Source: Membranipora membranacea
Taxonomy: Eukaryota > Bryozoa > Gymnolaemata > Cheilostomatida > Membraniporidae
Assembly (NCBI GenBank): GCA_914767715.1
Contig: OU612067.1
Coordinates: 21,984,162-22,048,161 of the forward strand
DNA: 64,000 nt
Reading direction: 5' to 3'
Every line of letters begins with the position of its first letter. The first letter of the stretch is position 1. The translations under genes and the position numbers were made by a program. The notes below the pieces were generated by a model. The model ran no database searches and was not told where the DNA came from. It saw only the letters and a program-made list of their open reading frames with translations. This document shows positions 1-64,000 of the stretch, in pieces.

Positions 1-869
1 ATTTTAGTGATTGTATTCCGCTCAGTGTTTTGTATGTGGTTTTCTTATCAAATTTGCAGCAGGTAATAGCATCTTATCATTTACTCTTGATAAGTTCAAC
101 CTGTATGTATGGGCCTTATTAAGGTATAGTAACGGTGTCGGTGAAATTTTATACTACCATTATAGTCGGATAGGTAATTTGAAACTATTTGTTATACAAA
201 AAATTTTTTTGCAATATCTTCATCGATTTATTTTTTATTGCTAATTACAGTATTTACTACAATTACTACGAATACTATGAAACAGAGCGCGAGAAAATTA
301 TTTATGAATGAAATTATTCACACTTTACTATACCTTAAGAGCGAAGAATCAGTAAGTCTAGTATGCTAATGCCATCGTTCTGCACTCTGCAGTTTCAACT
401 GATTGACCCTCATATTAATATCTTAATACAATAAGATGAGAGACTGATAACCTCGTCGCAAAACTCGAATAGAGTATACCTTAAACTGATTGTAGGTGCT
501 GCGGGTAGTTTGGTTTTATGTTTGAATTATGATTGGCTCTTGATGCCCTACATTTAGTTGCCTCTCTTAGGGCAAAGCACAGTACAAACTAGTAGTATTA
601 CAGTAGGACCATTGCCCCGGCTGGGGGGGGGGGTCGGACGGTGGGCTAGAGTCTGGGGGGCTCAGACTACCATTGAGTATAAGCAATAGCAAAAGATCAA
701 ATATGGCTACATGTTATTAATTCCCTTCCTGTGTGTAACTTTTGATGGATCTACAATTCCACATATTGTGAGACACTGGACTTCTCTATAATAAGTTGAC
801 TTGTAGCTCCATCCTCCTATCCTATCTCGATAATCTCACTAATCTATGTATTGTATTTGTTTACCTCAG
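1..869. other. non-coding stretch upstream of first copine-like exon
   Basis: I see no convincing exon here. A 77-codon open frame at 11-244 has no recognisable similarity and low-complexity composition. A run of G lies near 625-635. Earlier C2-domain exons of the copine-like gene would be expected upstream, and may lie outside the window. Confidence 0.4.
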
Positions 870-975
870 CCACAACTTGATAGGCGTCTTTCTCACCAAC
901 GTCAACGAGTTAGCAAAGCACAGTGTGAACTTGTGAACCCAAAGAAGACCAAGAAGAAGAAATATGTCAACTCTG
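870..975 (+). pseudogene. copine-like exon, end of second C2 domain, apparently frameshifted
   Basis: A good acceptor (ttacctcag) precedes base 870 and a good donor (CTCTG|GTAAGA) follows 975. One frame begins HNLIGVFLTNVNELAKHS, matching the end of the copine C2B domain (human-type HDLIG...). The next frame reads QCELVNPKKTKKKKYVNSG, matching the copine segment that follows directly (NPKK, Lys-run, NSG). The two halves are in different frames, so about one net base is gained or two lost near 921-925. This could be a pseudogene, an allelic indel or a sequence error. Copines are calcium-dependent, membrane-binding proteins with two C2 domains and a vWA-like domain. The family call is firm; the functional state is not. 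Confidence 0.6.
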
Positions 976-986
976 GTAAGATTTCG

Positions 987-1160
987 GCATCCATATTAGT
1001 CTACGTACTCAGAAGTCTCCATTGCGAGTTAGTGGCATTACATCATCAACCACCCAATTAGCCTCAAGAGTTGTCCGCTCCTTGTTTTGCGTGGTTTATA
1101 ATGTAATGCCGCTAACTCGCAACGGAGCCGTCTGAGCACTTAGACTACATCCATATAGTC
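987..1160. repeat. foldback (inverted-repeat) element in copine intron
   Basis: Two arms of about 45 bp face each other around 996-1044 and 1099-1150, each containing GCGAGTTAG and GGCATTACAT on opposite strands. The loop is about 55 bp. No target-site duplication was recognised. It looks like a small non-autonomous foldback or MITE element sitting just after the copine donor site. Confidence 0.5.
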
Positions 1161-2771
1161 ATGTCTGTTTAAGATTGTAGCTGATCATTATGCAGGCTTA
1201 AGAATTACATATTCCTGAACTAGTTGGTATAGAATTTGTAGAACTGCTGACCTGATGCTGTCAGTTTGGTACTGATTTTCATACACGCCTGCAGACGATG
1301 TCCCCTCTTGCTCGCTATTTTCCGACGTTTACCCGGGATAAAGTTTTAAAATGATTGCTAAGTCTCCTTCCGGTTCAACCAACTACTCAGTTTGACTTTG
1401 ACACAACAAGATGACACAAAAATGCCTATTCGATGCCATCAGTAAATCTTACATAATATGTTTGATATGGAGTATGGGCCTTACTGACTATAACCGAGTA
1501 TGGGCCTTACTGAATATTACCGTCAGACCGCTGTATCCTCAATAAGATATTATGTCCATGTCATTGAGGATGCAGCAACCTGACGGTAATATTATAGATA
1601 TTGAACTAACACTGGTTGTGTAACATTGAGAGAGTTTTTGATATTTGTCAGTGAAGATTTCATCGCCAACCTCTATTTTCACTTCCATTCTGCTTGTAGA
1701 TACATGTAGACCATGCCAGGGTAGAGAAAAGTTACACATTTTTAGACTACATACAATCTGGGTAAGATAATTATACTATTGGCTCCATCTCAACATCAAA
1801 TATATAATCAGTATGGTGTACCCAAAGACCAAAACATGTTATAGTCAGGTAGTAACTTATGATAAAGTTGTGTCAGATTTGCATGGTAAAAATATGCTCT
1901 ACTTGACATGAATTACTGATGGTGGAAAAAGTGCCTCCCATAAGGGAAGGTAACTCTCATTCTCTACATTATGAGGTCACTATGATCAGGATATGCAATA
2001 CAAGAGTGGATGATCATTTTACATAATTTGTTATAAAATGCGTCGTTATATGGAGATTTGTGATAATCCATCATATGTGTTAAACAAGTTGGAGTTATGC
2101 ACTCAGTTGGAATTTTTTCTGTCGCTCAAACCTGAGGGTCTGTTTTACCAAGAATTTTTTACATGTGTAATTCACACAAGCTTGTTTTTCGGATACACGG
2201 GCTTGTCAATCAAGAAACCAAATTATACCTAGGGTGGTAAGGTAACCCTCCTGTCTTCTGTACAATAAATGAGAAGATATTTTTTCATATCTATGTGGTG
2301 ATCGCAATTAAATGTCATCTTTCTTACTTACAAAATAATTGTGGCGAATATTATGTCATATTTTTCAAAAGGCTCCAAAGGAGCTCAAAACGCTGAAGTT
2401 TCATTATAACCGTTGAGCTTTGCTTTGAAGTTATGAGTCGGCCTTTGATATAATCGCCCTCCCCTATATAATAAATATAGAATTCGCAAACTCTTGAACT
2501 TGTCCTCTCCCAACATATGAAATCACGTTTTACGTTGTTTGTCACTTTGGACACCATCTTGATTCGGAGCAGCATCCTCCTGACCATGGGAAAGGCGACC
2601 TCATATGGATGGTTTCCCGGAATGTTGCTTTTTGAATCCTGTGACATCCCTGGGGAGATTTCGAAACCTCTCTGTTTAATTGAGATTGACCCTTCTGAAA
2701 CACAAGAACAACATCTGTAGTTCAGCAGATAATCATTGCTATTATACTCATCACTTGTTTGACATTTTCAG
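1161..2771. other. intronic stretch without recognised exon
   Basis: A small copine exon (the segment between the NSG motif and the vWA domain, about 25 residues) should lie here but I could not identify it. Open frames at 1539-1739, 2038-2232 and 2351-2647 show no family motif. Confidence 0.3.
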
Positions 2772-2921
2772 AGTTCAGCTCAATTTCACAGTGTCGATAG
2801 ATTTCACCGGCACTAATGGTAAACCATCGAGTCCTCAATCGTTACATTACCTCGGTGCCCAGATGAACCAGTATGTTACAGCCCTGAGCTCGGTTGGTAC
2901 GATAGTACAAGATTATGACAG
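2772..2921 (+). CDS. copine-like exon, start of vWA (copine) domain
   Basis: The exon lies between acceptor gacattttcag and donor GACAG|GTATGA. It reads [18 protein letters not shown], then [10 protein letters not shown] and ends in [11 protein letters not shown]. This is the hallmark start of the copine vWA-like domain, with the MIDAS-type DFTxS/T motif (here DFTGT) and the conserved SLHY and QDYD blocks. It lies on the same strand and in the right order after the C2B exon at 870-975, so both probably belong to one gene. The reading frame here is open. Because the upstream exon is shifted in frame, the gene as a whole may be non-functional. Confidence 0.8.
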
Positions 2922-3286
2922 GTATGAATCTAACATGACTTATTATCTAATTGGTATGAGCTTACTAGCTGCTTGGGAGTGATATCCCTTCTGTTTCATC
3001 CCACCCGATCTTGTGTTTTTTTATTGTATGAGTTGGATAGCTGGTTGGTCAACCATCTAGCTGACTGATGTTGATATCCCGTCAATAACTCATCACCCGT
3101 CGCACTTTGGAAACCACAGTTTTTTAAAGAGTTGTTTTAGCTTGCTCGTGTTGCTAACAGTGGCTTTCTGTTAGGGGTCGATAAAGAAATGCTGATAACA
3201 ACAACCCTGGCAAAGTTTATGCACTATGACTAGAATTATCCAATGAACCACCTGAAAAAGTGAAATTACTATTATTGAGTGTAAAT

Positions 3287-3320
3287 CATAGACTTAATAA
3301 TAATTATTATTAAGTCTATG
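3287..3320. repeat. perfect 34-bp palindrome
   Basis: CATAGACTTAATAATAA is followed directly by its exact reverse complement. The palindrome is bracketed by the direct repeat GTAAAT. This could be the relic of a tiny inverted-repeat insertion. Function unknown. Confidence 0.6.
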
Positions 3321-4425
3321 GTGTAAATATGTCACGTTGTGAGGAAGTGGCCCTCATTTTAAGCTCAACATCATTAATGACTATGACTATAATTCTATCC
3401 CTCTATGATTGACTCAGAGTTTTCTGTCTACGGAAGACGAGCGATAACAAACAATTATTTTTATTTTTCCCAAGAAAAAAATTGTATATCATCCCTCCGC
3501 TTCGCTATTTGCCCGGGCTATGACAGGGAAAATTTTGATAATCAGCAGGTAATAAAAATGTTTGATAGTACTCGGCTACATGAAGAGAGAGTGTAACTCC
3601 CAGTAAGAATGAGTTAGCCTAGCCTGAATAAGAGCTCTTATGCAGGTAACAGGTTTAGTGGGCATGTCTTTTCTTGGCGGCAATAACAAAGTCACTCACT
3701 TTTCTGATAGTTCGGAGGGGAGGTGCAAATCACCCATCCTCATGTGGACATGAAAACATCCATTATGTGATGTGAGTAGTCAGTAATAATTGTAACTACA
3801 GTAAATGCACAGGACTGAGTCACATACATGTGACCAACCTTGGTGTTTTGTTTTGGTCAAGGAGTAGCCTGTTACTCCTTAGTCATATGTATGTGACTAC
3901 ACACATAGATTACATGATGATGATGATCGGAGTGACTCACTGGAGCGACAATAATATTCAATATTGTGATTGACAATGATATTTATCCACCGGACTCTTG
4001 CAGAGGGTCACCTCTTTTGGAGCATAACTATATGTATTCTTATTTGGTAGTGATGTGTCACTGCCGCTGTCTGATTTCTTTCTTTGTAACCAAACGGCAC
4101 CTTTTTCTCATCTAACCTACAAATCTACCGACGTTGAGATATTGACAACCTACATTACCAGACATCATCACTCTAATCTGCTTATCATCTGCCTCATGCT
4201 TCCCCCGAAAAGCGCGTCAGAGTATCCTAAAGTTAGTTAGAGTGCCCTGAAGCCATCAGCATGCGCCCCAACCATTAGCTACTCTGGCTGGCTAACCAAC
4301 ATGAACTTGATCAGCTTACATCATGATCTCGATTATCAACGGCTAATTGATTGATCGTAACCAATCTTTGCGTGAAACACAAGCATAAAAATTTGATAGA
4401 CAGTTTTGTTATGTGAATCTATCAG
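3321..4425. other. intronic stretch without recognised exon
   Basis: The next copine exon (FGA...PP region) would be expected here. I could not identify it. Nothing else is recognisable. Confidence 0.3.
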
Positions 4426-4552
4426 GTGGAACTTAGGACTTGTAAAGATGGTAATGGTAATGACTGCCCTGGTTTCCAGTCGACAGATGACATCTCTCAA
4501 TATTATCATTGCCTCCATGAGGCCGCTGCTCTCTCATCAGCAGCAGACCATG
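4426..4552 (+). CDS. possible divergent copine-like exon
   Basis: An open exon with acceptor ctatcag before 4426 and donor CCATG|GTAACA after 4552. It contains GNGNDCPGFQSTDDISQYYH followed by CLHEAA. This loosely resembles the copine segment NPECPGxxGxxxAYxxCL in spacing (N-x-CPG, Tyr, Cys-Leu), and it lies downstream of the vWA exon on the same strand. The similarity is weak. It could instead belong to another gene or be a chance open exon. Confidence 0.35.
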
Positions 4553-4880
4553 GTAACAGGTTGTTTTACTTATTTAGTTTTCATGATTGTTATGATACGA
4601 ATTTGCAAAGCATGTATAGGTGTTGGCTTGGTGTCATCATGGATTGGATTAGTACGAAAATCCATGCTGTCATCTTGCAGATCATTTACTATATAACACC
4701 TCTGAAACATTTATCTGTAAAGTGACCTCAGAGTGAATACAAGGAATAAGTGAAATCTATCCTGTTAGCTGGTCAATCACTTTTCCTGTCACTGCTACAG
4801 TTCAAACTCTCTCATCCTCGCTGTCGCATTGGTTAACTTGATTTTTTGTATATAGGCATAGCTGTTAAATCCATATTCTC

Positions 4881-4940
4881 GACAGCATGGTGTAGTGGTT
4901 AGAGTTTGAGAGTTGCAGGTTCAAATCCCAGTCACTACTC
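4881..4940 (+). repeat. tRNA-derived SINE-like segment
   Basis: It contains a box-A-like TGGTGTAGTGG and a box-B-like GGTTCAAATCC at roughly tRNA spacing. No complete cloverleaf can be drawn, so it is read as a SINE promoter remnant and not a tRNA gene. Confidence 0.5.
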
Positions 4941-5821
4941 ACGCTGCTAAAGGAGGTGAGCTCTCCGGGCAATAGCCTAGCTTGCCCACCCTAACTTTGT
5001 ACAAGTGTGCGCTGATTAAATGAGTTGTATCATTGATCTTATGTAAGCATATTTTTATTGCCCCCCCCCCCCCCCCCGAAAGGGGCAATGAATTGCAAAT
5101 AAAGTGAATATTATATGTTTGACAGCTCTTATTTTCACACATATGTGTCTCGCAGCTGAAGACTAGATTAGATTTTATTTATAACAAGCGAAATGATTAT
5201 AATAACTTGAAAACTGTTGAAGAGGCTGAATATGATGCAGATTTATTACATGAAAAGCCACACCCCACTCCCCCAACATGACAATCTCGATAAAAGCTTT
5301 AGTCTGCTTATACTCTGTATGAGACATTTAAGAACATCTCACCCACCAGAATCAGACTATGTACAGTCCAACACATTGTCAAGACCCCAATAAGAGGCAC
5401 ATGGTGTCTGAATCTCCCTGCTTAGTTCATTGTTTAGTTCTTTGTTCTTATGTCAATTATCTTTCTTTGAAAAAATACATCCGCGTATGTCAACAGTCTA
5501 ATCAATCAACTTTTCCTGCGTTTTTTTATCATCGTATTTCTTGAATACCTCCCAACGCTCATTTAGCTGTGTGTAATCTAATATCAATTAGTTTTCTCTC
5601 AACAGCAAGGAGAAACCCTTCCATCCATGCAAGCTCTTACCCTGCTGCCTCTTGTCCAGCAGCACCAGGAAACACCAAACAGGAACAGAAAGCAACCTGA
5701 GAATTGATCAGCTGAAGAAAGAGAACTCCTAACAAATTTCCACAGCAGCAATCAATGTTTGCAGAGGGTAAGGATACTGAACTGATAATATTATAGGGGA
5801 GACTAATTTGTAGGCTCAAAC

Positions 5822-5931
5822 TTTGCTTGGGTCACTGGAATTGAAATTCCATTTTCATTACCTAACCGTACCAGTGTTGGGTTAGGTCAGGGTTTCAATT
5901 ATGGAATGACATTTCCAGCAACCCAAGCAAA
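5822..5931. repeat. 110-bp foldback MITE-like element
   Basis: The ends are imperfect inverted repeats starting TTTGCTTGGGT and ending ACCCAAGCAAA, and the similarity continues about 40 bp inward. It has no coding capacity. Confidence 0.5.
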
Positions 5932-8654
5932 CGATGCATTGAGCACTCAAACTAGTGTGTACTGTATACTCTCTGAAGCCTTTACATAATTCTTACTTTG
6001 CGATGTTTTATTATCGGGGTACAATGTGGTGTGTAGTGGTGAAATAGTTCGACAGTGTTTATTCAAGGTTTCAAGAAGTCTGATATACACTTATTTGAAG
6101 CATATTATACTGTTCTTTGAACCTGGAGCAAACAGGCCCACAAAAACAGCTGGAGAACAAGTTTATCAAAAGGTTTGAGCAAGACAAAGCAGGTTAGTAA
6201 TAGTATGATGGGTGTGCAATGATTGCGTATTGAAGCATCTTTTTAAAATAACAACAACTCTTAGCCCTGACATAACCATGCTATAACCATACAACTCCTG
6301 TTCTTACACTATTCAGTCAATTCATTAGGACAAAAAATCAAAACTTGGGAATTTGTCTTTGGTACTAGTACTACCCCTTTATCATTTACGGATAAATTCT
6401 TGGGGACTGGGGCCTTCAGGTAATCTCTAAACACACAGCTAATCATAGAGATACTTATGTTTGTTTGCGATATTAATTAATTATATTAGCAAACTCAATC
6501 AGGGTGCTTGGTCACTGGGTGCAGGCCCCAGAGAACTGAGAATAAGGTTCATTGCGTTAGGCAGCCCTCGCACCCTGTATTGATATGCCTAATCCTGCAT
6601 ATGGTCCCAAGATTGTCATTCTGTGAGAGTGCTATGAAATGGGGACAGACTTGGGGTTTTTATTGTGAGAAGAGTAATGTATTGGGATTATTTTTCCACA
6701 TTTTATTTTGGAAAATGACCACTGTGTGGAAGTTAACCTGATGTTGAACAGTGATTGTGAACTGAGGGTAATTCATCAATAGCGTGTAAATAGACTTGTA
6801 TTTACCTGTACTGTAACAATGTTTGTATGTGCCTCCATTTCAAAAAGTTCACAAATCAACAACCAGATTTATGAAACCTGAATTTGTTACAGTTAGAAAA
6901 CACAGCAAGAACTCAATACTGTACTGTACTTATCTAAAGCACCGTCAAGCTTGGAGTTTCTGTGTCTGAAATTTGCCATTGTTCAGCCAAAATTAACCAT
7001 GTGAAGTGTGATTTATACCCAAAAATAAACATCATATAAACCAGGAAAATTCATGATTTCATGAGTTTTATCATGTTGCATGTATTTATTGTTTCAGGCA
7101 GCACGGAAAAAGACTTTGGAATGTGATTGCTGGTGATTGCGGTCCCTAAAGAATGTTACCTGCATCTTTGCATTTTCACTAACAGGCCTTGTCCATGAAG
7201 GGTGCATCTATTTTCTGAGCGTATGTCACACTCTGCCAATGTATGTTTTGGATAAAATAAGTTTTAAAAAAAAACAATTATTGGATGGCACTGCAATAAA
7301 ATTTATATACAGAAGTTCATAAATATTGGTTCCTTGTCTTCTATTTATGGCCATGTTTGTGGGTAGTAATTATACAAGGCCTTCAGTATAAGGCATACAA
7401 CCTGACTACAATGATGTATATCGATCAATTGTTTTTGTCAGGTTTTCACGACTTATGTACGACTACTCATTCAAGTTTCACCTTAAGTTTTACTACCTGA
7501 AGACATGCACTACCAAGTAGCAAATGGCGCTTTAACTTAACTTAATCTCTTTCGATTGAAATGGGGATGTAGCGGTATATCCCATGTCTCTGCTAATAGT
7601 TGCATGACTATGAGCCTTGAAGAAAAATCTTGTTTTGGCTTTGGATCTCTCATGTTTTTTACTATTTTGAAGACTGAGTATTATGTATTATATTTAGCAA
7701 AAGGTCTCTGTCTGTGCATGTTTTTGCTTCCATTGGCAGTTGGAGATCTCCATTCCTGTAAATTGTAAATAGTGTCCTGCTATATTTGAATCAAGCACCC
7801 TATTCAGTTTGGTAACAGCTGCAGAATAATATACTCTTGTTGAACTGTACATGGATTGGATTTTCCAAAAAAAGGGGAGATATGATGGCATCAGATCAGA
7901 AAAAAGGGTATGATACACCATTCCATTGGTCCAGACAAGGGTTGCTATATATATGACCAAGCCAAAGGACTGAAATTGACTAATTCCTTGCTGTCACTGC
8001 TGAGGTGTGTACTATTCATCAAAAGTCACTGGATTGCACCTGTCAGTGTCCAGTTTAAAATCTTGAAGGATGTTATGCGGTTGATTTAAATGCCTGCTTG
8101 GCAAAAGCAAGATGTAATCTGAGAGCAACAAAAAGATAAGTTACATATTACGCTTCACATTTAAGCCACACCCACAGCAATTACATTATTCCAATTGAGT
8201 AATACTCATATGACAGTCTATGAATTAGAGTTGTCCCCTCGTTGTGTGTAGACGAGGTGAGACATGTGAATTATTTTACCTGCAGGTATACAAAATTTTA
8301 TATGTCATAGTCCAGGCAAATACCGAAGGCGAGGGATGACACAGAAATTTTTTTCCTGTGTAGAAAATAAAAAATTCTTTATGTCATCGCTCGCCAAAAC
8401 ATCAAAATCTGAGGTTTTTAAAATTTTATAAAAAGGTCAAGTTTGTGACATTCCTGTACCAACTCATCATTTTGAAGCCCTCTTGTTTTGATTGGCTGCC
8501 ATGTGTTGCTTACATAACAACCAATTTCTGAGAGCAGCTTGGCGCAGTCATCGCATCACCGAATTTTTTGCTGTACATTCTTGAAAAGTGATAATAAGAA
8601 CTTCTGCCATCGAAGAAATTAAAAACTAAGCTTTTATATCAAACAGAATCGCAC

Positions 8655-11600
8655 CTGAATGTTGGACCTTATTCTGGATGGAGTTATACTCTTTGGTATC
8701 ACGACTACACCTCTCTGTATATTCCATCTCAGAACAACCTGGTGTAGAATAAGAGCAGCGAGATCAGAAATACATGTCAGTAAAACACTGAGACTCAACG
8801 CCAGACAAATACCTGTGTAACTTGTCAGCATCGTGCACAGTTCTGTTGTTTTTGTAAAGCAAGAACTTATGACACGTATGCGTACAGTGTTGGTTTCTCA
8901 GAGAACTTATATTAGTATTCACACTGGTACTTGTGCGGGTTTTAGCGATGGAGGGCAGAATTGCAGTCAATTATTTCTGCGAGTTTTGCATGAATATAAC
9001 AGTCAGATGTGATATTAGACTGTCTTGACAAACACCCACCGAACAAAGCTTGTTGAGACAGGCTAACACGATATAAATAAGCAATGGCGTGGCTTCACCC
9101 TTACATGGGTTAGTATTTAGCCCAATATTTTGTTTAAGTGTTCTTTAGTGACAATGAGAGAATAGCATTTTATTGTGGTCCGCAGCAACACAAATCAAAT
9201 ACAAATACAATACAAATGAGAATGCGGTGCTGTGATATTTTTGTAATTACCTGAGCAGGAGTTTTCCCCCCACTTCTCAGCGATGGAATACACGTCTGGA
9301 TCCCGAAGTATGTAAGGATGGTCTGGTGTATCAGTGACCCTGAAATATCAAAGGTAATGTCTCAAAACATATTTCATGCGGACTTGTTATGATGTACCTT
9401 AGTTTCCTCATCCGCCGTATTACCTGAGGTAAAGTTCATCGGCCAGAGGACAGGGGACAACAAACATTTCGAGATCAGAGGTTATAAGTGTTGATCAATT
9501 TTTTATGCTGTTGGTTACATGTTACTGGTGAACCGCCGGCTCAAACTCCAATTAATTGGATCATATTTGATCTATAACTCAGTGATATCATGATGCTTGA
9601 ACCACAGTCAGGTCTTACTGTTTGGGAAGGCAATCAAGGCCTTAGAGGATTGTCAGCAACCGCCTATGGATGTGGTCGCCTTACTGAACACTCTCAGAGT
9701 AGTGATGGTAAAAATGAGGAAAAGGAAATATGAAAGCTTGAGAATGAAAATGAGTAAAAATGAAGATTATTTGTATGAATATGAGAGATAAAATACCACA
9801 CCTGGCTATGGCTTGAACCTGCCATACTTACCATGGTCTATCTCGAGAGCCAATACAGGAGTGAGCTGTCACAGTGATTCCATGCTTTGCACAAAAATGC
9901 CTCATCTTAGTCTGCTTAAAGTACGGGTGTACTTCAATCTTTAAAAATAGAATAAGTGGGTCAGATGGCATAGATGAAGACATATAATATGCTTCTGATG
10001 ATTTAACGGGTTACCAGTTCTTGACAATACAGTGCATGGGCAAATCTTGGCCTTTTTTGTCTAGAGTAAACATAGTTCATGTGCGTTGTGCAGCGTCTAA
10101 TTGAGGCTGCTTTTTACTTCATTGTAAAGGGCAGCCTCGAGTTAGACACTCCTATCACAGCTATAGTGGAGTAGCATTGATGATACGGGCCATATTGAAA
10201 TGAGTAGATCTGGGGCGAATTGTAACCTCTTTTGAAGTAGAGAACAAATTGACAATCAGGCGTAGCAAGAACAATTTCGTGTGATCTTTACTGGCAGGCT
10301 GATGTAAGTATATAAGGGAAATTAATGTAAACTTATTCCAAAAATAGACCAATTCAGGGCGCCTCTGGAAGTGAAGTAGATATTTAATTCACCCCCATGG
10401 CAAAATAGAGTTTCACATTTTACCTGTTGGGATACAGGTTTGATTCTTGCGTTTCCTAACAACTTCTCAATTTGTAGGTTGTTGAAGTTTGATATTCCGA
10501 GAGCCCTTGCTTTACCTTTATCATACTTACCTCCATCCCCTACAAGACAGACAAAGTATTATACATGGACAATGGTAGGGGTCACTTCAATTGTCAAAAA
10601 TGGAACTGCCTCCTGTATTTTTATTGCCAGCGTTGGCAAAGAATGTTGTCTTTTGTCACGTTTTTAATTCTGGTGGGGATATATAGCCGATGAACATATT
10701 TTAGTGAGAGTTAATACAGTTTCACTCTATAGGTACATGCCCTCGTGACCGGGCATTGGCTCTCCTTCCACCCGACAGCCAATCATATCAGAGCCCACAC
10801 ATTGGCTAGGGGAACCAGCAAGCTTAAAAAAGTCAGGTGAGTGTCATGTCAACGACCGGTCCTAGTATCAACAAATCAAATATGAATGTGAATAACAAAG
10901 ATTTCATTTGTTGATGTGTCATTTTATTGGGGTAATTAGGGGTACCTCCTAGTTTTATCAACACAGTTGAGTTGACAGCGTTAAAGTCATTTCTAGAATT
11001 TTTTGACAGGTAAAATGTTGTTTTTAAAGATTGAGTTCATCATATTCTTCTATGAAATGACACAATGCATAATTTTGCTGACCCATTGGCTTGCATTGGC
11101 TCAGGTCAGCTATTTGATGTATTTTGGTATCTGTATCAGTCATTGACACTAAAAAAGCAGAGCCATAAGACGCAGGGTCATAGTTTAGGGAGGTGCAAAA
11201 CTTTGATGGTGTGAATTGGCCCCAGTTTGGATATTGTTAGCCTCTCCTGTTGAGTCCTGTTGAGTCTGGGGCCTTTAAAGCGTTTTAATGATATAAATAG
11301 CAAACGGAAGTCCCAAATGAGCTGATTCCGACATGGTATATTCAATTATAGCATTTTTAGGCCAATCTATTGAGCGTTCCAGGGGAGGCAAAGCGTCCCT
11401 GTCTCCCCTAGAACTACGGGCCTGAAATGTAATAGCTGTGATATTGGATCGAAAATTTCATAAACACCCACCTTCCATGTATCCTCTGTTGGTCCATCAG
11501 AGTATAGAAATTTGTCGTTCTCATCCTTTGGGAATCGCTCTGGCCCCTCCTGCAATTATGAGCTACATTGAAATGACAGATCACAAATGTTATGCTAATA

Positions 11601-13623
11601 TGTGACTTACAAGAGAACAACTGTGTGCCTGGTCTAGCTGAGGCAGGTTTTGTTTTAGCATAGACACAGATAATGGAAAATAAGGTCAAACCTTTTTTTG
11701 AATAGATAAAATTTTGGCTATCTTTCTTCGTATATAGTATAAGCATCACATGGTCTGAAGTGGTAAAAGTTTAATCAAAATTTGAGGCTAGTTATAGTTT
11801 TAGCGCTCAAGCAATGCCTGGATGGATGGTATTAGCATTTCGTTACCAACCAAAATCTAAGCAATGGTAACATCATCCTGGGGGGTCTTTCAATTAGAAA
11901 GAGAGATGCTTTACTAAAGCAAGTTATCACTACCACATCGCTCAAAATTATCGCTCACGTGGTCTTTCAATTAGACAAAATCGTGTCCAGATCGCTCACT
12001 CAGAATGTATATAGTTCCATCAATGAGTGAGCGATCTAAGAGCGAGACCCCTAGCAGATTCCGATTTTGGCTGTTTCTAATTGAAAGATGCCCCCTTGGC
12101 ATTGTTTGAGCACTTACACCATCACCAGTGATAGAGTTTGTCTGTAGTAAGTATATCTACCTTGTAAGCAGTAGGCCAATGCATGAGAAACAAATCTAGG
12201 TAATCTGTTTGCAGATCATCAAGTGTCGCCTGCAGCCCCTTGGTCACTAGATGTCGTCTGTGGTATGTGTTCCATAGCTACAATATTCAAGGGTTCACCA
12301 CTCGTTAGCTAACCAGAAAATGTGAAACACTCAGTAATACAGAATTAGGTTCAGTCAGTATTTTGTTCCATTTGATGGACGAGCAGCTGGAAAAAAAGAT
12401 GATAGTTCATCTGTCATACCAGTTTTGAAAACATGTACATTTTATTGGAACAACCAACTGTCTTTGTTTACAGCTGTTTACAAACTAGTGTCACCCTCAG
12501 CCAGTCTGATGCCCAGCTGTAAATCTACTGTAGCACATGTGTTTGAGGAATGCAATGACTTGCTATGAGCTATTGCTACTGCCAGAAATCTGAATCCCTT
12601 ATATTTGAAACTCAAGCTGTGAGAATGATATAAGGTCATGGGTAATGTTAGGTAAGATTTGTGTATCTCCAGGGTTAATTGTAGTGCCTGGATTATTTTC
12701 CCAATTTGATGATGCAAGTATTTTTGACTATTTACTCAACAATTTTAAAAGACCACAACTGCTTATATAGTTTAATTGCTTTGTCAGTGGGATTAAATAA
12801 ACCACAATAATCCAACCAATTAAACTCTGGTCAATAAAATATGAAAGTACCTAGGATAGCTATAATTTGTGTGTATAACGGCAATTATAAAGTTATAGTC
12901 AGCAAGTTGTTTTCAGAGAAACATCAATGCCAGTCCCGCAAAAGGGGAGGCAGGGATGTTATGCCCCTAGATTGTTTAATAGAGTGGCCTTAATGCTATT
13001 ATTGACTACACCATGCCAGAATCAGGTCATTTGGGACTTCCAACTGCTATTTGAAATAGCATTGAGATCCTTTCCAGAAACTTAACGTTATCAGCTCAAT
13101 CATGTTTACCCACCTTGCCTGTTATGAAGAGATCCTCTCTCCTTACAGTACCATCATCTATTTTAGACTTGATCGCGTCTCCCACCTCCTTCTCATTTCC
13201 ATAACAATGAGCCGCGTCGATATGTCTGTATCCCGCCTCTATCGCATGCTTTGTCCCCGCATACGCATCCTCGGGTTTGGTCTATACAATCAAGAGGAAA
13301 ATCTCAATCCATTGTAGATGAACTTAGCTTGGCCTCGCTCGGCTATACCTATTGGAGTGAGGGTAGTGATAGGGCCCCCCTTCCTGGATCTACGCAAACC
13401 TATCTAGAGAGAGTCTAATATCCCACAACGCAGTTCATACTCAGCTCAGCATGATGATGATGTCACTCAACAGTGTTTCATGCAGGTGGAGTTATGATAT
13501 AACAACAATTAGAACCTATCTTACCTTCCAAGTCCCGTATCCTAAGATAGGCATAGTGACTCCATTACCCAATGTAACATGGGGCATCTCCATGCCAAGC
13601 TGTTGGATTGCTCGTCGAATCAT
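8655..13623 (-). CDS. aldo-keto reductase family gene, multi-exon, C-terminal exon(s) not found
   Basis: Exons in gene order: 13623-13525, 13281-13114, 12277-12161, 11549-11472, 10539-10424, 9938-9832, 9339-9251, 8738-8655. Exon 1 starts with ATG and includes [17 protein letters not shown]. Exon 2 has the signature [13 protein letters not shown] with catalytic Asp and Tyr. Catalytic Lys is in ITGK at the exon 2/3 junction, and catalytic His is in LFLMHWP of exon 3. Exon 4 gives [10 protein letters not shown], exon 5 [11 protein letters not shown], exon 6 IEVHPYF and exon 8 [16 protein letters not shown] (cofactor phosphate-binding motif). All four tetrad residues are present, so an NAD(P)H-dependent carbonyl or aldose reductase type activity is likely, in the cytosol. 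The junctions of exons 4/5 and 7/8 do not match in phase, so a micro-exon is probably missing at each. The tail after NIQ was not located. Confidence 0.85.
11880..12095. mobile_element. MITE with GGGGGGTCTTTCAATTAGAAA-type ends
   Basis: Inverted ends (GGGGGGTCTTTCAATTAGAA and its near-complement ending TTGAAAGATGCCCCC) enclose about 216 bp with internal GCTCACTCA and TGAGTGAGC arms. It lies in an intron of the aldo-keto reductase gene. A second copy is at 37870-38103 in the opposite orientation. No coding capacity. Confidence 0.7.
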
Positions 13624-15648
13624 TATTTTGTAATTGGAGGAACTAATCTAAAGAAAACTTCACCCAGTCTTGCCTCAAAATTGAGTGAGGTTGAAAATCC
13701 AGGTTAGGCTCATTAGCAGGTTCACCTCTGCTGGGAGTTTGACAGAGCTTGTTATTACAGTATATATACTTCAGTGATTTATTATTGTGGTGACCTGTCA
13801 TATTAATTTTCAACCAGCCCCTATATACATAAACAAAGGTGCTCCCAATATACCTGCTGTGCTTGAGATCTGTCTCTACTCAGCCAACAACAACAAAAGC
13901 ATCAAATCCAACAGGTTCAAGATTAAAGAATAGTCGTATCATAGCTCTCAGCCTATGATGTCAAACTACTCATGCTACATATAATACCACAACCTGCATT
14001 CTCTGCACAGGTTGTTTATATAGAGAAATCTCATGGAACATGTCTTCTGTTCCAGATAGGTAAAAGCATAGAATTAGAATTACAATAATGTTCCAAATGA
14101 CAGGCTTTAAACGGACATTTGTAATTACAAGTGAAATTGAAAATTCTTTCGTCAAATGAAGGTAGGATAACTTTACCGTATCTAGCCTGAAAATAATACA
14201 TAAAAGATAAAATAAGACAAGATAAGACTTTATTGAAACTCTGCAAGAAACCATGGGATAGACTGTTTCAAGGAAATTACAGATGGAAAGTAAATTATCA
14301 CATGACTACTTCTATCCCGGCATGAAGAGAAACAATATATCTAAGGCCGATGGTAAACAATAAACATATCTGAACTGATACCCTCCCCCTCCCCGCTGTA
14401 ACTATTACAAAAAACACCTAAGAAATCAACAGTCTAAGGAGTTATATTCTCTCAAAAAAAGAGAGGATAAGTGCCATAATGACAACTAGAAAAAAGAAGG
14501 AAATCATTCTGCGCATGCTCAGCTCTGGGCATGAGCTGATCTCTGCAAAATTGAGTCTCGGAATTCCGAAGCCATCTGATTGGCTACCTGCTCTGGTGAC
14601 ATACTCCCCAAAGCGTGCGGATTTGTTATTAATAGTTATCCTCTCTTGCTATTATTAGCTGATTTTGATTCACAGTTTATGGAGGGGATATCGCATTTCC
14701 CCTTTCCAAAGTTGCAATCAGAACCTAAACTAAACTCATTGTTCTTGCACATGCGCAAATTCAAGTCACGCATGATGCATACTTAACCTTACGACACCTG
14801 CTTTGTGGTAATGATAGCCTAGTTTATCAGTGATCTACATGCCCAGTCAGATCACGAGAGTCAGTATGGAAGGAAATACAATATATATTATTCTGATAAT
14901 TATGGCGATTCAGCCTATCGCCATACACACTGGTCCCTTACTATTTAACATAGGTTGACACTATTCTGCCATTATTAAATATGACAGGAGAAATGAATTT
15001 TCATACAGTACAAGTTAGTAATCAATCAGCAAAGCCATTCAAGTTATGCAGTATTCTTTCCAGATAAATTTTGTGTGAGACTGTTATGTTGATTATTAGC
15101 CAAATTCTATCAGGGACACCCTCCCTGATGCTAATAGCCATCATTATATCACTTACCCCACCTCACATAAAGTGAAGGCAACTCATATTGTACATGTAGT
15201 TGAAGAACAAAGGTATAAATAATATGACTCAGTCAGAAACCAGACAGTCACATAGCACCAAACAGATAGTGCAGACTATCATCATAATTCATACTGAGTA
15301 ATCATTATCATACCTTTGTTCGGAGTTCAGACTGCAATATATATTTAACCTACCATAACATGGATCCAAAGAAAATAAACAAAAATTAGGACACTACAAC
15401 AAAAATAAACCATAAACGCAAAAAAAAAAGAAGGCGAGATTGAGAAAGGGACTCTGACTGTATACTGTACTGTATAACCTATATACTCATGAGGACAGCT
15501 AGATTAATCATATGAGGTTTATGTTAGTATTGTAGAGTCACCCCAAAGGCTGGAGGCTAGTAGAGAGAACACTCTGCAGACAGCTTTGTCCTGAGAGGAT
15601 TTTGTTTGTGCAAATCAAATATTAGTGATTTGAGGTGAATCTGTTCTA
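13624..15648. other. intergenic stretch between aldo-keto reductase start and gene A 3' end
   Basis: No recognised gene. The frames at 13970-14254 and 14580-14786 show no family motif. The stretch contains the promoter region of the minus-strand aldo-keto reductase and the terminator side of gene A. Confidence 0.4.
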
Positions 15649-15654
15649 TTTATT
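15649..15654 (-). terminator. candidate polyadenylation signal AATAAA for gene A
   Basis: On the minus strand AATAAA occurs about 70 bp past the stop codon at 15724. The position fits a cleavage and polyadenylation signal, but none was tested. Confidence 0.4.
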
Positions 15655-15723
15655 GTAACGAGTTGAGTAAGTTTGGTCATCCTAAAACCCCTAGTTTCAG
15701 ATAAATAACAAGACAGTCAGTGT

Positions 15724-16152
15724 TTATGTTGCCTGTGGGTAGCCAAGCTTTCCCATTAGACTCTCCTTAGTATGCTTGGATCTTTGTAGAGAACCTGTAC
15801 TGCTCAAAACAGGAGGAAGAACAAGGTTCTTCTGAAGCGTATTTCGTGATTCTGGAGACTGATCATACTGGTCTCCTTCATTCTTCTTCATGTCAATGAC
15901 AGCATTTGTAACCATATCAAGTATGGTTGTCTTCCCATCAGCTTTAGCAAACTGTCTGGCCATGCCTCCAGTAAAAGCTCCTCTGATAGCCATCTTTCCG
16001 ATCACTGTTGACATCAGTAACAGTGTATGAGGCCTCTTAAGTACAACGTGGTTCATCTCATTAGGATTAGCTGCCTTTGCATCAACATGGCTTTTGGAAT
16101 GTCCAGCTGCTTGTGGAGGGTTGTTATTTTGGCAGGCCTGAATTATGGCAAT
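15724..16152 (-). CDS. gene A exon: caspase catalytic cysteine and p10 domain
   Basis: The exon begins IAIIQACQ, matching the caspase QAC pentapeptide with catalytic Cys (usual form QACRG; here Gln replaces Arg). A Pro/Ala/Lys/His-rich linker of about 30 residues follows. Then comes p10: [20 protein letters not shown], equivalent to the caspase block YSTVPGYxSWR. The Arg that binds the P1 aspartate in caspases is conserved, while the usual Trp is Ile. The tail LVLPP...LMGKLGYP is shared with gene B. Acceptor is TTGTAG|ATTGCC. The 429-bp exon is 142 codons plus stop. Confidence 0.85.
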   Translation of the reverse strand: MAIIQACQNNNPPQAAGHSKSHVDAKAANPNEMNHVVLKRPHTLLLMSTVIGKMAIRGAFTGGMARQFAKADGKTTILDMVTNAVIDMKKNEGDQYDQSPESRNTLQKNLVLPPVLSSTGSLQRSKHTKESLMGKLGYPQAT

Positions 16153-19100
16153 CTACAATGTGTAATATTATTTTGACTGACTACTAGTATTTGGAAAGTA
16201 TGATTTAGTGTGCAACCATAGTTACAATTTTATTTTGTTTGATAGTCAACAGATGGTGGTTCTTCGAATGAGAAGTAATCACATCATCAGCACATGCCAC
16301 ATATTAAACCATTTTCTTGATCTCAGCTCGTTTGCTGCCGTTGAGTATTGAAGAATGAATACATACCATTGGGACTTGTTCAGACAACTTATTATCTAGT
16401 ATCTGTAGAACATCAGTGATGGGCATATAGGAGCCATTGCAGCCATGCAGAATTCCGGCTTTTCCATGGGTCATGATGGAGATGACAAGAAGGGAGATTC
16501 CTTGGGATGGAAGCTCATCGATTCTGTGACGCAGATCTAATGCACTTTTCCATTCTATCTTCTGAGTCTTGCATCCTGCTGTGACTAGGCTTTCAGCCAT
16601 CTTATTAGCTTCATCTTCAGCATCAGGTCTATTCTCAGCGTTGAAAAGCACAAGGCCGTACCTCTTCATGTGATCTTGATGATATGGTATGATGTACTGG
16701 TCACTCTGAACAAATAGTCGATTGATGTCATTAGCGCCTAGTGGATGTTTCTCTATGAGCTCCTTCAGTATCTGTGACTTGTCACCTGAGTAAAATTAGA
16801 ATTCAAGTCAAAGAAATATAGACAACCTGCAGCTTTGCATTCTAGTGTATATATAGCATTTTACAATAGTAGATTTTAATATTTAAATGAGATATATATA
16901 TGATTGTGACATATAAACTCATATTTAAGACGAGTGGTTGTCATCATAAGTATGCATTGATTGATGTACCCAAAAAATATCTCTGCTAGCTGTGTAATTT
17001 GGATACACATTAGAGTCATGTCAGTTTGTACAGAAGATTATAGTTGTAGCACATGACCACTGAAATCAGATATAATGATAATCATAGCACATATATCACT
17101 TGAATCAAATTAGCAGACTTTTGTTAGAGGGCCATAGTTGGCTAGATCAAATTTTGTTCATTTGCTTGATTTTCAAGTTGTTCCCATTCAATGGTCACAC
17201 TGAGATGATCACACATAATATGAATAATGTAATATATAGATGTAATACGAAAACTTATAATGGATAAAAACTGATTAAACATGTATTTAGTTTTATAATT
17301 TTTAATTCAAATTAATTCGGAAACTTACTTGATAAGACAAGCTTTGATAGGTAGTCTTGAAGTTCAGTATGACCAGCCTCTGTTATGCTTGAACCTAAAA
17401 TATTCGCAACATTTCATTGATAATAAAATGAGTTTTCCATGCACACAAAAAGCAGTGTCTGGGAGGGCTGCTGAAGAGGGGGTTCAAGGTAGGTAAGCAG
17501 CCGTAGTGGCTGGAGCACAAGGAGATGCTGCTTCAAGTTCATTTTATTAAAGCAATTTGCCTTTTCCATGTCAATAAAGATACTTTACACTATGATAATA
17601 CCGGTAGGTACGAAAAGCCGAACCACGAACTCACAAACTACGAACCCTCATAAAACCGAACTCTTAAATCAATTTGCTCAAAGTTTACATTGTCAGTGGC
17701 CAATGAAATGTCATGATTTGGATAAGTTACCAATAATATAACAGATATCAAACTTTGACTTTCAATAGAGCTCATTGCAACTTAGCTTGGTGCACAAGCT
17801 CAAGGTCATTTGATTAAAAATTATGGATAGCAAGGTGGTGCACACCAAGCACGATGTCAAATTTGAAATTATTCATGATGAATCCAAATGAACTTTTGCA
17901 TTAGAGAGAGGAATGGTTTGACTATATGTTCCTGCAAGTTTGAAAATGATGGAAGTATTTGGAGCTACTAGAGAAGGCTGTAATGGAGGACAAACCTCAC
18001 TTATTAGAAAAAGAATGGTCACAGCATATATTGGAGTCCCTTGACTTGACTCTTCACTGGAGCACAAGGCTACCTCCTGCATCATCACATCTCAACAGAG
18101 TTAACAAGTATGTTCTATTGGTGTTAGCCTATCTTGAAATATTGTTTTGAATGTTCATGGCTGTTCTTTGGCTTCAAAGCATGAGGGGGAAAGTAGCCTG
18201 ACCTCTGAATATACATTATTATTCTCTTCCATAAAAATTAGGTCATACATACAGCATTTGGTGCTACTCTAAGAGACATCAGATCAGTGTTGCCTCTACA
18301 TTAGCATCATCTCTGAAATGATTCTATGAAAGTGGTTAGGCAAATACTTATATGAACTGCATAGGGCCTATTGCAATGATTAACATAAGAAATCTTGTGT
18401 TTGTAGATATCCATGCGGGCCCTTACTCATCACAACTTCAGCTATTGATTTCTCTTACTCGTACCACAGAATACCAAAAAATGCCTGTTTTCCCTTTAAT
18501 AATATAGTGCGACAATGGGTATTTTGGTTCGATGGTCAGACTCACATGCTGTTCTATAGCTGTGTAACGAAGTCAGGTTCAAGCTGTGGTGGCCCGGACT
18601 AAACTGATAATGATAATATCCTAGTCTTCTGCAACGGCCTCGTGTAATTAAGCTGTAAGTTGGGTCAGGTATGTATCAAAATAAATTGTGTATTATTCAT
18701 TTTATCCCAGCCGAGCATTATTGATATATAATGTGGTGTGAGGTTCACCAGTCACCATCTAGCCATAAAAAAGCGAATGACATTAACCGGCAATGACGAA
18801 ACTGTGAGCATACTCACGCTGCCCTAAAGCTAGGAGTAGAGTGAGGTGAGCAAAAAAGTGAGTTATAAATTTTAATTCATAATAACATGACATATAATAT
18901 CAAACGCTTCTCTTTGGATTCTTATGTGAAACTTTCTGGTTTTTTTTAGTTGCGCAGTACCAGAAGGCAGAAGACACAACACAATCCTCGTGATAGCTGG
19001 TGTGTAAAAGTGATAGCTTGATAGTTAGCTTACTGTCATTAACAACATACATTGCCACTACGATTGGATAGGAACTGCTTTATGTCCCCAATGGTCTACC

Positions 19101-22100
19101 ATCACATGTGTATTCACAGCCACAAATGCTCACACTTCAGTTAAAATCCACCGAGCCATTACTATTCTCTCAGGCCTTGTGTCTGCCTCTCATTTTGCCG
19201 CTATTTCAGCCACCATAATATACAAATAAGTTCATTGAATACACATATAAACACCATCAACAGTCTCTTCTCTGAACCATTACCTTTATTTAAATGCGCA
19301 TATACTATATTATCTGCTTGGATCACCTTATCACTCACATAAACTGAGTATTTGCAAGCATCATTTAATAAGTAAAAGGATCACTGCGAGCGCCACTTGT
19401 GCATAATCACTCAATTTTCCAGGATCAGTCGCACCACCGTGGTAATAATCACTAAGTTTGAACTTGGTGGCTCCCAGCTCTCCGGAACCTCTGTCTCAAT
19501 CTGGAAATCGTTCAAGCCATGATCTTGCCTGGTGTATTTTCTAGAACAAAATCCCTTTCTTTGTTCAGTTGGGGACAAACTACCTGCTCCCCTCCCTCCC
19601 TGTTCCCCTCCCACCCTCCCTGCTGCTACTATGTGCCAAACTCTCTGCTGGGATGGGAGTTGTCACCCTACCATTTGCCTAAGTGCAAGAGAGGATAACC
19701 CTGTTCTTCAAAGTTCCATTTTTGTTACGAAGCATATCATTGGACAAAATTATGTTATCAGACACATTGAAGGTTTGGTTTTTTAAAGGTTCGTAGCTTG
19801 AGAGTTCGTGGTTCGGTTTTTCGTACCTACCGATGATAATACATATTTTTATGACTTTTACATACATGGTTTCATGAGTGGTTGTGGAACAAGTCGGTTC
19901 TCTTTGTTCTGCACTTCCTTTCTGCAGACAAACTTCTCATATCCAGTATAGCTGCGATCTTGCTCTCTAGAACTATCTGGAACTGTCAAATTGTACCAAT
20001 CAGGATCAACAGCTGTTTGTGGGTCCAGTTTGTTAGTGAGCAGGCAGTGAGAACAGTAGAATACACTCTCATAACGAGCTCCTTTCCACACAGATTTGAG
20101 TTCGGTGGTGAGCTTTCTCAGGGTCGAAATCTGCTCTTCTCTTGCTTCACAGAGTCTTTCCTGAGGTGTCAGAGTGATTAGAGTGACACGCTTTTCACCT
20201 GCATTGTGAAGGAGGTGTTCGATTATCCCATTACTCTTGGTCACAGTAGCACCATTCCCACCTGCCTCTGGAAAGTTTGATGGATTAGAATTCATGTCTA
20301 GATAGGCGGCAGTGATGAGGGAGAAGATGTAGCTGGGTATGGGTAGACCGCGTAAATGAAGATCGACCTTCAACGGCATCAGTTGATTGTACACTTCAGG
20401 GGCTGTTATTGTTCGGCTGGCAAAATACGGTACAATGTATTTCTGATTGCTTATTGCAGCATTTGAACCGCAGAGATGCACAAGATGAAATGTTCTTAGG
20501 ATTTCAATGGACACATCGGCAGGGAGTGGGGATTCTTGCTCTAAGAGGTGTAGAAGCAGAGGTGCATCCATCACTCCTGTGTCATTGAATGTGTCTATCA
20601 TCTCTTTGTATCTGCTCTTTTCTATGGTTTTTCCGTCAACAAGAGAGAATGGAATAAATTTATCTAGCCTTTTGTACCAGGATTCCTCCAGTGTGTGGTT
20701 GTATAGGACTTCTATCACACTTGTTATGACTTTTGAGCGATGGAATATAAAGTTTGATAGCTTGTCTAGTCTCCTGAACCACATTATTTGACTTATTTCA
20801 TGAAGATACTCGAGAGTGACATGTCCTTTATCATCAGGAAATTCTTTCTCTATTTCAGACAGGGTGAGCATGGGCTTGTCAGAGTGTTGGACTAGCTTCT
20901 GTAGCATTCGATACCAGCTACCGGGAATCTCAGTGATTAATCCTGCACCAGCTGCTATGATAGCATCTTTCAGCTTGTCGATTTCAGGCTGTCCGGATGT
21001 CTTCGAGAAGTGATGGATGTCACAAGACCTTATCAGGACTTCTGAGGTGTTGGCGAAGCTGGTCATGGTAAAGATCGGGTTAGTGTCATTTTTCAAGTTC
21101 TGATTGACATTATTTTCTGCTTGGATTATACGTTGGCGCAATTTCTCAGTGACTTTGAGTAGTTGATGAGTCGTCTGTTTAACCTTATCAGGTATACTGT
21201 CACAGTGAGTGAGGACTACTACAGGTCTCTTCAGTTGAGGACACGCAATGTAGAGGTGGGATAACCACTCAATACAAAGCTCTTGACAGGCAGATTCCTC
21301 ACCTTTCTCTGAAGCTAATCTATCAAACTCAGCAATGTCTATCACTAGCAGCGGCACACATTTTCTCTTAAAAGTCAGTCTATATGAAAATTGATAGATC
21401 TTCTGGCCTCCGAAGTCAGTAAAGAGTATTTTTGATTTCTCATCAGCGTCCGCCTCGCTCATTTCAAACACTTTAGTGGCAGCGTCCAATTTCCCCTCAT
21501 CAGAATGGCGTTGTGTCAGCACCCTTTTGTTTGCTTGCACACTGTTAACAAGGCTTGTTTTACCAGCTCTGCTTTTCCCTATAACTGTGACAGGTATAAG
21601 TCTCTGATTACTGGCTTTCTCAATATGGAGGTCATGAATGTACTTTCTCACAGCTTCTACACCTTGCGTACAAACACCTAGTGGTGGAGATGTTAGAGAA
21701 TCACAGTTATCACACTCTACTTTTTTTAATGTTGTGATACTGAATAAGCTCTCGGGGATGGTTGTGAGAGATCTGTTAGACGCGATATCCAAAGACTCCA
21801 GATTAATCAGCTGGCCGATGCTGCAAAAGAACAGAAGATAAAGTGTATTGTGTGAGAAGGTAAAATTGGTCATCTGGTAATCATCTTATTCAGAGGGGAT
21901 AATGCTGGGAAAAGAGGGATGTGGCAAAGTGTAGAGGATTTTGAGGGGGGTTAGCCTAAGGCGGCGATACCCTCCACTGCAACCACGCACATTGCCTATT
22001 TATACTGAGTACGCCGACTCTCAAAACGAGTACGCCGACTCTATCTGCCTGGAAATATACCGAGTACGACGACTCTATCTGCCTGGAAATATACCGAGTA

Positions 22101-25100
22101 CGACAACTCTATCTGCCTGTGAATATACCGAGTACGACGACTCTAACTGAGGGGGTGGGGTGACGAGTACGACGACTCTAACTGAGGGGCGGTAACGAGT
22201 ACGACGACTCTATCTGGGCTGGGAATATAATTGACCTGACTTTGGGGCTGGCTTTCGGGGGGGGGGGGGATATGTGGACAAAGATAGTAGGCTTATTTAT
22301 CTGTCAAGATTATTTTGGGAGGGAAGGGATATGGACAAACTATTATTACTACTTATTCGTCGGGCGAGACAAAAGGAAGCAAATGGGCCAGGGGAAGAGG
22401 GTTGGACAATATAATCAATGGGAGGGGAGTGGTATAGATAAAATAAATAACCAAATGGGGGGAAGGGAATGGCTCTTGGTTTACAACTATCTTTGCGAGA
22501 TTGCTTGACTGGGCTGGACTGGAACTGGACTAGACTGGATTGAACTGAACTGGACTGGAACTGGACTGGCAATCAGGTCAATTGATGCAGTGATGCAATG
22601 GGGGTTTTCACTTGGCCTCTACCTACTACCCAAGGGAGGCTACAGTCTAACAACAGAGTACAAACAAGGCAACATCATGTCAAGGCAGGGAGGTCTGCCA
22701 GCAGGCAGAACTCAAGAAACGTACTTCAATAGGTTGTATTCAGTTATAAGGCACTTTATTGGTGATATGCTACAAGTTAAAAAATATGAGGTGTTGCTTC
22801 TTAGGCTGCTGGATACTAACTGACTAGACTCTTCTGATGTTCAGTTATAAAAATCATAATGTAATATGATACTGGCTGATGCAACAGCGGGAAACAGGGA
22901 ACATTCTAGATGTGTGTGTAAGAGTTAAAATCAGTTATTAAAAGCATTATCATAATACTGGCTGATGAAATATTTTAGATGGATTGTAATAGTTAAATTC
23001 AGTTATTAAAAGCATATTATTATTAAAATTAGAAAGGTTATAAAAATGATGAAAGGGGAAGACAACGCATGATTCATAAATTTATATTTGAATGTTCAGC
23101 TGTGGTGGAATCCACCACACTCTCCCCTCCAACTTTTCTTATTTTCTTCGTCTTTGTCTTGTATCTGTGGGTACTGTTCTTTTATCTGTCGTAAGGTGTC
23201 ATCGCCATTGTACGCTATCGTTCTGTATGTACGTAGGGCTGTCTGAGGGTCAGGGGGTACGGGCGGTATTGAGTTTTGGGCAGGCAATCAGCAGTACGGG
23301 CAGTGGTAGGGGCTTTGGAAAGGTCTATGAATGGGACAGGGAAACTGGGGGCGAGCACATAGAGATAATTAGTGCCTAACAGGGGACAATAATGCTGATT
23401 TTAACTTGGCTTCTTGCAGCCAGGGTTGATAACAGGGAGTATAGTATTGGAGTGTTGGTATATTTATATTCCGGCTAAACACATCAGTTATTGGGACAGG
23501 ATCTCAGCGTCTTAGATCTGTCTAGGGGGTCAGAGGGTACAGGCGGTATGGGGTTTTGGACGGGCAATCAGCAGTACGGGCGGTGGTAGGGGTTTGGGAA
23601 GGGCTATGAATGGGACAGGGAAACTGGAGGCAAGCACATTGAGATAAATGGGGGCCTGACAGGGGACAATAATGCTGATTTTAACTTTGCCTCTTGCAGA
23701 CAGGGGTTTTGTATATTTTCATTCCGGCAAAACGCATCAGCTAATTGGGACAGGATTTTTGCGTCTTGGAGCTAATCACTTATTGGCTTTGACAAACTCA
23801 ACGACTTCATTGTATAAGGGTTGGACAAGTATGGGCTTGTGGGCAGTATGGGGTGTTGGAGTTAGACACCGCCTACATGTTTGGATCAGGCTGTTAGTGT
23901 CTTGGATCTTCACACTTTGGCTTAGGCAAACTCCTTAGGCCTTATTGTATAAGGGCTGGATATGTGAGGGGATTGTGGGCAGTGTGATGAGCTGGAGTTG
24001 GACAACTCCTACTTGTATTTGGTCAGGATGTCAAAGTCATAATAATATGTCTTGTCGAATGGGCTTTGAGAAACTCCACAGGGTTCATTGTATAAGGGAT
24101 TGACAAGTATGGGCTTGTGGGCATTGTGAGGGGTTGGAGTTGGACACTGCCTACTTGTTTGGGTGAGGCTGTTAGTATCTTGGATCTTGTCACTTTGGCT
24201 TAGGCAAACTCCTTAGGCTTTATGTATAAGTGCTGGACATGTGAGGGGATCGTTGGCAGTATGATGGACTGGAGTTGGACAACGCCTATTTGTATTGGGT
24301 CAGGATGTTGGCGTCTTCGAGCTATCAATTGGGCTTTGGCAAGCTCCATAGGTTTATTTGTATAACAGCTGGACCTGTGAGGGAATTGTGGGCAGTATTA
24401 GGGGTTGGGCTTGGAAACCACCTACATGTATTTGGTCAGGCCGTGGTATGGGTAAGATTTTAAGGTCAAGGACAGGGGCATTCCTGGTCTGACTTCCTTC
24501 ATTCATCTGATTGAAAATTCAGTGAATATAGGGGAGCTGTGAAGTCTCCCTCCCAGCATAAGCTCACCGTATTTACGAAGAGAACTAGCCTGAGGGGTCT
24601 TATTTTATTCGGGGGTTGGGCTTGGACTATAAGGTTCTTAACATTTTGGGAGGGAGGGAGGGATGGCTGAATAGGGATAGTGGGGTTCGGCTGACTAGGT
24701 CAGTTTCTGTTGTAGGAATGCTTTTGAGTGCTACTATGGTTTACTCTCAATTTTTTTCTGTAATTTGTGTGACAGGGGGTGGGCTTCCATTTTCCGCATC
24801 GTTTTTATTCAATCCGGGCTTGTTGTGTTGTTAGACTAAAATTGACCGAGTCCAACTGAGATTTTATCAACAGTTGATCCTATCCCAATTTCAGCAGCGC
24901 TCCCTTCGCGCATGGAGTGTAGTTGTAAGAGAAAAGCTTGGTTGGCCATGGTACATGAGGCTTTGTACCAGTAACTTGGATTGGGTTAATTAATAAGTGC
25001 CTCACCCTGAAGGGCAACGAGTCTGTCGAATGCCTTGTCGACCCTGGCGCCCTGCTGGCGCCTTCCCCCACCTTTAACACAGTTGCCATGTACCCTGTTT

Positions 25101-28100
25101 TTTCAGACTGCGCGTTTCCCCAACAGATCCCACCGCTGCCACCATTGTAGAGGATTTTGAGGGGGGTTACCCTAAGGCGGCTATACCCTCCACTGCAACC
25201 ATGCACATTGCCTATTTACACTGAGTACTCCGACTCTCAAAACGAGTACGCCAACTCTATCTGCCTGGAAATATACCGAGTATGACGACTCTATTTGCCT
25301 GTGAATATACCGAGTACGACGACTCTAACTGAGGGGGGGGGGGAGTAACGAGTACGACGACTCTATCTGAGGGGGGTAACGAGTACGACGACTCTCTAAA
25401 ACGAGTACGCCGACTCTATCTGCTTGGGAATATACCGAGTACGACGACTCTATCTGCCTGTGAATATACCGAGTACGACGACTCTAACTGAGGGGGGGTG
25501 ACGAGTACGACGACTCGAACTGATGGGGGTGGAGGTAACGAGTACAAAGACTCTATCTGAGGGGGGTAACGAGTACGACGACTCTCTATAACGAGTACGC
25601 CGACTCTATCTGCCTGTGAATATACCAAGTACGACGACTCTAACTGAGGGGGGGGGGGGTGACGAGTACGACCACTCTAACTGATGGGGATGGAGGTAAC
25701 GAGTACGACGACTCTATCTGAGGGGGGTAACGAGTACGACGACTCTCTAAAACGAGTACGCCGACTCTATCTGCCTGTGAATATACCGAGTACGACGACT
25801 CTATCTGCCTGTGAATGTACCGAGTACGACGACTCTAACTGAGGGGGGTGACGAGTACGACGACTCTAACTAATGGGGGTGGAGGTAACGAGTACTACAA
25901 CTCTATCTGAGGGGGGTAACGGTTACGACAACTCTCTAAAACGAGTACGGCGACTCTATCTGCCTGTGAATATACCGAGTACGACGACTCTAACTGAGGG
26001 GGGGGGGTAACGAGTACGACGACTCTATCTGAGGGGGGGTAACGAGTACGACGACTCTCTAAAACGAGTACGCCGACTCTATCTGCCTGTGAATATACCA
26101 AGTACGACGACTCTATCTGACTGTGAATGTACCGAGTACGACGACTCTAACTGAGGGGGGGTGACGAGTACGACGACTCTAACTGATGGGGGTGGAGGTA
26201 ACGAGTACTACAACTCTATCTGAGGGGGGTAACGGTTACGACAACTCTCTAAAACGAGTACGGCGACTCTATCTGCCTGTGAATATACCGAGTACGACGA
26301 CTCTAACTGAGGGGGGTAACGAGTACGACGACTCTATCTGAAGGGGGGGGGGGGGGGGGGGTAACGAGTACGACGACTCTATCTGAGGGGGGTAACGAGT
26401 ACGACGACTCTCTAAAACGAGTACGCCGACTCTATCTGCCTGTGAATATACCAAGTACGACGACTCTATCTGACTGTGAATGTACCGAGTACGACGACTC
26501 TAACTGAGGGGGGGTGACGAGTACGACGACTCTAACTGATGGGGGTGGAGGTAACGAGTACTACAACTCTATCTGAGGGGGGTAACGGTTACGACAACTC
26601 TCTAAAACGAGTACGGCGACTCTATCTGCCTGTGAATATACCGAGTACGACGACTCTAACTGAGGGGGTAACGAGTACGACGACTCTATCTGAAGGGGGG
26701 GGGGGTAACGAGTACGACGACTCTATCTGGGCTGGGAATATAATTGACCTGACTTTGGGGCTGGCTTTGGGGGGGGGGATATGTGGACAAAGACAGTAGG
26801 CTTCTTTAACTGCCAAGATTAATTTGCAAGGGAAGGGATATGGACAAACTATTAACATATTTATCAGGCAAAATAAATTGGGGAGTGAAGGGATATGGAC
26901 AAACTATTATTACTACTTATTCGTCGGGCGAGACAAAAGGAAGCAAATGGGCCAGGGGAAGAGAGTTGGACAATATAATCAATGGGAGGGGACGGGTATA
27001 GATAAAATAAATAACCAAATGGGGAGAAGGGAATGGCTCTTGGTTTACAACTATCTTTGCGAGATTGCTTGACTGGGCTGGACTGGAACTAGACTAGACT
27101 GGATTGAACTGAACTGGAACTGGACTGGCAATCAGGTCAATGGATCCAGTGGTGCAATGGGGGTTTTCACTTGGCCTCTACCTACTACCCAAGGGAGGCT
27201 ACAGTCTAACAACAGAGTACAAACAAGGCAACATTATGTCAAGGCAGGGAGGTCTGGCAGCAGGCAGAACTCAAGAAACTTACTTCAATAGGTTGTGTTC
27301 AGTTATAAGGCACTTTATTGGTGATCTGCTACAAGTTTAAAAATATGAGGTGTTGCTTCTTAGGCTGCTGGATACTAACTGACTAGACTCTTCTGATGTT
27401 CAGTTATAAAAAGCATAATGTAATATGATTCTGGCTGATGCAACAGCGGGAAACAGGGAACATTCTAGATGGGTGTGTAAGAGTTAAAATCAGTTATTAA
27501 AAGCATTATCATAATACTGGCTGATGAAATATTTTAGATGGATTGTAAAAGTTAAATTCAGTTATTAAAAGCCTAAAGCTTCAAAATAGGCCTTTAGTAG
27601 TTCCTTCGTGTGATTTCGAGGTTCAATATTACATGAAATAAAAGATTTAAAAAAAAGAAAAAAGCATATTATTATTAAAATTAGAAAAGTTATAAAAATG
27701 ATGAAAGGGGAAGCCAACTCATGATTCATGAATTTATATTTGAATGTTCAGCTGTGGTGGAAAATCCACCACAAAAGTATGCTGAATCGTTGGCCAAGTA
27801 GAACCTTCCTACAACTTATTTCAAATATATCTGCATTCGATAGTCTGTGCTGATCTTGAATATTTGCACTGCCAAATTTTGAAGGGCATCAATTTAACAG
27901 TGAAGATTGTTGTCAATAAATGTTAATAAAAAATTGTTATACTGCTGAAAATTTGTGTGTGGGTCATTCAAACAGCGCTACAGTCGATAATAGCGAAAAA
28001 TTGGCTCTTACTTACCCGGTCTGTCTCAAATTGTTGCTTAAAATTTCACGTTATTGATCATCAAATTTCAAAAACCATGTGATGAAAAATGCCGCATTAG

Positions 28101-31100
28101 GCTCATCATATATTATTGTCAACCAAAAATTGGGATGGACTATATCACTTACAAAAAATATGACCTGGTTTAAATTTTTTTTTTAAGCTCAGCCATCCAC
28201 ATTGCTAAAATCACCGTTTACAACTTCATATTTTCGTAATGAAATAATGCAATGTCATCCAATCACATTTTTGATAAGCTGTTACTGATCATCATCTTTC
28301 AAACAGTATAAAAAGTCGATATTCGCTGGCATCATTGTCTCTACATTAATGACACGCTTACACACGTGTGCGCACATACATTAGATATAGGATACTGAAA
28401 CAAACATAGAGATAAATGGACGTATGTAGGATAAAACCATCTCTTGCAATGTATTTTTATATCTGGCATGATAGTGTATATTTTCAATTTAAAATCCTTC
28501 GTATTAGCCCTTATACTAAGAATGGATAATTTACACAATTTGGTAAATGAATCAAGATACTCACCTCTCTGGTAATGCTGATAGATCACAGTATGACACA
28601 ACTAAGACCTTCAGCGACCTCATCATACGAATACTATCAGGTAATGTGTGTAGATTCTCATTACCTAACACATTTAACGTCTCTAGAGCAGTCAGTGAGC
28701 CGATACTATAATATATATAAAGATAAGTAAGACTAACAATGAGAAGAAAACTCACTGTCGCAACTTAAAATAAATCATGGTGGTAATGATTTATTCAAAC
28801 TTATATTATTCCAATTTTATCATAAATAAGCTGCATACTTATAATGGATAAATTACCCACCTCTCTGGTAATGCTGATAGATCACAGTCTGACACATCTA
28901 AGACCTTCAATGAGCTCATCATACCTATACTATCAGGTAATGTGTGTAGATTCTTATTAACTGACACATTTAACTCCTCTAGAGCAGTCAGTGAGCCGAT
29001 ACTATAATATATATAAAGATAAGTAAGACTAACAATGAGAAGAAAACTCACTGTCGCAACTTAAAATAAATCATGGTGGTAATGACTTATTCAAACTTAT
29101 ATTCAAATTTTATCATAAATAAGCTGCATACTTATAATGGATAAATTACCCACCTCTCTGGTAATGCTGATAGATCACAGTCTGACACATCTAAGACCTT
29201 CAATGAGCTCATCATACCTATACTATCAGGTAATGTGTGTATATTCTTATTAACTGACACATTTAACTCCTCTAGAGCAGTCAGTGAGCCGATACTATAA
29301 TATATATAAAGATAAGTAAGACTAACAATGAGACGAAAACTCACTGTCACAACTTAAAATAAATCATGGTGGTAATGACTTATTCAAACTTATATTCAAA
29401 TTTTATCATAAATAAGCTGCATACTTATAATGGATAAATTACCCACCTCTCTGGTAATGCTGATAGATCACAGTATGACACAAATAGGGTCCTCAGTGAC
29501 CTCATCATACAAATACTATCAGGTAATGTGTGTAGATTCTTATTCCATGACACATCTAACTTCTCTAGAGCAGTCAGTGAGCCGATACTATAATATATAA
29601 AGATAAGTAAGACTAACAATGAGAAGAAAACTCACTGTCGCAACCTGAAATAAATCACGGTGGTAATGACTTATTCAAACTTATATTCAAATTTTATCAT
29701 AAATAAGCTGCATACTTATAATGGATAAATTACCCACCTCTCTGGTAATGCTGATAGATCACAGTCTGACACATCTAAGACCTTCAATGAGCTCATCATA
29801 CCTATACTATCAGGTAATGTGTGTAGATTCTTATTCTCTGACACATCTAACTTCTCTAGAGCAGTCAGTGAGCCGATACTATAATATATATGAAGATAGG
29901 TAAGACTAACAATGAGACGAAAACTCACTGTCGCAACTTAAAATAAATCATGGTGGTAATGACTTATTCAAACTTATATTCCAATTTTATCATAAATAAG
30001 CTGCATACTTATAATGGATAAATTACCCACCTCTCTGGTAATGATGATAGATCAGAGTATGACACATATAAGACCTTCAATGACCTCATCATACCTATAC
30101 TATCTGGTAATGTGTGTAGATTCTTATTCATTGACACATATAACTTCTCTAGAGCTGTCAGTGAGCCGATACTATAATATATATGAAGATAAATAAGACT
30201 AACGATGAGAAAATAACTCATTGTCACGTATTAAAATAAATCATGGTGGTAATGACTTATTCAAACTTATATTCAAATTTTACCATAAATAAGCTGCATA
30301 CTTATAATGGCTAAATTACCCACCTTTCTGGTAATGCTGATAGATCACAGTATGACACATCTAAGACCTTCAATGACCTCATCATACCAATACCATCTGG
30401 TAATGTGTGTAGATTCTTATTACCTGACACATATAACTCCTCTAGAGCAGTTAGTGAGCCGATACTATAATATGTATAAAGATAAATAAGGCTAACGATG
30501 AGAAGAAAACTCACTGTCGCAACTTAAAATAAATCATGGTGGTAATGACTTATTCAAACTTATATTCCAATTTTATCATAAATAAGCTGCATACTTATAA
30601 TGGATAAATTACCCACCTTTCTGGTAATGCTGATAGATCACAGTATGACACATATAGGGTCTTCAGTGACCTCATCATACCAATACTATCAGGTAATGTG
30701 TGTAGATTCTTATTTTCTGCCACATCTAACGTCTCTAGAGCAGTTAGTGAGCCCATACTATAATATATATAAAGATAAGTAAGACTAACAATGAGATAAA
30801 AACTCACTGTCGCAACTTAAAATAAATCATGGTGGTAATGACTTATTCAAACTTATATTCAAATTTTATCATAAATAAGCTGCATACTTATAATGGATAA
30901 ATTACCCACCTTTCTGGTAATGCTGATAGATCACAGTATGACACAAATAGGGTCTTCAGTGACCTCATCATACCAATACTATCAGGTAAGGTGTGTAGAT
31001 TCTTATTTTCTGCCACATCTAACGTCTCTAGAGCAGTTAGTGAGCCCATACTATAATATATAAAGATAAGTAAGACAAACAATGAGATAAAAACTCACTG

Positions 31101-34047
31101 TCGCAACTTAAAATAAATCATGGTGGTAATGACTTATTCAAACGTATATTCAAATTTTATCATGAATAAGCTGCATACTTATAATGGATAAATTACCCAC
31201 CTCTCTGGTAATGCTGATAGATCACAGTGCCGCACAGTTAAACTCTTCAATGACCTCACCATACCTATACTATCAGGTAATGTGTGTAGATTCTTATTAA
31301 CTGACACATTTAACTCCTCTAGAGCAGTCAGTGAGCCGATACTATAATATATATAAAGATAAGTAAGACTAACAATGAGACGAAAACTCACTGTCACAAC
31401 TTAAAATAAATCATGGTGGTAATGACTTATTCAAACTTATATTCAAATTTTATCATAAATAAGCTGCATACTTATAATGGATAAATTACCCACCTCTCTG
31501 GTAATGCTGATAGATCACAGTGCTGCACAGTTAAACTCTTCAATGACCTCATCATACCTATACTATCAGGTAATGTGTGTAGATTCTTATTAACAGATAC
31601 ATTTAACTCCTCTAGAGCAGTCAGTGAGCCGATACTATAATATATATAAAGATAAGTAAGACTAACAATGAGACGAAAACTCACTGTCACAACTTAAAAT
31701 AAATCATGGTGGTAATGACTTATTCAAACTTATATTCAAATTTTATCATAAATAAGCTGCATACTTATAATGGATAAATTACCCACCTCTCTGGTAATGC
31801 TGATAGATCACAGTGCCGCACAGTTAAACTCTTCAATGACCTCATCATACCTATACTATCAGGTAATGTGTGTAGATTCTTATTAACTGACACATTTAAC
31901 TCCTCTAGAGCAGTCAGTGAGCCGATACTATAATATATAATAATAGAGATAAGTAAGACTAATAATGAGAAGAAAACTCACTGTCACATCTTAAATAAAT
32001 CATGGTGGTAATGACTTATTCAAACTTATATTCCAATTTTATCATAAATAAGCTGCATACTTATAATGGATAAATTACCCACCTTTCTGGTAATGCTGAT
32101 AGATCACAGTATGACACATCTAAGACCTTCAATGACCTCATCATACCAATACTATCAGGTAATGTGTGTAGATTCTTATTACTGTACACATTTAACTTCT
32201 CTAGAGCTGTCAGTGAGCCGATACTATAATATATATGAAGATAAATAAGACTAACGATGAGAAAATAACTCACTGTCACATATTAAAATAAATCATGATG
32301 GTGACGATATATTTTAAACTTCAATTTTAAATTTCATCATAAGTAAGCTGCATGTTTACAATGGATAAATGACCCACTTTTCTGGTAATGCTGATAGATT
32401 ACAGGCTGACACATCTAAGACCTTCAGTGACCTCACCATACCTATACTATCAGGTAATGTGTGTAGATTCTTATTACCTGACATATCTAACGTCTCTAGA
32501 GCAGTCAGTGAGCCGATACTATAATATGTATAAAGATAAATAAGACTAACAATGAGCCGAAAACTCACTGTCACAACTTAAAATAAATCATGGTGGTAAT
32601 GACTTATTCAAACTTATATTCAAATTTCATCATAAATAAGCTGCATATTTATAATGAATAAATTACCCACCTCTCTGGTAATGCTGATAGATAACAGTGC
32701 CGCACAGTTAAACACTTCAATGACCTCATCATACCTATACTATCAGGTAATGTGTGTAGATTCTTATTACGTGTCACATCTAACTCTTCTAGAGCTGTCA
32801 GTGAGCAAAGACTGTAATATACAAAAATATAAGTGAGGGTAACTATTAGAATATATCTCATAATCACAATTTATATTAAATTATCCCTTCTTCATTTATG
32901 GTGTGTAGAGAAAATGGAAAGCTTAGAGGCCAGAGAGCAGTGCGCTTTCTGTGAAATCAATACACAAAACAAATATTGCACCACGAGTAGTGTGCTCATG
33001 TCAGAGCACAGAGTCACTTTGTGAAAACAAAGCGAACGTTGAGTAAGTGTGCTCATGTCAGTGAGTGGAGAGTTAATTGTGGAAAATAAGCTTTATAAAT
33101 ATCTACAAGATATTATCTTATAATGGGAATAATCACTTGTCAGTGCCGGGCGAAAAAAATATAAATATCGATATTCATTTCCCGAATGAAATATCTGCAT
33201 TGAGTACATCGAACCAAGGAGTTAAAGACAAGGAGATGCAACAAAGACAGCCTCCTGATTTTGATGAACTACCCTAATTTAAACAAGTATAAAGCTTAAC
33301 TTCAGAGTTTTCTCCCCCTGTAAGGAGGAGAGACAACTACCGACAGTGTGAAATTATGACACGAATATTACTGCCGGATACATTGTGAGAGTTTATCTCA
33401 GTATTTGGAATTTTGGGTTGATAATACAGCAAGTGGAAAAGTGGTCAAGAGTGAGGCGGTGTAATGGCTCAGTGACTTCAAGACACAGCGGTCAGATCTG
33501 CAACCATGGAGGCTCGCACCAAATGTCAGATTCTAGCCAAAGACTCCTATAAAACTCATATGTAGCACACAATACTTATGCAAGGCATAATGAGTTTGTA
33601 AATTTCAATTTCCCACCAAGCCCTCCTCTCATCTCCTGTTATCCCAGCAAGACATTTCCCATCAGGATGTTGGTTGCTATTTCAACAAGACATTTTCCCA
33701 CTACCCCTTATCCCACTATTACTTCTTTCAAAGGCCGAGCCTTCAACTCAATGCTGGTAGCCTTTCTTATTTTATGGTTATGTTTGATGTGAGACTAACC
33801 CATAAACCAAATGCTTACAAAAATACCTACCTCTGTAGCTGATCTTTGTCGGAGATCCTCTCGAGCCTGAGAGCTCTCAGATTAGGTACCAGCTGATCTA
33901 GATTAGGAGGGATATCACCGCGAATAACCATGTATGAGATCTGACTGTCACAGGTAGCCGCTTCAAGTTCTGATAAGGTCATTGATCTGAACTCTTGTTT
34001 TATGTTATTAATTCCAGGCACTACCATACTGTACCATACTTTGCGAC
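15724..34047 (-). CDS. gene A: LRR-Roc-COR-caspase receptor-protease
   Basis: A split gene whose recognised exons run 34047-33831 (N-terminal LRR cap), fifteen 141-bp LRR exons between 32811 and 28565, 21820-19866 (last LRRs, Roc GTPase, COR), 17394-17329 (linker), 16785-16367 (caspase p20) and 16152-15724 (active-site Cys, p10, stop). Every junction keeps frame: phase 2 at all LRR joins, phase 1 at both sides of the linker, phase 0 inside the caspase. The recognised product is about 1,730 residues. ROCO proteins known in animals end in kinases, death domains or nothing; here a caspase follows COR. By analogy with NLR-type sensors I infer an intracellular receptor whose GTPase switch controls a built-in protease. 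Upstream 5' exons are uncertain. Two large transposons sit in its introns. Confidence 0.85.
16367..16785 (-). CDS. gene A exon: caspase p20 domain with catalytic His
   Basis: The exon starts with a helical segment ([20 protein letters not shown]), then the p20 core: [20 protein letters not shown] (first beta-strand, caspase RGxxLIxxN position), a GCKTQ strand, and [15 protein letters not shown] with the catalytic His-Gly. The exon closes at EQVPM|GTATGT in phase 0, directly before the IIQAC exon. Caspase p20 architecture is complete across this junction. No separate CARD or DED is visible; Roc-COR occupies the place of a pro-domain. Confidence 0.85.
17329..17394 (-). CDS. gene A linker exon between COR and caspase
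   Basis: A 66-bp exon between TTTTAG|GTTCAAG and ATCAA|GTAAGT, phase 1 on both sides. It reads [20 protein letters not shown]. The equivalent exon in gene B is at 49309-49377. The residues join the helical start of the p20 exon, giving a short helical linker of about 50 residues, too short for a normal death-fold domain. Confidence 0.75.
17602..19832. mobile_element. Mutator-like (MULE) non-autonomous element in gene A intron
   Basis: Terminal inverted repeats of about 60 bp begin CGGTAGGTACGAAAA at 17602 and end with the complement at 19832. They are flanked by an exact 10-bp target-site duplication ATGATAATAC (17592-17601 and 19833-19842). Long inverted repeats plus a 9-11 bp duplication are typical of Mutator-like elements. 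No transposase frame is visible in 2.2 kb. A plus-strand open stretch at 17959-18112 ending in a donor-like AACAA|GTATGT might be a captured host exon. The element lies 34 bp from the COR exon donor. Confidence 0.75.
19866..21820 (-). CDS. gene A exon: terminal LRRs, Roc GTPase and COR domain
   Basis: A single 1,955-bp exon. It opens in phase 2 with [19 protein letters not shown] (last LRR pair). About 80 residues in comes the P-loop [15 protein letters not shown] (GxxxxGKT), then the switch motif FTDFGGQ (DxxG) and VVLTHCDS (G4, like the THLD of other Roc domains). Next is [30 protein letters not shown] and [16 protein letters not shown]. These are the defining features of ROCO proteins. Roc is a Ras-like GTPase and COR its dimerisation and coupling partner. 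A Cys-containing segment (YCSHCLL) near the end has no known domain assigned. The exon ends at CCAT|GTATGT, phase 1. Confidence 0.9.
21930..23119 (-). repeat. 3' LTR (1,190 bp) of the gene A intron retrotransposon
   Basis: It shares both ends and the body with 25146-27773, including the tract with GGGCGAGACAAAAGGAAGC and the long shared stretch after it. It carries only a few copies of the GAGTACGACGACTC minisatellite (about 22011-22214). Confidence 0.8.
22011..22214. repeat. short GAGTACGACGACTC minisatellite in 3' LTR
   Basis: About eight units of the core GAGTACGNCGACTC separated by spacers such as TATCTGCCTGGAAATATACC or TAACTGAGGGG. Confidence 0.8.
23120..25145. repeat. internal region of the LTR element: two tandem repeat families
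   Basis: A unit of about 285 bp, containing GGCAATCAGCAGTACGGGC and AAACTGG, occurs twice (near 23245-23440 and 23530-23720). A unit of about 137-140 bp beginning TGTATAAGGGNTGGACA follows about five times (near 23811, 23945, 24089, 24221, 24359). No reverse transcriptase, integrase or gag frame is visible, so this is not an autonomous element. Confidence 0.65.
25146..27773 (-). repeat. 5' LTR (2,628 bp) of the gene A intron retrotransposon, expanded
   Basis: Homologous to 21930-23119 but more than twice as long. The excess is mostly the minisatellite at about 25228-26730, plus an extra stretch near 26811-26890 and an insertion of about 95 bp near 27573-27665. Confidence 0.8.
25228..26730. 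repeat. expanded GAGTACGACGACTC minisatellite with higher-order units
   Basis: Dozens of copies of the core GAGTACGACGACTC alternate with spacers TATCTGCCTGTGAATATACC, TAACTGAGGGGGGGTGAC and similar. A higher-order unit of roughly 350-400 bp recurs around 25770, 26066 and 26413, recognisable by the variants GAGTACTACAACTC and GGTTACGACAACTC. A G run of about 20 lies near 26343-26361. Apparent minus-strand frames through it are by-products of the repeat. Confidence 0.85.
27778..28564. other. remaining intron between LTR element and LRR array of gene A
   Basis: The first 40 bp match gene B (TATGCTGAATCGTTGGCC...). After that the sequence is not found in B. No exon or element was recognised. 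Confidence 0.4.
28565..32811 (-). CDS. gene A LRR exon array: 15 exons of 141 bp
   Basis: Exons (low-high): 28565-28705, 28861-29001, 29154-29294, 29447-29587, 29738-29878, 30031-30171, 30324-30464, 30617-30757, 30910-31050, 31201-31341, 31494-31634, 31787-31927, 32083-32223, 32378-32518, 32671-32811. Each has acceptor TATTATAG| (TTACAG| in the most 5' one), 47 codons and donor GAGAG|GTGGGT or close, with a split Ser codon at every join (phase 2 on both sides). Each encodes two LRRs: [20 protein letters not shown], then [20 protein letters not shown] and DLSALPE. Introns are about 152 bp and nearly identical, so the genomic period is about 293 bp. No stop or frameshift was seen in any exon. 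Exon 32378-32518 has an altered donor context (GAAAA|GTGGGT), changing the joined Ser to Asn. The exon at 32671-32811 starts SLCSLTALE and is the anchored first unit, as in gene B. Confidence 0.9.
32812..33830. other. gene A intron between LRR array and N-terminal cap exon
   Basis: 1,019 bp with close similarity to gene B 61080-62127. A 63-codon plus-strand frame near 32833-33024 is partly conserved in B but shows no family signature. I take it as part of the duplicated intron. Confidence 0.5.
33831..34047 (-). CDS. gene A N-terminal LRR cap exon
   Basis: The exon encodes [19 protein letters not shown], then [20 protein letters not shown] and SDKDQLQ, an LRR-like capping segment that leads into SLCSLTALE of the first array exon. 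Donor CAGAG|GTAGGT is phase 2, like all array joins. Acceptor TTTCTAG| at 34047 gives phase 1. An in-frame ATG lies at the [10 protein letters not shown] stretch, but the frame stays open upstream to the acceptor, so this is probably an internal exon. Confidence 0.75.
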
Positions 34048-36008
34048 CTAGAAAAAGGGCAACAGAAAATACAAACTAAACCGAATATGATGTTTATTTT
34101 GAGAGGTCTTCAGCTCTCACAGCTTGGATCAGGATGAGCCAGGAGCCTCAATAGAATAAGGGGGGGGGGGGGCAGAACCTATGAGATCTCAAGTCCTCAC
34201 AGCTCACAGTCAGGCAGAGATTGACAGCAGACGCTATTAAGACTAAGACACCCAACTAAGACTCTTGAGGAATCACCACCCTCATCTAATCGCCTTTATA
34301 TTCTAAAAATCCTACATGAAAAAGCCCCTTAATTGTTTTGGATTTTCGCTGTTAAATTATCTTGATTGAGTGATAAGCAAAATCCTATCTCCGCTTTTTG
34401 AGAGAAACGAGGGTTTAACACAATTAGTGTAAAATTAAATTATTTTAAATTATTTATTTTTCAAGAGTTTTTGCAAGAGTTTTTGCAGTCTTATTTTTAA
34501 ATTAAATTGATTGTTTGGCAAACGCATTCTCCGATTTTAATACATGCCTACCCACAGTGATGAAACCAGGTATAAACATCAAGCAGCTGGGCAGTTCTGG
34601 TTGGAGAGCCGGTGGAGCACGTATTTCTAGTATGGTAAAGATTGCTTTTTTTGGTAAATTATTGTTTAGTGTTTAATTTAATTTATTATTCAAGAATAAA
34701 ATTCATTTGAATATGGAAAACTCGTCTAAACCCTGAGTTATTAGTAATTTGAGTAAGCACCTTTACGTAACAAAGTTTGAAAAACAAATGTGCTGGATAA
34801 ATTCAAGTAGCTAAACAAAACACTTTTTGTACCGAGTTGCCTCCTTGTTAAACCCACAAACGTCGCAAAAGTCAAAACGTTGCAATTTATCGTTCCACTA
34901 ACGTCGCAATCCCAAAAACGTCGCAATAAAAGGTTTTTATAATGTCGCAAACCCACTAATGTCGCAATTATTAAACGTCGCAAATGCTCAAACCCACTAA
35001 CGTTGCAAATGTCGCAACTCAATAAAAAATCCCTAGTTTTCTTCTCATTGAATGCAAATTGGTGATTAAAATTTTCTGCTGATAGTAGCATACAGACTTC
35101 AAAACACTATGGAAGTTGAAATATTGTGCAAATTGCTAAAAGAGAAAAAATTTTCACTTCCTAGGATCATGATAAAAATTATTACCTCAGAAATAATTAC
35201 TCCCAGACGAATATTGGATGCTTATAAATATTGGATGATTACGAAACTAGATTATCAATACTCAAACTTGATGAACTAAATGTTCATTTCCAGATCTCCA
35301 GATGTTTCCGCATAGCTCGAGTTTCCCCATGCCAACCTTTTTTTGTTTAAGACCATCAATCACTTAATAGAACTACCCTACTTCATAACGATATTCACCT
35401 GATACATTACAATATTTGTTTTATGCACGATCTTATATGTCAATTGTCTTGATCAGCAATTAAATCGAGATTAGTATTATTATTATTAATATCAAGAAAC
35501 AACTGAGGCAGATATCAGCAAACATGCCAAGTTTGAAATTTACAGTCATGTTTGATATAGGCTATGCTAAAAGTTTTCAAGATGTAGTACACTGCTTGCT
35601 ATATTTATAATGGGAAAATTGTTACACCATTTATGCATGAACCACTTCATCTTCACTTTCCACCATAACATTCGGGAGTAGACAACAGTAAAATTATGAG
35701 TTATCCTATTTTATTTTGTGAGGGAACAAGTCTCACAAGTGAAAATGGTTTCCCTATCCGAGCATCATCGATTGCTACAATGTAACCGCTCAAGGTTCCA
35801 TGGCTCCTGTGACAAATCAATATAAGGGGTATATCATCATCATCATTTTTCCAGCATCTCTCCAGCTGATCACCTTTTTCCATGGATAGAGGCGGGACAC
35901 ATGGTGACCATATCGTGATCCACGCACTTGCAGACATGCAGAGTATGCAAATACTCGTTTAATCGTCTACTAAAAAGTCAGATATTTTGATTTGACCTGA
36001 TGGCCCAG
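34048..36008. other. 5' flank or 5' introns of gene A, shared with gene B to about 35690
   Basis: It aligns with 62348-64000. Near 34547-34610 the minus strand reads LQPELP... before a donor-like TGTGG|GTAGGC. B has the same position with ALQPELPKLDVYPVSSLW, so an extra LRR-like exon may exist there, but a 4-bp length difference shifts A. A G run lies near 34171-34182. A 78-codon minus-strand frame at 35701-35937 (GTLSGYIVAIDDARIGKPFS) looks protein-like but is unassigned. Confidence 0.4.
34845..35020 (-). repeat. GTCGCAA-rich interspersed repeat, copy 1
   Basis: About 175 bp built of repeated GTCGCAA/TTGCGAC words and CCCACTAA. Copies are at 63145-63321 (same orientation, by duplication of the locus) and 37458-37631 (opposite orientation). 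Confidence 0.7.
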
Positions 36009-36390
36009 GCGTATTAGACTTAGACCCAAGTGAGCCATATATCGTCCTCCGTAAATTAGCAAAAAACAATGGAGAACACTTTGTAGCACTTGGACAAGAT
36101 TTGACCAATGTTGTTAATGTCATTACAAGGTCACCGCAGATGAGACATCAGACAGACAGCAAAATTCATGTGACTCCTTTAACAAGGGCGCAGTCAACAG
36201 AATCACCCCGAAGCTCCTTCCCAACTATGGTTACATCACCTGTACAGGCCTCAGAAGACATAACAGAAAACTTATTTGACCTTCCAGTGGAAATTTTACC
36301 AGTGATATTTACTATGGTTGTCAACCATAACTTGAAAGATACAAAAACAAAAATATATCCGATGTTCCTGGACATACAAGAATTGCATGG
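36009..36390 (+). CDS. hypothetical exon on the plus strand
   Basis: A 382-bp frame open throughout, with acceptor ATGGCCCAG| and donor GCATGG|GTGTGTG. It begins VLDLDPSEPYIVLRKLAKNN, has a Ser/Thr/Pro-rich middle (TESPRSSFPTMVTSP), and ends near LFDLPVEILPVIFTMVVNHN. The last part resembles the LPxEILxxIF core of F-boxes, but I would not assign it. Composition and length look coding. No neighbouring plus-strand exon was recognised. It could be a fragment carried in by a transposon. Confidence 0.4.
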
Positions 36391-36620
36391 GTGTGTGTTA
36401 GCGTTGTAACAAGACCTGTCCCATCCTTATTATCATTACCAATTCATTGTTCAACCGTGTCTTTCTGGAGATATCATCACTTTCTATATGTTAAGGAAAA
36501 TGGGTGGGCTAAACTTTTTGATCGATAATGACTCCAAATTCCAAGGGAAGCAATTTATATGAGTGCCTGCTTGAAAAGGTGTTGAATCTGCAGAAACTTC
36601 CAGTAATCCGAACCAGCCTG

Positions 36621-37288
36621 AAGCTGCGTTTACATGTGAGACAAATCGGCTAATAATAACAACTCCGACACAGGTCACCGATTTGACTGACCGTGTAAAC
36701 AGTTAATCTGTGTTGAAATCGGTGTTTAAATCTGTATTGTTCAAAATCGTTCACTTGTGACAATGTCACAAGTGAACGACAGATCTTAACAATTATGAAT
36801 GGTTCAGCCAATAAATGAGTATAAGTAATGATGATCATTATATTTCTCTCACCCTTTCCTTGTCCTTAGCAGCAACTTGTACAGCAATATAGTTATAACA
36901 GTTATTGCTGCTGCTGCTATTATAACATCATCATTAGATGATGAATCATTACTATACATGACTCTATGTCAGTCTCAGTGTGCAGGGGCACAACAGTAGC
37001 CTTTCAACTAGGGAGACTAGTGAAGGAGACTCCACTCTCCAGCTATGAATTACTAACTAGTTACTACTAGTTACTAGCTAATACTACTACTGAATGAACC
37101 AACTAGTTGTCTCACTAGCCAATCAGAGACAAGTTGAGTTGGAAGTTTGTGTTGAAATCGGTTAGGCATGAACAGTGTGTAAATAGCGTATCGTCGACAT
37201 GTTGACAGACAACGATTATAGAGCAGATTCATAATCTGTGTCGGAGTTGTTATTATTAGCCGATTTGTCTCACATGTAAACGCAGCTT
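36621..37288. mobile_element. 668-bp MITE with about 53-bp terminal inverted repeats
   Basis: The left end starts AAGCTGCGTTTACATGTGAG and the right end is its complement (CTCACATGTAAACGCAGCTT). Identity runs about 53 bp through AATAATAACAACTCCGACAC. An inner palindrome at about 36747-36777 pairs CGTTCACTTGTGACA with its complement. No target-site duplication was recognised and there is no coding capacity. Confidence 0.75.
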
Positions 37289-37457
37289 GCGTGCGGTATC
37301 ACGTGCCAGCGGCAAGAAAATTGGGCTTATGATTGAGAATAAGAGATGGTCGATGGTACAACACTTGGTAAATCTTGTTGGCATAGTGGAATGAGTGGTT
37401 TGTAGTCGGAGATACATTTTCGGAAAAAAATTGAGAAGACAACTCGGTATATCTATA

Positions 37458-37631
37458 GAGTTGCGACATTTGTGACGCTAGTGGGTTCGAGCATTTGCAA
37501 CGTTTAAAAATGTGCGATGTTTGTCGGTTTCCGACGTTATAAAAACCCTTCGTTCCGCCGTTTTTGGGATTGTGACATTATTGGAATGCTAGATTGTGAC
37601 GTTTTGACGTTTGCGACGTTTGTGGGTTCAA
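37458..37631 (+). repeat. GTCGCAA-rich interspersed repeat, inverted copy
   Basis: The same family as 34845-35020 but in opposite orientation: GAGTTGCGACATTTGTGACG at the left end, TTTGCGACGTTTGTGGGTTC at the right. Confidence 0.7.
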
Positions 37632-37869
37632 CACTCCTTCAACAGGAAGGGGTTAACTCCATACAAAATGAACTTGAGCAAAAACAAATGAAAGAGGGAT
37701 GCTTTTCTGCTTGGGTGTCTGACCTCAAGTGGGTCGAATATCTGACAATTTGTTATATCACACCCTCAAGCAAGAAAGTACTTCAAGTGTGCACATAAAT
37801 AAAGGTGAGTTGTGGTGGGAGGCGGGGGTGACAAGACACAATGAAATCAGTTCTGTGAAGAAGGAGACA

Positions 37870-38103
37870 GGGGGGTCTTTTAATTAGAAACAGCCAAAAT
37901 CGCAATCTGATTGCTCACTCACTCACCTGCTATGGGTCTCGCTCTTAGATCGCTCACTCATTGTTGGAACTATTACATTCTGAGTGAGCGATATGGGAAC
38001 GATCTTGTCTAATTGAAACACCAAGTGAGCGACAATTTTGAGCAATGTGATAGTGATAACTTGATTTAGTAAAGCATCGCTCTTCCTATTTGAAAGACCC
38101 CCC
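37870..38103. mobile_element. MITE, second GGGGGTCTTT copy
   Basis: The ends GGGGGGTCTTTTAATTAGAA and TTTGAAAGACCCCCC match the element at 11880-12095, in inverted orientation internally. Internal GATCGCTCACTCA and TGAGTGAGCGAT arms are conserved. Confidence 0.7.
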
Positions 38104-38252
38104 AGGAGTATAGGGAGCATAAACGCCAGTCTTTGTAATTTTATTGATGTATTATATCAAACCCACAGAACTGATGGTTTGAAAGATTGATGTACAATTA
38201 TTGTTAACTCTTGAGGTCAAACTGAGTGAAGAAAACAAATCTCTATACTTAC

Positions 38253-38384
38253 GCTTTTCTGTATCTGACTCTGTATCATTGTCTGAGTCTTTAGCATGGC
38301 GCTCAGCACCTCTCTGGTCTCCTTTAGTCTCTGAATCAGCTCCCTCTGCTTTATCTTTGTCTGACCTCTGCATTCTGTTTCTGT
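38253..38384 (-). CDS. hypothetical charged exon, possibly a 5' exon of gene A
   Basis: 132 bp between CTTCCACAG| and AAAAGC|GTAAGT, both strong sites, phase 1 on both sides. It encodes a very charged, low-complexity segment (RSDKDKAEGADSETKGDQRG, then KDSDNDTESDTEKR). The phase fits a direct join to the cap exon at 34047 of gene A, on the same strand 4.2 kb downstream. Nothing else links them. It could instead be an exon of a separate gene. Confidence 0.4.
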
Positions 38385-38548
38385 CTGTGGAAGATTTAAT
38401 CATGTAAAGAAACAGTCACTGTTAGCTCTGGCTCTGGTTATTGTATGAGTGCAGTTTCAAACTGAGTGCTTGTTGCTAGAATTCAGCGCCAACTATCCTG
38501 CCAACTCTTAGTAGTCATTAATACATCAGCTGGGCCAACAGCCTGACC

Positions 38549-38804
38549 CAGGGTCGTATATTCTAAAAAATTTCAGTCACTGACTTTTTAGAGATGAGCA
38601 TAATGATCGGGCGCGGCCCGATCTACATGGCGTGGCGGGGGGGGGGGGGGGGGGGGGTGTGGGTGTGCCAATAAACCGGGCTTTTGATTGGCTTGTCCAG
38701 CTCAAGGTCAAAAGTCAAGAGCTATTCAGCCTGGCTTACACCACATAAGCAAGGATTTTGATTGACGGATATCCGTGGTCCGTGATTGCTAATATACGCC
38801 ACTG
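38549..38804. mobile_element. hAT-type non-autonomous element, copy 1 (256 bp)
   Basis: Flanked by an exact 8-bp duplication GCCTGACC (38541-38548 and 38805-38812). The terminal repeats derive from CAGTGGCGTATATT (left CAGGGTCGTATATT, right AATATACGCCACTG). An 8-bp duplication and CAG...CTG ends are typical of the hAT superfamily. It carries a G run of about 20 and no transposase. Confidence 0.8.
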
Positions 38805-41800
38805 GCCTGACCAACAGGAAACAGGAAACCATGTCATGCCAATAATGTAAACTCAATAGTTATTGATTCATTTCAATTCAATTGTCAAGGACATCATACA
38901 CAAAGTTAGCCAGAAGCATAAGTACGTAATTCAAAAACAGCGTTTGAGAAGAGCATGGAGTCAAAACAATCAGGACGGGTGCAAAGCAAACGCAAATGGG
39001 GTGCTGAAAGTTTGTCTTTTTATCAGACCGGGATGAAGCCCCGTTCAAAATGCATTTAAAGGTAAATAAATTGCAAATCCTGGTTGTGACTTGAGCTATA
39101 TAACTAAATTTAATTAAATTTTAATCAAAGCGTTTCGGGCAACTCTTGCTTGTTGGGGGGGGGGGGAGGCCTTGTAAGTTGTGTGTGTTGCAAGAAGTGT
39201 GATCGCTTTTTATCTGGTTCATCATAACCAAATATCAAGGTCTAGTCTGAATAGACTACACATAAGGATTAACAGGATCACTTCAGGCTACTCACATATG
39301 CAGCTTCTCTGAGATCCACAATTAGCCTGGTCTTCTGTTATCAGCTTGTTTATCAGCAAGGTGACAGATTGTCAACACTGTAAAAATGAATGTCTGTTCT
39401 ATACAAGCTGCGGCCTTCCAGTCTTCTTACTTTGTGGTGAGAAGATATACAAAGCTTGACACGCTTAATGACATTTTCCATATCTAACTCTATCTTAGTT
39501 TTTGGCACATTACAAAAGGTGGTATGTCATCTTAGATATAAAAGCTACAACTAGAGCTCAACAGTTTGCTTGAACTTTCATCAAATATATCCCTACTATC
39601 GGGCACAATACCATACTAAGCTCATATCATACCAGATGGCATAAAATTGTGGTACATTACTGACATGATAGCAAAAAAAAACATCCCCTACACTATAGCA
39701 ATATAATGGGTCCTGTTAAATGATTTGATAAATTGTCAAGGATCAAGGGACTACGGTTGATCAGTCAATTATCTGATATTTAGCTGTGTAATTTGGAACA
39801 TTGCCAACTAACTGTCATGTAGAAATAAATGTCACAACAGAATGAAACTTCAATGCTACAGTATACAAGGAACTTAAGCCGTATGCAGTCACTATTATCT
39901 GCCAATATACTGTACATGATTGTCAATGAAACGTTTTATGAGCCTATCTATAAATTTAGAGGTTTGTAATGAAAATACTTGAGTGTTTGCTGAACCAAGT
40001 ATTTGTGCACTTAGATTCACAATAGTTTATTCTATCTGTAAGGTAGTGGTGGAGAGATTTATTAATTTTGCTCTAGTACCGGAGATTCACCCAGGATAGC
40101 CAGTTCAAACCCCAAATTTTGTGAACGTTGTACACACTATCAACAATATGTATACTTATATTCTCGATTGTATCATGTCCAAGTTGGTCGAAGAGAACAC
40201 TGACTATTCTGTGTGACTTTCAAGGCGAAAACTATCTGTGTGGGTTATCAAGCTTTTGAGAAAACCTAATCCCAATCAGCGCCAAGCACATCTACTGACG
40301 TAATATCTGACACAAACCAACAAACTACAAAATCTACTTAATCACAACATTTCTGTGATTTTATCAACTCGACAATGGCAAAACCAGTAGAGCATGCACA
40401 GTCCAAACTTAACTAGATATGAAATTGCAGGTGAATGATGCAATAATTCAGCAGGACATCATCTGATGCAATTTACGTACATTATAACTCTATTTCATAC
40501 CCCCTCCATCTGATGACTTGAATCCTTAATTCACATTTTAGTACGTAAACCTGTTTTGTGTGAGTTTGCCTTGGGCCTTTTAATCACATTACGGGCGGTA
40601 GGTAATGCATAGCCAACTGATCATAAAATCAAGCACAACAGAAAGTTAACTGCAAAATTTTGTCGTTATGCTGGATATAAACCAATTGAGCTTGCAAGAA
40701 CTAAGCTCTACAGAGGAATGCATCGAATACAGAAGCCGCCATGAGTTTAAACTAGTCAAAATGATGTTGAAAGCCAAGACATCCTTTCGCCTCAGCTCCC
40801 AATATTGCCTAACTTCCAAAGCTTACCTGATATCTATTCTGTTAATGACTGCTAAGAAAATTAGTCGATAATAGCTCTGATCAGCGATGACCTCGAGATG
40901 AATCCTCTTACTTGGATCAACTAGACATCCGTTATAATGTCACAATGCAGCTCTGTATTGGAAGTGATGATTGAAAAGTTGAAGATTGCCAGAGTTTGAA
41001 AGTGGAAAAATCTCCAGATACTTTGCTTTAAACTTAGCTCTAGCTACCTGCCACGATATAACAACCTTCATCTAGTTCTGGTTCTTGCGGTATACTGACC
41101 TTTTCAACTGACGCAGCAAGATAATTGTGAACATTTTAACAAACTAAGGGGTGTAACTAAATTTCAAATTGAAATGTTCCCCTTAATGAGCTGATGAAAA
41201 CAGGCAGATCTTTATAGAATTTCGAAATTTAAAACAGTGAACCTTTGAATTATGAAGTATAAGAGCTTTGCAGTTTGGCGAAATAGCGCTAATTTCTGCA
41301 TATCTGCCTATTAACCAAAAGCTATACATTGGGAAGGGGGGGGGGGGTTATTAAGACTGTTTCAAATGTCATCATCATTGATTCAAAGTTTTGCCTTGCG
41401 ATTTTCTAAATAAAAATTCAGTTGCATACCTGTTAACTGTTACACTATATAAAAGAGAGCCATAACCTGATAATATAGTATATCATGAGAGAAGGGGGAC
41501 TTTGTGCACCACTGGCTTAAATCATCTAGCTAAACTATGCATTTTCTATATTTCACATGGCTAGATGCCAATACTGCTTCATCAGTTGACAGAAATAACA
41601 AGCTTGAATCTAATTATTTTTGGCTCGATGCCTGAATGTTTGATGATGCATATCAGATGGTGGTCTATCCTACATTCCGATAGGATTGCGCTAGCTGTAA
41701 ATGGATAATGATTCAAGTATCTCACAGCCAGTCAGCTCAACAAAGTGTAGCGAAATTTGACCCGATGACAAACTTGACAGTAACCATTTTAATTTAGTGT

Positions 41801-42496
41801 CAGTGTTGACTCTCAAAAACCTAACATATATCAATCAAACATACAAAACTTTCTATTTTGTATGTTGTTAATGGCTGCTTGTAAGAAGGCTTGTGAGTTT
41901 TGTCATAACAAACAAGGACTTAATACTGAGTATATTGTAAGCAAGGCCATTATAAAGGAAAAAACAACTACCAGTATAACTTCATTGTGATTCACACATT
42001 CACTAAACGTATGCCAAAGCTAATAGACCACAGAATTAAATTCTACTCATGGAATTCAATGCTATAGCCTGTTTTGTTTTGACATTTGGACCTGCCTACA
42101 CTTAAATCTAGATAGTGAAGGCTAAATGCAAGGGTTATGACATCCAGCTATTTCAGCTATTTTTTCTAAGGTTGTCATGGTGATTTATCATAATTGTCAT
42201 CAATGATTTACTGGTAAAGCTTTGATATGCTAACGATGGTCAACTAAGAGTCTCAATATCTGCCAAAATACTTCCCATACATATTTAACAATGTTCGCAT
42301 TCGGTGCGCGGTAGGGGCAATGAAGTTGTGAACTAAGCTAAATAAATTCTTTTAAAGATAGCTTGACTTTATGTCTCAAAAACTTTACGGTGTAGACACA
42401 GAAAATTTATTTCAATGTCTAATATTCACCACCATTTCATACAATATACCTACAATACTAACAAATCTCATATCAAGTTTCACAAACTGCACAAAT

Positions 42497-42583
42497 ATGG
42501 CTGATGCCCCCCCCCCCCCAGAAATCGATGTTGAGTTGTGTCGCCCACAGAACAACCCTCAGATACCACCACTGGGCTCCAAG
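42497..42583 (+). CDS. candidate first coding exon, unassigned
   Basis: ATG followed by 29 codons beginning MADAPPPPEIDVEL and ending PLGSK|GTGCGG, with a run of 12 C coding for prolines. It reads like a genuine initiating exon in phase 0, but no downstream partner exon was recognised and the C run is prone to indels. Confidence 0.2.
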
Positions 42584-42647
42584 GTGCGGATTTTATAATC
42601 TTCTTTTAAAACATCAATTGACAATTTCGATCGATTTAGGAGTGGGA

Positions 42648-42717
42648 TGTGGCTCAGGTGGTTAGAGCAACTGCCCTCTAACACACAGTGTTGGAGGTCA
42701 TGGGGTCAAATCGCCCT
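42648..42717 (+). repeat. tRNA-derived SINE-like segment
   Basis: Box-A-like GTGGCTCAGGTGGTTAGAGC and box-B-like GGGGTCAAATCG lie at tRNA spacing. The acceptor stem does not pair, so it is a tRNA-derived repeat and not a tRNA gene. Confidence 0.5.
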
Positions 42718-44550
42718 GCTGTCTTCTAAGAACTGGGCCCTGTGTCTGCAAACTGAGAGCAACTTGGCGCTATATTAGGCGGCCTTACCCTTAATCAACC
42801 ACATCAACCAATCGAGGGAACAAAGTTATGATGAGCAAACTACACAGAAGTGCAAGAAGAGCATGATTTATTCATTGATACTGAAATTAGATAGCTATAT
42901 GCTGTATCAAAGTTATCTTGAGTAAGTCAGAACCATCGCAATAAGAATTGAAAGCCAGAGAGCAGATCAGAGCCCTAAATATCCCAACTTTGCACAGATG
43001 GAAGGATTGTCTCCACTCAACAAGTGGGACAGTAGCTCCTCCATCTAAACTGCATCATCATTAAAATATAGATTGGATACATATATCAGATATATCTCCC
43101 ATCAGCATTTAGGGGTCACAGAATGAAGTCAATGATCGATCAACGGTTCATAGACTGTTACAAAGAGTATTCATCAACTAAACAGGAGACTTTTATTCAG
43201 CAATGATCAGGAACTGGATTTAGAGGCAACAGTCATCAATTCAGCAATAGTTTTATCAACAATGTAAGACAGCGTTTATCTGCATCCATATGTGGCGGTA
43301 AGTTATCAGCAAAGTCTCAGTTGTGGGCTCATGATAAATTCCATCCCAATTTCGAATACATTTAAAAAAACCGGTTGAGGGTATGTGTGGTGGTAATTAT
43401 CTCGAGCTAGCGGTTCATTCGATAAAGTTTATAGCCCATCAGTTACACATGGAGTATTCATACAACAGTGCTTTATGCTTAGCGTCTTTTATAGCCAGTG
43501 GCGATTAGGCAATTCGAACTGCGAATTGTGCCTGATGGATTTACACCAGCAGTGCAGTCATGAAGTTAGTTGGTGGACGCAAGCCAGTAGGATTAATATT
43601 ATTTTATAATATTTTATCTTAATCAGTTAATTGGTGACTTCAAAAGGAAAGGTTGAATCGCAGAAAAAGTTATAAGAATCATAGAAAGTAAATGGTGTGT
43701 TAATGATGATGTGGACATCAAATTGCATTAGATCTATAAGAAATTGACATCAAATCACAATGCAAGTTGAGGATTTAAATGACTCTTACATCAGTATTCC
43801 ATTCAAATGTCATTTAGAAGTTGCTTTTTGTAACACGACGGTGCAACATCCAAACCTGCAGTGAGGAACAGGGCATCCCAACGCAAAATATGCCTCGTAC
43901 AGGATGTGAACAATTAATTATCAGTGCTCAATTACAAACAAGCTGGATAAAACATTCTTTACTGCCACCAAATGCTCACCGGACCGCCACGTCCGTGCAA
44001 CAAACACAGTCACAGCTACAGCGTCAATATACCATTGTTGAGTTGGGATTGATCTCAATCCTATAACTGCAGAACCTAAATGTGCCACTGACTAAGTTAG
44101 TGAGGCAGCTGCCATATCCACTAATCACTAGAGAAAGTGAAGTTCAGTATTTGACATACATAAAAATTATTGCTGCTGCTTTTGCATAATATCAACAAAA
44201 CTTCGAGGGATCTTTTGTGATGTATAGCTTTCATGCCAATAAACAAATTTTTTAATCCTTAAAATAGAAACACAATTCAGTGCAGCAGTTGAGGTGTAGG
44301 TTTACATTATTTGTTTATTCAACTGATAAATGACATTTGATGAAGATCAATGGGAGCTCGAATCCTAAAAATTGAACAATATATTATTGCAGTAACACTC
44401 ATGGCACACTGGTATCAATCAAGCAAGCTAGACTCTAATTCTCAGGGAGATAAAACCACATGATTAGACAAAATTTGTTATCAAATGGGAGGTTACAAAA
44501 TAAATATTACCCTATAGGAGTTTAATTTAGCTAGAATTTACTTTCGAAAC

Positions 44551-44613
44551 CAGGGCATAACCCTCCATCTGATTGCAAGGCAGACACTTAGACCACTACA
44601 CCACACTACCTTA
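44551..44613 (-). repeat. tRNA-derived SINE-like segment
   Basis: On the minus strand GGTGTAGTGGTCTAAGTGTC (box A) is followed by GGGTTATGCCC (degenerate box B). It resembles the segment at 4881-4940 in its GGTGTAGTGGT core. Confidence 0.45.
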
Positions 44614-45804
44614 CATGCGTAGGTAAGGTGTATTCCTGTATAATTGTACATTGTTTATGAAACTAGCATTGCTTAGGAAGTAATTTCCGCTATCATAAAA
44701 TTTCGCTATTTAGGCAAAACCGCGAAAAGCAAATCCTAAATGCCGCGAAAACTAAACTCCTATAGGGCACATGGCACTGGTTTCTTATCAGTGTGTTTAT
44801 CCATCAGTCAACAAATGGAATGCCGCAATTTTAAAGAGACAGTTTGTTGACTGATGTCTAGTTGGCGATTGATTATTGTTCACTTATTAACAGAGCAAAG
44901 GGGAAGAGTTGCTGTTTAGTAAGAAACAGAAGATTGGGCTGCCCCTAAAGTGGGAGGCAAGGTGCCCTAAATCCTCATACTGAGAATGTGATACATCCTA
45001 GAATGCATCCTAGAGGTGAGGCCATAGAAGACCTCCGAATCGTCGATGTTTAGTGAGCTGCCAAAACTGAACTGGCACTAATCGTCCATTGGCAGCGACA
45101 CTTCGATCTTAGCCAATAGGCCGAGAAGTGAACAGAAGAGAAGCAAAGGGGAAGAGTTCATGATCACAATATTGCATAACACTGATTTCTTATCACAAGT
45201 CACAACCAATGCAGTACTGGTTAATGCTACAAAACTTTAAAGGTCCCCGAGCAGGGTTCACAATACGAGACAAATCAGGAACACTATGTCGTGCACGAGT
45301 GTCTTTAACATACCTGTTCAAACTTTAATTGCATTTTTACAAATAGGGGCCCCTTGGCAGCTGCTCAAATACAACAATGTCTAGCCGCAGCCTCAAAAAC
45401 ATGCCTCATCATTATTTCCTCATGATTATATAAATTATAATTTGCAAAATTTGCACTGTCTGTGATCATATTTCCTGACCTTCAGAGTAAACTTCAACAA
45501 CATCTAAGTTTATTTGGAAGGAAATGTGCGGCAAATTGTCGACTGCCTTAAGCAGAAATCGCAGTCCCAATATGACAAAGTACCAAATGAATCTTTTGTC
45601 AAACTGAGATAATTGGCCTTTTGTGTCCGAATCATTGGCCACAGCATAGAAAGATAAACATTTCTGTGAAGACGTACATAAACATTTCTGTGAATTATCA
45701 CGTTTGACACCTGTGTATCCTGAGATGTCATTGAAGCTAATGTTCAGAGATTATCTGTTTGTGGCTTTGCTAGAGCGTTGAAATAAATAGCTAGTACAAT
45801 TAGA

Positions 45805-46219
45805 CAGAGGCGTATATTCTAAAAAATTTCACTCACTGACTTTTTAGAGATGAGCATATCGATCGGGCACAGCCCGATCGACACGCCGTAGGCGTGGCGG
45901 GGAGGGTGTGGGAGGGGCGCTTAAGCGCCCTCCCACACGGAAATTTTTGCATATCGGTAGCAAAATAGTGCAAGCAGAGAGGTATTTCAATAGCTCACTG
46001 AGCTGTTGGGTACTTTCAGAAAACAACTCAATAGCAGTAGAAGATTACGGTAAAAATGCTCCAGTTATAAAGCATTAATTTGAAAAAAAAACTGTCCTCG
46101 ATGAGATTCGAACCCACAACAATCTTATTAACAGTGATTAATAGGCAGACGCTCTACACACTGAGCTATTCAGCCACTCACGGAAATCTGTGGGCCGTGA
46201 GTGCTAATATACGCCACTG
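45805..46219. mobile_element. hAT-type non-autonomous element, copy 2 (415 bp)
   Basis: Flanked by an exact 8-bp duplication CAATTAGA (45797-45804 and 46220-46227). Terminal repeats CAGAGGCGTATATT and AATATACGCCACTG match copy 1 at 38549-38804, as does the next part (TTTTTAGAGATGAGCATA). It is longer than copy 1 because it carries a tRNA-like segment near its right end. Confidence 0.85.
46094..46174 (-). repeat. tRNA-like segment inside the hAT-type element
   Basis: On the minus strand GGCTGAATAGCTCAGTGTGT (box A) and GTGGGTTCGAATCTC (box B) are close to consensus, with a long variable region between them. The acceptor arm is not complementary, so it is probably not a functional tRNA. It may supply an internal RNA polymerase III promoter. 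Confidence 0.5.
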
Positions 46220-47318
46220 CAATTAGATAAATTGCCTATTACAATGTAGTAATAAAGGAAGGAATTTTCTTTTTCACAAGTTTGTCAAATCGAGGGTCCA
46301 TAAAGGCCGGGCATCCAAGCACATACTTCATCTTGTTAGCAAATCAAACAGACATACACGATCACTTCGTAGCAGCTGCGCAATAATTAAACCCTCATAT
46401 AGCTCAAACCTAGGCAAATCAGCCTTTTTAAATATTTTTCATACATTTATAACTAAATCAACCAAGCCTCATGAATCATTATCATTTAATCCTACCTAAT
46501 GCTGTTAACTTGTATCTTTGTTTGCCACTTTCTGTTTCTTCTTTTCTTTTTTCATCTTATTCATGCAATTTATGATACCAAGCTTTCATTATCCTACTCA
46601 CTATGTAACACCCTACCACTTATATCTTTTTATTCAAGTCATTTTTTGTATCCATGTTAATGTGTATGAGGTCAACAAGTTATTTTTAATTTTCTTTAAT
46701 TATAAACTTTTAGAAAACCTCAATAAATAAATAAATCAACAGATTTCAATTTGATACTATTTCATTGGAAAACGCCAGAATCACAAAAATAGTAAACCTT
46801 TTAAATGCATGTCACTTGAAAAGTATGACAGTCATCATAGATCCCGGAGATATGTTATCTTGTTTTAAAATAACTTGCTAAAGTGTAAAGTATATATATT
46901 TTTAAAAAGGTTGCGAAATCTGTCCGGGACAATGAAACATTCCGAAAGACGACAACTTCTCGTTCCTGGGAAACCATCTCGTGTCATAATCAATATGATA
47001 TGTCAACTTCCACATGTCCTGGCACATTATTATTCATTGTAAGGGTCTTTTCTATGATTTTGGTGAGTGTGTAACTATCATGGCAACGTCAAAAGGGTTT
47101 CAAGTGAAGTTATCATTTGACTGTTTTAAGAATAGTTTGGGCAGAAAAGGTCCTATAATATTTTTTGTTACCGCTCTCAATAATATCCTTGTCTCACTTA
47201 AACTTTGAATATGTGTACCATAGAATGCAATGTGGGGATATAGTTTGTGATAATCATGTGGAGAGGATATGAACAGCCTCAAATGCATACACTGCACAGA
47301 CTGTCATACGACATTATA

Positions 47319-47362
47319 GAATAATATGAGCTGACTCGATATCAAGTCAGCTCATATTATTC
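47319..47362. repeat. perfect 18-bp inverted repeat with 8-bp loop
   Basis: GAATAATATGAGCTGACT is followed after eight bases by its exact complement. It lies about 440 bp beyond the gene B stop codon. No run of T follows, so a role in RNA 3'-end formation is not supported. Confidence 0.6.
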
Positions 47363-47797
47363 ATATTATGCTTTCTATTGTGGAAAACGACTTGGAAATG
47401 TGGGAATAAGATCTTATACAATATCCGAGAGCAGATGTTAATATATCATCATACAAAGCAGATGTGCTCTGATCACTAATCCAAATAAGTAGGTTTAAAG
47501 TGAAATCTGTTAAAATATATTAACAAAAGCTAAAAAATCAATTCGATTTTTTTTCCCATACATTAATGGTATTCCTTCTCTCTTGAACTTATTCCTAACT
47601 GCTTGAGCTCTGTTCGTTGTGCGTGTGCAGATAATGATTCTAAACTGGTTTCTTTCATTAAACCCAATATTCTGTTGCATACTGTACACCATTTCACATA
47701 ATGATAAAGAGTACAGATAGAGTAAAGATAAACAGTATACTACAAAAGATGTACAGATCATTAGACCGACCCTCGCATAGTTTTAGATAGTCAGTCT

Positions 47798-48238
47798 TCA
47801 TTTTAGCTTTGGTAAGCCGAGCTTCTCCATGAGGCACTGCTTTGAAAACATGTTTTGGTTTTGTTGAAGATCTGATTTAGGCGCTGCAGGGGGAAGCACA
47901 AGACATTTCTTGAGTGTGCTTCTTGTTTCTGATGTTTGGAACTTGCTGTCTGGCTTACGATCCATAGCTATTTTGGCAAACGTTACCATTTCATCTATGG
48001 TTTTCTTCCCATCGGCCAGAGCAAACTGGCTGGCTATGGCTCCCGTGAAGGCACCTCTATGAGACATCCCTCCAGCTACTGTTGACATGAGTAACAGAGT
48101 ATGAGGCCTCTCTAGCTCTACATGACGCTTTTCAGCTGTGTTTGCATCACCAGCATCTTTCTTCTGTCCTTGAGCATCTCTCTGCTGTCTTTGAGCACCA
48201 GCTTGAGAATGCGCTTGACAAGCCTGAATTATTAGAAT
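47798..48238 (-). CDS. gene B exon: caspase catalytic cysteine and p10 domain
   Basis: It begins [16 protein letters not shown] (catalytic Cys in QAC). A Gln/Lys/Asp-rich linker ([20 protein letters not shown]) of about 30 residues follows, then p10: [20 protein letters not shown]. The Arg equivalent to the P1-Asp-binding residue of the caspase SWR motif is kept, with His in place of Trp. The tail LVLPPAA...LMEKLGLPK matches gene A. The charged linker is where caspases are normally cleaved between subunits. Confidence 0.85.
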   Translation of the reverse strand: MLIIQACQAHSQAGAQRQQRDAQGQKKDAGDANTAEKRHVELERPHTLLLMSTVAGGMSHRGAFTGAIASQFALADGKKTIDEMVTFAKIAMDRKPDSKFQTSETRSTLKKCLVLPPAAPKSDLQQNQNMFSKQCLMEKLGLPKLK

Positions 48239-51200
48239 CTGCAAAATCAACAAAATGAGCTAAATGTGACATACTATACAGGCACCAGTGATGGTAACTA
48301 TGAAGAACTAGCTCCTAATAATTGCTAATAAACAAAGTTATCATACAGCTGTACAATAAAAACCTACAATCCAATGTGTGGATCGTGATTTGATCATCTC
48401 AACAAGAACATGAATAAATGCTGTCGGTGTGGCTAATAAAATCAATGAAATGTATGAATGTTTGCCTTGGTTGCATCATAATGCATCATCAGGCTCATCT
48501 TTTCCACTGTTATTGTGTGAATAATGATCTGAGTTTGTCGTATATCACAAATGTAGCATTGTTGTTCATGGTGAACTCAATTCGTTAGGTCTCACAATCT
48601 CACCAGGGGGATCCGTTCAGGAAGTAGTTCTGCCAGCAACTCCAGCAATTCAGTAATAGACATCATGCAGTTGTTGTTTCCTATCAACGAACCAGCTGTA
48701 CCATGTGACATGACAGACATAACAAGTAGTGACAGACCTTGCCTAACCAATGATGGGAGGCTGGAACGGATTTCGCGAAAAAGATCATATTCTTTCCATT
48801 TCGTTGTCTCTGTCACAAATCCAGATTTGTCAAGGCTCTCCTTCATAATACGAGCTTCTTCCTCAGCCCCTTCCCTGTTCACAGAGTTGAACATCACTAA
48901 TCCACATCTCTTTACATTAGTTTGCTGGTATGGGATGATATACTGATCACTGAGATCAAACAGACGGTTGATGTCGTCTATGTTGAGTGGATGCTTCTCT
49001 ATGAGTTCCTTCAGTATTTGCTGTTCGCCTTAACGAAAGAAAATTGAAAAATTCTATATTGAAATGCAGGAGAGAGGAAGTGACTTATATTAATTGATAA
49101 GTCACTATTAGGTATCGGAAACATATTCATGTAATTTTAGATTTTGCATTGATTAAGCTCGCTGGTTTCATTCTAGGTGGTCTTCGACGAAGAAACCTGG
49201 GTTTAACAAATGTGGGGTTTATCAAACACGTTCATCCGTTGCATTTCAAGATAACATTTGAAGATAACAGATGCTATAAGGTTTTAAGTTTCTGAATGAT
49301 GAGCTTACTTGATATAATCTTTAGCTTTGAGATATAGTCTTCTAGCACTTCATGACCTGTCTTGTCTATGCTTGAATCTGAAATATTGAACAAGATGTTT
49401 TACCTGACACCAACCTTCAGTCCGATTGCATCAGAAAACAGAGAGAGGTTAGGACAAGATGAATATGTTTGCTAACTCTCCCAAAAAATGGTCAGGCTTT
49501 TGAATAGTAAATTAGTTACGATAAAACAATTACACTTAGATAACGTCATAGACTTATTAATAAAGCTTGACAGGACACTATATATAGCTGAAGTGTGGCA
49601 CTTAATTGTGGGGCAACGTAACGTAATTTGTAATTCTTTACTAATTTATTATGAACTTTTATTAACCACCGATCAATGCGTGAAGCAAATAAGACCATGT
49701 GAAAACAAAAAACAAAAGAAAAAATAAGAAGGCATTGATGTATTGGCGTATAAATTATTCACAAATACTTTCGTACTAATAGGGATTCCCCTGATTTCGT
49801 GAAATGTTGGATGTTAACGATGCAAGTAACCGAATCGCGTAGACTTTCACAAACTGTTATCTGATTGGCTGTCAGATTTGAATGATTGGCTGTTTGTTTT
49901 GATTGATAAGTCAAGGCCATATCTATGTAAACAACTTTGGTTAAAAAGATGCAATGGTTGATCAATATGTTGAGTGTCTCATTGATTTGGACCTGGAGCA
50001 AGAGGGAGAAGGGATGCAATGACTAATGGGGTATCAAATTGAATAAATATGAGGAGATAGTTGAGCCTAAGCATATCCAGAAGCTGAATCACTGGGCTGG
50101 TTGGTATAATAAACAAGGAGAAACAGCTTCTCCTTGGTTTAATTTTTTCTTTATAATTTTTTTCTATCACTGTAGGCCTATGATTGAGACTGGCTGAGGA
50201 GGATTACAGAAGGATAACACCCATAAATCATTAGTAAGAATTTGGGAAATGACAATCATGAGTGCCAGGCTGATATTCGTACAAAATTTATTTTGCAAGA
50301 ATTGGTGGAAATTTGCACGAGCATGTGGCCTCTGCTTTAATGACAAGCTGCTAACTCTATTGTTATTCTCAATGTCCGATTAAAATTGATCAAGTGATCA
50401 ACAAAAAGCCTGGATTTTAGACAGTAAATCAATGATAGCATCTTTGCTTCTACCTTCCAATGCCTCAATGCTGATGCCCCCATAGAGTGTGCTGTCTAGG
50501 TATATTATTAAGTCTATTGATAACGTACACTTTGTCATTGTGGGATTGCCTAGCAGACAACAAATTCTTCAATGAAACAGTTTACTTACATGGATACATG
50601 AGCAGTTTCGGCACACAACGACGGTTCTTATCAACTTCCCTACTGCACACATAGGTTTCCTCACCAGTATAGCAAACATTGTCTGCCTCTGTTGTTTTGA
50701 ACCAAGAAGGATCAACTGCTTTAGCCGGATTCATATTGTTTGCCAGTAGGCAGTGAGAACAATACAATATACTCTCATACCGTATCCCTTTCCACACAGA
50801 CTCAAGTTCCTCTGTGAGCTGTCGAAGAGTGGTAAGCTGCATATGCCATGCCTCACAGATCTTTTTCTGGGGAGTGAGTGTTATTAAGGTGACCCTGCAT
50901 TCTTTTGATTCATGGAGTAGATGCTGAATGATCCCGTTACCAGTAGTGATTGAAGCACCATTTGTGCCCACCTCAGGAAAGCTTGAAAGGTGTGAGTTAA
51001 TACCCAAGTAAGAAGCAGTAATGAGAGAGAAGACATATCCAGGTACAGGAAGACCGCGAAGTAATAGATCTATCTTCAACGGGATGAGCTGTCCAAATAC
51101 CGAAGGTGCTACTACCATTCGAGTGGCAAAATAAGGAATGATGTATTTCTGATTGCTTATTGCAGCAGTTGAACCACATAGATGTACAAGGTGGAATGTT

Positions 51201-54200
51201 CTTAGGATTTCGATGGATACATCAACAGGGAGTTTGGATTCTTGCTCTAAGAGGTGTCGAAGCAGAGGTGCGTCCATCACTCCTGTTTCTTTGAATGTGT
51301 CTATCATCTCTTTGTATCTGCTCTTTTCTATGGTTTTTCCATCAATGGGAAATGGAATAAATTCATCTAGCCTTTTGTTCCAGGATTCCTCCAGTGTGTG
51401 GTTGTATAGGACTTCTATCACACTTGTTATGACTTTTGAGCGATGGAATATAAAGTTTGATAGATTGTCTTGTCTCCTGAACCACATTATTTGACTTATT
51501 TCATGAAGATACTCGAGAGTGACATGTCCTTTATCATCAGGAAATTCTGTCTCTATTTCAGACAGGGTGAGCATGGGCTTGTCAGAGTGTTGGACTAGCT
51601 TCTGTAGTATTCGATACCAGCTACCGGGAATCTCAGTGATTAATCCTGCACCAGCTGCTATGATAGCATTTTTCAGCTTGTCGATTTCAGGCTGTCCGGA
51701 TGTCTTCGAGAAGTGATGGATGTCACAAGGCCTTATCAGGACTTCTGAGGTGTTGGCGAAGCTGGTCATGGTGAAGATCGGGTTAGAGTCATTGTTCAAG
51801 TTCTGATTGACATTATTTTCTGCTTGGATGATACGTTGGCGCAATTTCTCAGTGACTTTGAGCAGTTGATGAGTCGTCTGTTCAACCTTATCAGGTATAC
51901 TGTCACAGTGAGTGAGGACTACTACAGGTCTCTTCAGTTGAGGACACGCAATGTAGAGGTGGGATAACCACTCAATACAAAGCTCTTGGCAGGCAGATTC
52001 CTCACCTTTCTCTGAAGCTAATCTATCAAACTCAGCAATGTCTATCACTAGCAGCGGCACACAGTTTCTTTTAAAAGACAGTCTATAGGAAAAGTGATGG
52101 ATCTTCTGGCCTCCGAAGTCAGTAAAGAGTATTTTTGATTTCTCATCAGCGTCTGCCTCGCTCATTTCAAAGACTTTAGTGGCAGCATCCAATTTCCCCT
52201 CATCAGAATCGCGTTGTGTCAGCACCCTTTTGTTTGCTTGCACACTGTTAACAAGGCTTGTTTTACCAGCTCTGCTTTTCCCTATGACTGTGACAGGTAT
52301 AAGTCTCTGATTACTGGCTTTCTCAATATGGAGGTCATGAATGTACTTTCTCACAGCTTCTACACCTTGCGTACAGACACCTAGTGGTGGAGATGTTAGC
52401 GAACCACAGTTATCACACTCTACTTCTTTTAATGTTGTGATACTGAATAAGCTCTCGGGGATGGTTGTGAGAGATCTGTTATTCCTGATATCCAAAGACC
52501 ACAGATTAATCAGCTGGCTGATGCTGCAAAAGAACAGAAGATAAAGTGTATTGCGTGAGAACGTAAAAGTGGTCATCTGGTAAGTATCTTCTTCAGAGGG
52601 GATAATGCTGGGAAGAGAGGGATTTGGCAAAGTATGCTGAATCGTTGGCCAAGTAGAACCTTCCTACAACTTCTTTATAGAAATAAAGGTGAATTGGATA
52701 TAAGGTCCTTGAGTAAGACTAACAATGAGACGAAAACTCACTGTCGCGACTTAAAATAAATCATGGTGGTAATGACTTATTCAAACTTATATTCAAATTT
52801 TATCATAAATAAGCTGCATACTTGTAATGTATAAATTACCCACCTTTCTGGTAATGTTGATAGATCACAGTATGACACATCTAAGACCTTCAATGACCTC
52901 ATCATACCAATACTATCAGGTAATGTGTGTAGATTCTTATTACCTGATACATTTAACTTCTCTAGATCTGTCAGTGAGCCGATACTATAATATATATATA
53001 AAGATAAGTAAGACTAACAATGAGAAGAAAACTCACTGTCACCATAGGCGTATTTAATCTGTCTGGTCAACTCTCTAACAAAAATAGCCCCGCGCAGCGG
53101 AAAAATTTTTTTCATGAGACAAGCATCTGTTAGAGACTCTAACAAATTTGTTAGAGTCTCTAACAAATTGTTAGAGTAGAGAATATTGACTTTGTTTCTA
53201 GAGCATCTGAGGCCTAAACCACCATCCATTCACAAATCTTTAGCAGTGGGCCTGCTGGGATTGTGATTGGATCTTTGGCTTGAGGTGGTGGTGGTTTGGA
53301 CCTCATCTATTCTCAAGAATATCTAACCACCCCAAGCCTCAGATCCACTCAAGGATTTTTCAGTGAAGCTTGTGAGTGGATCGGAGGCTTGTGGTGGTGG
53401 TTTTGGCCTCAGCTATTTCAGCATGTGATTGGATCTTTGGCTTGAGTTGAGGTGGTGGTCTGGCTCGGCCACAGCTACGCTTTAGAATGTCTGACTTGAC
53501 TTGAGGCCCTAAGGCTGCCAACAAGCTTCAGGTTCACTCACAAATCTTTTGCAGAATTCAGTCATGGGTATCTGAGAGATCAGACATAGTACACATTTCA
53601 AAAGCCCATTATCAACTCATTGGTTGGGTGGTTGATAAGAATCCGTGACAACTCGAAAATGCAATTTCAAAAATCAAACCACAAACACCATTTTTGAAAT
53701 GAACATTTTCGAAGTGTCCGTATACCGGTTGAAAGTAGACTTTTGCAATATGTTGTGTACTATGTCTGATCCAGCAGGTGCCCATGATGACTGCAGTGGG
53801 TCTGACTCTGAAGCTGTGTTGTGACCATGATTGATAGCTATGACTATGATGGCCAAGTGGTGGTTCTGTGGGGTTCTGTTGACAGTCTCAATCAATCAAC
53901 ACAACAATAAAAATCAATGAATCAACAACAAGCAATCAATCAACCACCAACCATCATCATCAATAATGAAATGATGATCATGATGATGATGATGAAAAAA
54001 AGACAGGTGTGCTTGCTTTGCTTTGTTGCTAAATATGCATATTGATGAGAGGATTGGAGGGATGAAAGTTAAGGGACTTTCTGGGTAACATGAGGAAGTT
54101 TTTAGGGAGAAAAGATTTGCTCTATCTGCATTTTCCTGTAACTTCGTTGCATCCCAAAGTATTAATTAAGATGACCTTGGAATGTCAATAGACAACAAAA

Positions 54201-57200
54201 AGTCTACTGGTTTCATATCAAAATTTTACTTCTATGTCCAGTGACAAAGAGAGGACAACTAATAATAATAACAGAAAAAGAAGACAATTCCTCATTACTT
54301 GATTCGAGGGTGGAACATTTTTCCCAACACTCTAACCATCCTTGCCTCTAACATTCGAGAGTTCGAGATAGTTAAATACGCCTATGCTGTCACAACTTAA
54401 AATAAATCATGGTGGTAATGACTTATTCAAACTTATATTCCAATTTTTTCATAAATAAGCTGCATACTTATAATGTATAAATTACCCACCTCTCTGGTAA
54501 TGCTGATAGATCACAGTACCATACAGTTAAACTCTTTAATGACCTCATCATACCTATACTATCAGGTAATGTGTGTAGATTCTTATTACCTAACACATCT
54601 AACGTCTCTAGAGCAGTCAGTGAGCCGATACTATAATATATATAAAGATAAATAAGACTAACGATGAGAAAATAACTCATTGTCACATATTAAAATAAAT
54701 CATGGTGGTAATGACTTATTTTAAACTTTAATTTAAATTTCATCATAAATAAGCTGCATACTTATAATAGATAAATTACCCACCTTTCTGGTAATGCTGA
54801 TAGATCACAGCCTGACACATTTAGGGTCTTCAATGACCTCATCATACCAATACTATCAGGTAATGTGTGTAGATTCTTATTCTCTGACACATCTAACGTC
54901 TCTAGAGCAGTCAGTGAGCCGATACTATAATATATATAAAGATAAGTAAGACTAACAATGAGACGAAAACTCACTGTCGCAACTTAAAATAAATCATGGT
55001 GGTAATGACTTATTCAAACTTATATTCCAATTTTATCATAAATAAGCTGCATACTTATAATGTATAAATTACCCACCTTTCTGGTAATGCTGATAGATCA
55101 CAGCCTGACACATTTAGGGTCTTCAATGACCTCATCATACCAATACTATCAGGTAATGTGTGTAGATTCTTATTACCGTACACATTTAACGTCTCTAGAG
55201 CTGTCAGTGAGCCGATACTATAATATATATAAAGATAAGTAAGACTAACAATGAGAAGATAACTCATTGTCACATATTAAAATAAATCATGGTGGTAATG
55301 ACTTATTCAAACTTATATTCCAATTTTATCATAAATAAGCTGCATACTTATAATGGATAAATTACCCACCTCTCTGGTAATGCTGATAGATTACAGTTTG
55401 ACACAACTAAGACCTTCAATGACCTCATCATACCAATACTATCAGGTAATGTGTGTAGATTCTTATTACCTAACACATCTAACGTCTCTAGAGCAGTCAG
55501 TGAGCCGATACTATAATATATATAAAGATAAGTAAGACTAACAATGAGAAGATAACTCATTGTCACATATTAAAATAAATCATGGTGGTAATGACTTATT
55601 CAAACTTATATTCCAATTTTATCATAAATAAGCTGCATACTTATAATGGATAAATTACCCACCTTTCTGGTAATGCTGATAGATCACAGTATGACACATC
55701 TAAGACCTTCAGTGACCTCACCATACCTATACTATCAGGTAATGTGTGTAGATTCTTATTACCGTACACATTTAACGTCTCTAGAGCTGTCAGTGAGCCG
55801 ATACTATAATATATATAAAGATAAGTAAGACTAACAATGAGAAGATAACTCATTGTCACAACTTAAAATAAATCATGGTGGTAATGACTTATTCAAACTT
55901 ATATTCCAATTTTATCATAAATAAGCTGCATACTTATAATGGATAAATTACCCACCTTTCTGGTAATGCTGATAGATCACAGTGCCGCACAGTTAAACTC
56001 TTCAATGACCTCATCATACCAATACTATCAGGTAATGTGTGTAGATTCTTATTACCTGATACATTTAACTTCTCTAGATCTGTCAGTGAGCCGATACTAT
56101 AATATATATATAAAGATCAGTAAGACTAACAATGAGAAGATAACTCACTGTCACAACTTAAAATAAATCATGGTGGTAATGACTTATTCAAACTTATATT
56201 CCAATTTTATCATAAATAAGCTGCATACTTATAATGTATAAATTACCCACCTCTCTGGTAATGCTGATAGATCACAGTGCCGCACAGTTAAACTCTTCAA
56301 TGACCTCATCATACCAATACTATCAGGTAATGTGTGTAGATTCTTATTACCTGATACATTTAACTTCTCTAGATCTGTCAGTGAGCCGATACTATAATAT
56401 ATATATAAAGATCAGTAAGACTAACAATGAGAAGATAACTCACTGTCACAACTTAAAATAAATCATGGTGGTAATGACTTATTCAAACTTATATTCCAAT
56501 TTTATCATAAATAAGCTGCATACTTATAATGTATAAATTACCCACCTCTCTGGTAATGCTGATAGATCACAGTACAGCACAGTTAAACTCTTTAATGACC
56601 TCATCATACCTATACTATCAGGTAATGTGTGTAGATTCTTATTACCTGATACATTTAACTTCTCTAGATCTGTCAGTGAGCCGGTACTATAATATATATA
56701 TAAAGATCAGTAAGACTAACAATGAGAAGATAACTCACTGTCACAACTTAAAATAAATCATGGTGGTAATGACTTATTCAAACTTATATTCCAATTTTAT
56801 CATAAATAAGCTGCATACTTATAATGTATAAATTACCCACCTCTCTGGTAATGCTGATAGATCACAGTACAGCACAGTTAAACTCTTTAATGACCTCATC
56901 ATACCTATACTATCTGGTAATGTGTGTAGATTCTCATTATATGACACATCTAACGTCTCTAGAGCAGTCAGTGAGCCGATACTATAATATATATAAAGAT
57001 AAGTAAGACTAACGATGAGAAGAAAACTCACTGTCGCAACTTAAAATAAATCATGGTGGTAATGACTTATTCAAACTTATATTCAAATTTTATCATAAAT
57101 AAGCTGCATACTTATAATAGATAAATTACCCACCTTTCTGGTAATGCTGATAGATCACAGCGCCCCACAGTTAAACTCTTCAATGACCTCATCATACCTA

Positions 57201-60200
57201 TACTATCAGGTAATGTGTGTAGATTCTTATTACCTGATACATTTAACTTCTCTAGATCTGTCAGTGAGCCGATACTATAATATGTATAAAGATTAGTAAG
57301 ACTAACAATGAGACGAAAACTCACTGTCGCAACTTAAAATAAATCATGGTGGTAATGACTTATTCAAACTTATATTCAAATTTTATCATAAATAAGCTGC
57401 ATACTTGTAATGTATAAATTACCCACCTTTCTGGTAATGTTGATAGATCACAGTATGACACATCTAAGACCTTCAATGACCTCATCATACCAATACTATC
57501 AGGTAATGTGTGTAGATTCATATGACCTGACACATTTAACGTCTCTAGAGCAGTCAGTGAGCCGATACTATAATATATATATAAAGATAAGTAAGACTAA
57601 CAATGAGAAGAAAACTCACTGTCGCAACTTAAAATAAATCATGGTGGTAATGACTTATTCAAACTTATATTCAAATTTTATCATAAGTAAGCTGCATACT
57701 TATAATGTATAAATTACCCACCTTTCTGGTAATGTTGATAGATCACAGTCTGACATATATAAGACCTTCAATGACCTCATCATACCTATACTATCAGGTA
57801 ATGTGTGTAGATTCTCAATAGCGGACATATCTAACCTCTCTAGAGCTGTCAATGAGCCGATACTATAATATATATAAAGATAAGTAAGACTAACAATTAG
57901 AAGAAAACTCACTGTTGCAACTCAAAATAAATCATGGTGGTAATGACTTATTCAAACTTTAATTTAAATTTCATCATAAATAAGCTGCATACTTATAATG
58001 GATAAATGACCCACCTTTCTGGTAATGTTGATAGATCACAGCCTGACACAACTAAGACCTTCAATGACCTCATCATGCCAATACTATCAGGTAATGTGTG
58101 TAGATTCTTATTCTCTGACACATCTAACGTCTCTAGAGCAGTCAGTGAGCCGATACTATAATATAAAAAGATAAGTAAGACTAACAATGAGAAGATAACT
58201 CACTGTCGCAACTTAAAATAAATCATGGTGGTAATGACTTATTCAAACTTTTATTCAATTTTATCATAAATAAGCTGCATACTTATAATGTATAAATTAC
58301 CCACCTTTCTGGTAATGCTGATAGATCACAGTATGACACACCTAAGACCTTCAATGACCTCATCATACCAATACTATCAGGTAATGTGTGTAGATTCTCA
58401 ATAGCGGACATATCTAACCTCTCTAGAGCAGTTAGTGAGCCGATACTATAATAATAAAGATAAGTAAGACTAACAATGAGAAGATAACTCACTGTCGCAA
58501 CTTAAAATAAATCATGGTGGTAATGACTTATTCAAACTTATATTCAAATTTTATCATAAATAAGCTGCATACTTGTAATGTATAAATTACCCACCTTTCT
58601 GGTAATGTTGATAGATCACAGTATGACACATCTAAGACCTTCAATGACCTCATCATACCAATACTATCAGGTAATGTGTGTAGATTCTTATTACCTGATA
58701 CAGTTAACTTCTCTAGATCTGTCAGTGAGCCGATACTATAATTTATATATAAAGATAAGTAAGACTAACAATGAGAAGAAAACTCACTGTCGCAACTTAA
58801 AATAAATCATGGTGGTAATGACTTATTCAAACTTATATTCAAATTTTATCATAAGTAAGCTGCATACTTATAATGTATAAATTACCCACCTTTCTGGTAA
58901 TGTTGATAGATCACAGTCTGACATATATAAGACCTTCAATGACCTCATCATACCTATACTATCAGGTAATGTGTGTAGATTCTCAATAGCGGACATATCT
59001 AACCTCTCTAGAGCTGTCAATGAGCCGATACTATAATATATATATAAAGATAAGTAAGACTAACAATGAGAAGAAAACTCACTGTCGCAACTTAAAATAA
59101 ATCATGGTGGTAATGACTTATTCAAACTTATATTCAAATTTTATCATAAGTAAGCTGCATACTTATAATGTATAAATTACCCACCTTTCTGGTAATGTTG
59201 ATAGATCACAGTATGACACATCTAAGACCTTCAATGACCTCATCATACCAATACTATCAGGTAATGTGTGTAGATTCATATTACCTGACACATTTAACGT
59301 CTCTAGAGCAGTCAGTGAGCCGATACTATAATATATATATAAAGATAAGTAAGACTAACAATGAGAAGAAAACTCACTGTCGCAACTTAAAATAAATCAT
59401 GGTGGTAATGACTTATTCAAACTTATATTCAAATTTTATCATAAGTAAGCTGCATACTTATAATGTATAAATTACCCACCTTTCTGGTAATGTTGATAGA
59501 TCACAGTCTGACATATATAAGACCTTCAATGACCTCATCATACCTATACTATCAGGTAATGTGTGTAGATTCTCAATAGCGGACATATCAAACCTCTCTA
59601 GATCTGTCAGTGAGCCGATACTATAATATATATAAAGATAAGTAAGACTAACAATTAGAAGAAAACTCACTGTTGCAACTCAAAATAAATCATGGTGGTA
59701 ATGACTTATTCAAACTTTAATTTAAATTTCATCATAAATAAGCTGCATACTTATAATGGATAAATGACCCGCCTTTCTGGTAATGTTGATAGATCACAGC
59801 CTGACACAACTAAGACCTTCAGTGACCTCATCATGCCAATACTATCAGGTAATGTGTGTAGATTCTTATTCTCTGACACATCTAACGTCTCTAGAGCAGT
59901 CAGTGAGCCGATACTATAATATATAAAGATAAGTAAGACTAACAATGGGAAGATAACTCACTGTCGCAACTTAAAATAAATCATGGTGGTAATGACTTAT
60001 TCAAACTTATATTCCAATTTTATCATAAATAAGCTGCATACTTATAATGTATAAATTACCCACCTTTCTGGTAATGCTGATAGATCACAGTATGACACAC
60101 CTAAGACATTCAATGACCTCATCATACCAATACTATCAGGTAATGTGTGTAGATTCTTATTACCTAACACATCTAACGTCTCTAGAGCAGTTAGTGAGCC

Positions 60201-62347
60201 GATACTATAATAATAAAGATAAGTAAGACTAACAATGGGAAGATAACTCACTGTCGCAACTTAAAATAAATCATGGTGGTAATGACTTATTCAAACTTAT
60301 ATTCAAATTTTATCATAAATAAGCTGCATACTTGTAATGTATAAATTACCCACCTTTCTGGTAATGTTGATAGATCACAGTATGACACATCTAAGACCTT
60401 CAATGACCTCATCATACCAATACTATCAGGTAATGTGTGTAGATTCTTATTATCTGACACATCTAACTTCTCTAGATCTGTCAGTGAGCCGATACTATAA
60501 TATATATATAAAGATAAGTAAGACTAACAATGAGAAGAAAACTCACTGTCGCAACTTAAAATAAATCATGGTGGTAATGACTTATTCAAACTTATATTCA
60601 AATTTTATCATAAGTAAGCTGCATACTTATAATGTATAAATTACCCACCTTTCTGGTAATGTTGATAGACCACAGCGTGACACATTTAGGGTCTTCAATG
60701 ACCTCATCATACATATACCATCTGGTAATGTATGTAGATTCTTATTATCTGACACATCTAACGTCTCTAGAGCAGTTAGTGAGCCGATACTATAATAATA
60801 AAGATAAGTAAGACTAACAATGAGAAGATAACTCACTGTCGCAACTTAAAATAAATCATGGTGGTAATGACTTATTCAAACTTATATTCCAATTTTATCA
60901 TAAATAAGCTGCATACATATAATGTATAAATTACCCACCTTTCTGGTAATGCTGACAGATCACAGTATGACACACCTAAGACCTTCAATGACCTCATCAT
61001 ACATATACTATCAGGTAATGTGTGTAGATTCTTACTATTTGACACATTTAACTTCTCTAGAGCTGTCAGTGAGCAAAGACTGTAATATACAAAAATAAAG
61101 GTGAGGGTAACTATTAGAATATATCTCATAATCACAATTTATATTAAATTATCCCTTCTTCACTTACGGTGTGCAGAAAAAATGCAAAGCTTAGAGGCCA
61201 GAGAGCAGTGCGCATTCTATGAAATCAATACACAAAACAAATATCGCACCACGAGTAGTGTGCTCATGTCAGAGCACAGCAGCACTTTGTGAAAACAAAG
61301 CGAACGTTGAGTAAGTGTGGTCATGTCAGTGAGTGCAGAGTTAATTTTGGAAAATAAGCTTTATAAATATCGACAAGATATTATCTTATAATGGGAATAA
61401 TCACTTGTCAGTGCCGGGCGAAATAAATATAAATATCGATATTCATTTCCCGAATGAAATATCTGCATCGAGTACATCGAACCAAGGAGTTAAAGAAAAG
61501 GAGATGCAACAAAGACAGCTTCCTTGATTTTGATGAACTACCCTAATTTAAACAACTATAAAGCTTAACTTCAGAGTTTTCTCCGCTTGTAAGGAAGAGA
61601 AACAATTACCGACAGTGTGAAATTATGACATAAATAATAGTGCCGGATACATTGTGAGAGATTATCTCAGTATTTGGAATTTTGAGTTGATAAAACAGCT
61701 AGTGGAAAATTGGTCAAGAGTGAGGCGGTGTAATGGTTCAGTGACTTCAAGACACAGCTGTCAGATCCGCAACCATGGAGGCTCGCACCAAATGTCAGAT
61801 TCTAGCCAAAGACTCCTATAAAACTCGGACACTTTATCACACAATACTTATGCAAGGCATAATGAGTTTGTCGTTGACGGTATCCATACATTTTCCAAAT
61901 TTCAATTTCCCAGCAAGCCCTCTTCTCATCTCTTGTTATCCCAGCGAGACATTTCCCATCAGGATGTTGCTCGCTATTTCAACAAGACATTTTCCCACTA
62001 ACCCTTATCCCACTATTACTTCTTTCAAAGGTCGAGCCTTCAACTCAATGCTGGTAGCTCTTCTAATTTTATAGTTATGTTTGATGTGAGACTACCCCAC
62101 AAACCAAATGCTTACAAAAATACCTACCTCTGTAGCTGATCTTTGTCGGAGATCCTCTTTAGCCTGAGAGCTCTCAGATTAGGTACCAGCTGATCTAGAT
62201 TAGGAGGGATCTCGCCGCGAATAACCATGTGTGAGATCTGACGGTCACAGGTAGCCGCTTCAAGTTCTGATAAGGTCATGGATCTGAACTCTTTATCTTT
62301 TATGTTATCAATTCCAGGCATTACCATACCGTACCATACTCTGTAAA
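47798..62347 (-). CDS. gene B: LRR-Roc-COR-caspase receptor-protease, tandem paralogue of gene A
   Basis: Recognised exons: 62347-62128 (LRR cap), twenty-four 141-bp LRR exons between 61079 and 52844, 52523-50590 (last LRRs, Roc, COR), 49377-49309 (linker), 49028-48604 (caspase p20), 48238-47798 (Cys, p10, stop). All junction phases equal those of gene A. The recognised product is about 2,150 residues, longer than A only because of nine more array exons. The receptor half is nearly identical to A, while the end of COR and the caspase are clearly diverged. Same inferred role: an intracellular sensor with its own caspase. The array is interrupted once by an intronic transposon that leaves the exons intact. 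Confidence 0.85.
48604..49028 (-). CDS. gene B exon: caspase p20 domain with catalytic His
   Basis: It opens [20 protein letters not shown], then [20 protein letters not shown] and [16 protein letters not shown] with the catalytic His-Gly in its usual caspase setting (SHG). It ends ERIPL|GTGAGA in phase 0. It corresponds exon for exon to 16367-16785 of gene A, with clear but incomplete identity. Confidence 0.85.
49309..49377 (-). CDS. gene B linker exon between COR and caspase
   Basis: 69 bp, phase 1 on both sides, TTTCAG|ATTCAAG to TATCAA|GTAAGC. It reads [20 protein letters not shown], alignable to the gene A linker, one codon longer. Confidence 0.75.
49378..50589. other. gene B intron between linker and Roc-COR exons
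   Basis: 1,212 bp with no transposon recognised, in contrast to gene A, where the MULE occupies this intron. The frames 49488-49727 and 49759-50019 show no family signature. Confidence 0.4.
50590..52523 (-). CDS. gene B exon: terminal LRRs, Roc GTPase and COR domain
   Basis: A 1,934-bp exon, phase 2 at the start ([19 protein letters not shown]) and phase 1 at the end (CCAT|GTAAGT). Same motifs as gene [16 protein letters not shown] (P-loop), [15 protein letters not shown], then COR with [12 protein letters not shown] and [15 protein letters not shown]. The first roughly 440 residues are almost identical to A. From about [19 protein letters not shown] on, the two proteins fall to roughly two-thirds identity. 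The final Cys-containing segment ([11 protein letters not shown]) is conserved. Confidence 0.9.
52524..52843. other. gene B intron between Roc-COR exon and LRR array, with empty LTR-element site
   Basis: 320 bp. Near 52626-52639 it reads GGCAAAGTATGCTG, the uninterrupted form of the target of the retrotransposon found in gene A. Confidence 0.7.
52844..61079 (-). CDS. gene B LRR exon array: 24 exons of 141 bp
   Basis: Exons (low-high): 52844-52984, 54490-54630, 54784-54924, 55077-55217, 55370-55510, 55663-55803, 55956-56096, 56251-56391, 56546-56686, 56841-56981, 57134-57274, 57427-57567, 57722-57862, 58015-58155, 58305-58445, 58595-58735, 58890-59030, 59185-59325, 59480-59620, 59773-59913, 60064-60204, 60354-60494, 60649-60789, 60939-61079. 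Each is phase 2 to phase 2 with 47 codons, as in gene A. No stop or frameshift was seen. Several exons carry DLEKL for ALETL (52844, 55956, 56251, 56546, 57134, 58595, 60354). Four carry the variant AIENLHTL (57722, 58305, 58890, 59480). The 5'-most exon (60939) starts SLCSLTALE and has the same distinct upstream intron as in A. Confidence 0.9.
53043..54386. mobile_element. 1,344-bp inverted-repeat transposon inside the gene B LRR array
   Basis: Terminal repeats CATAGGCGTATTTAA (53043) and its exact complement (ending 54386), flanked by a 7-bp duplication CTGTCAC (53036-53042 and 54387-54393). Undamaged array introns read ACTCACTGTCACAACTT, which confirms the insertion point. Internal TTAGAGACTCTAACAAATTT palindromes lie near 53128-53177. 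An ATG microsatellite lies near 53960-53995. No transposase. Superfamily uncertain; the ends recall the hAT-type GGCGTATATT copies. Confidence 0.8.
57427..60494. repeat. higher-order duplication of five to six LRR units in the gene B array
   Basis: Exons 57427, 57722, 58015, 58305 and 58595 recur as 59185, 59480, 59773, 60064 and 60354 at a constant offset of 1,758-1,759 bp (six units). The matching covers unit-specific variants: AIENL with [15 protein letters not shown] with [18 protein letters not shown]. Confidence 0.75.
61080..62127. other. gene B intron between LRR array and N-terminal cap exon
   Basis: Close counterpart of 32812-33830 of gene A, with small indels (for example about 30 extra bases near 61870-61900). 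No element or exon was recognised. Confidence 0.5.
62128..62347 (-). CDS. gene B N-terminal LRR cap exon
   Basis: It encodes [39 protein letters not shown] and SDKDQLQ, joined in phase 2 (CAGAG|GTAGGT) to SLCSLTALE. It is one codon longer than in gene A (IKDKEF against IKQEF). Acceptor TTTCTAG| at 62347 gives the same phase 1 as A; a second possible acceptor (TTTACAG) lies 7 bp inside. Confidence 0.75.
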
Positions 62348-64000
62348 CTAGAAAAATTCAAACAGAAAATACAAACTCAACCGAATATGATGTTTATTTT
62401 GAGAGATCTTCAGCTCTCACAGCTTGGACTAGGATGAGCCAGGAGACTCAATAGAATAAGGGGGGGGGGGGGCAGAAGCTATGAGATCTCAAGTCCTCAC
62501 AGCTCACACTCAGGCAGAGATTGACAGCAGACGCTATTAAGACTAAGACACCCAACTAAGACTCTTGAGGATTCACCACCCTCGTCTAATCGCCTTTATA
62601 TTCTAAAAATCCTACATGAAAAGGCTCCTTTGTTTTGGTTTTTCGCTGTTAAATTATCTTGATTGAGGGATAAGCAAAACCCCATCTCCGCTTTTTGAGA
62701 GAAACGAGGGTTTAACACAATTGATGTAAAATTACATTATTTAAATTGGACGATAAGTCAAAACCCACTTTCCGTTTTTTCAAGAGTTTTTGCAAGAGTT
62801 TTTGCAGTCTTATTTTTAAATTAAATTGATTCTTGAGCAAACGCATTCTCTGTTTTTATGCCCATGCCTACCCACAGTGATGAAACCGGGTAAACATCAA
62901 GCTTGGGCAGTTCTGGTTGGAGAGCTGTAGTATGGCAAAGATTGCTTTTTTTTGGTAAATTACTGTTTAGTGTTTAATTTAATTTACTATTCAAGAATAA
63001 AATTCATTTGAATATGGAAAACTCATCTAAACCATGTGTTATTAGTAATTTGAGTATGCACCTTTACGTAACAAAATTCGAAAAACAAATGTGCTTGATA
63101 AATTTAAGTAGCTAAACAAAACACCTTTTGTACCGAGTTGCATCCTTGTTGAACCCACAAACGTCACAAACATCACAACGTCGCAATCTAGCGTTCCACT
63201 AACGTCGCAATCCCAAAAACGTTGCAACGAAAGGTTTTTATAACGTCGCAAACCCAGTAATGTCGCAATTTTTAAACGTCGCAAATGCTCAAACCCACTA
63301 ACGTTGCAAATATCGCAACTCAATAAAAATGCCGAGTTTTCTTCTCATTGGATGCAAATTGGTGATTAAAATTTGCTGCTGATAGGAGCATACAAACTTT
63401 AAAACACTGTGGGAAGTTGAAATATTGTGCAAATTGCTATAAGAGAAAAAATTTTCACTTCCTAGGATCATGATAAAAATTATTACCTCAGATATAATTA
63501 CTGCCGCCGATTATTGGATGCTTATAAATATTGGATGATTACGAAACTAGATTATCAATACTCATACTTGATGAACTAAATGTTCATTTCCAGATCTCCA
63601 GATGTTTCCGTTTAGCTAGAGTTTCCCCATGCCGACCTTTTCTTGTTTAAGACCATCAATCATTTTATATAACTACCCTACTTGATAACAATATTTTTAA
63701 GGAATTCACCTGATACATTATGATATTTGTTTTATGCACGATCTTATATTTTAATTGTCTTGATCAGCAAATAAATTGAGATTAATATAATTATCATAAA
63801 TATCAAGAAACAACTGAGGCAGATATCAGCAAACATGCCTAGCTTGAAATATACCGTCATGTTTGATATAGGCTATGCTGAAAGTTTTCAAGATGTAGTA
63901 CACTGCTTGCTATATTTATCATGGAAAAATTGTTACACCAGTTATGCATGTACCACTTCATCTTCACTTTCCACCATAACATTGGGAAGTAGACAACAGT
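62348..64000. other. 5' flank or 5' introns of gene B, to window end
   Basis: Homologous to 34048-35690. Near 62880-62935 the minus strand reads ALQPELPKLDVYPVSSLW before TGTGG|GTAGGC, a possible short LRR-like exon. The GTCGCAA repeat is at 63145-63321. A G run lies near 62461-62472. The true 5' end of gene B probably lies beyond the window. Confidence 0.45.
63145..63321 (-). repeat. GTCGCAA-rich interspersed repeat, copy 3
   Basis: Counterpart of 34845-35020 in the duplicated 5' flank, with scattered CpG-type changes (GTCACAA for GTCGCAA). Confidence 0.7.

Follow-up and report, generated by a model that had tools for sequence, protein, structure and literature searches.

Two adjacent genes of Membranipora membranacea predicted to join an LRR array, a Roc GTPase and a caspase in one polypeptide

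The window analyzed in this work is a 64,000-nt stretch of Membranipora membranacea DNA (GCA_914767715.1, contig OU612067.1, positions 21,984,162 to 22,048,161). It contains two adjacent genes on the minus strand, which extend from their proposed ATG codons over 15724-34027 (gene 1) and 47798-62327 (gene 2). According to gene models predicted from sequence only, they comprise 20 and 29 coding exons and encode proteins of 1,726 and 2,150 aa, respectively. Both genes have the same exon order. A short N-terminal part is followed by the LRR exons, a single exon for Roc-COR, a linker exon and two exons for the caspase. In each gene the predicted exons form one continuous reading frame that is closed by a single terminal stop, and the 47 predicted introns (19 in gene 1 and 28 in gene 2) all end in AG and, with one exception, start with GT (46/47), the GC donor belonging to the intron after the gene 2 LRR exon 59773-59913. 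The sequence-only reading of this locus, which combined LRRs, Roc, COR and a two-exon caspase in minus-strand exons with junctions in phase, is thus confirmed in its anatomy, COR being weakly supported. The motifs it named are also present: both genes have THCD in their long exon, and MTHG/MSHG and QAC in the caspase exons. A pseudogene was rejected, with no in-frame stops and no frame breaks across the 49 predicted coding exons.

The first coding exon of gene 1 (33831..34027, minus strand, from the proposed ATG; donor GTAGGT) lies N-terminal to the LRR array and is kept in gene 2 with Ks 0.07 (62128..62327, minus strand, counted from its own proposed ATG, though the exon may start at 62347). 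An acceptor-like TTTTTCTAG suggests that in gene 1 this exon may start at 34047. In gene 1, a region of promoter-like DNA together with the first exon and first intron that follow it (32841..35689, minus strand) has 90.8% identity to positions 61109-64000 at gene 2, a match that reaches the end of the window, and TATAAA is found at 34300 (gene 1) and 62600 (gene 2).

The LRR array of gene 1 has 15 exons of 141 nt (28565..32811, minus strand), each with 47 codons for two LRRs and in a common phase, and that of gene 2 has 24 exons of 141 nt (52844..61079, minus strand). These 39 symmetric exons are arranged in tandem exon-intron units of ~293 bp and encode about 30 (gene 1) or 48 (gene 2) LRRs; the last intron of the gene 2 array is ~1.35 kb longer than the other array introns. 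Most units are ~90% or more identical to one another, introns included, and the nearest relative of an LRR exon is in the same gene in 33/39 cases. The LRR exons diversify at the concave face. With a site set taken from the LxxLxLxxNxL rule and fixed before the comparison with PMC11378527 but after the variability table was seen, so that the test is not blind, pN/pS is 1.60 at concave-face sites (bootstrap 95% 1.33-2.02) and 0.24 at other sites. The most variable positions are 3, 5, 7 and 8 of LxxLxLxxN, and change at concave residues is ~5x the array intron distance of 0.062. In six pairs of units with <=4 differences in 304 flanking intron bases the exons differ at 3 to 14 bases, and in one of these pairs 0/3 exon differences fall at a concave site. 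NCBIfam matches all stayed below threshold and were of a generic GTPase or LRR kind; two of them, located at the LRR end, are to models of LRR-bearing plant-pathogen effectors and were taken as LRR similarity.

The Roc-COR exon carries the Roc domain with its nucleotide motifs and a COR-like region, in gene 1 together with the last LRR, and is located at 19866..21820 in gene 1 (donor T/GTATGT) and 50590..52523 in gene 2 (donor T/GTAAGT), both on the minus strand and with phase 1. The HMMER/Pfam check suggested in the sequence-only reading places Roc just over the cut-off of 27 bits in both genes (29.8 and 27.5 bits), and the Roc part matches four Roco chains in PDB (8e-9 to 1.4e-6). Alignment by hhalign to a profile of 71 bacterial Rocos gave 98.65% and E 4.9e-16. 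Three weak and concordant signs point to a COR-A region: i) a Pfam COR-A match below the cut-off, listed for gene 2 only (E 0.021); ii) weak second-domain scores against the 71 bacterial Rocos (7.2 and 4.6 bits); and iii) the extent of the hhalign alignment, which runs on through the COR-A region to column 409. Neither Pfam nor hhalign matched COR-B, for which the genes have a conserved stretch of fitting length. A COR-like region after Roc is thus weakly indicated by sequence comparison. Relatives of the window's Roc-COR were found neither in the scanned GTDB genomes nor in the scanned viral contigs, and tblastn against phages gave no match, whereas tblastn against plasmids returned two cyanobacterial COR-domain proteins at 27% identity (L001 and L002). 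With these two alone hhalign covered LRR and Roc, not COR, and a viral scan with L001 found no relative. PADLOC found nothing. An AlphaFold model of the Roc-COR exon from two-sequence input had pLDDT 31 and was not used.

The caspase is encoded on the minus strand by a p20 exon (16367..16785 with MTHG in gene 1, 48604..49028 with MSHG in gene 2) and a p10 exon that includes the stop (15724..16152 and 47798..48238, respectively). In the same check, the joined exons of both genes score 54.6 bits with Peptidase_C14 (PF00656), covering positions 15-232 and 13-231 of the 233-position profile, while the four pieces scored singly reach 20.2-27.2 bits. The PDB matches are distant (best E 4.5e-5), and all returned rows are named caspases, none of them meta- or paracaspases. 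The catalytic His and Cys motifs are represented by THG and QAC in gene 1, both aligned to caspase-8 and caspase-2 chains, and by SHG and QAC in gene 2. A p10 Arg that aligns with an Arg of the caspase-8 chains is kept in both genes, as is a p20 Arg at a position outside the PDB alignments; the two are candidates for the arginines of the P1-Asp pocket of caspases. In the aligned caspase-8 chains QACQ is followed by Gly, a residue that QACQN/QACQA does not have. As judged from these matches, the predicted domain is an animal-type caspase with full p20-p10. Chance domains were ruled out by the joined caspase score and paralogue conservation, and bacterial contamination by the introns and the caspase type.

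Comparison of the two paralogues reveals a mosaic. Near-identity is seen in the promoter-like DNA, the first exon, Roc and the greater part of COR, and there is a sharp break inside the Roc-COR exon at codon 460 (20434, corresponding to 51140 in gene 2, minus strand; log-likelihood gain 146.5), with exon identity of 95.8% before and 65.3% after this point. In the effector half Ks is 0.87-2.06, and Ka/Ks is 0.17-0.30 for late COR, p20 (0.19) and p10 (0.30), and 0.40 on the 21 codons of the linker. By this measure the effector ends are old paralogues, and the linkage between Roc-COR and caspase would therefore have outlived a long divergence.

The linker exons (17329..17394, 66 nt, in gene 1 and a similar exon at 49309..49377, 69 nt, in gene 2, minus strand) have no in-frame ATG. 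Over the initial 38 codons compared in the p20 exon, the last being the first Met of gene 1, the proteins agree at 27/38 positions with pN/pS 0.23, while in shifted frames of the same stretch the agreement is 14/32 and 14/31, with six stops in either frame. Taken from the junction phases, the conservation of start-codon-less stretches and the joined-domain score, the single-gene reading is well supported. We favor, at a probability of roughly 0.62, the interpretation that the product of each gene is a single receptor-protease of the Roco class, acting inside the cell, with sensor, switch and caspase in one polypeptide. For the one-polypeptide, inflammasome-like device proposed earlier, this means that the single gene stands, while the roles of sensor, GTPase and protease are a reasonable reading strengthened by the diversifying concave face.

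In the proposed mechanism, an unliganded LRR horseshoe would hold the Roc-COR core closed, and binding of a changing ligand, such as a pathogen product or a damage signal, would lead Roc to change its nucleotide state. A COR-linked change in oligomeric state may then bring the caspase domains together as dimers. These would process themselves at the Asp-bearing linker between p20 and p10 and subsequently cut their targets, so that the cell dies or gives an inflammatory-type signal with no CARD, DED or PYD adaptor involved. GTP makes the bacterial model CtRoco monomeric (PMC11052575, excerpted text), and a simple scheme in which GTP dimerises the caspase may therefore be backwards.

The receptor-protease interpretation has to be weighed against several others. 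The fusion could be real and the caspase inactive or regulatory, as in cFLIP; the distance of the solved caspases and the missing Gly after QACQ would fit, but both old paralogues retain the His-Gly, QAC and p10 Arg at the p20 and p10 Ka/Ks given above, and we regard this as unlikely, though the likeliest of the alternatives. It is somewhat less probable that the LRR arrays reflect ordinary turnover by unequal crossover without immune meaning, with a fixed internal ligand being sensed. Such turnover is favored by the high identity of most units and predicts the nearest relatives in the same gene, but it does not account for change that is concentrated at concave residues with pN/pS >1 and exceeds the intron distance, nor for the exon differences in all six pairs with near-identical introns, one of which has none at concave sites.

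Improbable, in our estimate, is a tandem duplication of two genes, an MFHAS1-like LRR-Roc-COR gene that ends two codons past the COR donor and a separate downstream caspase. If the Roc-COR/linker intron is retained, a stop is indeed reached at this same place in both copies, and the intron holds five polyA-like hexamers in each; another hexamer lies at 15654, after the gene 1 p10 stop, and none was found in ~800 nt after the gene 2 stop. A caspase-less product is therefore possible, and this shorter form could be made alongside the fusion. Against two genes stand the consensus donors that persist in both paralogues within the strongly diverged part, the ATG-less linkers, the p20-exon start conserved ahead of any Met, and phases that match at all three downstream junctions. 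Acquisition of the whole gene from a bacterium that already had LRR-Roc-COR-caspase is very improbable: bacteria are reported to have proteins of this layout (PMC8195603, excerpted text), but the genes have 47 introns, their PDB matches are caspases only, and no Peptidase_C14 was found in the bacterial sample described below. An extension of the preferred reading that we consider a long shot is a generated repertoire, in which a store of in-frame, mutually exchangeable LRR exons would be renewed through crossover and gene conversion and perhaps spliced cell-specifically, each combination being wired through the GTPase to a killing protease, such that cells differ in their death receptors.

In one similarity-ranked sample of bacterial Rocos (loci L003-L082), of which 70 tails were scanned, the C-terminal place of the caspase is taken by TIR in 23/70 and by a CHAT peptidase, of caspase-like fold, in 10/70, and Peptidase_C14 is matched at E 0.001 in 0/70. 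The excerpted text of PMC8195603 describes bacterial LRR-AP-GTPase(Roc)-COR proteins with C-terminal TIR, caspase and other domains. They share with the window genes, where COR is weak, the domain order and effector position, and the earlier claim of an undescribed domain order was thus too strong. These systems are prokaryotic and without an exon-array sensor, in contrast to the intron-rich genes found here. For an animal ROCO-caspase, no description was found among the matches listed in open-access literature text.

NLR inflammasomes and the apoptosome combine an intracellular sensor, an NTPase and a caspase by a like logic, but use NACHT or NB-ARC and a caspase recruited via CARD, DED or PYD, versus Roc-COR and a fused caspase here. 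With E values up to 1 admitted, Pfam showed no NACHT, NB-ARC, CARD, DED, PYD or Death domain in the scanned parts of both genes, which include the first exon and LRRs of gene 1 in part, not those of gene 2, HMMER filters dropping most matches above 0.1. Peptidases of IPR009003, an entry relevant to brown-algal ROCOs, are trypsin-like. In the excerpted text of PMC11378527, this is the peptidase of brown-algal group 3 and no caspase is reported; as here, these candidate immune receptors have diversifying arrays of tandem symmetric LRR exons with selection at the concave face, and their sites 14, 16, 18 and 19 correspond, by spacing only, to positions 3, 5, 7 and 8 of LxxLxLxxN. Their LRR exons are of 72 bp with one LRR each, whereas those described here are of 141 bp with two. 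The same source counts up to forty combinations of domains among animal ROCOs. Sea-anemone NG1 is an animal LRR-Roc-COR protein with a fused immune effector, and its COR is also low-threshold, but that effector is TIR (PMC5094078, excerpted text). MFHAS1 (LRR-Roc-COR), LRRK1/2 and DAPK1 have the Roc-COR core in common with the window genes, but kinase, death domain or nothing more beside it, with no protease named in the excerpted text of PMC6337361.

Bacteria have similar layouts, and the genes described here look like an animal all-in-one intracellular alarm. If expressed as predicted, they would provide a natural case of sensor, GTPase switch and caspase on a single chain in an animal, and would unite themes described apart, namely the effector-swapping Rocos of bacteria, the LRR-Roc-COR-TIR proteins of sea anemones, and the ROCOs of brown algae with diversifying LRR exons. 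With them it would be possible to study directly how an enzyme fused to Roc-COR is controlled by the Roc-COR cycle, which is under discussion for LRRK2 as well. Finally, the combination of a near-identical sensor and switch with an old effector suggests how evolution may refresh recognition while the output stays fixed.

The two long minus-strand genes of the 64-kb window (GC 38%) share one exon order: a first exon of ~66 codons, 15 (gene 1) or 24 (gene 2) arrayed LRR exons of 141 nt, a ~1.95-kb exon carrying the last LRR, the Roc domain and the COR region (19866..21820 and 50590..52523), a linker exon (66 and 69 nt, respectively), and the p20 and p10 exons of a caspase. Gene 1 is predicted to start at position 34027 (proposed ATG) and to end with the stop at 15724 (1,726 aa), and gene 2 to start at 62327 (proposed ATG) and to end with the stop at 47798 (2,150 aa). 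All 47 introns end in AG and 46 start with GT; the single GC donor, at gene 2 LRR exon 59773-59913, may cause weak splicing or skipping of this exon, with the frame kept if it is skipped. The 19-residue Kyte-Doolittle mean, for which the usual cut-off is 1.6, reaches at most 1.24 in gene 1 and slightly exceeds the cut-off in gene 2 (1.68), within the caspase immediately ahead of QAC. Elsewhere in the window, matches below the Pfam cut-off suggest that the open frame 2680-2982 (plus strand) is probably a copine exon (E 1.2e-4) and that 10322-10558 (minus strand) probably belongs to an aldo/keto reductase gene (E 1e-4).

The LRR-Roc-COR-caspase architecture proposed by the sequence-only reading is upheld for the Roc and caspase domains and is weakly supported for COR. 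The separate caspase exons score 20.2-27.2 bits against PF00656; HMMER on the joined p20 and p10 exons confirmed the caspase with 54.6 bits in each gene, covering nearly the whole profile. Three PDB searches returned named caspases in 9/9, 36/36 and 38/38 rows, the 36 including two ancestral reconstructions and one engineered caspase-2; to our knowledge, true caspases are animal proteins, and this caspase type, together with the introns, is the basis for assigning the genes to an animal. CARD, DED, PYD, Death and NACHT had no Pfam match with E up to 1 in a scan covering gene 1, its first exon and LRRs in part, and the gene 2 exons from Roc-COR onward. An Asp-Ala pair between p20 and p10, aligned in both genes, is a plausible self-cleavage site.

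Roc narrowly passes the Pfam cut-off of 27 bits in both genes (29.8 and 27.5). A PDB search with a two-sequence profile gave five rows, four of them on the Roc part (3dpu, 6hlu, 8r4b and 4wnr, labelled 'Rab family protein' or 'Leucine-rich-repeat protein'), which we take to be Chlorobium and Methanosarcina Roco, and a fifth for an LRR protein (E 0.049). Against a bacterial Roco profile built from 71 of 80 fetched sequences, scores were 45.9-48.8 bits for the Roc part, falling to 4.6 and 7.2 bits for the COR region. The hhalign comparison gave 98.65% over columns 7-409, extending through COR-A. Pfam COR-A stayed below cut-off in gene 2 (E 0.021) and was not listed for gene 1, and COR-B was recovered in neither Roc-COR exon by Pfam or hhalign. 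Given a Roc above cut-off with Roco structures among its matches, and sub-threshold COR scores, we regard the Roc identity as secure and COR as weak.

The claim that each gene forms one set of in-phase minus-strand exons was borne out, as intron phases agree between the genes at all three downstream junctions and each frame has one terminal stop only. Ahead of any Met, the start of the p20 exon has 27 of 38 compared residues identical (pN/pS 0.23; the 38th codon, the first Met of gene 1, is a mismatch), and two shifted frames give 14/32 and 14/31 with six stops each. Downstream sequence has diverged strongly between the genes (Ks 0.87-2.06) at low Ka/Ks (late COR 0.17 and 0.20, p20 0.19, p10 0.30, linker 0.40 over 21 codons), so exon order and phase have been maintained over a long time. 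No in-frame ATG was found in either linker exon. Phases, p20 start conservation and long-kept linkage thus favor one gene over two. Evidence against a single gene comes from the Roc-COR/linker intron, which if retained would bring in a stop two codons past the donor in both genes, and which holds five polyA-like hexamers per gene; none occurs within ~800 nt 3' of the gene 2 stop. Together these features make a shorter, caspase-less isoform possible beside the favored single-gene product.

Each of the 39 LRR exons has 141 nt and is symmetric, so skipping any one would leave the frame intact; 36 of them encode distinct peptides. Variation falls chiefly at positions 3, 5, 7 and 8 of LxxLxLxxN, and less so at 10. 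At these positions, which make up ten sites per unit on the concave face of the LRR horseshoe, pN is 0.330 and pS 0.207 (ratio 1.60, with 1.33-2.02 on bootstrapping the units), against 0.033 and 0.134 (ratio 0.24) across the 36 remaining tested sites; the distance between intron interiors is 0.062 (36 introns). Drawing ten sites at random 20,000 times never gave a pN as high as the observed one, in a test that is not blind because the sites, taken from the LRR rule, were picked after the variability table was seen. Exon and flanking-intron divergence are uncorrelated (Spearman -0.02, 561 pairs; 0.10, p 0.015, for non-concave exon differences alone), and six exon pairs with at most 4 flank differences carry 3-14 exon base differences, 0-10 of them concave. 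This pattern fits LRR exons being shuffled or selected apart from their introns. The final array intron of gene 2 holds ~1.35 kb of extra sequence with simple repeats (52985-54489).

Gene 1 and gene 2 are nearly identical in their first exon and in codons 1-400 of the Roc-COR exon (Ks 0.04-0.07; the few changes give Ka/Ks of 0.27-1.35), and upstream DNA, first exon and first intron match at 90.8% over 2.9 kb, up to the window end. A likelihood change point falls within the Roc-COR exon at codon 460 (20434 in gene 1, 51140 in gene 2), with 95.8% identity 5' and 65.3% 3' of the break. On the simplest reading, recent gene conversion or unequal crossover would have copied promoter, sensor and switch between old paralogues, leaving the effector ends apart. 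A TTGCGACGTT-motif repeat lies in the shared DNA 5' of both genes (34741-35106 and 63045-63344) and, reversed, at 37432-37633. In gene 1, the intron that separates the LRR array from the Roc-COR exon holds an LTR-retrotransposon-like element, recognized by eye (21930-27773; TG...CA ends, CTTT duplication, purine tract), with a 3' LTR of ~1.19 kb, a 5' LTR of ~2.63 kb enlarged by a ~34 bp satellite, and no ORF of at least 120 aa in its ~2 kb internal part; the empty site lies near 52650 in gene 2.

The domain order had been thought undescribed. This does not hold for bacteria, where 24 or more domains, including caspase and TIR, occur at the C-terminus of LRR-AP-GTPase-COR proteins (PMC8195603; Roco groups and further bacterial contexts in PMC6337361 and PMC7159879); for animals, a text search of the open-access literature found no description of a ROCO-caspase. 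Scanning genomes with two Rocos from cyanobacterial plasmids gave at least 535 relatives. Among the 80 best, which were retained, 70 had a C-terminal tail of at least 60 aa past the matched part, and 10 were dropped. In these 70 tails, TIR_2 was found in 23, CHAT in 10 and Peptidase_C14 in none at E 0.001. A CHAT peptidase domain ends the Roc-COR proteins at L033 (a Desulfonema assembly) and at six cyanobacterial loci (L042, L043, L044, L065, L073, where a contig edge falls before the LRRs, and L081). Such proteins are a prokaryotic parallel of the Roc-COR-caspase fusion. Sea anemones have LRR-Roc-COR proteins with TIR (PMC5094078), whereas the genes described here carry a caspase. Brown-algal ROCO candidate immune receptors likewise have tandem arrays of symmetric LRR exons, of 72 bp and one LRR each, with diversifying selection on the concave side; the same paper gives up to forty ROCO domain combinations for animals (PMC11378527). 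A sponge NLR protein figure lists CASc and COR as domains, and does not state there that they co-occur in one protein (PMC12909245).

Anatomy, conservation and diversification are established from the sequence. In the proposed mechanism, the LRRs would bind a ligand, Roc would switch nucleotide state, a COR-linked shift in oligomeric state would follow, and the caspase domains would dimerize and then self-cleave. Since GTP leads to monomerization of CtRoco (PMC11052575), the active state may, by analogy, result from the opening of an existing dimer and not from dimer formation by GTP. We conclude that the gene pair is real and probably functional, a predicted Roco receptor that combines a diversifying exon-array sensor with a built-in caspase.
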